DNA of 64,000 bases. It comes from Buxus sempervirens. Taxonomy: Eukaryota; Streptophyta; Magnoliopsida; Buxales; Buxaceae. Position numbers and translations under genes: made by a program. Of this stretch, positions 1-64,000 are shown piece after piece (position 1 is the first letter of the stretch; each line of letters begins with the position of its first letter). The stretch covers positions 33,722,858 to 33,786,857 of the forward strand of contig OX387190.1 in NCBI GenBank assembly GCA_947561395.2, in the 5' to 3' direction. The notes beneath the pieces were generated by a model. That model saw only the letters and a list, made by a program, of their open reading frames with translations, did not search any database and was not told where the DNA came from.

Positions 1-1460
1 ATGCACCCACTTATATTTATGGTTCCAATTTAATTTGTTTAGTACCAAATTAAATTTAGTAAATTTCTATACCTAAATTTGGTCCTTATAAAAGTGTTAT
101 AATAATTAAATTACTATAAAATTTATTAAACATTTATTTATATTAAAAAGCCCTAAATTCTGAAATTTCTGTATAGGTCTCCTAGCACCGGTCGCCTAGG
201 CGATCTGCTAGGCGCCCGTACAATTCTGGCAGATTGTGCCAATTTCACCAAATTTGGATTTTCGTACTATTTCTTTGAGTTTAATTGGTCTAAATTAATT
301 CCTTAGTATTCTAAATCATGCATACAACTCCCTAGATTAATTTGTTACAATTAATTACCATTTTATGATCATTTACAAATCAAATCTATAAATAATCAAC
401 ACTTTTCTACTTTTCTTCAAGATCAAGAACACTCATCAATAAAAACCAGACGAATCCATGTAAATAATTTTTCGGCTAATCAAAACAATCAAATATAAAT
501 CAAAAACATCAAAACCATGCAGTTCCTCCAGTTTTCAAGGGATTGCTACTTGTCTCAATACGCTAAATCCATCTCCAATTCTTTCGAAAACCCGAATCAG
601 ATTCGACTTATGCTATTTTTTGCACCACTTAGAGTTTTCCAATCCAGATCTCCACCGTTCAGTTTGTAGTTCTACCAGTCGTGAACTAAACCTCCAAATT
701 TGATGTTGGTCCGACGGCTGATTTTTCTCAATCGAGGTTTGATGGTGACTAGTCGGAGGTTTCTACAGCAACCCTTCTTCCCTTCTTCCATCTCTCTTTT
801 CCTAATTCTCTCCACACGAAAATTTTATTTTTTCCCCCCTTTCCCCTTTATTCATATTTACCTAATTGCCCTTTTGCCAAATTTTATGCTATAATTATTA
901 CTATTTAGCTTCAAATCTATCCCAATGAATTATTTTCTCTTATGTTCTAATTTTATTAATTATTTAATGATTTAACTCATTAATTTGTCCTTTCTGAAAT
1001 TTACCAAAATACCCTTCTTATCCTCTTAGGTTAATTTCCTTGGAAATTCTTCTTTATTTACCAATTATTATTTATTCAGATTATTAATCCTCTAAATTTT
1101 CACTTTTTATTTCCGGCCACTATTTTTTAAACTCATATTTTCTTTTATTTATTTATGCCCTATTTATTATGTAAAATTTTGGGGTCGCACTAATTCTAAA
1201 ACAAGAAATATAAACTCAATAAGACTTCATATAAATGTATTATATTTTAAGGTTTTGTGATAATATAAATTCTTATAAAATTTAAAAAATGATTCAAAAT
1301 AAAATAGATTTTAAATATTGCAATAATTGTGTCTTTCAATTTTACAATTACAAATAGATTGCTAAAAAAATGCAAGGCATAAGTCTTACTGCAATAAATT
1401 GTCTTATTGTAGTGCTTATTTATCAAGGCATAAGTCTTTAATTAACTCATATCGCTGCCA
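1..1460. other. AT-rich left edge, no gene recognised
   Basis: I see no convincing coding exon here. The sequence is AT-rich with a short GC-rich patch near 180-225 containing repeated CCTAGGCG-like words, a composition seen in some plant LTRs. No paired LTR, primer-binding site or target duplication is visible. It is not obviously shared with the other OPT units, so the duplicated segment probably starts near 1461. Confidence 0.4.
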
Positions 1461-2820
1461 TTATAACTTGGACGGCCCAGAGCCCCACCCGATCCAACCC
1501 AAACAAAAGCCTGAACTAAGCATTTAGTTGGACTGCCCAAAGCCTGCTTGATCCAACCCAAACAACTGTATTTATTCTAGCTGGTAAGGATTGGGATCTC
1601 AGGGAAGGCAGAGGCAAAGACTTTTGTTGGCATCATGTGGAGCTTCTCAAGGTAATCATAAGCTTTCAAAATCCTCACCTGGCTTCTGCTGACCCAAGCA
1701 GGGGTGGCAATCGGTCGAATATGGTACGGATCTGCTAAGATTCGAATCCGATCCGAAAAAAATTTACCGATATCCGAATTCGATCCAGTATCCGACGGAT
1801 CTTTAATACTTAAATCCGAATTTGAAATTCAATGAATATCCGAAATCAGAATTCGATCCGATATCCGAATTCAAAACCGAAATCCAAATTTGAGCTTGTT
1901 TGAACCTGAAACTTTAAGAAACAATTTTAACAATTAAAATAAATTTAACTATAAATTTTAACACAAATCCAAATGTCTAATAATCAAATGATGATTTAAC
2001 CCTTTTAACTTATGGTTGAACCATGGTCTGGGATAAGTTTATATATACTATAAGTATGTTTTCGGTTCGGATCTTTTTCAGATCGGATACATGTATATCC
2101 GAATCCGAATCCGAATTTTTTCGGATCCGAAATTCGAGATCCATATTCCAACTGTGGATCTAAATCCTATATCCGAATTCGGTAAGTTCGGATCGGATTC
2201 GGATATATATCCGACCCATTGCCAGCCCTAGACCCAAGGGAACTGTTTTATGTCTTAAATCCTCACCTTTCTTATGTTGTTTCAGGCTGCCCAATGCATT
2301 AACCCTAGCCAGATCCAAAATTCCTTTTGCTCGGATTTTCCAATCTTGGCCCAACCCAAAAGTTCGCAAAGACTAACACCACCAACGTGTTTGCTTGGGC
2401 TGCCACTGGATGAGAATACAGACTGATGATTCACTCCTTTTCAGTTATTGGATATTATCCTCCGCAGAACAAGACTATGAGGACAGGAATTATCTTGAGG
2501 GCGACAGATGATACGTACGGACAACTGGAGATACACATATTACTAGCGACATGGCGTTTTTATTGTCCAGGTACAATTTGCTTCTCGTAACATTTTTTAA
2601 GGTTGTTTTACTTATGTTATATTATAAACTATAAATTGATAAGATATATTGGTATATACGTTGTTTTACTTATGTTATATTATAAATTATAAATTTATAA
2701 GATATATTGGTATATAGGCCCACCGTAGAGGGCAAAACTAGTAACCTTCGGTTGTCATTTTGTCTTATGTAATTTCATTTTTCACTTTCTAAAAGAGATC
2801 CTTTAACCATTCCTTATGGC
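1461..2820. repeat. Duplicated noncoding block A, copy 1 (distal 3' flank of OPT copy 1)
   Basis: This block recurs, closely similar, at about 14065-14473, 29510-30300 and 40870-41700, and in part at 56890-57180. It contains a run of pyrimidine-rich words ending in TTTCAGGCTGCCCAATG and a conserved segment reading TTGGATATTATCCTCCGCAG. A hAT element at 1699-2230 interrupts this copy. No reading frame is clearly conserved across the copies, so I treat it as duplicated noncoding DNA or a very old exon relic. Confidence 0.75.
1699..2230. mobile_element. hAT-type nonautonomous element with 8-bp TSD
   Basis: The termini are CAGGGGTGGCAAT on the left and ATTGCCAGCCCTA on the right, which are near inverted repeats typical of plant hAT elements. 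The 8-bp direct repeat GACCCAAG lies at 1691-1698 and 2231-2238. Sister blocks near 14299, 29741 and 41117 carry the uninterrupted site CTGACCCAAGGGAAC, so the insertion followed the duplication. The interior is AT-rich with many ATCCGAAT-like words and no transposase. Confidence 0.9.
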
Positions 2821-3862
2821 TTACATGTTCTAAAATTTTAAACTACATGCATGCACCCGCTAGTATTTTCATTTACTTTCCCACTACGCTGAAAATAGGA
2901 AACAGAACTTATTAAAAATAGTAAAATTCGAGTTATATTCAAATTTCTAAAATATAGCTTAAGATAGGAATATCCTCAAAAGACTAATCCAAAACGAACT
3001 TTACTTGATCCTAAACGAAAGCAATCAATTCTTTCCTAAAATAGCAAATTCACTAATTTGAAGGCCTAAACAAAGGAATTTGGCCGAAAAACGGCGTACA
3101 TCACTCCAAAGCATTGAGTTTTGATATCTACGCTTTTTCCAATTAATCGACCAATTTTCAGCCCATTCTGACAATGTTGAGCAAAATGATCAAAATGCCC
3201 CCAGTTTGGAAAGCACTATTTGACTATCACTAAATCCTTAGAACTTGTCCTACATCAAGTAGTTGTGCCATTCTTCACTTCAATTCCTTTCAAGATATAC
3301 AATACTATAATATGTTAAGATTTAGATATAAATTAAAATATATATATTTCAAAAAGTTAAATTACATAAATTAAAAAAAATTTATTAGCCCAGATTTTAG
3401 TTTGAATAACCTTTTTTTTAAAGAATTTTGTAAATAAAATTGTTAGATTAAAATCAATTTTATAAATTAATATATGGTTTGGATTAAAAAAATATAATCC
3501 ACAATGGTAGTAAACCAAAAAAAAAAAATGCATGTGATTAGTGTTTTGAATAATTTTTTTCTATAAATTTTGGATATAGGAGTATAAAAAAAATATTTAT
3601 GTATTCCAACTTCGTGTGCATGCTAGTAAAAATTAAGAATGCCACGTTTAGTTTTTTTTTTTTTTCTCTCCCACAGATGTAACAGAAAGATATCTACAAT
3701 TGATTTTTCTCCCACATGTACAATTCCTACAATTCCCCCAAACGGTTAACCCTCCTAATTAACTTGGGTAATCCAACACCAAACTTGCTAATTACATTCA
3801 TAAAAGATGCCACAACAAACTAAGACATACGTGTAAGATAATATGTATCGACAGCGAATCGC
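2821..3862. repeat. Proximal 3' flank of OPT copy 1, duplicated
   Basis: The stretch aligns by eye with 30301-31865 and 41700-43083, and its gene-proximal part with 17183-17400. Relative to those copies this one lacks about 300 bases after 2870, including the CTTAACGGCT segment. No gene is seen. The polyadenylation region of copy 1 must lie in its right part. Confidence 0.65.
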
Positions 3863-6800
3863 TCAATTGATGGGGCATCCGGCAGAGGTTACCCCCTTAG
3901 CCGTGGGACAGGCTGCAAGATCACAGTGTTCGCCTTGGGTGCCCCACCAGTTCAAGCTCTTCTCTTCTAAACCCACAGCGAAGTACAGCAGCACCACCAT
4001 GAAAGCCACTCCAGCATCAAGAGCCGCTGACAGAACATAGTTGTACCTCTGCCACCATTGCTTTCGGTGCCGGAAAACAAAGAAGTTGAAGATGGTTCCC
4101 ACTATGATCCAAGAGTTATAGTTCACTGTTGTTGCCGGCGGCATAAAAGCAGTTGCACCCAGAAGCACCGGGAGGTTAATCAGTGGGATCCATGATTGCT
4201 TGGGGAAGGCCTTGTGCAGAAGCCAGACTATAACTGGACCCAGAATACCTGCAAGGAAGAACAAATTAATGGCTCTGTAGTTCCCAAGAGTGCCAAAGAT
4301 CCTCATGGGTCCAACCAGACCCCAGATGACGGACGCATCGAAGAAGACACGGTCACCAGGGCACGTCCACGGACTGTTCGGTGGAAGGAGCTCGTCGTTG
4401 CATATGTTGTCGATCGACGTCAACTGCCACCATGCCACATTGAGGTTTATGGTTCCATTTATCAACGTTCCGATAAACTGGAATGCAACAACATTCATTC
4501 AAGTAAATAGAAGGGGGACAAATTGATGTAAGGAAGAATCTAAAATCAACCTGAATTCATTACAGATGCCTCATAAAACGAGAAGAAGAATTGTGAAATT
4601 TGCACCTGAACTAAGAACATGGATCTGGGAGGGATCTTCATGTAATGGCCTAGCTTGAAATCACCAAGAAAAGAGATGGCTTGAGCCATGCTGATATACC
4701 CATATGTTTTGAAGCAGACATTTGCAATTGGATATCCCGGCATTATAACACCCATGATGTACTCTGTTATGATGTTTAACCCCGGCGTCTGGACAAAACA
4801 AATTTCAGAATATCAGTCCCGGTTTTATGGCAGCATTTCCATTGTGCAGGAGCAAAGGGTATACGTCATTCTGCAAACTGAGAAAAACAACTACATATAT
4901 GTGAGACAGGAGAGAGGTGAGGAGAAGTAAGTTTTCGCTAGAATTACCTGATTAGTTGTGGCAGTTATGATGCTGATTGGAAGGGTGAACATGAAAGCTA
5001 TGGCAGCAGCAAATATAAGTCCCCAGTAAGGCAATTGCACCTGTTCCTTCATGAAGATGCAGAGCAAAAGAGACACAATTAATGATACACCAAGCAGGAT
5101 GTAGAACCACCAGGAAGGTATGTCCTTGTATTTCCTCATCAACCTTGTGTGAATATCCGGTTTGCCGGTGTAAGAAGCACGATACCGATCATAGATCTCT
5201 CTGCAACCAAATACAAAACATGAGCAGTAATACCAAAATGAATTTACAGGTAATTGAAATAAAATTTTGATTCAGATCATGACAATTTCATTGACATAAG
5301 AAAGGGGACAAAGGGCATACCTTCCATAGAAAAGGGCCACATGAGTGACGGTGGCTGCAATGGTGGCGAAGCCAAAGCCATAGGTGAATGCAAAAAAGAT
5401 GCTGAGATTGATTCTTCCTTGCTTATCATACTGTGCATAATCGATCTGGAAATTTTTATCGACGATGGCCGATATGTTATAAGTCTGACCGGAGGCCGTG
5501 AAGAGGTGCGAAGAGAAGATGGGGAAGGTAGTAGCATTATAGGCGTTGAATCCCCAGTAGGCTATGGGGATGGCAATGTAGATGATCAATACATAGCCGA
5601 CAAAGATGTTGGCGATGGCAAAGAAAGGGGTGACGAGGGGGCTGGAGAGGAAGGATGCCACAACGGTCCAGTCCAGAGTTAAAGCCCCAAGTCCCAGGCC
5701 TTTCATGCCTGATCCAATCTGCTGGGCCGTGACGGATTTGGAGAAAGCCCAACAGATCCATGAGATGGTTGAGAGGGTAGTAAATAAGTACCCTGGGAGT
5801 ACATGCCAGGAGAAGCTGCAAACCATTGCAATGACGAAGAACTTCGCCCTTGACATGCGTCGCTCATTATCTTTCTCATGCAACGCGCTGCACGTTTTAG
5901 AAGTAGAAAATCAGCTGATAGCATGATCCAAAATATTGAGTCAGCTCAACATGGACATAGCTTTTTTGAATTGGCTGTAGCGACGAAGATAAGGTGTGCC
6001 CCATAATCATACAGAAGGACCTCATTTCCCTTCAATTGGAATGACAGAGACAGAGAGGCAGTAGGAGAGTGGACAATCTCCACCATCCACCACCGCTGGC
6101 AACCACTACCGGCTAACCAAACGGGCAGATTCGTACAGGACAGAAAAGGAAGGCAAAACATTTATATACAAACAATAAGAATGTTGAGGGCTACATACAA
6201 AAGGTTGAGAGACAAATTGACGTACCGAAATAAAGAGACCTGAACAAGAGTACTGGGCCACCACATGTGAGCTGGCTCCACTACGTACTTCCTTAAAAGC
6301 CCGGCCCAGCCATATCCCAATACCTGCCCCACATGCGCACATTAGCGTAAGCCATAGCCAAACTACACCTTGGAAACACAGATGGATAGGATAGTATAAG
6401 CAAACGGGTTGCCAGAATCGCAGAAACCACCTTGTAAATATCGCAGGAACACTAAAGTGGCTTGGGGGAATTGGTTTTTAGTGATATTTTTTAAACATAA
6501 TTCAGATTCAATCAGCCAAATCTTGATAATTGATTGTTAGTGATACTTTTTGATAATAAATGAGAACCCATGTCAACTTGATGTTCATTTAGTGTTTCTT
6601 TCGAAAATGCCACAAAAGATTTTGAAAACCATTTCTCTCGGCCAAATCTCGAAAGTGAGGTTTTGTAAGTTTTTGAGGGTATTTTTGGAAGAAATTCTAA
6701 ATAATAATAAAATGACATTAATTCTCAATTATTTTAAAAAGTATTATTAAAATCAAATTATCAAGATTTAGGTGACTAAATCTAAATTATTTTTAAAAAA

Positions 6801-7656
6801 TTATCATTGAAAACTAATTTTCCTAAGAGGCAAAGACACCACCGGAAAGAAACCATACCCCAAAGACAATAATTAACCAATTCACTTCCTATGGTGGCTT
6901 TATCTGTATTATTTAAGTGAAACTTCTACAGGATGCAAACACGTGTCCTTTGGATGCAAACACGCAATTAACAGTTTTCAACCACATGATACGTGTTTGC
7001 ATCCTGTGTAAGTTTCACTTAAGGACCATAGATAAAACCACCACAGGAAGTGACACCGCAGTAAAAACCAATGATGCTTGTAATGAGAGAGAGAGAGATA
7101 AAGTAGATTAAACTAAAAAACCAAATGAGATTGCAATAGATTTAACCTGGGTTGTAATGATAAGAATCCAACTGGCCAAGAAGGAGATCTTCCTGCCATA
7201 GAAGGCCTTGATTATAGTAACTATGTTTACGGCGTAAGGTGATCCGCTTCCGAAAGCGGCTCCGGCGTTGGCAAACATGGTGATGAGTACGTGTTCCTTC
7301 ATGTTGAAGGGACCCGGATTTAAAGACAACTCCAGCAATCCGACGCGATACTTGGTAGTGGGGAGTACCTTGGCCATAAACCGGCCGATGGGAAGCGTAG
7401 CGACCTGAACAGTGATCTGGGTAACAATGAGAGGCTCCGTTCTGTAGGCGAAAAACTGGTTGATGAAGGACAGCAACCCACACGAAAGAAGACCCAGAAA
7501 CCACATACGAAAGGTCCATACAGGGATTGAAGGGTCGTCGGTGTTGGTCATCGTCAACCGAACTTGTTCAATCGGAGACAATTCGTCCTCGTCAATCTCC
7601 TCCTCCTCTGCTACTTTCACGGAATTCGTTCCCATCTGCACTTCCATAGTTTCCAT
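3863..7656 (-). CDS. Oligopeptide transporter (OPT family, PT clade), copy 1, intact
   Basis: The gene has six exons: 7147-7656, 6226-6323, 5321-5887, 4948-5200, 4606-4788 and 3863-4477. All introns are GT-AG and the exons sum to 2,226 bases (741 residues). The product should be a multi-spanning, proton-coupled membrane transporter for small peptides, glutathione conjugates or metal complexes; the family is known for this, but the substrate cannot be read here. Seen directly: an acidic N-terminus, the [10 protein letters not shown] motif near residue 113, the GYGWAG exon, and the MPGYP...KIPPR motif near residue 527, which together define the PT clade rather than YSL. Many hydrophobic helices follow. 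The start is the first ATG of exon 1 and aligns with those of copies 2 and 3. Intron 1 holds a MITE and a long hairpin. The last exon ends shortly after a CDLAACP segment. Confidence 0.93.
6464..6824. mobile_element. AT-rich MITE in intron 1 of OPT copy 1
   Basis: The ends are near inverted repeats of the form GGGAATTGGTTTTTAGTG and the reverse of AACTAATTTTCC. Related elements lie at 20307-20584, 8299-8654, 37177-37531 and 37554-37714. The interior is AT-rich without coding capacity. A clean target duplication is not visible, so the superfamily is unassigned. Confidence 0.7.
6883..7053. mobile_element. Foldback (long inverted repeat) element in OPT copy 1 intron 1
   Basis: Two arms of about 63 bases are imperfect inverted repeats, from CACTTCCTATGGTGG on the left to CCACCACAGGAAGTG on the right, with a spacer of about 45 bases. 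The 13-base word GGATGCAAACACG occurs in the left arm, again in the spacer, and inverted in the right arm. Introns 1 of copies 2 and 4 lack it. It looks like a small foldback MITE; a hairpin RNA source is possible. Confidence 0.75.
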
Positions 7657-7759
7657 TTCGAGAGAACCGAAGGGGGGACGCGCAGAGAGACACAGAGAGA
7701 ATGATATTTCTAGATATGAAACGAAAATAATTTAAGGTTCAAACCTTCTTAATGAGCCG

Positions 7760-7766
7760 TTTTATA
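7760..7766 (-). promoter_or_regulatory. TATA box of OPT copy 1
   Basis: On the minus strand this reads TATAAAA within CTATAAAACGG, about 104 bases upstream of the start codon. It is conserved at the same distance before copy 2. The intervening leader is CT-rich (TCTCTCTG runs), typical of plant 5' leaders. Confidence 0.65.
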
Positions 7767-7773
7767 GGTTAAG

Positions 7774-9326
7774 AGGAAGGGGGTCTCTTTCCTTCTTCGA
7801 ATGGTTAGTTTGTCGATTCTTATGGTTTTATTTCATTGTCGAGATAAAATTATTAGTGGAATTACCACAATATCCGTTAATCGACAAAAGTGTCGCTGTG
7901 CGTAACCAGAGTTTACGTGTCTTGTTGATTTTGTTTTTAATTATTTAGGACTTGGTAGTAACTTTTTTGAGAGATAAAAGTCAGTAAAATTAAAGTAAAT
8001 TTTATGAGATCCATAAATGGATCCAACATCTTGAGTATTCCATTTATATTAACGGTTTGATTACGTTAAAGCAGTTGAATGCTGGAAAAAGGGAATCAGC
8101 GGGGAATCAATGAAAAACCGACCTCTACTTGCTTTCTCTCGGTCTCTGGTGTACAGTACCCACACACAGCTGTCGTTAGTGGACTTTACTCGATCAAGTT
8201 GAGCAGAAATCCTCAAAAAACACCGTCGGCTTTCACAGAAAACCCGCTTTTCAATAAATTCACGCGGCCTTTTACGAGGAACGTGTTTATCGGAATATGG
8301 GAAATTAGTTTTTAGTGCAACTTTTTCAAAATAATTCATATTCAGTCGGTTAATTCTTGAAAATTTAAAATTAGTGATACTTTTTTAACATAATTAAGAA
8401 TCAATATCATTTTACTATTTATAAAAATTTTCTTCCCATATGCCCTCAAAAGACTTTAAAAACCTTTCAATCATTTAGGTACAAACGAGATTTACAAGTC
8501 TTTTTGAGTGCACTGCCGGAAAAAAATTCTCGCTATTAGTAAAATAATACTGATTTTTAATTATGTTAAAAAATATCAATAATTCTAAATTTTAAGAATT
8601 GGCCGACTGAATCTGAATTATTTGAAAAAATTGTCACTAAAAACCAATTTTCCCATATATAAATATATATAGATGTTTCTCACTCCGACAGTTACCAATA
8701 ATTTTCCTGTGGACCTCTGTAGCTCTGTTTAATGTGGGTTGGCAATGAAATAAGATATATTACCTAACGGAATTTGTGATCCTCGTTTTGGTCAAGTGTG
8801 GAAGCCTTTATTGAGTTAGGTGATTTCCACCACCTATATAACTCATGAATTAAGAATCCTCGGAGCCATAATTTTTAATTAACATGGATCAATCATTTTC
8901 AAATCTTTCACAAAATTCTCAACTAATATTATGAGCTAAGCAGACAGATTTTTTTGGGGCACGGAGTTTGATATTGATAGAGAATGAGTACCTTATGGGT
9001 GGCAAGAGTTAGGTTTGAAGGTTGTGCTGAAAGTTATATACCGTCTGTACTAACACTAGATAGCTACCTTCCTCGATCGTCTATCAGCCCAGGTAGAGTT
9101 GGGATCTCAGTCATCCTTGTTTGTTTTGATGGAATAATTTGATTAAAGACTAGATACTCTCCATTTTTTTTAAATGTTTCAGAAAGCATTTCATAATTGG
9201 TTGAAAGGTTCCTCTCCAATGGAGGATATACAATAATTTATGGGTGATAAAAGGTATTGACATCTTATTTTGATTTATTAAATTACTTGCGGATGTGTTA
9301 GCGGAAATCACGAACGAGATGATTAA
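7774..9326. repeat. 5' flank of OPT copy 1, shared with copies 2 and 3
   Basis: Segments here match 21350-22330 (copy 2 flank) and in part 37105-37900 (copy 3 flank), for example the ATTACGTTAAAGCA word near 8060 and the GTGGAAGC segment near 8800. A MITE at 8299-8654 is present here but absent from copy 2. No gene is visible. Confidence 0.65.
8299..8654. mobile_element. AT-rich MITE, GGGAAAATTGG family
   Basis: The left end GGGAAATTAGTTTTTAGTG pairs with the right end AAAACCAATTTTCCC. It is the same family as the elements in OPT intron 1. The copy 2 flank reads through this position without it. Both flanks carry ATAT, but the target duplication is not decisive. Confidence 0.7.
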
Positions 9327-9876
9327 CCTATGTTTGGAACCCTGGATTTGGAGAGAAAAGAAAAGAAAATACTAAAATTTTCTTTTCTCTTGTTTGGTTC
9401 AAATGAAAGAAAATGAGATTTTTGATCCAAATTTTCTTTCAAAAAATGTAAGAATTTTAAAAGAAAAAAAAATTCTCCATCACTTATCATTATTCACACC
9501 ATCTACCCACCTTACTAGTAGCACCATCCACCACCACCACCCACCATCGCCAGCCACCATTGCAAACCATCACCATCACTACCACTACCATTTGCCACCA
9601 TCAATTAACTAGCACCCAGCACCACCACCGCCCACCATCATCGTCACCACCATCACTATCACCCCACCAACCCTATCAACACCTGCCAACTCTCACTCAC
9701 CCACCAACCACCCCAACCCACATCTTATTAAAATATATTTTTCTCTTCTTCTCATTTCTCATCTCATCTAAACATTGGAAAAGAAAATTAGTATTTTTCT
9801 TTTCTTTTCTCTTCTTTTCTTTTCCTTTTTAGCTTTCTTTTCTTTTCTCCCAAAATCCAAGGCTCCAAACACAGCA
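9327..9876. mobile_element. Tourist-like (PIF/Harbinger) MITE with TAA target duplication
   Basis: The left end CCTATGTTTGGAACCC pairs with the right end TCCAAACACAGCA, with TAA at 9324-9326 and 9877-9879. The copy 2 flank has the empty site GATTAAAAGAAAGGAG near 22323. The interior is rich in ACC/CCA and CT runs (9520-9700). It is related to the longer element at 35095-36364. Confidence 0.85.
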
Positions 9877-9879
9877 TAA

Positions 9880-11242
9880 AAAAAAGGAGAAATAAGCAAG
9901 CAAAATAATCTAATGTAGATAAATATTATTTATGCATTAGAAGCTTCCAAAGAACAAAACAATTGCATAGTTTTCTCCTAATAAGCAATAGAACCGTAAC
10001 TTACACAAAAAAACCCTTAAGTCAAGTAATTTGAATCTCTCTCTTACCTTATACTTTCCGCCCATAGAGAAGGCCTACAAGTAGTAGATAGAGTGAGATA
10101 CATGACACAACACAATAAGGTACACTATTGTACATAGACAAATAACAATTGAATATGAGTTATTCTTTGAAATATAAACGATTTAAAAGATATTAGGTAA
10201 TAAATATTCTTTGAAAAGAAAATGTCCGAGCAATAAGCTCTTGCAAACACCAAAATGTCACTCTCAACTGCACAGTGCAAGCAAGTATATCAATGAACAT
10301 ACTGCATTCTCCCATCAGGATCAAACATTAGTAAATGAAACTTTAATCCCCCTAATGTTGACAGCATGAAGTAGGGTTCAAAACGTCTTTTTAGCTGCAG
10401 CATAATCAAGTTTCACTCACCGTTATTGACTACTAAACCAACCAAGTAATTGACCAGATCTATAATGTTTTGACATTTTCTCCTAATGCCGCAACAGGTC
10501 ACAATCTTTAATTATAATAAATATATAAAACAGGTTACAATTTGGCGTGGCACTTTAATTTCCATAGAATATAATCTATATAATATTTTAAATCCTTCGA
10601 CGTCCTCGTTACTTATCTGATTTTCTTTGTGCATGGTATATACCAAATTGCATACTACAGCATAAAATTTCTTCCACGGAGATTGGAACTTTGTTGACTT
10701 ATTTACTCTATTATTGTCTCTATTATGAATGTTTCGATGTTCCGTTTTCCTAATTAGATGTTACCGCTGAGTATTTGTCCACCGTGACTTGATTCTGACG
10801 TCCTTGTATATATATACTAAGAAGATAGTATCAAAACCGTTTTTAAAGGAATGAGGGACTGTGCAGCCTCTATCTACAATGTTATTTGCAGCATGTATAG
10901 GATGCTGTTCACTTATTATTCATCCATTTTTTTAGGTTTTATTTTTTTGTGTATGACCCACATTCAATGGCACTAATTCAAAGCTGTAAATAAAAGTGTA
11001 GATAGGGGTTGTACAATCCGCCTTCCGAGTGTTAAACGGCACAAAAGATGGAGGATTATTGTTTTTAAAACAAAGGCAGTGTTCTGTATGAGTTCTACAA
11101 AACTAGCACTTATTTTGTCGTAAAGCCGGGTGATTATTAACTAGCGCTTATTTTGCCGCACATACGAAGAAAGAGGTAGATGAGGAGAAACCGTTTTAAC
11201 TGATTATTAAGTTTTCAAAAAAGTAATTCAGTTTTGCCAATT
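9880..11242. repeat. Distal 5' flank of OPT copy 1, duplicated in part
   Basis: Parts match the copy 2 flank (22330-22820) and the copy 3 flank (10290-10436 corresponds to 37915-38051). The copy 3 version is interrupted exactly at GACTACTAA by a PIF-like element. No exon is recognised. Confidence 0.6.
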
Positions 11243-13190
11243 TTAACTTTTTATTAACGAATCTTGATGTTGACCAAAACTTGTAATCTTTGATCTAACA
11301 CAATTTCACCCATTTGTTGTGGGTTTTTATTTTGTAAGGTACGGACCCATTCAAGGCCATTGGCCTTTAATTACATCCTAGACTCTAAAACAACCCTTTG
11401 ATTTTAACTCTCAAAGTATATCAAGAAATATTTGGTTTAATTTGTGTTTTTGTTATTGTGGCTGAACCCAATGTTCGGGCTGCCTACGTACTCAAGTATT
11501 TGGGATCAAGCCATATTGTAGTTCATATGAGATTTAGGATTTAAATTTGGTTTGGATTATGAGATTCTGGTTTAGTTTTGGTTTGATTCAAACTATAGAA
11601 ACAATGTTTGGACCATGTTTGAAATAGTTTAAAAGCATGCAAAGCTTCATTGGGTTTGGCTTAAATGCCATGAATTGCATGTGTTCGGGCCAATTTGGGT
11701 CAAACTTGGAGCAATTTGGTTAAATATAGAGGGGCTTGGTTCAACAAGGGGGACTTAAGTTTAATTCGGGAAAGGATTGATCCAAACAAGGACACTTTGA
11801 ACCACTTTCAATGAAGAAAAAGGGTCACTTGAATTTTTTTTTTATCACCGTTTAGGTTGGATTTGGTTTTCAGAAACATTCAGGAATTTCCAGGGATTTT
11901 TCTAGATTTTTGCGGGATCAAGTTGGATTGAAATGAGACAAAAAAGGTTGATTTGAAGATTTTTGGGTAAATTGGGTCCGCGGTTTGGGTTGGACCTGTG
12001 CCAACGGGCATGTGTGCGGGCCGCATATGGACTTGCTTGGCCCGCGCGCAAGTCTAAGGCCCATGCGGGCCTAATTTCAGGGCCCAGCACCCAATTTTTT
12101 TTTACTTTTTTTTTATCGGATCTCCAGGTTGAGCATGGGATGCAGGCGTGCGGGTACACCTAGGCGCACTGGGCGTCCGAGCACGCGCAGCCCATTAGTG
12201 TTGGGCTTGCGCGGTGCGCGCGGCCCTTGGCCCTTTTTTTTTTTTTTTTGCAAGTGAGTCGGATACTGGGTTGGAGCGCGAGCGTGTGGGTCAGACCTAG
12301 GCGCGCTGGGCTTTGCATGCGCGTGACCCATTAGCGTTGGGCTCATGCATGCGCACAACCCATAGAGCCTAATGCACATTTTTTTCTTTTGAGAACGGGC
12401 CGAGATGTTGGGTTAGACATAGGGACACACGGGTACGCCTAGACGCATTGGACCAGTGCCTGTGCACGGCCCAAATGTGCTAGGCTGGCGCATACCCATT
12501 GCCCAGAACGTCCTCTATCGTCCCTGTTGGCCTATTTGCTCCGGAAAACCGCCTGTAGCGATCATATTTCCACCGAAAATCACTGTATTCACCTAAAAAT
12601 GTTGCTGAGCACTACCATGGTGCCTCAGGCGCTCCCAAGCGGATGAACACGCTGGGAATTTGCGCCTGAGCACTACATAAGTGTCTCGGATACACTTCAA
12701 TCAGTAAGGGTTGAACAATCTGGATTCTTCTTTTTCTCCATCTTGCATCTTCCATTATTTTTTTTCTTGTCTTGTCATTTTCACATCTGGATCTGCAAAT
12801 AAAGATCAGATGTATCTTCCAATCCTTATCTCGTTCTCTTTGCCCCGTTTCTTTTTTGTCTTCTAGAGCCTTGATGTTAGTATCTAGAGAGAATTCAAAG
12901 AATAGATTAAAGCATATCTTTCCTCTTTTTCCTTGAATCCTTTATTTCCTAAAATCTCTCTGATTTGTTTGTCTTCTATTTTCCCCGATCTTCTAACCCC
13001 CTTTTTCTCCAATATCCTCCTTTTTATAGAGCATTGGACATGGGGTAGTTATGAAACTACCCGTTCAAAGAGGTTATAACCCGAATAAACCCACGTTAAA
13101 GCTCTTCTCATCATCATTTTTTTTAATTTTAATTATCACCTTTTTTTTTAATTGAAAATGAGGGGATGCCTTGATGAAGTCCCTCTTTTA
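11243..13190. other. Insertion specific to unit 1, with GC-rich internal repeats
   Basis: The copy 2 flank passes from the equivalent of 11242 to that of 13190 with only about 100 unrelated bases, so most of this stretch is an extra segment in unit 1. Between 12130 and 12520 a unit of about 130 bases is repeated three times in diverged form, each with CCTAGGCGC-like and GTTGGGCT-like words. Composition suggests a retrotransposon LTR, but no ends, primer-binding site or target duplication could be fixed. Confidence 0.45.
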
Positions 13191-14064
13191 AATAAATGCA
13201 TTCAATTATTTTGGGGGATAAAAGTGAATAGAACAGGACATTTTAGGTAGCGTAGAATGGAAACTAGTTACTAAGATACATATGTGAAAACAACCAATTG
13301 GGAGATACAAGTAAAAATAAGTAATAGTGAGGGGCATTCTTGGATAATCTCTAAGATTCTTTCCTTCATCATCAAGTGATTAGGACATGAAATGTAAGTT
13401 GCAGAATGGTACATACACATAGTGTTACATGAGTCACATAGCGTTAAAGGAAGACTTCCTTGGATGTACCAAAATAAGTAGACTTATTTTAGATTTTTAT
13501 TTTCTAAATTTTAAAATGAATATATTGCAATGGGTTCATATTGAGCTTAGTTTGTCTGCTTATAATATATGGCATCTTTCTTGTCACCATGCAAAGCTAA
13601 AGAACCTCGATACATTTGAATTAAAGCCAATTACACTCGCGTTCATGTTGGTCAGCATAATATTCTAACCTTGATTGTAACAGCTCCATTTTGGCGCGGG
13701 ACCGCATTTCTCCTGACTCGAATTTTATTCGAACTATTGCTAAGGGCATCTTCGTAATTTTACCCTTGGCATGTATTCATGGATTGGGACCCACTTTCAA
13801 GACGACAGGGCACATTTCAGTTCATTGTCAAAAATAAGATTATGGGCACATTTCAAAGCACGAGTGTGGGACCGGTGGGTTGGTGTCTTCGTGGCGTACG
13901 TTAAGAACGTAAAAACCGAAGGTAATGTACATGGAACACTACACCAGCCCAATCATTCTCTGTTTGTTAGTTACTTGTTTCTGTTGCATGATACAAACAG
14001 TTGGCCAGCACTGCACTCTCATCTCATGCCTGCCTTAAAAAATGTTTATGAGTAGCTAGAGCTG
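13191..14064. repeat. Shared inter-unit spacer between OPT copies 1 and 2
   Basis: The left part (13191-13570) matches 22930-23350. The stretch near 13571-14050 matches 29220-29500 and 40576-40870. The uninterrupted GAGCTTAGTTTGTCTGCT at about 13543 is the empty site for the PIF-like element at 23354-29196. The reading frames here are not conserved between copies, so no gene is called. Confidence 0.6.
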
Positions 14065-14473
14065 AAAATATAACTTGGACGGCCCAAAGCCCCGCCCTAT
14101 CCAACCCAAACAAAAGCCTGAACCAAGCATTTAGTTGGACTGCCCAAAGCCCGCCTGATCCAAGCCCAACAACCGTGTTTATTCTAGCTGGTAAGGATTG
14201 GGATCTCACGGAAGGCAAAGGCAAAGACTTTTGTTGGCATCATGTGGAACTTCTCAAGGAAATCAGAAGCTTTTAAAATCCTCACCTGGCTTCTGCTGAC
14301 CCAAGGGAACTGTTTTATGTCTTAAATCCTCACCTTTCTTATGCTGTTTCAGGCTGCCCAATGAATTAACCCTAGCCAGATCCAAAATTCCTTTTGCTTG
14401 GGTTTTCCAATCTTGGCCCAACCCAAAAGTTCGCAAAGGCTAACACCACCAATGTGTTTACTTGGGCTGCCAC
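14065..14473. repeat. Duplicated noncoding block A, copy 2 (truncated)
   Basis: Closely similar to 1461-1698 plus 2231-2410, to 29510-29920 and to 40870-41300, and it lacks the hAT element seen at 1699. It stops abruptly at the start of a hAT element at 14474. The rest of the block (the TTGGATATTATCC part) is missing. Confidence 0.75.
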
Positions 14474-14893
14474 TAGAGGTGGCAATTGTGACCCGTGACC
14501 CACTAGGTCTTGGGGGGGTTTGGGTTGACTGTTTCAACCGGAGGCTTGGGTTTGGGTCATGAATTCTTAACCCAATTATAAATAGATTGGATTAAGATTT
14601 GACCCCTTAACCCGAAATGACCCGATCACAACCCTATTTTTTTTTTAGGCAATATTAGTTTGGAACTTTATACTAACAATAGTTGTGGCTATTCAACCTT
14701 TTCTCTTTTAACATAAATAATGACAAAGGATAAAAGTGAAGAAATATTTTCTAGATGTAAATATTTCAAATTTCTTAGCTTCTACTAATTTTAATTGAGG
14801 CATTGATGACAAGTAAAGTCTTTTAAGGCTTTATTATTATGTTTTAGTTCTTTTCTTCATTTTATTTTAGTTCTATCTTAATGATGTCATTAA
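14474..14893. mobile_element. Truncated hAT-type element
   Basis: It begins TAGAGGTGGCAATTGTGACCC and continues with sequence closely related to 24321-24740, including the ATAATGACAAAGGATAAA word. The right terminus is absent. At about 14893 it joins directly to OPT 3' flank sequence equivalent to about 3540, which points to a deletion spanning the element's right half and more than 1 kb of flank. Confidence 0.75.
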
Positions 14894-15355
14894 TGTTTTG
14901 AATACTTTTTTTCTATAAATTTTGATATAGTAGTATAAAAAAATATTTATGTATTCCAACTTCGCGTGCATGCTAGCAAAAATTAAGAATGCCCCAAACG
15001 GTTAACCCTCCAAATTAACTTGCTTTATGTGGAGGATTTGCTCCTATAGCATTATAATGGTGAGAATACAGCTGCGTTTGGTAACGCTTTTCGGAAGTAT
15101 TTTTTTGTTTTTGAAAGCAAAAAATTGCTTTTAAAAGCAAAATTACCGTTTGGTAATGCACATGAGAAAGCAATTTACTAAAAGCAAAGAAGCAATTTTA
15201 TTGCTTTTCATCGGAAGCAACAAAACGTTGCTTTTCAATTTTTTTACAAAATTGCTTTATTGCTTTCAAAACCCCTGGATACCCTATTGCTTTATTCCTA
15301 TGTTAAAGATGATGCCTCCATACTCACTTAAAAAGCAATAGCGTATTGTTATTGA

Positions 15356-15733
15356 TAGAGCCAGCAAAATGCCACTCGACCCGACGGGTCAACCCGATTA
15401 TAAACGGATTGGGTTGACCTATTTATTAATTGGGTTGGGTGCGGGTTGGGGAAACGGGTCAAACCGATTATGACCCGCCAACCCGACGGGTAACGCAATT
15501 AAAAAAAAATGGCAAAAGTATCATGTTTTGACTCGATTAACCCCAAAACTCGACCCGAACCCGGTACAACCCGATCCAATTAACCCCCTAACCCTATTTT
15601 AATAATATTTTTTGCAAAATAAAAAATAAAAATAATAATAAACGGGTTGGCGGGTTGGGTTTGGGTTGGGGGGTTTTCCAACCCGCCTTAATTTAGTCCA
15701 ACCCGATTATGACCCGACCCGTTGCCAGCTCTA
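15356..15733. mobile_element. hAT-type MITE with near-perfect 8-bp TSD
   Basis: The ends are TAGAGCCAGCAAAATG and CGTTGCCAGCTCTA. The flanks are GTTATTGA (15348-15355) and GTTATTGC (15734-15741), one mismatch in eight. The interior is rich in AACCCGA and GGGTTGG words and holds no gene. It interrupts the PIF-like element just before the transposase relic. Confidence 0.8.
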
Positions 15734-15939
15734 GTTATTGCTTGTTGTGCATTACATAATTTTATCAGAATGCAAGCACATGAAGATAATTTATTCACAG
15801 AATTTGAAGATGAGGAAATGGTGGTCGAAGATGAGCTAACAGGTTCAAGTTCAGAACAACCCATAGAGAATGATGTGACGGCTAGATCTCGACGAGAGAT
15901 GTCAGAATTAAGAGACTCAATTGCACGTAGACTAGCTAG

Positions 15940-16838
15940 TAGGTATGGGCGGCGGGCCGGCCCGGCACGGCCCGGCACGCCTGAGGCGTGCTCGGGCGGG
16001 CCGCGGGCCTGACGTGCCGCGGGCCTGGCGGGCCGCGGCATGCCAGGCCCGTTTGCCCCATTACCCCAGCCCAGCACGGCACGCCCCAGCAGGCGTGCCG
16101 TGCCGGCGGGCCAATTTAATTTTTTTTAAAAAAAATAAAGAAAAATTCAAAAAAATCACCAAAAAATCTAAAAAAATCATTAAAAAATTCTGAAAAATAT
16201 TTTTATTATTCACAAAATTGTTTTACACATATTTGGATAGATTTTGCTCAAAAAAATATAAATTACATCCATTAAAGACTTAAAGTAGTCTAATTAAAAA
16301 CTATGGACTTAACAAATATATTTAATTGGAGATTTTGTAACAGTTTTTTGGGTTTATTTATACTTAGTTATTTTCTTAGCTTTAAATGATTATATAAGAG
16401 TTTCAACAATCATGTGGTATCCTTAATGTTTAGGTAAAATATTTTAATTATGATACTATTGTTGCAAGAAGTTGATTTGTCATAGTGGTTAAGGAGACAG
16501 ATTTTCAGTCCCTTGGACAAGGTTCGAATCTTCTTATGGACAAATTTTGGCTATTTAAGCTAGTCGGGCTGTTGGAGCGTGCCCAGCGGGCCCACAGGCA
16601 GGCCAGCCCGTCTGGGCGCGCGGGCCAGCCCGCCTAGGCACGCGCGGCCCGCGCCGTGCGCGGGCCCGGGCCGGCACGCGAGCCCACGTGCCGCGGCCCG
16701 CATGCCGCGTGCCCTGGCGGGCCGTGCCCAAACGGGCCGCGAGGCCAGGACCCCCGGCCCGGCACGGCCCGTGTACTGCCTGCTACAGTGCACGGGCCGT
16801 GCCGTGCTCGGGCCGGCACGGCCTGTTGCTCATCCCTA
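15940..16838. mobile_element. GC-rich hAT-type element with CTAGCTAG target duplication
   Basis: The ends are TAGGTATGGGC and GCTCATCCCTA, near inverted repeats. The perfect 8-bp duplication CTAGCTAG, itself palindromic, lies at 15932-15939 and 16839-16846. Both subterminal regions are extremely GC-rich with GGGCC/GGCACG words in inverted arrangement, while the middle is AT-rich. Long GC-rich open frames here are compositional only. A tRNA-related piece lies at 16465-16545. Confidence 0.9.
16465..16545 (+). repeat. tRNA-like (SINE-type) fragment
   Basis: The piece carries a box-A-like CATAGTGGTTAAGG and, about 40 bases on, a box-B-like GGTTCGAATCTTC, the pattern of RNA polymerase III promoters in tRNA-derived SINEs. 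It lacks the cloverleaf pairing of a real tRNA as far as I can see, so I call it a SINE fragment captured inside the hAT element. Confidence 0.4.
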
Positions 16839-17182
16839 CTAGCTAGTGCATATGGATTAGCACAATGGTGATATTAGATACTTGTTTACTTATTTGAATG
16901 TAATTAAATGACTATTTTATGAATCTTTTATAATATTGGACTTATATTTTTGAGTATATTTCTAAGTACAATACATAAATTGTGTACAATACTTTTATGG
17001 AAGCAAAAAACAATTTTTATGTTACTGCAATTACCAAACATGCTTTTTTGCTTCTTAAAAGCAAAGCAAAAGTTTACCAAACGCATTTGCTTTAAGAAAA
17101 GATCTTTCGAAAAGCATAAAATTGCTTTTTTGCTTTCTTGCTTTTAGAAGCAAAAAAGCAAAAGCGTTACCAAATGTAGCCT

Positions 17183-17400
17183 ACATCTTCAATTTTTTTT
17201 GGTAAGCAGAATACATCTTCAATTACAAATGTAACAGAAAGATATCTACAATTAATTTTCTCCCACACAATTCCCCCAAACGGTTAACCCTCCTAATTAA
17301 CTTGTGTAACTCAACACCAAACTTGCTAATTACATTCAGCAACGATGCCACAACAAACTAAGACATACGTGTAAGGTAATATGTATCGACAGCGAATCGA
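17183..17400. repeat. Proximal 3' flank of OPT copy 2
   Basis: Matches 3660-3862, 31720-31865 and 42900-43083. It holds the uninterrupted GATATCTACAATT, an empty site for the hAT MITE at 31535-31704. Confidence 0.7.
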
Positions 17401-20400
17401 TCAATTGATAGGGCATCCGTCAGAGATTACCCCCTTAGCCGTGGGACAGTGTGCTAGATCACAGTGTTCGCCCTGCGTGCCCCACCAGTTCAAGCTCTTC
17501 TCTTCTAAACCCACAGCGAAGTACAGCAGAACCGCCATGAAAGCCACTCCAGCATCAAGAGCCGCTGACAGAATATAGTTGTACCTCTGCCACCATTGCT
17601 TTCGGTACCGGAAAACAAAGAAGTTGAAGATGGTTCCCACTATGATCCAAGAGTTATAGTTCACTGTTGTTGCCGGCGGCATATATGCAGTTGCACCCAG
17701 AAGCACCGGGAGGTTAATCAGTGGGATCCATGATTGCTTGGGGAAGGCCTTGTGCAGAAGCCAGACTATAACTGGACCCAGAATACCTGCAAGGAAGAAC
17801 CAATTAATGGCTCTGTAGTTCCCAAGAGTGCCAAAGATCCTCATGGGTCCAACCAGACCCCAGATGACGGACGCATCGAAGAAGACACGGTCACCAGGGC
17901 ACGTCCACGGACTGTTCGGTGGAAGGAGCTCGTCGTTGCATATGTTGTCGATCGACGTCAACTGCCACCATGCCACATTGAGGTTTATGGTTCCATTTAT
18001 CAACGTTCCGATAAACTGGAATGCAACAACATTCATTCAAGTTAATAGAAGGGGGACAAATTGATGTAAGGAAGAATCTAAAATCAACCTGAATTCATTA
18101 CAGATGCCTCATAAAACGAGAAGAAGAATTGTGAAATTTGTACCTGAACTAAGAACATGGATCTGGGAGGGATCTTCATGTAATGGCCTAGCTTGAAATC
18201 ACCAAGAAAAGAGACGGCTTGAGCCATGCTGATATACCCATATGTTTTGAAGCAGACATTTGCAATTGGATATCCCGGCATTATAACACCCATGATGTAC
18301 TCTGTTATGATGTTTAACCCCGGCGTCTGGACAAACAAATTTCAGAATATCAGTCCCGGTTTTACGACAGCATTTCCATTGTGCAGGAGCAAAGGTTATA
18401 TATCATTCTGCAAACTGAGATAAACAACTACATAAATGGGAGACAGGAGAGAGGTGAGGAGATCGAAGTAAGTTTTTCACTAGAATTACCTGATTTGTTG
18501 TGGCAGTTATGATGCTGATTGGAAGGGTGAACATGAAAGCCATGCCAGCAGCAAATATAAGTCCCCAGTAAGGCAATTGCACCTGTTTCTTCATGAAGAT
18601 GCAGAGCAAAAGAGATACAATTAATGATACACCAAGCAGGATGTAGAACCACCAGGAAGGTATGTCCTTGTATTTCCTCATCAACCTTGTGTGAATATCC
18701 GGTTTGCCGGTGTGAGAAGCACGGTACCGATCATAGATCTCCCTGCAACCAAGTACAAAACATGAACAGTAAACCAAAATGAATTTTCAGGTAATTGAAA
18801 TAAAATTTGGATCCAGATCAGGATAATTCATGAAGGGCATACCTTCCATAGAAAAGGGCCACATGAGTGACGGTGGCCGCAATGGTGGCGAAGCCAAAGC
18901 CATAGGTGAGAGCAAAAAACATGCTGAGATTGATTCGTCCTTGCTTATCATACTGTGCATAATCGATCTCGAATTTGTTATTGACGATGGCTGATATGTT
19001 ATAAGTCTGACCGGAGGCCGTGAAGAGGTGTGAAGAGAAGATGGGGAAGGTAGTAGCATTATAGGCGTTCAATCCCCAGTAAGCAATGGGGATGACAATG
19101 TAGATGATCAATACATAGCCGACCAAGATGTTGACGATGGCAAAGAAAGGGGTGACGAGGGGGCTGGAGAGGAAGGATGCCACAACGGTCCAGTCCAGAG
19201 TTAAAGCCCCAAGTCCCAGGCCTTTCATGCCTGATCCAAGCTGATGGGCTGTGACGGATTTGGAGAAAGCCCAACAGATCCATGAGATGGTTGAGAGGGT
19301 AGTAAATAAGTACCCTGGGAGTGCATACCAGGAGAAGCTGCAAACCATTGCAATGACGAAGAACTTCGACCTTGACAGGCGTCGCTCATTATCTTTCTCA
19401 TGCAACGCGCTGCACGTTTTAAAAGTAGAAAATCAGCTGATAGCATGATATGAACTCGTGTAATTTTTTTTTTCTTGTTCGCATAGAAGAATACGTAACA
19501 GACCGAAGGACCAAAACACTCGAGTAATTCGCATTGAACATGATATGAACCTCTCATCAGAAAAAAAAATGATATGAACCTGGCCTTGTTTAATGTCAAT
19601 TTATTAATTATATAAGAAATATAAAATTGGTGTCATTATATACTGAGTTGATCAAACAGCTCAATACCTTAGAGTTTGATATTCTAATGTAAAGGCTATG
19701 TATTTAAACTTTCACTACAAACATTATTTAAGATTTTAACAGTTCTAAGCCGTGGTAGCCTGCTGTGCCAGTGAGCCTAATTGACAAGCCTACCCTATGG
19801 CCTATCGTTATCTCGGCCCATACTCATATTGAGTCAGCTCAACATGGAATGACAGAGACAGAGAGGCAGTAGGCAAGTGGACCATATATTCCTTTTAATA
19901 GAAGGTCTGGAGAAGTGGACTATCTCCACCATCTACCACCGCTGGCAACCACGACCGGCTAACCAAACAGGCAGATTCATACGGGACAGAAAAGGAAGGC
20001 AAAACATTCATATACAAACAATAAGAATGTTGAAGGCTACAATAGTTTGAGAGACAAATTGACGTACCGAAATAAAGAGACCTGAACCAGAGTATTGGGC
20101 CACCACATGTGCGCTGGCTCCACTACGTACTTCCTCAAAATCCCGGCCCAGCCATATCCCAAGACCTGTTCCACATGCGCACGTTAGCGTAAGCCATGGC
20201 CAAACTACACCTTGGAAACACGGATGGATAGGATAGCATAAGCAAACGGGTTGCCAGAACCGCAGAAACAACATTGTACATATCGCAGAAACACTCAAGT
20301 GGCTCCGGTAAATTGGTTTTTAGTGATTTTTATTTAAAATAATTCAGATGCAGTCGGTCAAATCTTTATAATTGATTTTTAATGATCCTTTTTGAAAACT

Positions 20401-21239
20401 GAGAATCCATGTCATTTTAATGTTCATTTAGTGTTTGTTTCCCAAATGACCGACTTAAATGAACAATAAAATGAGAGTAATTCTCAATTATTTAAAAAAA
20501 GTATTACTAAAAATTCAATTATCAAGATTTTGGCGATTAAATCTGAATTATTTTTAAAAATATCACTAAAAACGGATTTTCCCCCGGAGGCTCAAACGCC
20601 ACCGGAAAGAAACCATACCGCAAAGACATTAATTAACACAGCAATAGAAACCAATGATGCTTGTAACAAGAGAGAGAGAGAGAGAATAGATTAAACTAAA
20701 AAACCAAATGAGATTGCAATAGATTTAACCTGGGTTGTAATGATAAGAATCCAACTGGCCAAGAAGGAGATCTTCCTGCCATAGAAGGCCTTGATTATAG
20801 TAACTATGTTTACGGCGTAAGCTGATCCGCTTCCGAAAGCGGCTCCGGCGTTGGCAAACATGGTGATGAGTACGTGTTCCTTCATGTTGAACGGACCCGG
20901 ATTTAAGGACAACTCCAAAGATCCGACGCGGTACTTGGTAGTGGGGAGTACCTTGGCCATAAACCGACCGATGGGAAGCGTAGCGACCTGAACAGTGATC
21001 TGGGTAACGACGAGAGGCTCTGTTCTGTAGGCGAAAAACTGGTTGATGAAGGACAGCAACCCACACGAAAGAAGACCCAGAAACCACATACGAAAGGTCC
21101 ATACAGGGATTGAAGGGTCGTCGGTGTTGGTCACCGTCAATCGAACTTGTTCAATCGGAGACAATTCGTCCTCGTCAATCTCCTCGTCCTCTGCTACTTT
21201 CACGGAATTCGTTCCCATCTCCACTTCCATTGTCGCCAT
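17401..21239 (-). CDS. Oligopeptide transporter (OPT family, PT clade), copy 2, intact
   Basis: The gene has six exons: 20730-21239, 20068-20165, 18843-19409, 18490-18742, 18144-18326 and 17401-18015. They sum to 2,226 bases and 741 residues, with the same exon lengths and intron phases as copy 1 and every junction GT-AG. NPGPFN sits near residue 113 and KIPPR near 527. Exon 3 encodes the long LHEKDNERR...[20 protein letters not shown] segment with several membrane helices. The ATG is set by alignment with copies 1 and 3. It differs from copy 1 mainly by scattered substitutions, such as WPN for WPS in exon 2 and SLEL for LLEL before NPG. Intron 1 carries the same AT-rich MITE as copy 1, so that insertion predates their split. 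The ancestral TATA box is kept. Substrate unknown; the predicted location is a cell membrane. Confidence 0.93.
20307..20584. mobile_element. AT-rich MITE in intron 1 of OPT copy 2
   Basis: The ends are GGTAAATTGGTTTTTAGTG and CTAAAAACGGATTTTCCC. It is in the same position as the MITE of copy 1, with an internal deletion of about 80 bases. Confidence 0.7.
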
Positions 21240-21342
21240 GTCGAGAGAACCAGAGGGGGGACGTGCAGAGAAACGAAGAGAGAACGATATTTCTAGATAT
21301 GAAACGAAAATAATTTAAGGTTCAAACCTTCTTAATGAGCCG

Positions 21343-21349
21343 TTTTATA
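21343..21349 (-). promoter_or_regulatory. TATA box of OPT copy 2
   Basis: It reads TATAAAA on the minus strand, about 104 bases before the ATG, with flanks nearly identical to those of the copy 1 TATA box. Confidence 0.65.
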
Positions 21350-23353
21350 GGTCAAGAGGAAGGGGTCTCTTTCCTTCTTCGAATGGACAAAAGTGTCACT
21401 GTGCGTAACCAGACTTTAGAAGTAACTTTTGAGTTGAGAGATAAAACTCGTTAAGATTAAAGTAAATTTTATGAGATCCATATATGGGTCCAAAATCTTG
21501 AGTATTCTCTTTATATAATAGTCTTGATTACGTTAAAGCAGTTGAATGCTGGACAAAGGGAATCAGCGGGGAATCAATGAAATGCCGAAATCTACTTGCT
21601 TTCTCTCTGTCTCTGGTGTACAATACACAGACACAGCTGTCGTTACGGACTTACTCGATCAAGTTGAGGAGAAATCCTCTATAACACCGTCGGCTTTCAC
21701 AGAAAACCCGCTTTTCAATAAATTTTTTTTGGTAATGCCGCTTTTCAATAAATTCACGCGGCCTTTTCGAAGGAATGTATTTATCAGATTCTCTTTTTCT
21801 GACAGTTTCCAATAATTTTCCAGTGGAGTTCTGTAGCTCTGTTTAATGTGGGTTGGCAATGAAATAAGATATATTACTACCTAACGGAATTTGTGATCCT
21901 CATTCTGGTCAAGTGTGGAAGCATTTATTGAGTTAGGGGATTTCCACCACCTATATAACTCATGAATTAAGGACTACCCAAAAAAAAAAAAAACTCATGA
22001 ATTAAGAATCCTCGCAACCATAATTTTTATTTAACACGAATTAATCCATTTTCAAATCTTTCACAAATTAAGTTCTCGATCGTCTATCAGCCCAGGTAGA
22101 GTTGGGATCTCAGTCATCCTTATTTGTTTTGATGGAATAATTTGGTTAAAGACAAGATACTCTCCAATTTTTTAAATGTTTCAGAAAGCATTTTATAATT
22201 GTCTGAAAGGTTCCCCTCCAATGGAAGATATACAATAATTTATCGGTGATAAAAGGTATTGACATCTTATTTTGATTTATTTAATTACTTGTGGATGTGT
22301 TAGCGGAAATCACGAACGAGATGATTAAAAGAAAGGAGAAATAAGCAAGCAAAGTAAATCTAATGCAGGCAAATTAATAGTATTTATAAGTATTAATTAG
22401 AAGCTTCCAAAGAAGAAAGTAAATCTAATGTTGACTGCAGAGATTTGAACTTTGTTGACTTATTTACTCTATTATTGTCTTTATAATGAATGTTTCGATG
22501 TTCCATTTTCCTATTTTTTTTTTTGTTTCCCTAATTACCGCTCAGTATTTGTCCACCATGACTTGATTCTGACGTCCTTGTATATATATAGTTAGAAGAT
22601 AGCATCAAAACCATTTTTAGACGGCACAAAAGATGGAGGATTATCGTTTATAAAACTAAGGCAGTGTTCCGTATGAATGCTACAAAACCAGCACTTATTT
22701 TGTCTTAAAGCCGGATCATTATTAACCAGCGCTTATTTTGCCGCACATACGTAGAAAGAGGTGGACGAGGAGAAACCATGTGACTTACATGATTATTAAG
22801 TTTTAAAAAAGGTAATGCAGTTTTGACAATCCCTATTAGGGTGCCTCCCGTTACATATAGTATAGGCTAGGGGCATGTGCAATGCATTTAAATTAACTTG
22901 ATCAGTTCGTACTTAGTTATAAATTTAAATGCGTACATTCAATTATTTGGGGATAAAAGTAAATAGAAATGACAGTAAATGACGTTTTAGGTAGCGGTAG
23001 AAAAGAAACCAGTTACTAAGATACATATGTGAAAACAGCCAATTGGGAGATGCAAGTAAAAATAAGTAATAGTGAAGGGCATTCTTGGATAATCTTTAAG
23101 ATTCTCTTTATACCTTTTTTTTTTTTAATAAAATAGTATGGATTCTTCCCTTTATCATCAAATGACTAGGACACGAAGTGATTAGGACATGAAATGTAAG
23201 TTGCAGAATGGTACATACGTATACGGTCACATGAGTAACGTAACGTCAAAGGAAAACTTCCTTGGATGTACCAAAATAAGTAGAGTTATTTTAGATTTTT
23301 ATTTTATATTTTAAAATAAATGTATTGCAATGGGTTCACATTGAGCTTACTTT
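21350..23353. repeat. 5' flank of OPT copy 2
   Basis: A shortened version of the copy 1 flank. It lacks the MITE at 8299, the Tourist element at 9327, the segment 9900-10600 and the insert 11243-13190. A local direct duplication of about 30 bases around CGCTTTTCAATAAATT lies at 21705-21755. No gene is recognised. Confidence 0.65.
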
Positions 23354-24132
23354 GGTACCGTTTGGAAACGTTTTTCAGAAGTGTTTTTTTTTTCTTTTGA
23401 AAGCAGAGAATTACTTTTGAAAGCAAAAGTGCTCACTACAAAAAGATTGATTTTTACCGGCGGTCGCCTACCGCCGGGAATAACTCGATACCCATCGTTA
23501 AATCTTTATGTGGCGGTAATAGCTCCCGTCGCTTAATACCCAGCCGGTAACTACCGCCGCTAAAGACCTGCACCTGCATTAACGAAAAGCTATAATTAGC
23601 ACACCATTATCCATTAAACCAAAAGACCTTGTAAAATACCTGTTTTCCTAGCAAATTTTATAATGAATAGAACTATAGAATTACAAAAAAAATTGAATTA
23701 GAAAAGATTCAAATTAGATTAAAGTACTTCAAACATTCATGTTTTATAAAGCTAAGTAAAAATAAATTGATGGTTTCCATTAACAAGTGACATTGTAACT
23801 CGTATCAATTTAATATCCCTGCATGAAAATAGCAATGAATCATCAATAATATCATAATTTTGAATTCTAAAATTATAAGTAGACAAATCAATTTAGATAA
23901 ATATATATATATAGGACCAAAGCTATCTTGTGTTACTCACCTCAAATAATAAGAGTGTCTAGATAGAATCCAGAGGAGGACTGTCATTTGCAGATGTTTC
24001 ACCAGGATGCTATACATTGTGACAAAGATCATTAAGTGTGGCATTTAAATATATAGTTGATATAATCTTGTGCTATATGTATTTTTGGAGGCATTTATAT
24101 AATACTTGTCTTTGAAGTGAACTGATTAAGCT

Positions 24133-25378
24133 TTAAAGTTCTGAATATTCTCTGGCATGTTGTGCAACAGTTGCTTCAATTGCTTCTCGTTGTCGCCTCT
24201 CCTCATCTAGCCGCTCTTCCGTACGTTGCAATTGTTCTCGCATCCTATTAAACTCATCCATATCGACATAACGAGATGGCGTATTGCTCGAGAATGCGCC
24301 ACCCCACAGTCTAGTGGGAGTAGATGTGGCAATTGTGACCCGTGACCCGCCAACCCGCCCAAACCTGCCCGGTCTTAGGCGGGTTAGGGTTGACTGTTTC
24401 AACCCGTGGGTTGGGTTTGGGTCATGAATTCTCAACCCGATTATAAACGGGTTGGGTTAGGGTTTGACCCATCAACCCGAAATGACCTTATTACAATCCG
24501 TTTATTTTTTTGTGTAATAAAAGTTTCGAACATTATAATAACAATACTTGTGGCTACTCAACCTTTTTTCTTTTAATATAAATAATGACAAAGGATAAAG
24601 TGAAGAAAGATTTTTTAGGTATAAATATTTCAAATTTCTTAGCCTCTACTAATATAAATTGAGGCATAGATGACAAGTAAAGTCTATTAAGATTTTATTA
24701 TTATGTTTTAGTTCTTTTCTTTATGTTATTTTAGTTCTATCTTAATGATTATTGTGTTATTATGCTTGTTAGGTGTTCTTTGATATTAGAATGAATTAAA
24801 AAATAGAATTCGCATAGACTTTGATATTAGAATAAATTAAAATTAAAATTTTTAGTAATAATTTAAATTATTTAAACGGGTTGGTGGGTTGAAGCGGGTT
24901 AGAGTGGGTTGGATTAGAGTTGAGATATTCCAACCCGTTTATTAAATGGGCAGGTTTGGGTTGAGCCTTGGCTACATCAACCCAACCCGAACCTGCCCAA
25001 ACCCGATCCATTGCCACCTCTAAGTGGGAGTGTGGCCTAGCCCACAACACCGTACCCTGCCATGTGTGTCACACCCCATGACTTGAGTATATACATCATC
25101 TTAGGCCATCGCATCTGACGTGCCTTATTTCATAATAGTTCGCATTTGATCCTGGAAAAATATTTATGCAATCATTTAGCTATCAAAATAGATGTTAATA
25201 AAGTTAATCATATTGTACCATTACACCTACAATAGGATGAAATGATTGCAATAAAGTGCATAGGTAATCATAAATTTCATATAACTTACTATCTTGTCAG
25301 CTGCTTCATCATTGATTGGCGTGCCATATTTTCGAGTATGCATTCTTATAAAAGTCTCAGCACGACCCGCTAATCCCT
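24133..25378 (-). pseudogene. Relic of plant Ptta/En/Spm (Transposase_24-like) protein
   Basis: Two coding pieces are recognisable on the minus strand. Near 25290-25378 one reads GRAETFIRMHTRKYGTPI followed by NDEAADK, resembling the conserved block of plant Ptta/En/Spm proteins. The piece 24133-24312 encodes YVDMDEFNRMREQLQ followed by a charged coiled coil of the type RTEERLDEERRQRE and ends at a TAA stop, the usual C-terminus of that family. A hAT MITE (24321-25022) interrupts the tail, and stops lie in the sequence between. The family assignment is from memory of its motifs, with moderate certainty. Confidence 0.55.
24321..25022. mobile_element. hAT-type element with AGTGGGAG target duplication
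   Basis: The ends are TAGATGTGGCAAT and ATTGCCACCTCTA. The perfect 8-bp duplication AGTGGGAG lies at 24313-24320 and 25023-25030. It is the same family as the truncated element at 14474. Subterminal CAACCCG/CGGGTTG words; no coding capacity. Confidence 0.92.
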
Positions 25379-25399
25379 AATGAAAAAGTATGCTGTTAA

Positions 25400-26029
25400 T
25401 CCATCATAAATCATTTAAACATCCACAAGCAGACATTAATACAAATGACCTAATTAAAAAAAGGAAGAAATATAAAAACAAAAACCTTAAAGAGATAAAT
25501 AAAGAAAAAATAATAAGTTGTCGAAAACAAAATCATACAAGTCAATAACAAGCTGAAAATGTAGAGGCATTGATTGTTAGTTACTTTAATTGGATTTTCC
25601 AACATATTTTTTAATAGGAGAAAACAGTGTGTCATATACTACACAATTCAAGATTAAAAAAATGAAGTGCAAAGTTCAGCATTTTTTGGGTATTAATCAA
25701 ATGCCCTAAAAATAGAGCATTGTCCAGACCAAATTGGTCTAAAATAATAACCATTTAACCTGGAAACAAAAAAATAGTAGAAATATTGCATTCATATACC
25801 AAAAAAGAGTGGAAATAATAACCTTTTACATGCCATACATTGGTTCCATTTCAAATTATATGATCAATTCACTTCACCAATGCACTGATTTTTCAAAATC
25901 AAAACAAAACACTGTCATTGTTATTGGAGTTTACTTTCTACAAATCATGTGAAACAGAATGGACAATCAAGAGATGCCAAAGAGATAAAAGTGGGAGATA
26001 CTCGATTATTATCCAAGGCAAGTGGGGAG
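25400..26029. other. CACTA interior, no gene recognised
   Basis: AT-rich sequence between the transposase relic and the second hAT element. I see no coding exon or repeat. Confidence 0.4.
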
Positions 26030-26760
26030 TAGGGCTGGCAATGGGTCGGATATATATCCGATTTTTCGATCCGAATCCGATCCGAAATTGGCGAATTCGA
26101 TTCGAAATTTAAGATCCGTGGTTCGAATACCGATCTAAAATCTAAGATCCGAAAAAATTTGGATTCAAATACGAATATACATATATCCGATCCGAATAGG
26201 ATCCGACCGAAATCATATATATCTTATACATAAACCCAGAGCAGACATTAGTTAGATTGTAGACCATTTATAAACTACGGTTGAACCATTATAACTAAAA
26301 CCAAAAACCTTTAGAAAACGATTTGCCCTAAATCTAAGCTTTCTCTTCTCTTTGTCACTGCCACCCTCTAGCGACTGGTACCTGCAAACCCACTTAAAGA
26401 ACCAATTCCAAAACCCCCTATTTTGCTTTGAAATTCCATTGTCCAGAACAAGCCGGTCGTTCTAAGTTCTAGGGTACGATTTTTTTTTCCAGTCGCTCAA
26501 TATCCATTATTGCGTGGTGCTTCAAATTTGAAGTTCAAACCCATTTCTCATTTAAATCCCTCTCTTAGTAGGGCTGGCAATGAGTGAAATATATATCCGA
26601 ATTCGATCCGAATCCGATCTGAAACCGAAATTGGCGAATTCGAATATAGGATTTAGATCCGTGGTTCGAATACGGATCTGAAATCTAAGATCCGAAAAAA
26701 TTCGGATTCAAATACGAATATACATATATCCAATCCGTATTCGACCGATTGCCACCCCTA
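26030..26760. mobile_element. Composite hAT-type element with GTGGGGAG target duplication
   Basis: The ends are TAGGGCTGGCAATGG and ATTGCCACCCCTA, with a perfect 8-bp duplication GTGGGGAG at 26022-26029 and 26761-26768. A second left-end sequence TAGGGCTGGCAATGAG occurs internally at about 26571, so the element looks like two copies fused head to tail. The same arrangement occurs at 35296-36028. Confidence 0.92.
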
Positions 26761-26768
26761 GTGGGGAG

Positions 26769-27890
26769 GTAAGTCAAAATCAACCTTGGATCAGCCTACA
26801 CAATTGCAAATATCATTCCTTGTTAAAAAACCAATTACCAATTTTAACATCTATTCGGAATGTGTGAAGTCTTAAAGCATATCCTTGCTAAATTCAAACA
26901 AGTGGATTCCCAAGAACATCATTAGCACAACTTGCTTGGTTTAAAAGAGTTCTGGATTGTAATCTTTACTTTAATGATGATTGTTGTTAGAACTAATATA
27001 ATAAGGCATTAGAATTCATGATCTCTTTGAATTTAGTTATGTGAGAGAACCATGTGCTTGTATTGGATCTTTTTTTGCGCTGCAATTGGCACAACTTGGC
27101 CATGTTGTTGATGTGCATAGGTGACGTCTCCTTGCAATGATGGATGACTCATGGATCAATGGAGTCTTTGAACATAGCAGGCTCAAACCCACCTAAACTA
27201 GCATCAGTTGAATGGGTTGAATACTGATGATAACAAATTCCAATCAATTTATACATGAATTAAAAGAATTTGATGCAACATAACAATACTAATATGTCTT
27301 TTTTACTTTTGTTCACAAATGGCATAGTTGTGACAGCTTTAAAATTATGGAGGAAGAAAAACCTTCATTAAATAGCCGATTCGATTAGAAAAAAATTCTG
27401 GTCTCAAAATGTGGAAAATAATGGCAGTGAAGATCAACACACTCAAGATCTTGCACATGCCTTACTCAAACTTAAAAGAAAATCAAAAGAAGAAATATAT
27501 ATCATTAGCATTATCGAGATGCTAACATTGAGACGAACACATTCGGCAATCTTGCAGGTTAGAGGGAGAACGGCGGTAATTACTAATCAGAGAACGGAGG
27601 ATGGCGGCTTGGCAACGGGGATGCCTAACGTCAATGGGGCAACGGTTGACGGAGGCTTGCCAATGGTGAAGACGAACAGCAATGAACAAACTAAGGTGCC
27701 GACAGTGAAGACGAACGACGGTAAAGATGAGCAAACGAAGGGGTGAAGACGAGTAAATGAACGGCGGTAGGACTGTTGACGGTGAAGACGAATGGCGGCA
27801 AAAACCCTCAATCTCAGTCGATTACAGTCAAAAGAAAACCCCAATTCACGTGAAGGGCTTTCCTATGCGAATTAGGGATTTATACCCTTT
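26769..27890. other. CACTA interior, no gene recognised
   Basis: AT-rich at left. Near 27540-27830 there is a GA-rich stretch with repeated GACGAACGGC-like words giving spurious open frames. No protein family is recognised. Confidence 0.4.
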
Positions 27891-28503
27891 TAGTGGTGGT
27901 AACTTATTACCGCCGCTTAAAGAGATTAACACCGGTAGTAACTACCGCCGCAAAACATTTATGTTTTAATCAGCAAAAAACAAAACTTACATTTTTTTTA
28001 CCGGGCAGTGGTTAGAATTATTACCGGCGGACCTACCGCCAGTAAAAACACGCGTCAAATTCTCGTGCCAAAATCCGGGTTCGCGCCATCCTTTTTAGCG
28101 GCGGTAGGATTTTACCACCGCTAAATGCTTCTTTCCAGGGCAGCACAATCTCTCCCGCCATTTAAAGGTAAATGAACACTATTACCGCCGCTAAAAATCC
28201 GACGCTAGAACTCCGCTTTTTTGTAGTGGATGTTTGGTTATGCAGACATAAAGCTATTTATAAGAAGCAAAAAGTAATTTCAATGCTTTTCAAAAGAAGC
28301 ATAAAAATGTTGCTTCTCACTTTAATCATAAATTTACTTTTTTGTTTCTAAAACCCTCGACACAAAACTAAACCGGGAAAAAATTGACCCATCATGTCCA
28401 ATCCAACCCGAATAAAACGGGTTTGAGTTGACCTGTGTAATAGTTGGGTTGGCTTCAGATTGGGGACTTAGTAACCCATTCGTATTCAGGTCAACTTGAA
28501 TCT

Positions 28504-28767
28504 AGCCCAATAATGATCTGTTAAACCCAATAATGACCTGTTTAACATAGTAATGACCCGTTTAATCTGATAATGATCCGTTCAACTCAATAACGGCCCG
28601 TTTAACCTGATATTGACTCGTTTAACCCGATAATGACCCGCTTAACCCAATAATGATCTGTTTAACCTGATAATGACCCGTTTAATTCGATAATTACCTG
28701 TTTAACCTGATAATGACCCGTTTAACTCGATAATTACCTGTTTAACCTGATAATGACCCGTTTAACC
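28504..28767. repeat. 20-bp tandem repeat inside the PIF-like element
   Basis: About 13 diverged copies of a 20-base unit of the form TAATGACCCGTTTAACCTGA. A shorter run of five or six copies is at 39790-39895 in the related element, so the array belongs to this transposon family. Confidence 0.85.
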
Positions 28768-29199
28768 CTAAATTGTATCACTAATTCACATTATTTTCTA
28801 TTGGTTTATTTTTTTATATTTAAAAAATAAAAACTTTTAATCAAGTTGGTGGTTTGAACCCGATTATTGACAAGTTGGGTTTGGTTTTGGGTTTCCCAAC
28901 CCACCAATAAACAAATTCAACTTGAACCGACCCAATTATTGCTCAACCCGTTACAATATACGTCAAGTATATTTGTAAGTAGAATGCATCAACTGTTTAC
29001 GGTAGTTTTATATGATAGCATAAAATCAATTTATATACTACTGTTGTTACCAAACATGTTTTTTTGCTTCTTCGCAGCAAAGCAAAAGTTTACCAAACGG
29101 CTTTGCTTCAACAAAGGATTTTCTGAAAAACAGAACATTACTTTTTTGTTTTTTTTCTTTTGAAAGTAAGAAAGCAAAGCGTTACCAAACGGAGCCTTT

Positions 29200-29509
29200 G
29201 TCTGCCTGTAATAAATCGCATCTTTCTTGTCGCCATCCAAAGCTAAAGAGCCTCGATACATTTGAATTAAAGCCAATTACACTCGCGTTCAAGACGGAAG
29301 GGCACATTTCAAGCACGAGTGTGGGACCTGTGGGTTGGTGTCTTCGTGGCGTACGTTAAGGACGCAAAAACCGAAGGCAATTTACATAGAACACTACACC
29401 CAATCATTCTCTGTTTGTTAGTTACTTGTTCTGCGGCATAATACAAACAGTTGGCCTGCACTGCAGTCTCACGCCAGCCTTAAAAAATGCTATGAGTGGC
29501 TAGAGCAGA
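29200..29509. repeat. Shared spacer upstream of block A, unit 3
   Basis: Matches 13560-14064 and 40576-40869, with about 60 bases deleted after 29290 relative to 13640. No gene is seen. Confidence 0.6.
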
Positions 29510-30300
29510 AAATATAACTTGGACGGCCCAGAGCCCCACCCGATCCAACCCAAACAAAAGCCTGAACTAAGCATTTAGTTGGACTGCCCAAAGCCTGCTG
29601 ATCCAACCCAAACAACTGTATTTATTCTAGCCGGTAAGGATTGGGATCTCAGGGAAGGCAGAGGCAAAGACTTTTGTTGGCATCATGTGGAACTTCTCAA
29701 GGAAATCAGAAGCTTTCAAAATCCTCACCTGGCTTCTGCTGACCCAAGGGAACTGTTTTATGTCTTAAATCCTCACCTTTCTTATGCTGTTTCAGGCTGC
29801 CCAATGCATTAACCCAAGCCAGATCCAAAGTTCCTTTTGCTTGGGTTTTCCAATCTTGGGCCCAACCCAAAAGTTGGCAAAGGCTAACACCACCAACGTG
29901 TTTACCTGCGCTGCCACTGGATGAGAATACAGACTAATGAATCACTCTTGATCAGCTATTGGATATTATCCTCCGCAGAACAAGACTATGTAGACAGGAA
30001 TTATCTTGAGCCTTGAGGGCGACAGATGATACAGACAACTGGAGATACACATATTAATAGCGGCATGGTGTTTTTATTGTCCAGGTACATTTTGCTTCTC
30101 GTAACATTTTTTTAAGGTTGTTTTACTTATGTTATATTATAAACTATAAATTGATAAGATATATTGGTATATAGGTTGTTTTACTTATGTTATATTATAA
30201 ATTATAAATTTATAAGATATATTGGTATATAGGCCCACCGTAGATGGCAAAACTAGTAATCTTCTATTGTCATTTTGTCTTATGTAATTTCATTTTTCAC
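29510..30300. repeat. Duplicated noncoding block A, copy 3
   Basis: A complete version without the hAT insertion. The junction CTGACCCAAGGGAACTG near 29738 is the empty site for the element at 1699. The AT-rich 3' part carries a duplicated word TTGTTTTACTTATGTTATATTATAA. Confidence 0.75.
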
Positions 30301-31865
30301 TTCTAAAAGAGACCCTTTAACCATTCCTTATGGCTTACATGCCCTAAAATTTTAAACTACATGCATGCACCCACTAGTATACTTAACGGCTAAAAAATGC
30401 ACACGAAGATTCTGGCCCCACATTCTTCTCATTTACTTTCCACTACGCTGAATTTTGAGTTAAAATAAGATTAAGAAAAAGAAAAAAAAAATTCGTACAA
30501 AATTACATATCAAAAAAGTAAATGGTAATGAAGTTGGCTTCCTATTAGAACTCAACAAATAGCGATACACAGAAGGTAAAGAAAAGAAATCAGATATCAT
30601 TTTGATAGATGAACTGGTCTAGATATCGATCTGGAAGACGACAAATTTCAAGAACAAAATAACTTCTGGACTTCAATAAAAATCCTTCCTTAAAAAAAAA
30701 TGAACTCCCTAAAAGCCTTTATATAGGTGTTAAGAAAACCCAAAAAATAGTAAACTGAACTTATTAAAAATAGCAAAATTCGAGTTAGATTCAAATTCCT
30801 AAAATATAGCTTAAGATAAGAATATCGTCAAACGATTGACTCAAAACAAACTTTCCTTGATCCTAAACAAAAGCAATCAATTTTTTCCTAAAATAGCAAA
30901 TTCACTTTGAAGGCCTAAACGAAGGAATTTGACCGAAAAATGGCATACATCACTCCAAAGCATTGAGTTTTGATATCCACGCTTTTTCCAATCAACTGAC
31001 CAATTTCAGCCCATTCTGACAATGTTGAGCAAAATGCCCCCGACTTGGAAAACACTATTTGACTATCACTAAATCCTTAGAACTTGTCCTACATCAAGTA
31101 GTTGTGCCATTCTTCACTTCAATTCCTTTCAAGATATGCAATACTATAATATATATGTTAAGATTTAGATATACATAAAAATATATATATTTCAAAAAGT
31201 TAAATTACATAAATTAAAAAATTTTATTTTCCCAGATTTTAGTTTGAATAACCTTTTTTAAAAGAATTTTGTAAATAAAATTGTTAGATTAAAATCAATT
31301 TTATAAATTTACATAGGGTTAGGATTAAAAAATATAATCCACAATGGTAGTAAACCAAAAAAAAATGCATGTCATTAGTGTTTTGAATAATTTTTTTCTA
31401 TAAAAATTGATATAGGAGTGTAAAAAAATATTTATGTATTCCAACTTCGTGTGCATGCTAGTAAAAATTAAGAATGCCAAGTTTAGTTTTTTTTTTTTTT
31501 TCTCCCACAAATGTAACAGAATGATATCTACAATCAGTGGCGGAACCACGTTAACTAGGGGGGCAAGGCTAGGGGGGCAATTCCACCCCACCACCACCAC
31601 CACCACCCCCCACATCCAACTCATTGAAATTTCTATATTTCATGAGAAGTATTAATTGAAAATCTTTTTTGCCCCTAAGATTTGGAGTCCTGGTTCCGCC
31701 GCTGTCTACAATTGATTTTTCTCCCACATGTACAATTCCCCCAAACGGTTAACGCTTCTAATTAACTTGTGTAATTCAACACCAAATTTGCTAATTACAT
31801 TCAGAAATGATGCCACAACAAACTAAGATATTCGTGTAAGATAATATGTATCGACAGCGAATCGA
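30301..31865. repeat. Proximal 3' flank of OPT copy 3
   Basis: Closely similar to 41700-43083 throughout and to 2821-3862 with gaps. A hAT MITE at 31535-31704 is the main difference. No gene is seen. Confidence 0.7.
31535..31704. mobile_element. Short hAT MITE with TCTACAAT target duplication
   Basis: The ends are CAGTGGCGGAACCA and TGGTTCCGCCGCTG, near-perfect inverted repeats. TCTACAAT lies at 31527-31534 and 31705-31712. The three sister flanks (3685, 17246 and 42921) have the uninterrupted GATATCTACAATT. The interior holds a short CCA/CAC run. Confidence 0.93.
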
Positions 31866-34800
31866 TCAATTGATAGGGCATCCGTCAGAGATTACCCCCT
31901 TAGCCGTGGGACAGGCTGCTAGATCACAGTGTTCGCCCTGGGTGCCCCACCAGTTCAAGCTCTTCTCTTCTAAACCCACAGCGAAGAACAGCAGCACCGT
32001 CATGAAAGCCACTCCAGCATCAAGAGCCGCTGACAGAACATAGTTGTACCTCTGCCACCATTGCTTCCGGTACCGGAAAACAAAGAAGTTGAAGATGGTT
32101 CCCACTATGATCCAAGAGTTATAGTTCACTGTTGTTGCCGGCGGCATATATGCAGTTGCACCCAGAAGCACCGGGAGGTTAATCAGTGGGATCCATGATT
32201 GCTTGGGGAAGGCCTTGTGCAGAAGCCAGACTATAACTGGACCCAGAAAACCTGCAAGGAAGAACCAATTAATGGCACTGTAGTTCCCTTGAGTTCCAAA
32301 CATCTTCATGGGTCCAACCAGACCCCAGATGACAGACGCATCGAAGAAGACACGGTCACCAGGGCACGTCCACGGACTGTTCGGTGGAAGGAGCTCGTCC
32401 TTGCATATTTTGTCGATCGACGTCAACTGCCACCATGCCACATTGAGGTTTATGGTTCCATTTATCAACGTTCCGATAAACTGGAATGCAACAACATTCA
32501 TTCAAGTTAATAGAAGGGGGACAAATTGATGTAAGGAAGAATCTAAAATCAACCTGAATTCATTACAGATGCCTCATAAAACGAGAAGAAGAATTGTGAA
32601 ATTTGCACCTGAACTAAGAACATGGATCTGGGAGGGATCTTCATGTAATGGCCTAGCTTGAAATCACCAAGAAAAGAGATGGCTTGAACCATGCTGATAT
32701 ACCCATATGTTTTGAAGCAGACATTTGCAATTGGATATCCCGGCATTATAACACCCATGATGTACTCTGTTATGATGTTTAACCCCGGCGTCTGGACAAA
32801 ACAAATTTCAGAATATCAGTCCCGGTTTTATGGCAGCATTTCCATTGTGCAGGAGCAAAGGTTATACATCGTTCTGCAAACTGAGATAAACAACTACATA
32901 TATGGGAGACAGGAGAGAGGTGAGGAGATCGAAGTAAGTTTTTCACTAGAATTACCTGATTTGTTGTGGCAGTTATGATGCTGATTGGAAGGGTGAACAT
33001 GAAAGCTAAGCCAGCAGCAAATATAAGTCCCCAGTACGGCAATTGCACCTGTTCCTTCATTAAGATGCAGAGCAAAAGAGACACAATTAATGATACACCA
33101 AGCAGGATGTAGAACCACCAGGAAGGTACGTCCTTATATTTCCTCATCAACCTTGTGTGGATATCCGGTTTGCCGGTGGAAGAAGCACGGTACCGATCAT
33201 AGATTTCCCTGCAACCAGATATAAAACATAAACAATAATACCAAAATGAATTTGCAGGTAATTGAAATAAAATTTGGATTCATATCAGGATAATTCATAA
33301 AGGGCATACCTTCCATAGAAAAAGGCCACATGAGTGACGGTGGCCGCAATGGTGGCGAAGCCAAAGCCATAAGTGGTGAGAGCAAAAAACATGCTGAGAT
33401 TGATTCTTCCTTGCTTATCATATTGTGCATAGTCGATCTCGAAATTGTTATCGACGATGGCCGATATGTTATAAGTCTGACCGGAGGCCGTGAAGAGGTG
33501 TGAAGAGAAGATGGGGAAGGTAGTAGCATTGTAGGCGTTGAATCCCCAGTAGGCTATGGGGATGACAATGTAGATGATCAAGACATAGCCGATGAAGATG
33601 TTGGCGATGGCAAAGAAAGGGGTGACGAGGGGGCTGGAGAGGAAGGATGCCACAACGGTCCAGTCCAGAGTGAAAGCCCCCAGCCCCAGGCCTTGCATTC
33701 CTGATCCAAGCTGTTGGGCCGTGACGGATTTGGAGAAGGCCCAGCAGATCCATGAGATGCTTGAGAGGGTAGTAAATAAGTACCCTGGGAGTACATACCA
33801 GGAGAAGCTGCAAACCATTGCAATGACGAAGAACTTCGCCCTTGACATGCGTCGCTCCTTATCTTTCTCATGCAACGCGCTGCACGTTTTATATGTAGAA
33901 AATCAGCTGCTCACATGATCCAAAATTCCTTTTTTTCTTGTTCGCATACGAGAATACGTAACACTGTAACAGACAGAGGGACCAAAACACTCGTGTACTT
34001 CGAATTGAACATGATCTGAACCGTAAAGATCTTGAACGTCAGTCGGAAAGACTCAAAGACCACACGTGACACGACGAGACACTAACACCTATAGTCGGCA
34101 TGTCTAACGTACCGTGTCCTGCCCACCGGGGCACAGTTGAGTCCTGCCAACCGTGCAATTGTGGCGTGCTCATGTTGTACCTGAGTCTTCTTTCTGTTTT
34201 TATTGGTGAACATGTTGTACTGTGTCTTGTTTGTGCCATGCCCATACCATTTCAATTAATGTTTATTTATTAGATATATAATAAATATAAAACTGATGCC
34301 ATTATATTATATATTGAGTGATAATACAACTCAATACTTTAGAACTACCAGTTTAAACTTCACTACAAACATAATTTAAGATTTTAAGGGTTCTAACTTC
34401 TAAGCCGTGCTAGCCTGCTGTGCCAGTGGGCCTAATTGACAAGCCCACCCTATGGCGTTTAAATCTATAATCATCTCGGCCCATACCCATAACCATACCC
34501 ATATTGAGTCAGCTCAACATGGACATAGTTTGTTACTCTCCGGCACTGACTTTTGAATTGGCAATAGCGAAGAAGATAAGGAGTGCCCCATTATCAGCTT
34601 GGGACTCCAATTCATACAGACTGACCTTCATTTCCCTTCAATTTGAATGACAGGGACAGAGAGGTAGTAGGCAAGTGGACCATATTTTTCTTCTGTCTGG
34701 ACTCTGGAGAAGTGGACTATCTCCACCATCTACCACCGCTGGCAACCACTACCGGCTAACCAAACAGGCAGATTCGTACAAAACAGAAAAGGAAGGCAAA

Positions 34801-37032
34801 ACATTCATATACAAACAATAATAATGTTGAAGGCTACAAAAGGTTGGGAGACAAATTGACGTACCGAAATAAAGAGACCTGAACCAGAGTACTAGGCCAC
34901 CACATGTGCGCTGGTTCCACTACGTACTTCCTCAAAAGCCCGGCCCAGCCATATCCCAATACCTGTCCAACAAGCGCACGTTAGCATAAGCCATAGACAA
35001 ACTACACCTTGGAAACACAGATGGATCGGATAGTACAAGCAAACGGGTTGCCAGAAAAGCAGAAACCACATGATAAATATTGTAGAAATACTAAGGCTCT
35101 GTTTGGAACCCTAGATTTGGGTAGAAAAGAAAAGAAAATGCTAAAATTTTCTTTTCTCTTGTTTGGTTTCAATGAAGGAAAATGAGATTTTCTCTCTTTC
35201 TTTCTCTCTAATGTAAAAAAAAAATTCTCTAAAAAAGTAGGAATTTTGAAAGAAAAGAAAATTTACCATCACTTGTACTATTCACACCACCCACCTAGGG
35301 CTGGCAATGGGTCGGGAATATATCTGAATTCAATCCGAATCCGATTCGAAATTGATGAATCCGATCCGAAATCTGAGATCCGTTGTTCGAATACGGATCT
35401 GAAATCTAAGATCCAAAAAAATTCAAATTCAAATACGAATATACATATATTCGATCCGAATAGGATCCGACCGAAATCATATATATCCTATGTATAAACC
35501 CAGAGCAGACATTGGTTAGACTGTAGACCATTTATAAACTACGGTTGAACTATCATAACTAAAACCAAAAACCTTTAGATAAAGATTTGCCCTAAACTCT
35601 CTCCTCTTTGTCACTGCCACCCTCCGGCGACTGGTACCTGCAAACCGACTTAAAGAACCAATTCCAAAACCCCTTATTTTGAAACCTTTTTTGCTCTGAA
35701 ATTCCATTGTCCAGAACAGGCCGGTCATTCTAAGTTTCGGGGTACGATTTTATTTGTCAGTCACTCAATATCCACTGTTGCATGGTGCTTCAAATTTGAA
35801 GTTCAAACCCATTTCTCATTTAAATCCCTCTCTGAGTAGGGTTGGAAATGAGTGGGATATATATCCAAAATCGATCCGAATCCGATTCGAAACTGAAATT
35901 GGCGAATTTGAATATAGGATTTAGATCCGTGATTCGAATACGGATCTGAAATCTAAGATCCGATAAAATTCGGATTCAAATACGAATATACACATATTCG
36001 ATCCGTATTCGACCGATTGCCACCCCTACACCCACCCAACCCACCACTAGCACAATCCACCACCACCACAACCTACTATCCACCATCGCCTACTGCCACC
36101 GCTAACCACCACCATCGCCCGCTACCACCCACCATCGCTCGCCACCATCGTCAACCACCACCAGCCACCGCTACCACCTCTATCATCGCAGTCGCCGTCG
36201 CTGCCACCCCACCAATCCTACCAGTATCTGTCCACTCTCACTCGCCCACCATCCAACCACTGGAAAAGAAAATAAAATTAGTATTTTTATTTTATTTTCT
36301 CTTCTTTTTTTTTCATTTTAGCTTTATTTTCTTTTCTCCCCAAATCTAGGATCCAAACACAGCCTAAAGAAGCTCTAACACCTTCTTTTTTTTGTAACAA
36401 GAAGCTCAAACACCTCCGGAAAGAAACCATACGCACAGACATTAATAAGAGAGAGAAAAAGAGAGAGAGAGAGAGAGAATAGATTAAACTAAAAATCCAA
36501 ATGAGATTGCAATAGATTTAACCTGGGTTGTAATGATAAGAATCCAACTGGCCAAGAAGGAGATCTTCCTGCCATAGAAGGCCTTGATTATAGTAACTAT
36601 GTTTACGGCGTAAGGTGATCCGCTTCCGAAAGCGGCTCCGGCGTTGGCAAACATGGTGATGAGTACGTGTTCCTTCATGTTGAAGGGACCCGGATTTAAA
36701 GACAACTCCAGCGATCCGACGCGGTACTTGGTAGTGGGGAGTACCTTGGCCATAAACTGGCCGATGGGAAGCGTAGCGACTTGAACGGTGATCTGGGTAA
36801 CGACGAGAGGCTCCTTTCTGTAGGCGAAAAACTGGTTGATGAAGGACAGCAATCCACACGAAAGAAGACCTAGAAACCACATACGAAAGGTCCATACAGG
36901 GATTGAAGGGTCGTCGGTGTTGGTCACCGTCAACCGAACTTGTTCAATCGGAGACAATTCGTCCTCGTCAATCTCCTCCTCCTCTGCTACTTTCACGGAA
37001 TTCGTTCCCATCTCCACTTCCATTGTTCCCAT
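31866..37032 (-). CDS. Oligopeptide transporter (OPT family, PT clade), copy 3, intact coding
   Basis: The gene has six exons: 36523-37032, 34865-34962, 33310-33879, 32956-33208, 32609-32791 and 31866-32480. They sum to 2,229 bases and 742 residues. The extra codon is a threonine in exon 3, giving LTTYGFGF where the sisters have LTYGFGF. All junctions are GT-AG, NPG lies near residue 113 and KIPPR near 528. Intron 1 is about 1,560 bases, roughly twice that of copy 1, because a Tourist-like element holding a hAT element has landed in it. The leader and ATG are conserved, but about 215 bases including the TATA box are deleted just upstream. The protein looks functional, while expression may be altered or lost. 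Substrate not inferable. Confidence 0.92.
35095..36364. mobile_element. Tourist-like (PIF/Harbinger) element in OPT copy 3 intron 1
   Basis: The ends are GGCTCTGTTTGGAACCC and ATCCAAACACAGCC, with TAA at 35092-35094 and 36365-36367. It is related to 9327-9876, sharing CT-rich and CCACCA-rich interior tracts. A hAT element sits inside. Confidence 0.88.
35296..36028. mobile_element. Composite hAT-type element, CACCCACC target duplication
   Basis: The ends are TAGGGCTGGCAATGG and ATTGCCACCCCTA. The perfect 8-bp duplication CACCCACC lies at 35288-35295 and 36029-36036. It is closely related to 26030-26760 and likewise has an internal second left-end sequence near 35837. Confidence 0.92.
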
Positions 37033-37176
37033 GTCGAGAGAACCAGAGGGGGGACGCGCAGAGGGACGGAGAGAATGATATTTCTAGATATGAAACGAAA
37101 ATAATAGTCTTGATTACGTTAAAGCAATTGAATGCTGGAAGAAGAGAATCAGCGGGGAATCAATGAAAAACCGAAA

Positions 37177-37531
37177 GGGTAAATTGGTTTTTAGTGATAT
37201 TTTTCAACATAATTCAGATTCAGTCGGCCACTTTTAGAAAATTGAGAATTAATAATACTTTTTTTTTAAATAATTAGAAATCAGTATCATTTTACTGTTA
37301 GTAAAGAATTCCTTCGGAAAATGGCTTTAAAACCTTTTTACTCATTTACATATAAGTGAGGTTTGCAAGTCTTTTTGAAGGTATTTTTGAAAGAAATTCT
37401 TCATAAATAGTAAAATGACACTGACTTCCAATTCCAATTATTTAAAAAAAGTATTACTAATTCTTAATTTTCAAGAATTGACCAACTGAATCCGAATTAT
37501 TTTGAAAAGTATCATTAAAAACCAATTTTCC
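37177..37531. mobile_element. AT-rich MITE, GGGAAAATTGG family
   Basis: The ends are GGGTAAATTGGTTTTTAGTG and AAAAACCAATTTTCC. Interior as in the other members; no coding capacity. Confidence 0.7.
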
Positions 37532-37553
37532 AATATATACATAGATGTTGTTT

Positions 37554-37714
37554 GGGAAAATTGGTGTGGGGTATTTTTGAAAGAAATTCTTTATGAATAA
37601 TAAAATGATGTTAATTTCAATTATTTAAAACATATCACTAATTCTTAATTGTTAAGAATTGGATGACTAAATCTAAATTATTTTAAAAAATTGACACTAA
37701 AACCCAATTTTCCC
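37554..37714. mobile_element. AT-rich MITE, GGGAAAATTGG family, internally deleted
   Basis: The ends are GGGAAAATTGGTGTG and AAAACCCAATTTTCCC. It is about half the length of the other members and lies only 22 bases from the previous one. Confidence 0.65.
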
Positions 37715-38151
37715 TAGATTTTTCTCACTCATGATAGTTATCAATAATTTTCCTGTGGCTGTAGCTCTCTGTTAGCGGAATTTGTGATCCTCATTTTTGT
37801 CAAGTGTGGATATATTACCTAACGGAATTTCCCTAGAATCCTCGCAACCATAATTTTTACTTAACATGGATTAATCATTTTCAAATCTTTCACAAATTTC
37901 TCAACTAATATTATCAACGAACATACTGCCTTCTCCCATCGGGATCAAATATTGTTAAATGAAACTTTAATCCCCCTAATGTTGATAGCATGAAGTAGAG
38001 TTAAAAATGTCTTTTTAGCTGCAGCATAATCAAGTTTCACTCACCGTTATTGACTACTAAGGTACCGTTTGGTAACGCTTTTCAAAAGTGCTTTTTTGCT
38101 TTTGAAAACAAAAAATTGCTTTCAAAAGCAAAAGTGTTGTTTGGTTATGCA

Positions 38152-39320
38152 CACTTGACACACAGGCCTGGAGTTGGATTGGGAGGCTGGATGTTGTCCT
38201 CCTTGCCCGCGATTACCACGACCTCGACCTCTGGAGTTAGAGTTCTGATTGTAGAATTGCTGATGCTCCTGTGAGGAGATTTGGTGAGATTGTGGTTTTC
38301 TACCACGAGAGCGGTTGTCATTTCGAGTAGCAACATTAATAGATCCAACCGTGCTTTCAAGAGTAACTTGTTGTTGCTCAATACGTAACTCAAAGGTGAG
38401 AAGATGGTTGAATATTTCTTCAGAGGCCATTTTGTCAATTTGTGTAGAAATTGACGTCACAATTGCATCATAGGAAGTATCAAGGCCCCCAAGAAGATAG
38501 GCAGTGAATTCACGAATCTGCAGAAGCTGTCCAATTGTAGCCAAAGTGTCCGAGTAGGACTTCATTTTTTGATAGTAATCGGAAATAGACATGTTTCCCT
38601 TCTTAGTGAATGCCAGAAATTGCCGAGTTTGGATAGCTCGAATAGATGAGTGAGAAGAAAACATTCTTTCAAGGGCAACCCAGACTTCTCTGGAAGTGGA
38701 GAGCCCCACCATCTGAGCCAAGATGCCTTCAGACAAAGATGACACCAAGGTACTGAGGACGATCTGGTCTTGGTTATACCAAGAGATATATTCAGGATTT
38801 GGAATTTCTGCAGGAGCCGTGGCTGATGGTCCTGCTTCAGGGTTGGCAATAGTAGATTGAGGACTGGACAAGGTACCATCAACAAAGCCAAACAAGCGTT
38901 AGCCACACAAGTAAGGAACAATCTGAGTTTTCCATAGTAAGTAGTTGTCTTTTGTAAGCTTGACTGTGACAAGGCTGTGTATGTTGACTGGGCTGACAGA
39001 GGTGGGGTAGGCTGATTACACAGTGAAGGTGGAAGGGGTAGAAGAGGAGTCAAAGGCCATAGGAACTAAAGGACAAAGGTCACTGTGTGGCTCTGATACC
39101 ACGAAACAATTCTGTATTGATGTAAAACTCCCTTACTTATTCCAGCGAGAGGATCTTGATTTATAGTTGATGAGGGTACAAAATCATATATGTCCTAGAA
39201 TTATGGCACATGTCGCCAACAGAATAGCTAATTTATAGGGATTCTATCGACAAGTAAAGAATGGCTACAATGAAAGAAAGATTTGATTTACAGAATATGT
39301 TAAACTCCTAAAATCATGGT
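38152..39320 (-). pseudogene. Truncated Ty1/copia gag with primer-binding site and partial LTR
   Basis: A reading frame from 38895 to 38122 encodes a copia-type gag domain (UBN2-like), with features such as the YYQKMKSYSDTL block, a basic RGRGRGNRGQGG tract, and the first cysteines of a zinc knuckle (VCQVC) at which homology ends. Upstream, toward 39060, the N-terminal part of gag is readable but broken by stop codons. The tRNA-iMet primer-binding site TGGTATCAGAGC lies on the minus strand at 39090-39101, next to what should be the 5' LTR (39102 to about 39320, outer end not fixed). Protease, integrase, reverse transcriptase and the other LTR are absent. Confidence 0.75.
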
Positions 39321-39342
39321 GCCCCAAGGATATCTTGCTGTT

Positions 39343-39600
39343 AATCTTTTAACCCCAAAGGGTTGGCCTAGTGGTCAAGGCTTGGGGCCTGGGGGTATGC
39401 TCCCTCCAAGGTCTCAGGTTCAAAACTTCTCAGGTGCTATCAATTCTTTGGGGTTACCCCAGGGCCTTTGGCCTGGTAATTACCCGGTTTGTGTGGGACG
39501 GGGGGACTGCGCAAGCCCTTGGGGATTAGTCGTGGTGCGCGCAAGCTGGCCCGGATACCCAAGTTTCAAAATATATATATATATATATATATATATTTCC
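39343..39600 (+). repeat. SINE-like tRNA-derived element
   Basis: It begins GGGTTGGCCTAGTGGTCAAGG, a good match to RNA polymerase III box A, with a box-B-like GGTCTCAGGTTCAAAAC some 45 bases later. A GC-rich body follows, and the element ends in an AT dinucleotide run (39571-39594). Structure and size fit a plant tRNA-related SINE. No target duplication was fixed. Confidence 0.6.
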
Positions 39601-39898
39601 ATATGTGATTTCCTTAATATTGCTTCTAAAACCCTTGACACAAAACTAAACTGGGAAAAAATTGATCCATCATGTCCAATCCAACCCGAATAAACGGGTT
39701 CGGGTTGACCCGTGTAATAGTTGGGTCTGTTTTGAATTGGGGACTTAGTAACCCATTCGTATTCAAGTCAACTTGAATCTAACCCGATAATGATCTGTTT
39801 AACCCGATAATGACATGTTTAACACGATAATGACCCGTTTAATCCGATAATGATCCGTTCAACCCGATAATGGCTCGTTTAACCTGATAATTGAGAGT

Positions 39899-40569
39899 TG
39901 GGAGTTGACCTTATATGCTTCTAGAAGGGAAAGTGAAATGAGGGAGTGCTGGTTCATCATTTTAATGGATTACTAATTAGTGGAAAGCATAGATTAGGTT
40001 TATCCAAGACCACGCCATCAATCCCCCTTCGTCGTGTGTATGTGTCTGAAAAGGTTTAGGGCGCCTTTGAAGAATATGCTACACATCGACCTCCGATGAT
40101 TCCCCCAAAGGGATCTCAATCTCATGGGTGATAAATTTCAACAACTTTTGGTTCAGTGGTAGGGTCCTTTCGAATCTTGAACTTTCAACTCTTGACTTCC
40201 AATATGCTACATGTTCCTCCTTCCATTGAGAATTCAAAGTACCCAGCTGTACTAATTGGCTCTTGAATCAAATTAATTATTGACAGTCTTTTTGAAGTTT
40301 CGCAAATGTAATCTCCATTAAGTGATAAAATAAAGTACTAACCAAGCTTAAATCATAAGCAGGTTACAGAGTAGAGAGCATTTCCCTCTCACAAAAGAAC
40401 CAGGTACGTATAAGCCAAACAAGATGAGACAAATGGACATCAAGTGGCCATCACATCGGATTCAGAATCTATTAACTTGCAAACGCTAACGCCCATACCA
40501 GTCCTGTAACGTCTTCTTCACTCTCAATTAGAGGCAATTGACCTTCCTTCACAAAAATCCTCAATGATA
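39899..40569. other. Unassigned spacer
   Basis: No exon, terminal repeat or match to the other OPT units is recognised here. The words GAGTTGGGAGTTGACC near 39890 and TCGAATCTTGAACTTTCAACTCTTGAC near 40170 hint at further repeat debris. Confidence 0.35.
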
Positions 40570-41700
40570 ATATCTAGCATCTTTCTTGTCGCCATCCAAA
40601 GCTAAAGAACCTCGATACATTTGAATAAAAGCCAATTACACTCGCGTTCAAGACGGAAGGGCACATTTCAGTTCATTGTCAAAATAAAGATTATGGGCAC
40701 ATTTCAAGCACGAGTGTGGGACCTGTGGGTTGGTGTCTTCGTGAAACCGAAGGCAATTTACATAGAACACTACACCCAATCATTCTCTGTTTGTTAGTTA
40801 CTTGTTATGCGGCATAATACAAACAGTTGGCCTGCACCGCAGTCTCACGCCTGCCTTAAAAAATGCTACGAGTGGCTAGAGCAGAAAATATAACTTGGAC
40901 GGCCCAGAGCCCCACCCGATCCAACCCAAACAAAAGCCTGAACTAAGCATTTAGTTGGACTGCCCAAAGCCTGCCTGATCCAACCCAAACAACTGTATTA
41001 TTCTAGCCGGTAAGGATTGGGATCTCAGGGAAGGCAGAGGCAAAGACTTTTGTTGGCATCATGTGGAACTTCTCAAGGAAATCAGAAGCTTTCAAAATCC
41101 TCACCTGGCTTCTGCTGACCCAAGGGAACTGTTTTATGTCTTAAATCCTCACCTTTCTTATGCTGTTTCAGGCTGCCCAATGCATTAACCCAAGCCAGAT
41201 CCAAAGTTCCTCTTGCTTGGGTTTTCCAATCTTGGGCCCAACCCAAAAGTTCGCAAAGGCTAACACCACCAACGTGTTTACCTGGGCTGCCACTGGATGA
41301 GAATACAGACTGATGAATCACTCTTGATCAGTTATTGGATATTATCCTCCGCAGAACAAGACTATGTAGACAGGAATTATCTTGAGCCTTGTGGGCGACA
41401 GATGATACAGACAACTGGAGATACACATATTAATAGCGGCATGGTGTTTTTATTGTCCAGGTACATTTTGCTTCTCGTAAAATTTTTTAAGGGTGTTTTA
41501 CTTATGTTATATTATAAACTATAAATTGATAAGATATATTGGTATATAGGTTGTTTTACTTATGTTATATTATAAATTATAAATTTATAAGATACATTGG
41601 TATATAGGCCCACCGTAGAGGGAAAAACTATTAACCTTCTATTGTCATTTTGTCTTATCTAATTTCATTTTTCACTTTCTAAAAGAGACCCTTTAACCAT
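40570..41700. repeat. Shared spacer and duplicated noncoding block A, copy 4
   Basis: The part 40576-40869 matches 13571-14064 and 29220-29509, and 40870-41700 matches block A of unit 3 almost throughout. It is uninterrupted at the sites where other units carry the hAT elements (near 41117 and 41293). Confidence 0.7.
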
Positions 41701-43083
41701 TCCTTATGGCTTACATGTCCTAAAATTTTAAACTACATGCATGCACCCGCTAGTATACTTAACGGCTCAAAAATGTGCACGGAAGATTCTGGCCCCACAT
41801 TCTTCTCATTTACTTTCCCACTATGCTGAATTTTGAGTTAAAATAGGATTAAGAAAAAGAAAAAAAATTTCGTACAAAATTGCATATCAAAAAGGTAAAT
41901 GGTAATGAAGTTGGCTTCCTATTAGAACTCAACAAATAGCGATACATAGACGGTAAAGAAAAGAAATTAGATATCATTCTGATAGACGAATTGGTCTAGA
42001 TATCGATCTAGAAGATGAGAAATTTCAAGATCGAACACAATAACTTCTTGACTTCAATAAAAATCCTTCATTAAAAAAACGAACCCCCTAAAAGCATTTA
42101 TATAGGTGTTACAAAAAAAGCCTTAAAAATAGGAAACATAACTTATTAAAAATAGCAAAATTCGAGTTAGATTCAAATTCCTAAAATATAGCTTAAGATA
42201 AGAATATCCTCAAAAGACTGACTCAAAACAAACTTTCCTTGATCCTAAACGAAAGCAATCAATTCTTTCCTAAAATAGTAAATTCACTAATTTGAAGGTT
42301 TAAATGAAGGAATTTGGCCAAAAAATGGCGTACATCACTCCAAAGCATTGAGTTTTGATATTGACGCTTTTTCCAATCAACCGACCAATTTTCAGCCCAT
42401 TTTGACAATGTTGAGCAAAATGATCAAAATGCCCCCGGTTTGGAAAACACTATTTGACTATCACTAAATCCTTAGAACTTGTCCTACGTCAAGTAGTTGT
42501 GCCATTCTTCACTTCAATTCCTTTCAAGATATACAATACTATAATATGTTAAGATTTAGATATAAATTAAAATATATATATATATATATTTCAAAAAGTT
42601 AAATTACATAAATTAAAAAAATTTATTTGCCCAGATTTTAGTTTGAATAACCTTTTTTAAAAGAATTTTGTAAATAAAATTGTTAGATTAAAATCAATTT
42701 TATAAATTAATATATGGTTTGGATTAAAAAATAATCCACAATGGTAGTAAACCAAAAACAAATGCATGTCATTAGTGTTTTGAATAATTTTTTTCCATAA
42801 ATTTTGATATAGGAGTGTAAAAAAATATATATGTATTCCAACTTCGTGTGCATGCTAGTAAAAATTAAGAATGCCAAGTTTAGTAGTTTTTTTTTCTCTC
42901 CCACAAATGTAACGGAAAGATATCTACAATTGATTTTTCTCCCACATGTACAATTCCCCCAAACGGTTAACGCTTCTAAATAACTTGTGCAATTCAACAC
43001 CAAATTTGCTAATTACATTCAGAAATGATGCCACAACAAACTAAGATATACGTGTAAGATAATATGTATCGACAGCGAATCGA
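41701..43083. repeat. Proximal 3' flank of OPT copy 4
   Basis: Nearly collinear with 30301-31865 apart from the missing hAT MITE. No gene is seen. Confidence 0.65.
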
Positions 43084-46000
43084 TCAATTGATAGGGCATC
43101 CGTCAGAGATTACCCCCTTAGCCGTGGGACAGGCTGCTAGATCACAGTGTTCGCCCTGGGTGCCCCACCAGTTCAAGCTCTTCTCTTCTAAACCACAGCG
43201 AAGTACAGCAGCACCGCCATGAAAGCAACTCCAGCATCAAGAGCTGCTGACAGAATATAGTTGTACCTCTGCCACCATTGCTTTCGGTACCGGAAAACAA
43301 AGAAGTTGAAGATGGTTCCCACTATGATCCAAGAGTTATAGTTCACTGTTGTTGCCGGTGGCATAACAGCAGTTGCACCCAGAAGCACCGGGAGATTAAT
43401 CAGTGGGATCCATGATTGCTTGGGGAAGGCCTTGTGCAGAAGCCAGACTATAACTGGACCCAGAATACCTGCAAGGAAGAACCAATTAATGGCTCTGTAG
43501 TTCCCAAGTGTGCCAAAGATCCTCCAGGGTCCAACCAGACCCCAGATGACGGACACATCGAAGAAGACACGGTCACCAGGGCACGTCCACGGACTGTTGG
43601 GCGGAAGAAGCTCGTCGTTGCATATGTTGTCGATCGACGTCAACAGCCACCATGCCACATTGAGGTTTATGGTTCCATTTATCAACGTTCCGATAAACTG
43701 GAATGCAACAACATTCATACAAGTTAATAAAACAAATATAAAAAAATAATAAATGGGAGGGATCTTCATAAAAAGACAAGAAGAATTGTATTAATTTGTA
43801 CCTGAACTAAGAACATGGATCTGGGAGGGATCTTCATGTAATGGCCTAGCTTGAAATCACCAAGAAAAGAGACGGCTTGAGCCATGCTGATATACCCATA
43901 AGTTTTGAAGCAGACATTTGCAATTGGATATCCCGGCATTATAACACCCATGATGTACTCCGTTATGATGTTTAACCCTGGCATCTGGACAAAACAAATT
44001 TCAGAATATCAGTCCTGGCATGACAGCATTTCCTTTGCGCAGGAGGAAAGGAAATACATCACTCTGCAAACTGAGATAAAGAATACATATTTGGGAGACA
44101 GGAGAGAGGTGAAGGAGAAGGAAGTTTTTCACTAGAATTACCTGATTTGTTGTGGCAGTTATGATGCTGATTGGAAGGGTGAACATGAAAGCCATCCCAG
44201 CAGCAAATATAAGTCCCCAATAAGGCATTTGCACCTGTTCCTTCATGAAGATGCAGAGCAAAAGAGACACAAGTAATGATACACCGAGCAGGATGTAGAA
44301 CCACTAGGAAGGTATGTCCTTGTATTTCCTCATCAACCTTGTGTGGATATCCGGCTTGCCGGTGGAAGAAGCACGGTACCGATCATAGTTCTCCCTGCAA
44401 CCAAATATAAAACATGAACAGTAAACCAAAATAAATTTGCAGGTAATTGAAATAAATTTTGGATTCAGATCAGGATAATTCATAAAGGGCATACCTTCCA
44501 TAGAAAAGGGCCACATGAGTGACAGTGGCCGCAATGGTGGCGAAGCCAAAGCCATAGGTGAGAGCAAAAAACATGCTGAGATTGATTCGTCCTTGCTTAT
44601 CATACTGTGCATAATCGATCTGGAAATTGTCATCGACGATGGCCGATATGTTATAAGTCTGACCGGAGGCCGTGAAGAGGTGCGAAGAGAAGATGGGGAA
44701 GGTAGTAGTATTATAGGCGTTGAATCCCCAGTAGGCTATGGGGATGACAATGTAGATGATCAATACATAGCCGACGAAGATGTTGGCGATGGCAAAGAAA
44801 GGGGTGACGAGGGGGCTGGAGAGGAAGGATGCCACAACGGTCCAGTCCAGAGTGAAAGCCCCAAGTCCCAGGCCTTGCATGCCTGATCCAAGCTGCTGGG
44901 CCGTGACGGATTTGGAGAAAGCCCAACATATCCATGAGATGCTTGAGAGGGTAGTAAATAAGTACCCTGGGACTACACACCAGCAGAAGCTGCAAACCAT
45001 TGCAATGACGAAGAACTTCGCCCTTGACATGCGTCGCTCATTTTCTTTCTCATGCAACGCGCTGCACGTTGTAAACTTAGAAAATCAGCTGATAGCATGA
45101 TCCAAAATTCATTTTTTTCTTTTTCACATACAAGAATATTCTAAAACTGTTTCATCTGGAGCCACTCAATGGTTCAGCATGAAACTTGCCGATGGATGGC
45201 ACTTTTCAATAATGGGGCCCACACCCCAAAATGCATCTGAGCCAGTGATTTCACTAAACCACCGGATTTTGATTCTAAAAGAAATGCTCACGAATATTCT
45301 ATCGTGAAGGTAGTGTTTTTAAACTTGCACTGCAAACATTATTTAAGATTTTAAATAACCACGTACGTAAATAAAAACATAAGAAGCATGTATCATGCAG
45401 ACGCTAATAAGGCACCGATCAAGCTTTTCCATAAAAGATCAGATATTAAAGGAAAGTGAAAAAGGCAGAAGAAACTGTGGTCGTGTTTCTCGCATGCCGC
45501 CGTTCTACAGCTAGTCATCGCTAGAGATGGACCCAGTTAGGTTAACCATAAGCTGCCAATTTGGCTTAACCCTATCTGTGCCAATCGGTCAAAACTTACA
45601 CGAGTTAAATCCTCTACATATGAGACCGTAGAAAGTGCTGCCTATAACTTTTTCCACCCGTGGATACGCGGACAACTGAAAACGGCTGTGGAAGAAATAG
45701 ACGCGGCTGACGAAATATGAAGAGCCTCTCAATCAAAGGCATGTGAGAAACCCCGAGCTGGAAAAGTCAAAAAGACTGGGAAGATCTTCCATACAGGGAC
45801 AGGAGAAGTTACATTATACTCCTCTTTCATTGTTCCGGTCGCAGTAATATAGAAAGGTATCTCTTCCTTCAAACTAGCGAAGATCTTGCCACTACACTAT
45901 CCAACTGATTATGACCGTCAGTCTCCGCTGAGAGCCGATCTCACCATCAATAATTTTGATCAAGTCAAGTGAGTAACTGTAGTAATCATGACCAAGAGGT

Positions 46001-47180
46001 GCAATTTTCACAGTTCCCCAAACTAACAATATCAACGGCCCCATAAAACTCGCTTATCGTTTGATTAACTCGACATTAAAAGAGAAAGATCCCTGCGGTC
46101 CTTTTGACTTTTAAATTTTCTTTCAGGAGTTGGTTGTCTTGATAAACTCGTTTTTCTTTGTATCTAGCCATTTGCCTTTGTACTTAAACTCACGTATGCG
46201 CCTTATTATAATATATCAGGCAACTGTCCTTCGTTGGTTAATATTTACTAACCCACATATGTTCGTTATAAGAATGTTGAAGGCTACAAAAGGTTGAGAG
46301 ACAAATTGACGTCCCGAAATAAAGAGACCTGAACCAGAGTACTGGGCCACCACATGTGCGCTGGCTCCACTACGTACTTCCTCAAAAGCCCGGACCAGCC
46401 ATATCCCAATACCTGTCCACAAGCGCACGTTAGCGTAAGCCATAGACAAACTACACCTTGGAAGCACACATAGATCGGATTGCCAGAACGGCAGAAACCA
46501 CATGCTAAATATCGTAGAAACACTAAAGAAGCTCAGAAACCACCGGAAAGAACCCATACGCAAAGACATTAATTAACACAGCAATAGAAACCAATAATGC
46601 TTGTAATAAGAAAGAGAGAGAGAGAGATTAAACTAAAAAAAAAACAAAAAACAAATGAGACTGCAATAGATTTAACCTCGGTTGTAATGATAAGAATCCA
46701 ACTGGCCAAGAAGGAGATCTTCCTGCCATAGAAGGCCTTGATTATAGAACTATGTTTACGGCATAAGCTGATCCGCTTCCTAATGTGGCTCCGGCGTTGG
46801 CAAACATGGTGATGAGTACGTGTTCCTTCATGTTGAACGGACCTGGATTTAAAGACAACTCCAGCGATCCGACACTTGGTAGTGGGGAGTACCTTGGCCA
46901 TAAACCGGCCGATGGGAAGCGTAGCGACCTGAACAGTGATCTGGGTAACGACGAGAGGCTCCGTTCTGTAGGCGAAAAACTGGTTGATGAAGGACAGCAA
47001 CCCACACGAAAGAAGACCCAGAAACCACATACGAAAGGTCCATACCGGGATTGAAGGGTCGTCGGTGTTGGTCACGGTCAACCGAACTTGTTCAATCGGA
47101 GACAATTCGTCCTCATCAATCTCCTCCTCTGCTACTTTCACGGAATTCGTTCCCATCTCCACTTCCATTATTGTTGCCAT
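43084..47180 (-). pseudogene. Oligopeptide transporter, copy 4, decayed
   Basis: All six exons are recognisable: 46677-47180, 46315-46412, 44495-45061, 44142-44394, 43802-43984 and 43084-43697. Four kinds of damage are seen. First, exon 1 has lost 5 bases at about 46873 and 1 base at about 46747, so some 42 codons containing NPGPFN are read out of frame before the frame recovers. Second, the donor after exon 2 is GG instead of GT (46313-46314). Third, a tryptophan codon in exon 4 is TAG (44304-44306). Fourth, one C is missing at about 43192 in exon 6, replacing the conserved C-terminal tail by an early stop. Exons 3 and 5 remain open. Intron 5 has been rearranged, and flank similarity to the other copies ends near 47277. 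A transcript is possible, a working transporter is not. Confidence 0.92.
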
Positions 47181-47277
47181 GTCGAGAGAACCAGAGGGGG
47201 GACGCGCAGAGAGACGGAGAGAGAATGATATTTCTAGATATGAAACCAAATGAACCTCTTCGCTTATAATTTAAGGT

Positions 47278-48327
47278 AGCCACCTTCACAACACCACTGA
47301 TGGTTTCAATTTGATTAAGCTTTGCTCTATTACTTTATAATAACAACTGTAAAACTGTATAATTAAAACTGATCCTATGATAAAAGTGTATTATAGTAGA
47401 AAATCGCAGCCACAATTTGAATAAACGCAAGGTTTGAAATGGCTGCCTGCACAATCATTCCTCATATTTTAGTTGACTTGTCATGGTATTAGTTGCTCAT
47501 AATATTCGTCCACAAATCTAGATAGACTCATTTTTGTTTTGTTGAATAGTTGGCTATAAACCTATAGAGGTGGGTGAGCTGCTGAAGCTATGAATGGAGT
47601 CTAAGCTAGGATGTCTATGATAAAGGTCTCATGATAATACTTCCCATCAATGAAACCAGAATCTGTCAATGCTCAACTATTGACAATCAAGTTCATATGT
47701 AAACATGGAAGGAGAGCATAGACATTGGTTGTAGAAGTGATCCTTTTTCAATTAGGTGCATATAAGTCATACCATGCATGCTATCAAAAGAAAATACTCT
47801 ATTTTTTATTTGGCTTATCCTAAACACAATTTTCTGCCATCCAATTTTAATATTGATTAATTGGAAACAGAATTCTCTTGGGGAACATAGACCATATATG
47901 ATGGGTAGAGTTACCATCTAAAATTAAATACCGTAAGAAATGTGACCTATGTCTAGCAAAAAATCGAAGTGCTGTTAGTGTCTAGCATAGCTACCTCATA
48001 AGATCATTTTAAGATAGCAAGATTTAGATGTATTCTTTGAATTAAATTCGTATAATTATGCTTAATGGAATTATAATTGTCATCTCCTTTTTTCTTTTTC
48101 TTTTTTGTGTTTATTATTAACTTTGCCCCAATTGTATCTGTAAACTATAATTTTTGGAAACAAATTATGGCTGAGGATAAGAAAATTTTTCTTGAGGAAT
48201 TGGGGATAGCATATCTCTCAATTGCAATATGCAATGTGAGTTAGCGCCTGTATACACAAATTTTGCGTTTGAAATCAACGGATCAGATGTGCCAATACAA
48301 ATAAATTTTTATTTTTATTAAAAATAA
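47278..48327. other. Unassigned region upstream of OPT copy 4
   Basis: Similarity to the OPT units stops at about 47277, which marks the right limit of the array. The sequence is AT-rich, and open frames such as 47693-47917 show no recognisable domain. No gene is called. Confidence 0.4.
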
Positions 48328-49132
48328 TGTAGTACAAATCTCTGTGATTCCTTTGATTCTTTTCTTCAAAAAATCTTCGATTTGAGGGCTAACATAGCTT
48401 GATCCCAAATCAGTCTTCGGCTTTCCAAACTTCACGAAAGGCAAACAAAGTGGTAGATCTGGTGGATTCTACGTGTAGATCTGTGCTGGATTTGGGGAGA
48501 AGTCTTCGGCTTGATCTTCGGCTTGTAGGCTTGTTGAAGATCTTAAGAAAAACTTAGGTATTTGATGTAGATCTCTAGGCAGTAGAGTATGTCAGAGATA
48601 GGATGTTTGAATCTTCATATCTTGAATGCAATTTTTTAGTCTTCAATTCGTCAAGGCTTGTTGGATCTTCAGAACAGCAGCACTTCAATTCTTCAGTGAT
48701 TTAGATCTTCAGAACAGCAGAGCTTCAGTTCTTTAGGGTTTAAATCTTTAGAGAAGTAGAGCTTCAGTTCTTCAGAGCTTAGGTCTTCAGAGTAGCAGAA
48801 ATTTGCTTCTTTTCTTCTGTAGACTTCATCTGTTTTTAATGAAGAGAGAACCACCCTATTTATAGATGTTGGGAGGATAGAGCTCTCTAGATTTAAAACT
48901 TTTGAGAGAGTTATCACAAGTTGTAGATAATTCTCTATTTTTTGAATAATTATCCACATTTAAAGATAATTCATTTTTGAGAATTATCAATATAATAATC
49001 CTTCAAAGGGGCCCCACAAGCAATTTATTAGCTATTTTAGAGATTATATAATTTTTTCTCTAAGTAGGGTCCACACTTTTGTGAGATTTTGCCATGTGGG
49101 CATGTGGCATCTCAAAATTTCTCTTCTTACAG
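48328..49132 (-). repeat. Possible LTR with promoter and internal 40-bp repeats
   Basis: On the minus strand the segment starts TGTAAGAAG and ends GTACTACA, giving TG...CA ends. It has a TATA box reading CTATAAATAGGG (about 48857-48868), followed by a purine-rich leader with four diverged 40-base tandem repeats of the type CTGAAGATCTAAA...GAACTGAAGCTC (48664-48810). Such a layout fits a retrotransposon LTR or a related retroelement promoter. No second LTR, primer-binding site or 5-bp target duplication was found, so identity and borders are provisional. Confidence 0.4.
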
Positions 49133-49550
49133 CGCCCTTTTTATTCTTCAGTAGAAGAGGCTTTATCAGGGAATGTTTCTTGCTCTTCTAGGCTCTACTG
49201 CAATTGATAGAAAGAGTAAGATGAGAACAAATGTAGCACCTCCACTGTACTCAATCTGGGGCAAGGTTAACCCAAAACGTCTCTTCCTCGAAAAGGTTAA
49301 ATATCGAGCCATCAATCTGTTTTCGACGAACTGGCTAGGATTATTATCGCAGTGGTTTCAGTCGAAGCCAATGGCCCTTTTTTTTGACTTTGAACCTGCA
49401 TTTTGATCTGACCTTGTTCACGTTGGTCACCGACGGGACAGATGGGATGGCCGCCGTGGTCCGCGCCGTGACACGAATCTTACAAGCTAGCGTGTGGAAA
49501 CTCAAATTTAGGGTTGTGATGTGATCATGATCGTCCAATTGAATGGCTGG
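49133..49550. other. Unassigned region
   Basis: An open frame at 49173-49406 on the plus strand has no recognisable domain. No repeat ends are visible. Confidence 0.3.
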
Positions 49551-49699
49551 CTTCGTTTGGATGCCAAGAGAATGCAAGAAAGACATGTGAGAAAAGAAAG
49601 TGAAAGAAAAGTGAAGTAAAAGAAACTGAAAATTAGTTTTCTTGATACTGTTTGGATGTCGCGAGAAAATTTTATAGTTTTAATTGAAAATCTGGAATT

Positions 49700-50918
49700 T
49701 TGTGTTTGGATTGCAAGAAAGTTAATAGAAAGCTGAATGCAATTTCCAAGTCTACCCTCACGGTCAATTTTGGCTATTGGGTTGTCAATTGATCTACAGA
49801 TGCTCAAATCAACTTCGGCACTCTCCTGTGCAAGGCTAATAGCTTTATTTTTATCCACATCGATTGCAAATTGGGTACCAACTCAGCTGTCACATGCCCA
49901 AGTTGTGTCAACAACTCTTTGTCCCTCAGAAGCCTATTGTGCTCTACATCACAATAACATGCAAATGCAGGCATATGCACTAACTTTCCCGCATTCAAAT
50001 ACTTTTCAAAGAACACAGAACTACAATAACATCTTTAAAAAGCCCTGGATAGACATCAAAACAGATACAAACAAACCGAACTCAAACATTGGAGCCCTTT
50101 GGAACTGCAGTTCAGAAATCATAAGCTACTAGATCAATTGATCCTTGAACTGCACTATATAATCCTTCAATACATTATGATGGAACAAGGTTACGAAGGC
50201 AGCTAAAAGAATTGTGCACATAAAAAATTAAAATTTAGTTTTACAGAAAAGGAAAAGGAAGCAGAAAGTCCGATAAAACAGTGGTGCCTCACCAGGTAGG
50301 TACCCATATAGACATTTAAAACAATATCATATTGTATATCAAGTGAACAAACCAGAAGATGCACTTAATTGAGACCAAAAGTTCCAATATCATGAAATAA
50401 AATCTTAATACATGGTGTTGGTAGGCAGTTATGAAAGAAACACTACACATGAATTTGACTACGGTTTCAATTTTCAAAGAGTAGGGACCGGAAGAATGTC
50501 TAATTTAACAGGGCATCCAACCGGGTACCTATGTGGGCCACTGCATCAAGAATATTTAGTATATCTTTTATGATATCAGCTCACTTCGTTGGCAACCCAA
50601 CTTTCGTTTTTTATTAATGGGATTTTTAGGATGCATTTTTTTATCAAAGAATCTATTAAACATTTTTGCAAGCATTTGATCGTCAATGTTATTGAGAAAA
50701 TCCATGCAGATATAAGCAAGCAAAAGAAATAGAATTGCAATGTGGGGCATTTGAAAGTGCTTTAGTTGAAGAACTAAATGATGGAAACAAAAGTAGTAAC
50801 CTCTCTAAACTGAGAAACAGAGTGACCAATTTCTTTTATCTCCCATTATCCCTTACATTACCAAAAAGAAAAAAGTAACCCTGTATTCTATATGGGAAAT
50901 GGAAGAAAAAACAATCTT
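49700..50918. other. Unassigned interior left of the copia element
   Basis: Minus-strand frames near 49508-49858 and 49804-50016 contain charged segments such as DVEHNRLLRDKELL that look like part of a protein, but I do not recognise the family and the frame changes between them. They could be another captured exon. The rest is AT-rich noncoding sequence. Confidence 0.3.
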
Positions 50919-50923
50919 GGCTC

Positions 50924-51185
50924 TGTAAGATAAACAAAGAATAGTGTAGAAACAGAAGATTGAAATGGTTTGGCATTCAATACCAAACTCAAAGAATGTC
51001 ATTAGTATTTGTAGTGTTACAGTATAACAGAATTGAGTACAAGTAGGAGGCTCCTCAACTTAGTTGTTACAGAGAGGATTTGAAAAAGCCAAAAGATCTG
51101 AGAGATCTTAGGAGAGGAAGTTCCAGATTTGCATATTCAAATTTGAATGAATCTCTATCATCTACTTTGATTAGATACTTTAATA
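50924..51185 (-). repeat. 3' LTR of the copia element
   Basis: 262 bases, identical by eye to the 5' LTR except that it lacks an 11-base tandem duplication. A polypurine tract (minus strand GCAGGGGGA, 51186-51194) adjoins it. Outside lies GGCTC at 50919-50923. Confidence 0.95.
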
Positions 51186-54100
51186 TCCCCCTGCAAACTG
51201 TTGGGTAGTATATAGACCAGCAGTTTGTCCCTTAGAAAAATGAATCTTGCAGCTGTTTGACCTTTTGTAAAAATATCTGCCAATTGATCTTGGGTTGATA
51301 TGAACTTGATCTGAATATCTTGATTGACAACCTTCTCTCTTATAAAATGGTAATCCACTTCAACATGCTTGGTGCGTGCATGAAAAACTGGATTAGAAGT
51401 TAATGCAATTGCACCAATGTTATCACACCAAATTGTAGGTGCCAATGGAAGAACAACTCCTAATTCTTTAAATAACATTCTAAGCCAATAGAGTTCTGCT
51501 GTAGCTAGTGCCATAGATCTATACTCTGCCTCAGTACTAGATCTAGAGACTACATTTTGCTTCTTTGCACTCCAAGAGATTAAATTCTTGCCCACAAAAA
51601 TACCATATCCACTGGTACTTTTACGATCATCTGGATTTCCAGCCCAGTCACTATCACAAAATGCAGTCAGCTGTATTTTGGATGGTATATAGTAAAGTCC
51701 AAAGTCAATTGTACCTTTGAGATATCTCAGAACTCGCTTTACTGCCAACCAGTGAGGTTCACGAGGTTTATGCATAAACTGGCATAGCTGATTTACCGCA
51801 TATGCAAGATCCGGTCTTGAGATGGTACAATACTGCAATGCTCCTACTACACATCTGTATTCTGTAGGCTCAGACAATAAATGACCTTCCTCTGCTGACA
51901 ACTTTGTTCCTGAGATTGTTGGTGAAGCTAAAGGTTTTGCACCTGCCATCTTGGTGCTTTCCAACAAATCTGTTATATACTTTGTTTGTCGCAAGTGAAG
52001 TCCTGCATGAGTTCTAGAAGCTTGTACTCCAAGGAAGTAGCTTAGCTCTCCAAGATCTTTGACGTGAAAGCTTGCTTTCAAGCTATCAATAAATCCAGAT
52101 ATTGCTGTATTGTCAGTCCCTGTGACAATTATGTCATCCACATATACCAACACAAAAAGTTTCAGATGATCTGTGGTAAAAATAAATAGTGAATGATCTA
52201 CAGAGGACTCTACAAAACCAAATTCCAACAGTTGCTGTGATAATCTGCGAAACCAAGCTCTAGGGGCTTGTTTAAGCCCATAGAGTGACTTATGAAGTCG
52301 GCATACAAAATCTGGTTGAGTGTCATCAATGAACCCCCGTGGTTGCTCCATAAATACCTCTTCATCAAGTAATCCATGGAGAAATGCATTTGAAACATCT
52401 AATTGTTTAATGTTCCACTTGAAGGATACTGCCAATGCCAAAATCAACCTGATTGTTGATGGTTTAACTACAGGAGAAAAAGTCTCATGATAGTCAATAC
52501 CACAACGTTGATCAAACCCTTTGGCGACTAATCGAGCCTTGTACCTTTCTATGCTCCCATCTGGTTTTCTTTTTATCTTGTAAACCCATTTATTTCTGAC
52601 AATGGGTTTGTCGTTTGGTCTTGGACATAGAGACCACGTTCCATTCTCCATTAATGCATCAAATTCACGACCCATAGCAGCACGCCAATCTTGGTTAAGA
52701 ACTGCTTGTGTGAAGCATGATGGCTCAGATTCATGAAAAACACTAGACAGAACTTGGAGAGGATGACGTGTGGAATAGAAGGTTTTATAGTCGAGAAATT
52801 GTTTAGGCTTGGAATGTCCAGTTTTGGAACGTGTTATGATCCCTTGGTGAGATATATTATTTTGAGAAGGCTCGGTTTCAGGCTGTACCAAAGAAGGAGA
52901 TTGGTGAGACATATTAGGAGACTCTTGTGCAGGCAAATCCAAAGGATTTTCTGGATTGAGAGGTGCTTGTATGGGGTTAGATGAATCAGGAGACATTTTG
53001 GGAATGGTCTCTGTAGGTGAATGGTTAGACAGTAAAAACTGTGATGAAAATGGAGTGAAAGTTATAGAAGGAAGCTTACCAGGCAGCATGTCACTCTTTG
53101 AGACTTGTGAGTTTGAACTTCTATCTGATGCTGGAAAGAAATCTTCATTAAAGATCACATGTCTTGACACATACACACGGCCTGTGTTTAAGTCTAAACA
53201 CCTATAACCTTTCTGTTGACCTGCATACCCTAAGAAAACACATTGCTTGCTATGGAAGGACAGCTTGTGTGGTTCATAGGGTTTTAATAGAGGGAAACAA
53301 GAGCATCCAAAAACTCTTAAATCAGAGTAATGAGGTAGTCTCTTATATAACAGATAATATGGTGTGAGGTTTTTCAAAACTATTGTGGGTAATCTATTAA
53401 TCAAATATATTGATGTGAAAAAAGCATCAACCCAGTATGTATTTGGTAGGTGAGCTGTGGCTAAGAGAGTTAAGCCCATTTCTTTTATATGTCTATGTTT
53501 TCTCTCAGCAATTCCATTTTGCTGAGAGGTATATGGACATGTCAACCTGTGAAAAATCCCATGTTTTGATAAAAATTCTTTGAATTCATGAGATAAATAT
53601 TCTCCTCCATTATCAGTTTGTATTTGCTGAATTTTGCAAGAAAATAGATTTTCCACAAAAGCCTTGTATTTCATAAAAATAGCAAATACTTCAGATTTGT
53701 ATCTCAAAGGATACACCCATGAGAATCTAGAATAATCATCGACAAATAAGAGATAGAATCTATAGCCACCAACTGAAGGTACTGGAGATACCCAAACATC
53801 TGAATGTATAAGAGCTAGAGGTCGAGTACTTTTCCTACTAGAATCCGAAAAAGGTAACTGCTTAGCTTTGCCAAGAGGGCAAGCTGAGCAGAATTTTGTT
53901 TTATTGGAGGAGTCTCTTATTTTGAGATAATGAGAACGACACAAATGATCTAAAACTAACTTGGATGGATGACCTAGTCTACAATGCCAGGTTTCCAACG
54001 TAGTCTTGGTTCCTATTTCTGCAGTCAGACAGTGAAGTTTATTTGAAGAATCCTTTTCGCCTGCAAGTGGATAGAGTCCATTCTCAACCAGTCCATGGAA

Positions 54101-55371
54101 TAGCAGCCGCCCTGTCTTGTTCTCCTTCACACAAAAATCATCTCCAGTTAGCACAAAATAACAATCATTGTCTACACAGAATTTATTTATTGAAAGAAGA
54201 TTGGTAGATGCATCTGGACAATGTAGGATATGGTTAAGTGAAAAGGAGGAATTGGCTAAATGAAGGGAGTTACAACCAATGTTTTGGATCATCAAACCTG
54301 AGCCATTGCCTACTGTGACAGTATCTTGACCTTCATAGGGCTCTGGGGTCGCAAGATTTGCTACATTGGCAGTGATATGAGTGTTGGCTCCACTGTCTGC
54401 ATACCAGACTTGCTGTTCATAGGAGGAATTAGCTTCAGCTGCCATGGCTGCAAGATCAACGGGAGGTAGGCGACCTTGGTAAGAAAAATTGAACCTCGAA
54501 TAGCAGTCAAGTGCTATGTGGCCTGTTCTGCCACAGATTTGACAAACTGGTCTGCTACTATTGTTTGATTGCACTTGACGTGGAGCAGGATTGGAGTTTG
54601 CAGTGTTGGTCCTTTGTGGCACACGATCAGATTGAGGTCTTGGAGTACTGCCTTGTGGTTTTGGCTTCTTCATAAAAGTAGACGTTTTGCCTTTTGTAGC
54701 GACAAAGGCAAAATGATGATCAGATGTGGGAGCATGGTGATTTTCCAGAAGTGATTCAAAGCTCAAGAGCTCGGCTTGAAAGTCTTCAAGAGTGAAGTCT
54801 TTGTCTCTGGATGCAAAGTTGTAGGACGTGATGAATGGAGTAAAGGTGGGATTTAGACCACTTACAAGATGACTAATGATGTCTTGATCATCTACAGGTT
54901 TTCCTGCGGCAGCCAATTGATCAGACATTAACTTTGCTTCTTCAATGTAAGTAGAACATGAGCGGTTGCCTTGAGTTATGGTTTGGAGCTGTCTCTTGAT
55001 GAGTGCAATTCGAGATCGAGAGGTTGATGAGAACTTGGTTTGTAGAGCATATCCCAAACCTGTTGGGAAGTTTGCAAACCATAGACAGTAGAAACGAGCT
55101 TCTCAGAAATGGAAGCTAGAAGCCAGCTTAATACGCAATTATCTTTCCGATACCATATTGCATATGCTGGGTTGGGTTTGTTATCTGAGAGAGTTTTGGT
55201 AGGAGTAGGATCTCCTCCATCCACGATTCCAACAAGACCATGGCTTCTCAGAAACACCAAGAACTGGATCCTCCATGGTAAATAATTGGGGCCATCCAGT
55301 TTGTGGGATACTGGGTGAGAGTTATTCTGGAGTGATAAATTAGGAAGAGGAATGTTTGCATTGGTAGCCAT
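51158..55371 (-). pseudogene. Copia Gag-Pol polyprotein, one frameshift in gag
   Basis: Gag begins with the ATG at 55371 and stays open for about 107 codons. The frame then changes at about 55049-55052, where an extra AT dinucleotide follows the conserved QQVWD block, and a 1,299-codon frame runs to 51158. In that long frame, residue positions are approximately: zinc knuckle CX2CX4HX4C at 172, aspartic protease DSGA at 218, pre-integrase WHCRLGHPS at 365, integrase core from HSDVW at 415, reverse transcriptase YVDDIIV at 970, and RNase H around CDSDWAG at 1131. The order PR-INT-RT-RH is that of Ty1/copia. All pol domains are intact, so only the gag break separates it from an apparently complete polyprotein. 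The stop lies just inside the 3' LTR. Confidence 0.93.
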
Positions 55372-55432
55372 TTGCCGAACAGATTGTAGGCGGAAGTTGT
55401 GGTTTTCTTGATCAGGCGTTAGCCCTGCTATT

Positions 55433-55444
55433 GCTCTGATACCA
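55433..55444 (-). other. Primer-binding site of the copia element
   Basis: It reads TGGTATCAGAGC on the minus strand, complementary to the 3' end of plant initiator-Met tRNA, directly adjoining the 5' LTR. Confidence 0.93.
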
Positions 55445-55717
55445 TGTAAGATAAACAAAGAATAGTGTAGAAACAGAAGATTGAAATGGTTTGGCATTCA
55501 ATACCAAACTCAAAGAATGTCATTAGTATTTGTAGTGTTACAGTATAACAGAATTGAGTACAAGTAGGAGGCTCCTCAACTTAGTTGTTACAGAGAGGAT
55601 TTGAAAAAGCCAAAAGATCTGAGAAAGATCTGAGAGATCTTAGGAGAGGAAGTTCCAGATTTGCATATTCAAATTTGAATGAATCTCTATCATCTACTTT
55701 GATTAGATACTTTAATA
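55445..55717 (-). repeat. 5' LTR of the copia element
   Basis: 273 bases. It differs from the 3' LTR only by an 11-base tandem duplication of GATCTGAGAAA near 55616-55632, as far as I can see. Confidence 0.95.
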
Positions 55718-55748
55718 GGCTCCAGGATGAAAAAAGTAACCCTGTATT

Positions 55749-55976
55749 CTCTCCTATGACAACCCCGGTCGCGTGATCCAATAGGATTCCCCTTCCAATC
55801 TTGGCTCCGGAATGGATGTCGACGGTGAAGACCTCCGATACCCGGTTCTGAATCAGGAGAGCCAAAACATTCCTACCTTGTGACCACAGCTTATGCGCCA
55901 CTCGATGGGCTTGGCAAGCATGGAACCCCTTGAAGTTGAGCAAGCAATGAGCAAAACTTATACAAGCGGGATCCCT
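55749..55976 (-). pseudogene. Serine acetyltransferase exon fragment
   Basis: The minus strand encodes about 76 uninterrupted residues beginning RDPACISFAHCLLNFKGF, continuing with CQAHRVAHKLW and ending LLDHATGVVIGE. This is the conserved core of plant serine acetyltransferases, which make O-acetylserine for cysteine synthesis, and it includes the start of the left-handed beta helix with the DH pair in LLDHATG. The N-terminal domain and the rest of the catalytic helix are absent. The fragment starts just after an AAG that could be a splice acceptor and ends without a donor, running into unrelated sequence. It looks like a captured exon rather than a working gene; a distant continuation of a real gene cannot be excluded. 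Confidence 0.8.
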
Positions 55977-56317
55977 CTCTTAAACTGCCCACATGTTTTC
56001 TCGACAGGACGATGTAATCAGAGGAGAAAACAATCACAGGATAATCTAACCTAACCATTAGATAGGCTAAGCAAGTATACGAAATCTTCTCATCAAGCAA
56101 GCACTGCGGGAAAATTACGAATTAACGAAAACTTACTTGTTTACAGAAAACCCTTCAAGGTTTTGCAGAAAACCCCTTCAACGATCTGCTTCTCACCTTC
56201 TTCAAATTTTCTACCAATAGACAAATTAGACGACAATGGAGATGAAAGCTTTGATGAAGCCAATCGTCAACGAAGTAGGTGCTGTATTTGCCAAAGTAAA
56301 TGTTGTTGATGAATCCA
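55977..56317. other. Unassigned sequence beside the serine acetyltransferase fragment
   Basis: No recognisable exon. The words AAAACCCTTCAAGG and AAAACCCCTTCAACG near 56150 are a short direct repeat. Confidence 0.35.
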
Positions 56318-56538
56318 AATAGAGTCCCTCAAAAGATAAATCAATAGAGTCCTTCAAAAGATAAATCTTCGTTGAAGATAGCCGTTGTCGAGAAGAATAG
56401 AGTACCTCAAAAGATAAATCAATAGAGTCCTTCAAAAGATAAATCTTCATTGAAGATAAGAATAGAGTACCTCAAAAGATAAATCAATAGAGTCCTTCAA
56501 AAGATAAATCTTCGTTGAAGATAGCCGTTGTCGAGAAG
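56318..56538. repeat. 78-bp tandem repeat, three copies
   Basis: The units are 56318-56395, 56396-56460 (13 bases shorter) and 56461-56538, each beginning AATAGAGT and containing two AAAAGATAAATC words. Each unit is itself an imperfect internal duplication. No coding frame is convincing. Confidence 0.85.
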
Positions 56539-56882
56539 AGGGCATCTTCGGTATGCGATGTGCTTTGGGTTTCACACGACGCAAAATCCGACTGATTGTT
56601 TCAAGAAAAAAATTAGGACAGTTACCGTCCATTTTTATCTCGAGAAACCGTGGGGCCTACTGTTTCTCGTTAACCAAACGCATATCAGATCTAGGAAAAT
56701 CTTATTTTATTTCACTTCCTCGCGTTCTCTTGCTATCCAAACGCAGCCTAAGTGTTTATCGATCAGATTTCTTAAGTTATGCCTTTCCTTTGATTGAGCA
56801 CTCACATATTGGAAAATGTCTCTTTGGTATTGTGAGGTGGAAGGCGATATCAAATTCTTTGATTCACTCCTCGAGTTGTGCC

Positions 56883-57180
56883 GCATGACTCCTCACGTTT
56901 CTTATGGTGTTTCAGGCTGCCCAATCCAATGCATCAACCCTAGCCCGATCCAAAATTCAGTTTGGTTGGGTTTTCCAATCATGGCCCAATCCAAAAGCAC
57001 GCAAAGGCTAACACCAACCCAACGTGTACTACTTGGGCTGTGCTAAGCCCAACCTGAATTTCCCGTTTGTGAAGCATATGGTTGCCATTCGATGAGAATA
57101 CGGTCTGATGAATCACTCTTTATCCGTTATCGGATATTATCCTCCGCAGAACAGGCCTATGCGGACAGGAAATGAGAAAT
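56883..57180. repeat. Partial fifth copy of duplicated block A
   Basis: The stretch contains TTTCAGGCTGCCCAATCC, the CAATC(A/T)TGGCCCAA segment and TCGGATATTATCCTCCGCAG, in the same order as in block A of the OPT units but more diverged. It lies about 1 kb upstream of the SHMT gene, 10 kb outside the OPT array. Confidence 0.75.
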
Positions 57181-58169
57181 TCGGATAGAAGGTGAGTGGC
57201 TGTGTTTGGGATGACGCTTTCTCCTACGTGGCGTGATTATGAGATACCACACAGCGTCAACACCTTCACTAAAAACTTCCAAATTCATTAAACGCATTAG
57301 ATGAGAGACGCATACCTTACCATACAAAATAATAGTAATAATAATAATAATAATAATCAAAAAGAAAACAAACTCATATTCTTGAATTTTACCTCAATTT
57401 CTCACTATATATGTCTGCCTGGTGCAGATTTCGCATTAATATTCTAATCTTTCTGCATTCGTTTTCAAATTTTTGGTATCTCAAATGATGCGTTGCACCA
57501 AAATGCGTTGTAAAAAATATTGCCGTGCGTGACAGTGCTACCTGTGTGATTCTAAAACCAAGAGCCCATCGGACGAGGCATCAATGTCGGTGTTGGTGGG
57601 GGAGCGCACGTGTGCTCCAAACGATTCCATGTATGGTGGCGATCTTTTCTCATTTTCTTCTTTTAATTCAGGTGGGTTGGGAAGTAGCGAATCTCACGAT
57701 CTATTGAAACTCCCGAGGATGATGCCGAGGAAAGCAACATGATAAGTTTCTAACAACCCACCTACCGTGTCAGCCAATCAAAACTTATAAAAAAAAGAAA
57801 AGAAAATTTCAAAATAAGACAAGTTGAGAACTTGTGTATGGAGAGGCAATTTTCTGCAGCGTTACTCCAGATATAATTACCTGCTGGTATATTTAAGTGG
57901 CATTTTGACCGTATTTGAAACCTCCTCTTGTCCACGTGTAGTTGAAGCGCGTTATAAACATGGACTTTTATTGGGTACCAGTAGCGAGAGGCTGTTTGAA
58001 CGTAACAGGAAATTTTTCGCCTTATGTTCCACCGAACAATTTTTTCAGCCACGAAAAAAACTAAGAAAAAAACACCCAAAATCGAAAACCGAAGGGTCCA
58101 AAACCAGAAGCGAGGAAAGAGGGAGGCGCAGACACAGGGGAGTTAGAGGAAGCGGAAGGGGAGGGAGAC
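57181..58169 (+). promoter_or_regulatory. Upstream region and 5' leader of the SHMT gene
   Basis: An (AAT)n microsatellite lies at 57328-57358. The last 120 bases before the ATG are purine-rich (GAGGAAAGAGGGAGG and GGAAGGGGAGGG), typical of a plant leader. No clear TATA box was identified, so the transcription start is unknown. No other gene is seen. Confidence 0.5.
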
Positions 58170-61100
58170 ATGGCGATGGCAATGGCGCTTCGTAGGCTTT
58201 CCTCTTCGGTGAAGAAGCCGACTCTCCCTCTCTTCAGTGGAGGCTCTCTCTACCATATGGTTTGTTTTCTCCTGCTTTTCTAATTCATCCGTGGTTCTTT
58301 CATGAAAGTTTGAGTCTTCGTTTTTTCACCACTTTTTCCTTTTTTGAAATGATTATTTATTTGGCCCCATTGTAATCTCTTGCTGTAGTCTTCTTTATCG
58401 AGTGAAGCTGTTTACGAGAAGGAGAAATCTCGTGCAACTGTAAGTGGATTTGTTCCTACGCATTTCTATCCTATTCAATTTTCGAACAGTTTTAAGGTTT
58501 TTGTTTCTTCGCTAGATTTATAATTCTTAATCACCCATTGCTAGTCGTTGTTGGTGTCGTTCCGTAAGTTTTTCGTTTTTTTTTTCTTTCGTTCCAGTGG
58601 CCCAAGCAGTTGAATGCTCCTTTGGAGGCCGTCGATCCGGAGATTTCCGACATTATTGAGCTCGAGAAAGCCAGACAATGGAAGGTATTTGATTACAATC
58701 ATTTTTTTCCCTTCACTGGGACTTTAGATTCCGTTTATTTGTTAGAGATCGGATTTTTTTTTTTTTCTGATAAGTCATGAGCTCCCATTCATATCAAAAG
58801 AAAGTACAGAGAAGAGACAAAGTTAACAAAACATGAAAAAACATAACACCGCAGTTGTGAAAAGATCGATGGACTAGAATAAAAAGGGTGCCTTAATGGT
58901 GAATCGATGTGGGATTTACTTTAACTCAATACGTTCCTCAGTTCTTATTACGTTTGTTTTTATTTTCATAGTACGATCTTTCTCAAGCATGGAACTTCGT
59001 TTTTTCACTTTCGTTTTTGGCACGATTTTTCTTATTACAATTACTTTTGAACTTGTGAAGGGACTGGAACTCATTCCTTCAGAGAATTTCACTTCTGTGT
59101 CAGTGATGCAAGCAGTTGGATCTGTCATGACCAACAAGTACAGCGAAGGATACCCTGGTGCTAGATACTATGGGGGAAACGAGTATGGGAAATCACTGCT
59201 ATGTTTTTTCTAATACTTTATTGATTTACATAGCACTGAATGGTTCTAATGCCCTTAACGTATATGGGAAGCATTTGTATTCTATCACCATGTTTCCTGG
59301 TTAGTTCTGATGTGAAAAGCTTGCGACTGTCATTTCAGGTACATTGACATGGCTGAATCCTTATGTCAGAAGCGTGCCCTAGAAGCATTTCGGTTGGAAC
59401 CTGCAAAATGGGGAGGTAAATGAATTTATTTTTGTTTTACAAAAGAAGCTGCCAACTAGTTCATGTTATTTGTGTCCTGATAATTTCATTCCAGTTGGTG
59501 AGGATTATTTGATGAAAATATACATACAGGTCTATCTGTTTAAAATTTCTTTACACCGAGCATATTTAATCAGATAGGCTTGAGCTTAGATTATTTTTTG
59601 TAAATGATATTACTGGGCTTGATAAGAAGAGGGTATGATTTTCAGGGTTATCCATATGTGGAAGGATTCTGAAATTGTTTTTCATGCTGAACCTAGTTCG
59701 CAGTTAAAAAGTAATTTCAACATGGTTGCTGCACCATGTGGCAGTTTGCTGGCCAGTATTATATGCCACATGACAAAATAGTATCATTACCTTTCACGAT
59801 GTGTTACACAAAAATAGCTATTGAAATTTGCTAGTTGTTTCACAAAAAAGCCCATCCAAAAGAACCACAACCAAAAAAAAAGGAATGAAGGGACCAACCA
59901 ACCTTTGAGCTCTTGCTAAGGGATTGTGCTGTATTATATCTTGCAGTAAATGTGCAGTCACTATCTGGGTCTCCTGCTAATTTTCAAGTTTACACTGCAT
60001 TATTGAAACCTCACGAGAGAATCATGGCACTTGATCTTCCTCATGGTGGGCATCTTTCTCATGGATATCAGGTAGCTTGAATAGTTCTGCCCTATTTCCT
60101 TGAAATTTGTTGAAGAAAAAGATATATTTTAAACTCTGTTATTCTCTAAATGTTTCCTACTCTGTTTTTCCTCTTGGACCACAGAATTGATGATTCTATG
60201 TCATTAAAAATTAATTTTATCTGTTGCAATCACGTACTTTTTAAATGCACAAAATTGTTAGCACTGAAATGAAATGGGTTCAATACCATATGAGGATGCT
60301 ATTAAATGTGGTGACATGCATCCTTATATCGTGGCATTCTGAATTTTAGGTTCTAAGATGAGAGTGTAGAACCAGATGAAAATTTTGCTACATCATGTTT
60401 GATTTACTTCTCTGTTGAACATTCATATGAGCGCATTTGAAAGGCTGATTGTCGAATTGATACATTTGTGGAACTTTAATTCCATGGAAACTTATCATAG
60501 ACAAGGAGCAAGCTCCACAGTAGCATGAAGCTAGTATTCTTCTAACTTTCAAAGCCATAAGTACCATATTTAATTAATATGCATGTAAGTTCATTGGCTC
60601 ATCCAGTTGATAGTTTGATTTCTGAACTTCAAATGTTTCCTCTTGTTAAACTTATTTCGGAGGCTTCTTGGAGAATAAAACTCTGGATTTATGGGCCACT
60701 GTAACCAAATTTATGCATGTATTGAAACATTCAACTTGTAACTTGGTCTCTATCACCATGGCTGAACAATCAAAAACTACCCCTCCTCTTTCTTTTCCTT
60801 CACGCAGAACATTGTGGTCTAAAACAATGGACAACTTTAGTATTTGACATCAATTTATTCTAGTTTTATGCAACACTAGCACAAGCTTGCTATTTACCTC
60901 AACCGTCCAGCTTTTATATCCTCTTTGTTTACATGGAGTATGCTCTTGTTTACAGTTATCACAAATTTTACATTACATATTAGAGGAAATTTTTAACCTT
61001 TCTGCGATTTTTGGAAGATCCCATCACTAACATTTATTAACTGTTTCTAGTCATGTATTTTTTGTATGTTTTGCTGTTATGCAGACTGACACCAAGAAGA

Positions 61101-63521
61101 TATCTGCAGTCTCAATATTTTTTGAGACAATGCCATATAGATTGGACGAAAGCACTGGCTATATTGATTATGACCAGGTATGGTTTATTTTTCTCATTGT
61201 GGAGGCTTTTTCCTAGCCAATTTTGATTTTGATATGCTATCATATTTTTATGCATTTTGAATGTTTCTGACTTTAATCATGGTCTTACTGAAGTCATTCA
61301 AGAATAAAAGCCAATGAATCATTTGGAGAGAGGAGAGTGCAATCATGATGAGTGCAAAGATTGAAATAATTTAGAATATTGGATATAAATGAAGTTATAA
61401 GCCAATTAAAAATTTAGAGTGTGATGTCATTTTAATTTGGATCATAAGCTAGTGGAGTTCATCATTACAATTTATATCCTTATCATGAAGACATCTTTTT
61501 CAGATCAAAATCCTCGACATTGATATCCTTGAATAACAAATATGGACAGCTAAATTGTGAATGGAATGCCCTCAATTGGATACAGAATTAGAGTAGTTGT
61601 AAACTTGCCTTTTTTCTTTACAAGGCTATTTGAACTTGAGATAATTTGCAATAGCTGTTCGGTTGAGCAGTATAAATGCATTTATTTTACACAGATTTGC
61701 ATCATTTCTGCATAGAAGTATCTGTTAAAATGATTTTTCAGATATAAATACAGATGTACATGAATATTCACATTATGCAATAGTATGTCAACATGTATAC
61801 TTTTTATTTATATCTATCCTCATTTATCCATATGGATGTTTGATTGTGTTTGTATCTGATCTGATGAATTGATTTCTACCATTATTTTTCTATAAAGTGT
61901 GAAATTCCTCGGTAGAAGGTAAAATACTGATGATTAGATTTCTATGCTTTATAGAGGTTTGTTGTTTGAGCTCCATGACAACTGGTGTAAACTCTCATTT
62001 TCATTACTTGGATGCATAGAGTTCCATGAGCTTCCAATCAGCTAGCTGAATTAAATAGAAGAATCATATGATTCAAATCCTTTAACAAACATCCCCACAT
62101 GGAAGTAGTCTCTCATCAAACATTATAACTTTAACAGACTAGTGAAAATTCTTAACTTTCTTTAAAGATTTAGCTTCTCGGATCACAAAATAAGAGATTG
62201 GATTAAGTACTGCCCTTATGTTAAATACTAGGAACAATAAAGGTAAACATTTATATGCAAGATCAAGATTTTGCATTCACCATTCATGAAAAATATGATA
62301 GGCACATACCCCATGTTTTGAGCCCCGCCCTGCATCTGAAGTTTGTGTGGTGTATCTCGTGCTTTAAATGAGGGCTCTTTTCAGTTGTTATACAGCTGAG
62401 ATTCAATTATCATTATTTTTATCATTTATATAGAGTGATATTTCTTCTATCATGTATAAAATTTATATGCGCATATTCAGGTATGTATAGTATTTTATAT
62501 ATAGATAGAGAGATATATGCATATTTGAAGTTCAACTAAATTCCTTTATGAATTTCATATGTCAAAGTCAAAAAGCCTGATCTTGATGCTCATCCCAAGT
62601 GCATTTGGAGGACCAATTACTGTTCTTCACAATTTTACCTTTTGAAAAATTGTTAAAAAATGATCTGACCTATTTACTAATATACAACAGGATAACATGC
62701 ACTGTCTATGTGTAATTAAATGCACTTGTAGTGAAGCTAGTCTGATTTTACCTTGTCATGGGCTAGCTAATTTTTGCTTTAGATATGGTTAACCATTTTT
62801 TTTAGCTGGTTTGACATAACTTTTAGTTCTATGCCGTAATAGAGAGAGTTAAATATGAAAGAACTATAATTTATTGCAGTTGGAGAAAAGTGCCACACTC
62901 TTCAGGCCAAAACTAATTGTTGCTGGAGCTAGTGCTTATGCACGCCTCTATGATTATGCTCGTATTCGCAAGGTAAACCCCATTATGCTGTGCTTCTTTA
63001 ATACACCCTTTAAAAATGTTAAAAAATTCTGAAGATGTCCCTTTCATGGGTTAACAGGTGTGTGACAAACAGAAAGCTATCATGTTGGCAGATATGGCAC
63101 ACATCAGTGGTTTGGTTGCCGCTGGTGTCATCCCATCTCCTTTTGAATATGCAGATGTGGTGACCACCACAACACACAAGTCACTTCGTGGACCTCGTGG
63201 GGCTATGATATTCTACAGGAAGGGGGTAAAAGAGATTAACAAACAAGGACAAGAGGTGATTTTAAACAATAAAAAAATCTCTGTAAATATTCTGTGTGCG
63301 TTATCTACTCCAGCATTGTGCAAGTATCATTTTATATGTTGTCCTTGGCTTTCTGAAATTATAGTCCAAAAGTTTAAAATATGTCAAGTAAATATTAATA
63401 CAGTTTCATCCTGAAGGTATTATATGACTATGAAGACAAAATCAATCAGGCTGTCTTCCCTGGGCTTCAAGGTGGTCCACACAATCACACCATTACAGGG
63501 TTAGCAGTGGCATTGAAACAG
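58170..63521 (+). CDS. SHM: Serine hydroxymethyltransferase, mitochondrial (5' part; 3' end outside window)
   Basis: Ten exons are visible: 58170-58259, 58389-58439, 58598-58684, 59061-59182, 59339-59415, 59947-60071, 61085-61177, 62880-62972, 63058-63255 and 63417-63521. They total 347 codons of an expected 510-520, all junctions GT-AG, and translation continues past the right edge. The enzyme is PLP-dependent and interconverts glycine plus methylene-tetrahydrofolate with serine; in leaf mitochondria it works with glycine decarboxylase in photorespiration. The first 30 residues are rich in Arg, Ser and Ala with no acids, a mitochondrial presequence, followed by [10 protein letters not shown]. 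Seen motifs: LIPSENFTS from residue 79, [21 protein letters not shown] with Asp258, and [13 protein letters not shown] with the PLP lysine near residue 287. The start ATG sits in a good context (GACATGGCG); two further in-frame Met follow within five codons. Confidence 0.95.
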
Positions 63522-64000
63522 GTTTGCATGCAAACTAGATAGTTACTCCTATCTAAAATATAATAGGTTTATTGACTTACATGATAATTTTCTTGTGTAT
63601 TGGAAATTTATCTAATTAAGAGTGAATTTTAATGTGCGTTTCTTGTTAAAGCTTTATTCCTTTTACTTCTTCATCTGATTTTCTTTCTCATCTGATGGTA
63701 AGCCAATTACAAATGCCAAGAGTCTTCCTAATCAATGAAGGATTGCATTGATATTCTACTAGTGTGTCTTAATTGTATTTATACGAACATACAATGGTCC
63801 GCATTTGAGATTAGTCTACCTGAGTTTTTTCTCATAAGTATTTCTTATCTTTCTGGGATCATGCATGAACCATAGTAGTAGACTTCCTTGCATTCACTAT
63901 CTTTTATGTACAATTCATTGGTAATATATAAGTTCCAGATATTGTTCCAAACTGTAGTTTAAGAAATTTCTTGCATGCAATTTGCATGTCATAGGTGGAA

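Follow-up and report, generated by a model that had tools for sequence, protein, structure and literature searches.

A two-tier tandem array of PT-class OPT transporter genes in Buxus sempervirens, with probable promoter loss in two copies

Four OPT transporter units (C1-C4) lie in the window, a 64,000-nucleotide stretch of Buxus sempervirens DNA, and belong to a seven-unit array on this plant chromosome. The other three (U1-U3) lie outside the window, 3.6-37.7 kb to the left of its first position. All seven units lie on the minus strand, in a single orientation, and the array spans ~85 kb. An earlier note on this DNA had described a four-unit array. The four C units and their head-to-tail order on one strand held, with minus-strand models for all four, but the whole array grew to seven when U1-U3 were found further left. 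We consider it very probable that this is a tandem array of PT (peptide transporter) class genes in two age tiers, in which C3 lost the proximal part of its promoter and C4 all but ~70 bp of its upstream homology.

Gene models, lesions and unit order

C1, C2, and C3 each have six exons separated by five GT-AG introns, and splicing leaves an open frame in all three. Exon lengths on the minus strand were 510/98/567/253/183/615 for C1 and C2. C3 differed only in exon 3 (570), which carries one codon more, in the context FFALTTYGF. These models agree with the three complete OPT proteins reported in the earlier note. C4 was likewise modelled with six exons and has five lesions, in line with the several independent lesions claimed before.

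3863..7656, minus strand: C1, intact OPT gene, 741 aa; exons 7147-7656, 6226-6323, 5321-5887, 4948-5200, 4606-4788, 3863-4477
17401..21239, minus strand: C2, intact OPT gene, 741 aa; exons 20730-21239, 20068-20165, 18843-19409, 18490-18742, 18144-18326, 17401-18015
31866..37032, minus strand: C3, intact OPT coding sequence, 742 aa; exons 36523-37032, 34865-34962, 33310-33879, 32956-33208, 32609-32791, 31866-32480
43084..47180, minus strand: C4, dead copy; exons 46677-47180, 46315-46412, 44495-45061, 44142-44394, 43802-43984, 43084-43697
between 46873..46874, minus strand: C4 exon 1, 5-bp deletion, frameshift
46747..46748, minus strand: C4 exon 1, 1-bp deletion
46313..46314, minus strand: C4 exon 2 donor, GG in place of GT
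44304..44306, minus strand: C4 exon 4, TAG in place of a Trp codon
43194..43195, minus strand: C4 exon 6, 1-bp deletion; the frame ends at the stop at 43188-43190

The two deletions in exon 1 of C4 together restore the frame after a scrambled stretch. With 16 replacement to 21 silent codons, C4 shows no excess of replacements among its private changes (intact copies, 37 to 46; p = 1.0, Fisher test), and the idea that C4 has long been dead was not supported. The loss of an end copy, also proposed earlier, is right for the right-hand side, where C4 is the last unit; the left end, however, is formed by the damaged U1-U3 and not by C1. U1 is dead and 5'-truncated, U2 and U3 have one frameshift each, and none of the three is undamaged.

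Comparison of the window with itself showed ~92-96% identity between the copies in blocks of 0.65-3 kb, far beyond chance. The units are arranged as a tandem array: they run head to tail, have flanks in common, and abut at unit junctions. At 1454-1467, the 3' flank of C1 abuts the 5' flank of U3, and C1 meets C2 at 13551-13554; the remaining junctions are blurred by insertions.

Family and divergence

On sequence criteria, the units are members of the PT class of the OPT superfamily. PF03169 was detected in all three C1 exon ORFs scanned, and exons of C1-C4 and U1-U3 were among the matches listed in the own-genome search. The TIGR00727 model (small oligopeptide transporter; curated cut-off 438.7 bits) scored 609.0 bits for C1 and 616.6 bits for C2, the two proteins that the scan covered. 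The NPG and KIPPR motifs, named for the OPT PT clade in the available text of PMC9131082, both occurred in C1, C2, C3, C4, U2, and U3; U1 has KIPPR only. A sequence search of a PDB copy for structural relatives returned none at E <= 0.001.

The proteins are predicted to move small peptides and related molecules across a membrane by proton-coupled symport. By resemblance, OPT2/OPT4 are the putative nearest Arabidopsis genes to U+C. According to the available part of PMC12687453, AtOPT2 and AtOPT4 are reported to carry folates in yeast, and AtOPT4 also glutathione. Peptides are reported as substrates in yeast as well (PMC12687453, PMC9131082, as far as these sources were available). The two sources disagree on glutathione: AtOPT4 is cited as a carrier of it in the former and as a non-carrier in the latter.

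The idea that no further members of the U+C group exist in this genome was checked against at least 105 own-genome matches, with 71 of the 79 candidates scored, and against 14 loci. Among these loci, two short fragments (L032 and L033) had U3 as their nearest match; the other loci with clear matches were nearest to other paralogues. L001-L004 reached at most 40 bits and L005 and L007 gave no match; these loci are presumably YSL-type. In the tree, C1-C4 formed one clade, and U+C stood apart from five other full-length PT-type paralogues, both splits with 100% ultrafast bootstrap. Supports for the branching order inside the C1-C4 clade (48 and 53) were too low to trace the succession of crossovers.

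Synonymous divergence (dS) was 0.067-0.109 within C1-C4 (six pairs; dN/dS 0.24-0.35), 0.066-0.138 among U1-U3 (three pairs), and 1.41-1.83 between C and U (twelve pairs). Low values within C combined with high values between C and U indicate an ancient neighbouring pair amplified locally on both sides. The recent amplification of one transporter proposed in the earlier note is borne out for C1-C4 by their low and similar dS; its counter-case, that the copies are ancient, applies between U and C but not within C1-C4. Full-length transporters are still encoded by C1, C2, and C3, and these three genes are under purifying selection. C1 has two private replacements, W609L and V36M, at sites invariant in the other paralogues; because of W609L, a copy with an open frame could still be impaired.

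The low dS within C1-C4 may instead date the last exchanges between copies and not their duplications, if ongoing gene conversion preserved the copies and made them alike, a reading that we rate a little below an even chance. Three incompatible groupings of C1-C4 were backed by 5, 6, and 4 exon sites, next to 128 changes private to one copy. Sites of the same pattern were clustered (9 runs of 22 sites versus 14.8 expected, p = 0.006), although the run test on the 15 exon sites alone was weak (8 runs versus 10.9, p = 0.08). Long concordant runs were found for C1/C2 (p = 0.007), C1/C3 (p = 0.009), and C3/C4 (p = 0.014; all uncorrected, six pairs), but not for the other three pairs (p = 0.98, 0.37, and 0.31). 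The masked alignment (2593 columns kept, 2109 exonic) showed fewer differences in exons than in introns and flanks. It replaced an unmasked whole-gene alignment with 13-24% differences, in which unrelated insertions had been forced together. Exchange, on the other hand, did not overwrite the frameshifts of C4. The sites in conflict among copies suggest some gene conversion.

Flanks, promoters and proposed history

The earlier note had claimed duplicated flanks on both sides. The 3' flank is indeed common to C1-C4, whereas the 5' flank is found only in C1, C2 and, in pieces, C3.

1454..3862, minus strand: 3' flank of C1; it breaks off at 1454, at the end of the U3 5' flank (1467)
13551..17400, minus strand: 3' flank of C2, with insertions
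29197..31865, minus strand: 3' flank of C3
40567..43083, minus strand: 3' flank of C4
7657..13554, minus strand: 5' flank of C1, which insertions have enlarged; it runs collinear with C2 and has a TATA-like box at -110
21240..23431, minus strand: 5' flank of C2, TATA-like box at -110
37033..38136, minus strand: 5' flank of C3
47181..47250, minus strand: the part of the common 5' flank that C4 shares (BLAST), ending ~70 bp before the ATG

In C3, ~200 bp of proximal upstream DNA (C2 21315-21514), including the TATA-like box at -110, is absent at 37101-37105. The deletion point is at a 5-bp repeat, and an inverted-repeat element (37177-37531) lies outward of it. Outward of 47250, C4 continues into unrelated DNA, with repeat DNA from 47462. 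C3 and C4 thus part from C1/C2 ~70-75 bp upstream of the ATG, and the regulatory divergence suggested earlier is visible in the DNA as a structural difference. Loss of expression is not proved, because TATA-like hexamers are present in C4 at -159 and in C3 at -507.

We propose that an old neighbouring pair of U-type and C-type genes was amplified on each side by unequal crossing-over, which would have produced three U and four C units in two tiers. C1 and C2 would have kept the common promoter, while a deletion presumably removed the proximal promoter of C3, and the upstream homology of C4 would have disappeared save for ~70 bp. Given the promoter loss in C3 and C4, it is likely that the divergence of C3 and the death of C4 began with a loss or change of expression. 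In these two copies, the gene may have lost its switch together with, or before, its coding sequence.

A stricter sequence of events, in which copies are silenced at a single point and only afterwards decay in their coding sequence, seems rather unlikely to us. It would draw on the end of the common promoter at almost one position, 70-75 bp above the ATG, in two of the four C units through different events, a deletion at a 5-bp repeat in C3 and loss of upstream homology beside repeats in C4. On this view, C3 would be in transit, its frame kept clean by gene conversion; lacking the ancestral core promoter, it would either have been taken over by a promoter derived from a mobile element or be heading to death.

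Selection for dosage, by which several copies are kept to provide more of one transporter, appears improbable. The three open frames, their dN/dS values, and the similarity of the proteins agree with it, but the proximal promoter of C1/C2 is absent from two of the four C units, all three U units are damaged, and neutral birth and death accounts for the same pattern. Uncollapsed haplotypes set in line by the assembly are a highly unlikely source of the array: a gap of 200 N (-8414..-8215 relative to the window; the sole gap in the 184 kb examined) adjoins U3, but the window is without any N run, for the six pairs of C units the longest stretch of exact identity measures 93-241 bp, their dS is as given above, and insertions, deletions, and promoter structure are peculiar to each unit.

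The array thus shows one transporter gene at several stages side by side: two units with the common promoter, C3 intact but lacking its proximal part, C4 dead, and an older damaged tier. With this series, the order of promoter and coding loss is open to testing by copy-specific RNA reads. If the genes are of true OPT2/OPT4 type, copy number could affect folate and glutathione transport; otherwise, the array is an unexceptional case of birth-and-death evolution in tandem genes.

Tandem OPT clusters are already published, which makes the present array an ordinary kind of gene cluster. The available text of PMC3188535 describes VvOPT1-VvOPT2-VvOPT8, AtOPT9-AtOPT8, OsOPT2-OsOPT3, and PtOPT8-PtOPT5 (grape, Arabidopsis, rice, and poplar) and considers tandem duplication an important factor in the growth of the family. 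Recent grape pairs therein have Ks values of 0.02-0.08, within or below the range of C1-C4. The clusters named in that text comprise two or three genes, whereas the present array has seven units in two age tiers and, unlike them, is described with the lesions and promoter changes of each unit. Rice OsOPT2/OsOPT3/OsOPT4, as presented in the available part of PMC5520842, likewise form a tandem trio of PT-class genes that evolve under purifying selection, but are older than C1-C4 (Ks 0.59-0.63).

Units and gene models of the array

The window (C12:33722858-33786857; genome of 677 Mb in 247 contigs) carries four OPT genes, C1–C4, head to tail on its minus strand. The presence of genes with introns and of a Copia retrotransposon points to a plant source. 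Splice-site reading gave six exons in each. C1 and C2 encode 741 residues and C3 encodes 742, because its exon 3 has one extra codon; the start codons of C1–C4 are spaced by 13,583, 15,793, and 10,148 bp. Five lesions were found in C4: exon 1 has lost 5 bp at one point and 1 bp at another, the exon 2 donor reads GG rather than GT, exon 4 contains a TAG, and exon 6 lacks 1 bp. The gene models and these lesions therefore confirm the observation in the earlier note of three complete genes and one dead copy on one strand. A PF03169 scan of the genome revealed extra OPT exons immediately left of the window. We joined the window to its 80 kb left and 40 kb right flanks (184 kb), which yielded three additional units (negative positions lie left of the window start).

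U1, -37726..-35079, same strand as C1–C4: 5' half absent; the frame jumps twice in the aligned part, which also holds a stop
U2, -17791..-14154, same strand as C1–C4: one base absent at the exon 4 start relative to U1 and U3
U3, -7452..-3561, same strand as C1–C4: one additional base, altering the last residues only

Across these 184 kb, no units were seen beyond U1–U3 and C1–C4. The earlier count of four thus held inside the window and missed U1–U3; the array comprises seven units over about 85 kb, three of them intact.

Divergence, selection, and probable exchange among the copies

The earlier note had proposed pairwise synonymous divergence as a check on recent amplification. Nei–Gojobori dS was 0.067–0.109 within C1–C4 (six pairs), 0.066–0.138 within the U units (three pairs), and 1.41–1.83, near saturation, between C and U (twelve pairs). 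The Ks table of PMC3188535 implies, by our arithmetic, about 6.5e-9 (grape) and 1.5e-8 (Arabidopsis) substitutions per site and year. At these borrowed rates, which may not be those of the host, the C copies would be about 5–8 My or 2–4 My apart, respectively. In the ML tree, C1–C4 formed one clade, U1–U3 split from the remainder, and U plus C split from five other full-length PT-type genes, each with support of 100; the order within C1–C4 was not resolved (48 and 53). Two old neighbours were thus amplified separately, to similar depth. PT-class OPT genes also form a tandem pair at C9:48270000-48287500 (L023 and L024); their dS is 0.31, and the six-exon models of both are open.

The dN/dS values were 0.24–0.35 among the C copies and 0.08–0.13 between C and U. 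Private replacement/silent codons numbered 11/12 in C1, 11/12 in C2, 15/22 in C3, and 16/21 in C4. The C4 ratio did not differ from the pooled intact copies (37/46; Fisher p = 1.0); thus, despite its five lesions, nothing in this ratio suggests that C4 has long been dead. Private residue changes at sites invariant in other paralogues were V36M and W609L in C1, none in C2, L388F in C3, and three in C4. An open frame alone does not prove a working transporter.

Fifteen exon sites of the masked alignment divide C1–C4 two versus two, in all three patterns (5, 6, and 4), alongside 128 single-copy changes. Same-pattern neighbours clustered over all 22 two-versus-two sites (9 runs, 14.8 expected; p = 0.006); for the 15 exon sites alone, p was 0.08. 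Unusually long concordant runs were present in three of the six C pairs (p 0.007–0.014) and absent from the other three. From these patterns, some exchange between the C copies by gene conversion is likely, if not proved.

Flanks and upstream regions

A 3' flank of about 2.4–2.7 kb is common to C1–C4, with gaps or insertions in C1 and C2. The C1 unit starts at 1454, where the U3 5' flank stops (1467), and C1 and C2 meet at 13551–13554. On the upstream side, collinearity between C1 and C2 extends over kilobases, interrupted by insertions. The duplicated flanks claimed on both sides thus stood for the 3' side of all four and upstream of C1 and C2, but the C3 upstream region is interrupted and BLAST homology of C4 stops at 47250. 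A piece of about 150 bp lies in the four 3' flanks (2260–2402, 14327–14469, 29770–29913, 41146–41289); a fifth copy, 83–86% identical, lies outside the array at 56890–57040.

C3 matches C1/C2 as far as 37105 and then jumps: C2 bases 21315–21514 are absent, a 5-bp repeat, ATTAT, stands at both break ends, and an inverted-repeat element (37177–37531) follows the gap. This element belongs to a MITE-like family also seen at 6469–6819 (C1 intron 1) and 8295–8658 (upstream of C1). The part lost in C3 contains a TATA-like hexamer, at -110 in the same context in C1 and C2, which have second hexamers at -392 and -278, respectively. The sole hexamer within 600 bp is at -507 in C3 and -159 in C4. Because AT-rich DNA often contains such hexamers by chance, the designation 'TATA box' is putative. 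For C4, a short CCTTAAATTAT piece is alignable a little past 47250; 47462–48249 has another copy on contig C8, and 48249–48700 is part of a high-copy repeat with at least 42 matches (40 of 317 candidates scored). The modest interest of the array rests on these promoter changes in C3 and C4.

Family context and mobile elements

The array proteins are PT-class OPTs with NPG and KIPPR motifs, and they are putatively of the OPT2/OPT4 type of Arabidopsis. AtOPT2, AtOPT4, and AtOPT6 carried folates in yeast (PMC12687453); AtOPT4 is cited as a glutathione carrier (PMC12687453) and as a tetra-/pentapeptide carrier without glutathione transport (PMC9131082). The most likely predicted function is proton-coupled transport of small peptides and molecules like them. 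Tandem OPT clusters are known in poplar, grape, Arabidopsis, and rice (PMC3188535; PMC5520842), ginseng (PMC6337337), peanut (PMC9131082), and Brassica juncea (PMC12609508). The clusters named in the available portions of these papers have two or three genes each, whereas the Buxus array has seven units and is, against them, a larger and better dissected instance.

Two features lie beside the array.

50924–55717: Copia retrotransposon; LTRs identical save one 11-bp indel; 5-bp target repeat GGCTC
55581–55979: serine acetyltransferase gene piece (SATase_N, E 3.4e-8, 24 residues), adjoining the Copia insertion

The Copia element encodes integrase and reverse transcriptase domains in a long open frame; with its near-identical LTRs and target repeat, it is therefore a very young insertion. 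By-eye inspection nearby did not find the remainder of the acetyltransferase gene. Elsewhere, a 1.8-kb dispersed sequence occurs at the OPT-matching locus L032:2213-4008 (contig C4, C4:53128712-53130507) and, with 96% and 92% identity, at two other places, L033:1295-3075 (contig C22) and C4:23522696-23524407 (contig C4). It carries a reversed U-type OPT fragment (exon 5, intron 4, the exon 4 end, and intron 3 pieces), apparently a piece of a gene that a mobile element captured and duplicated.
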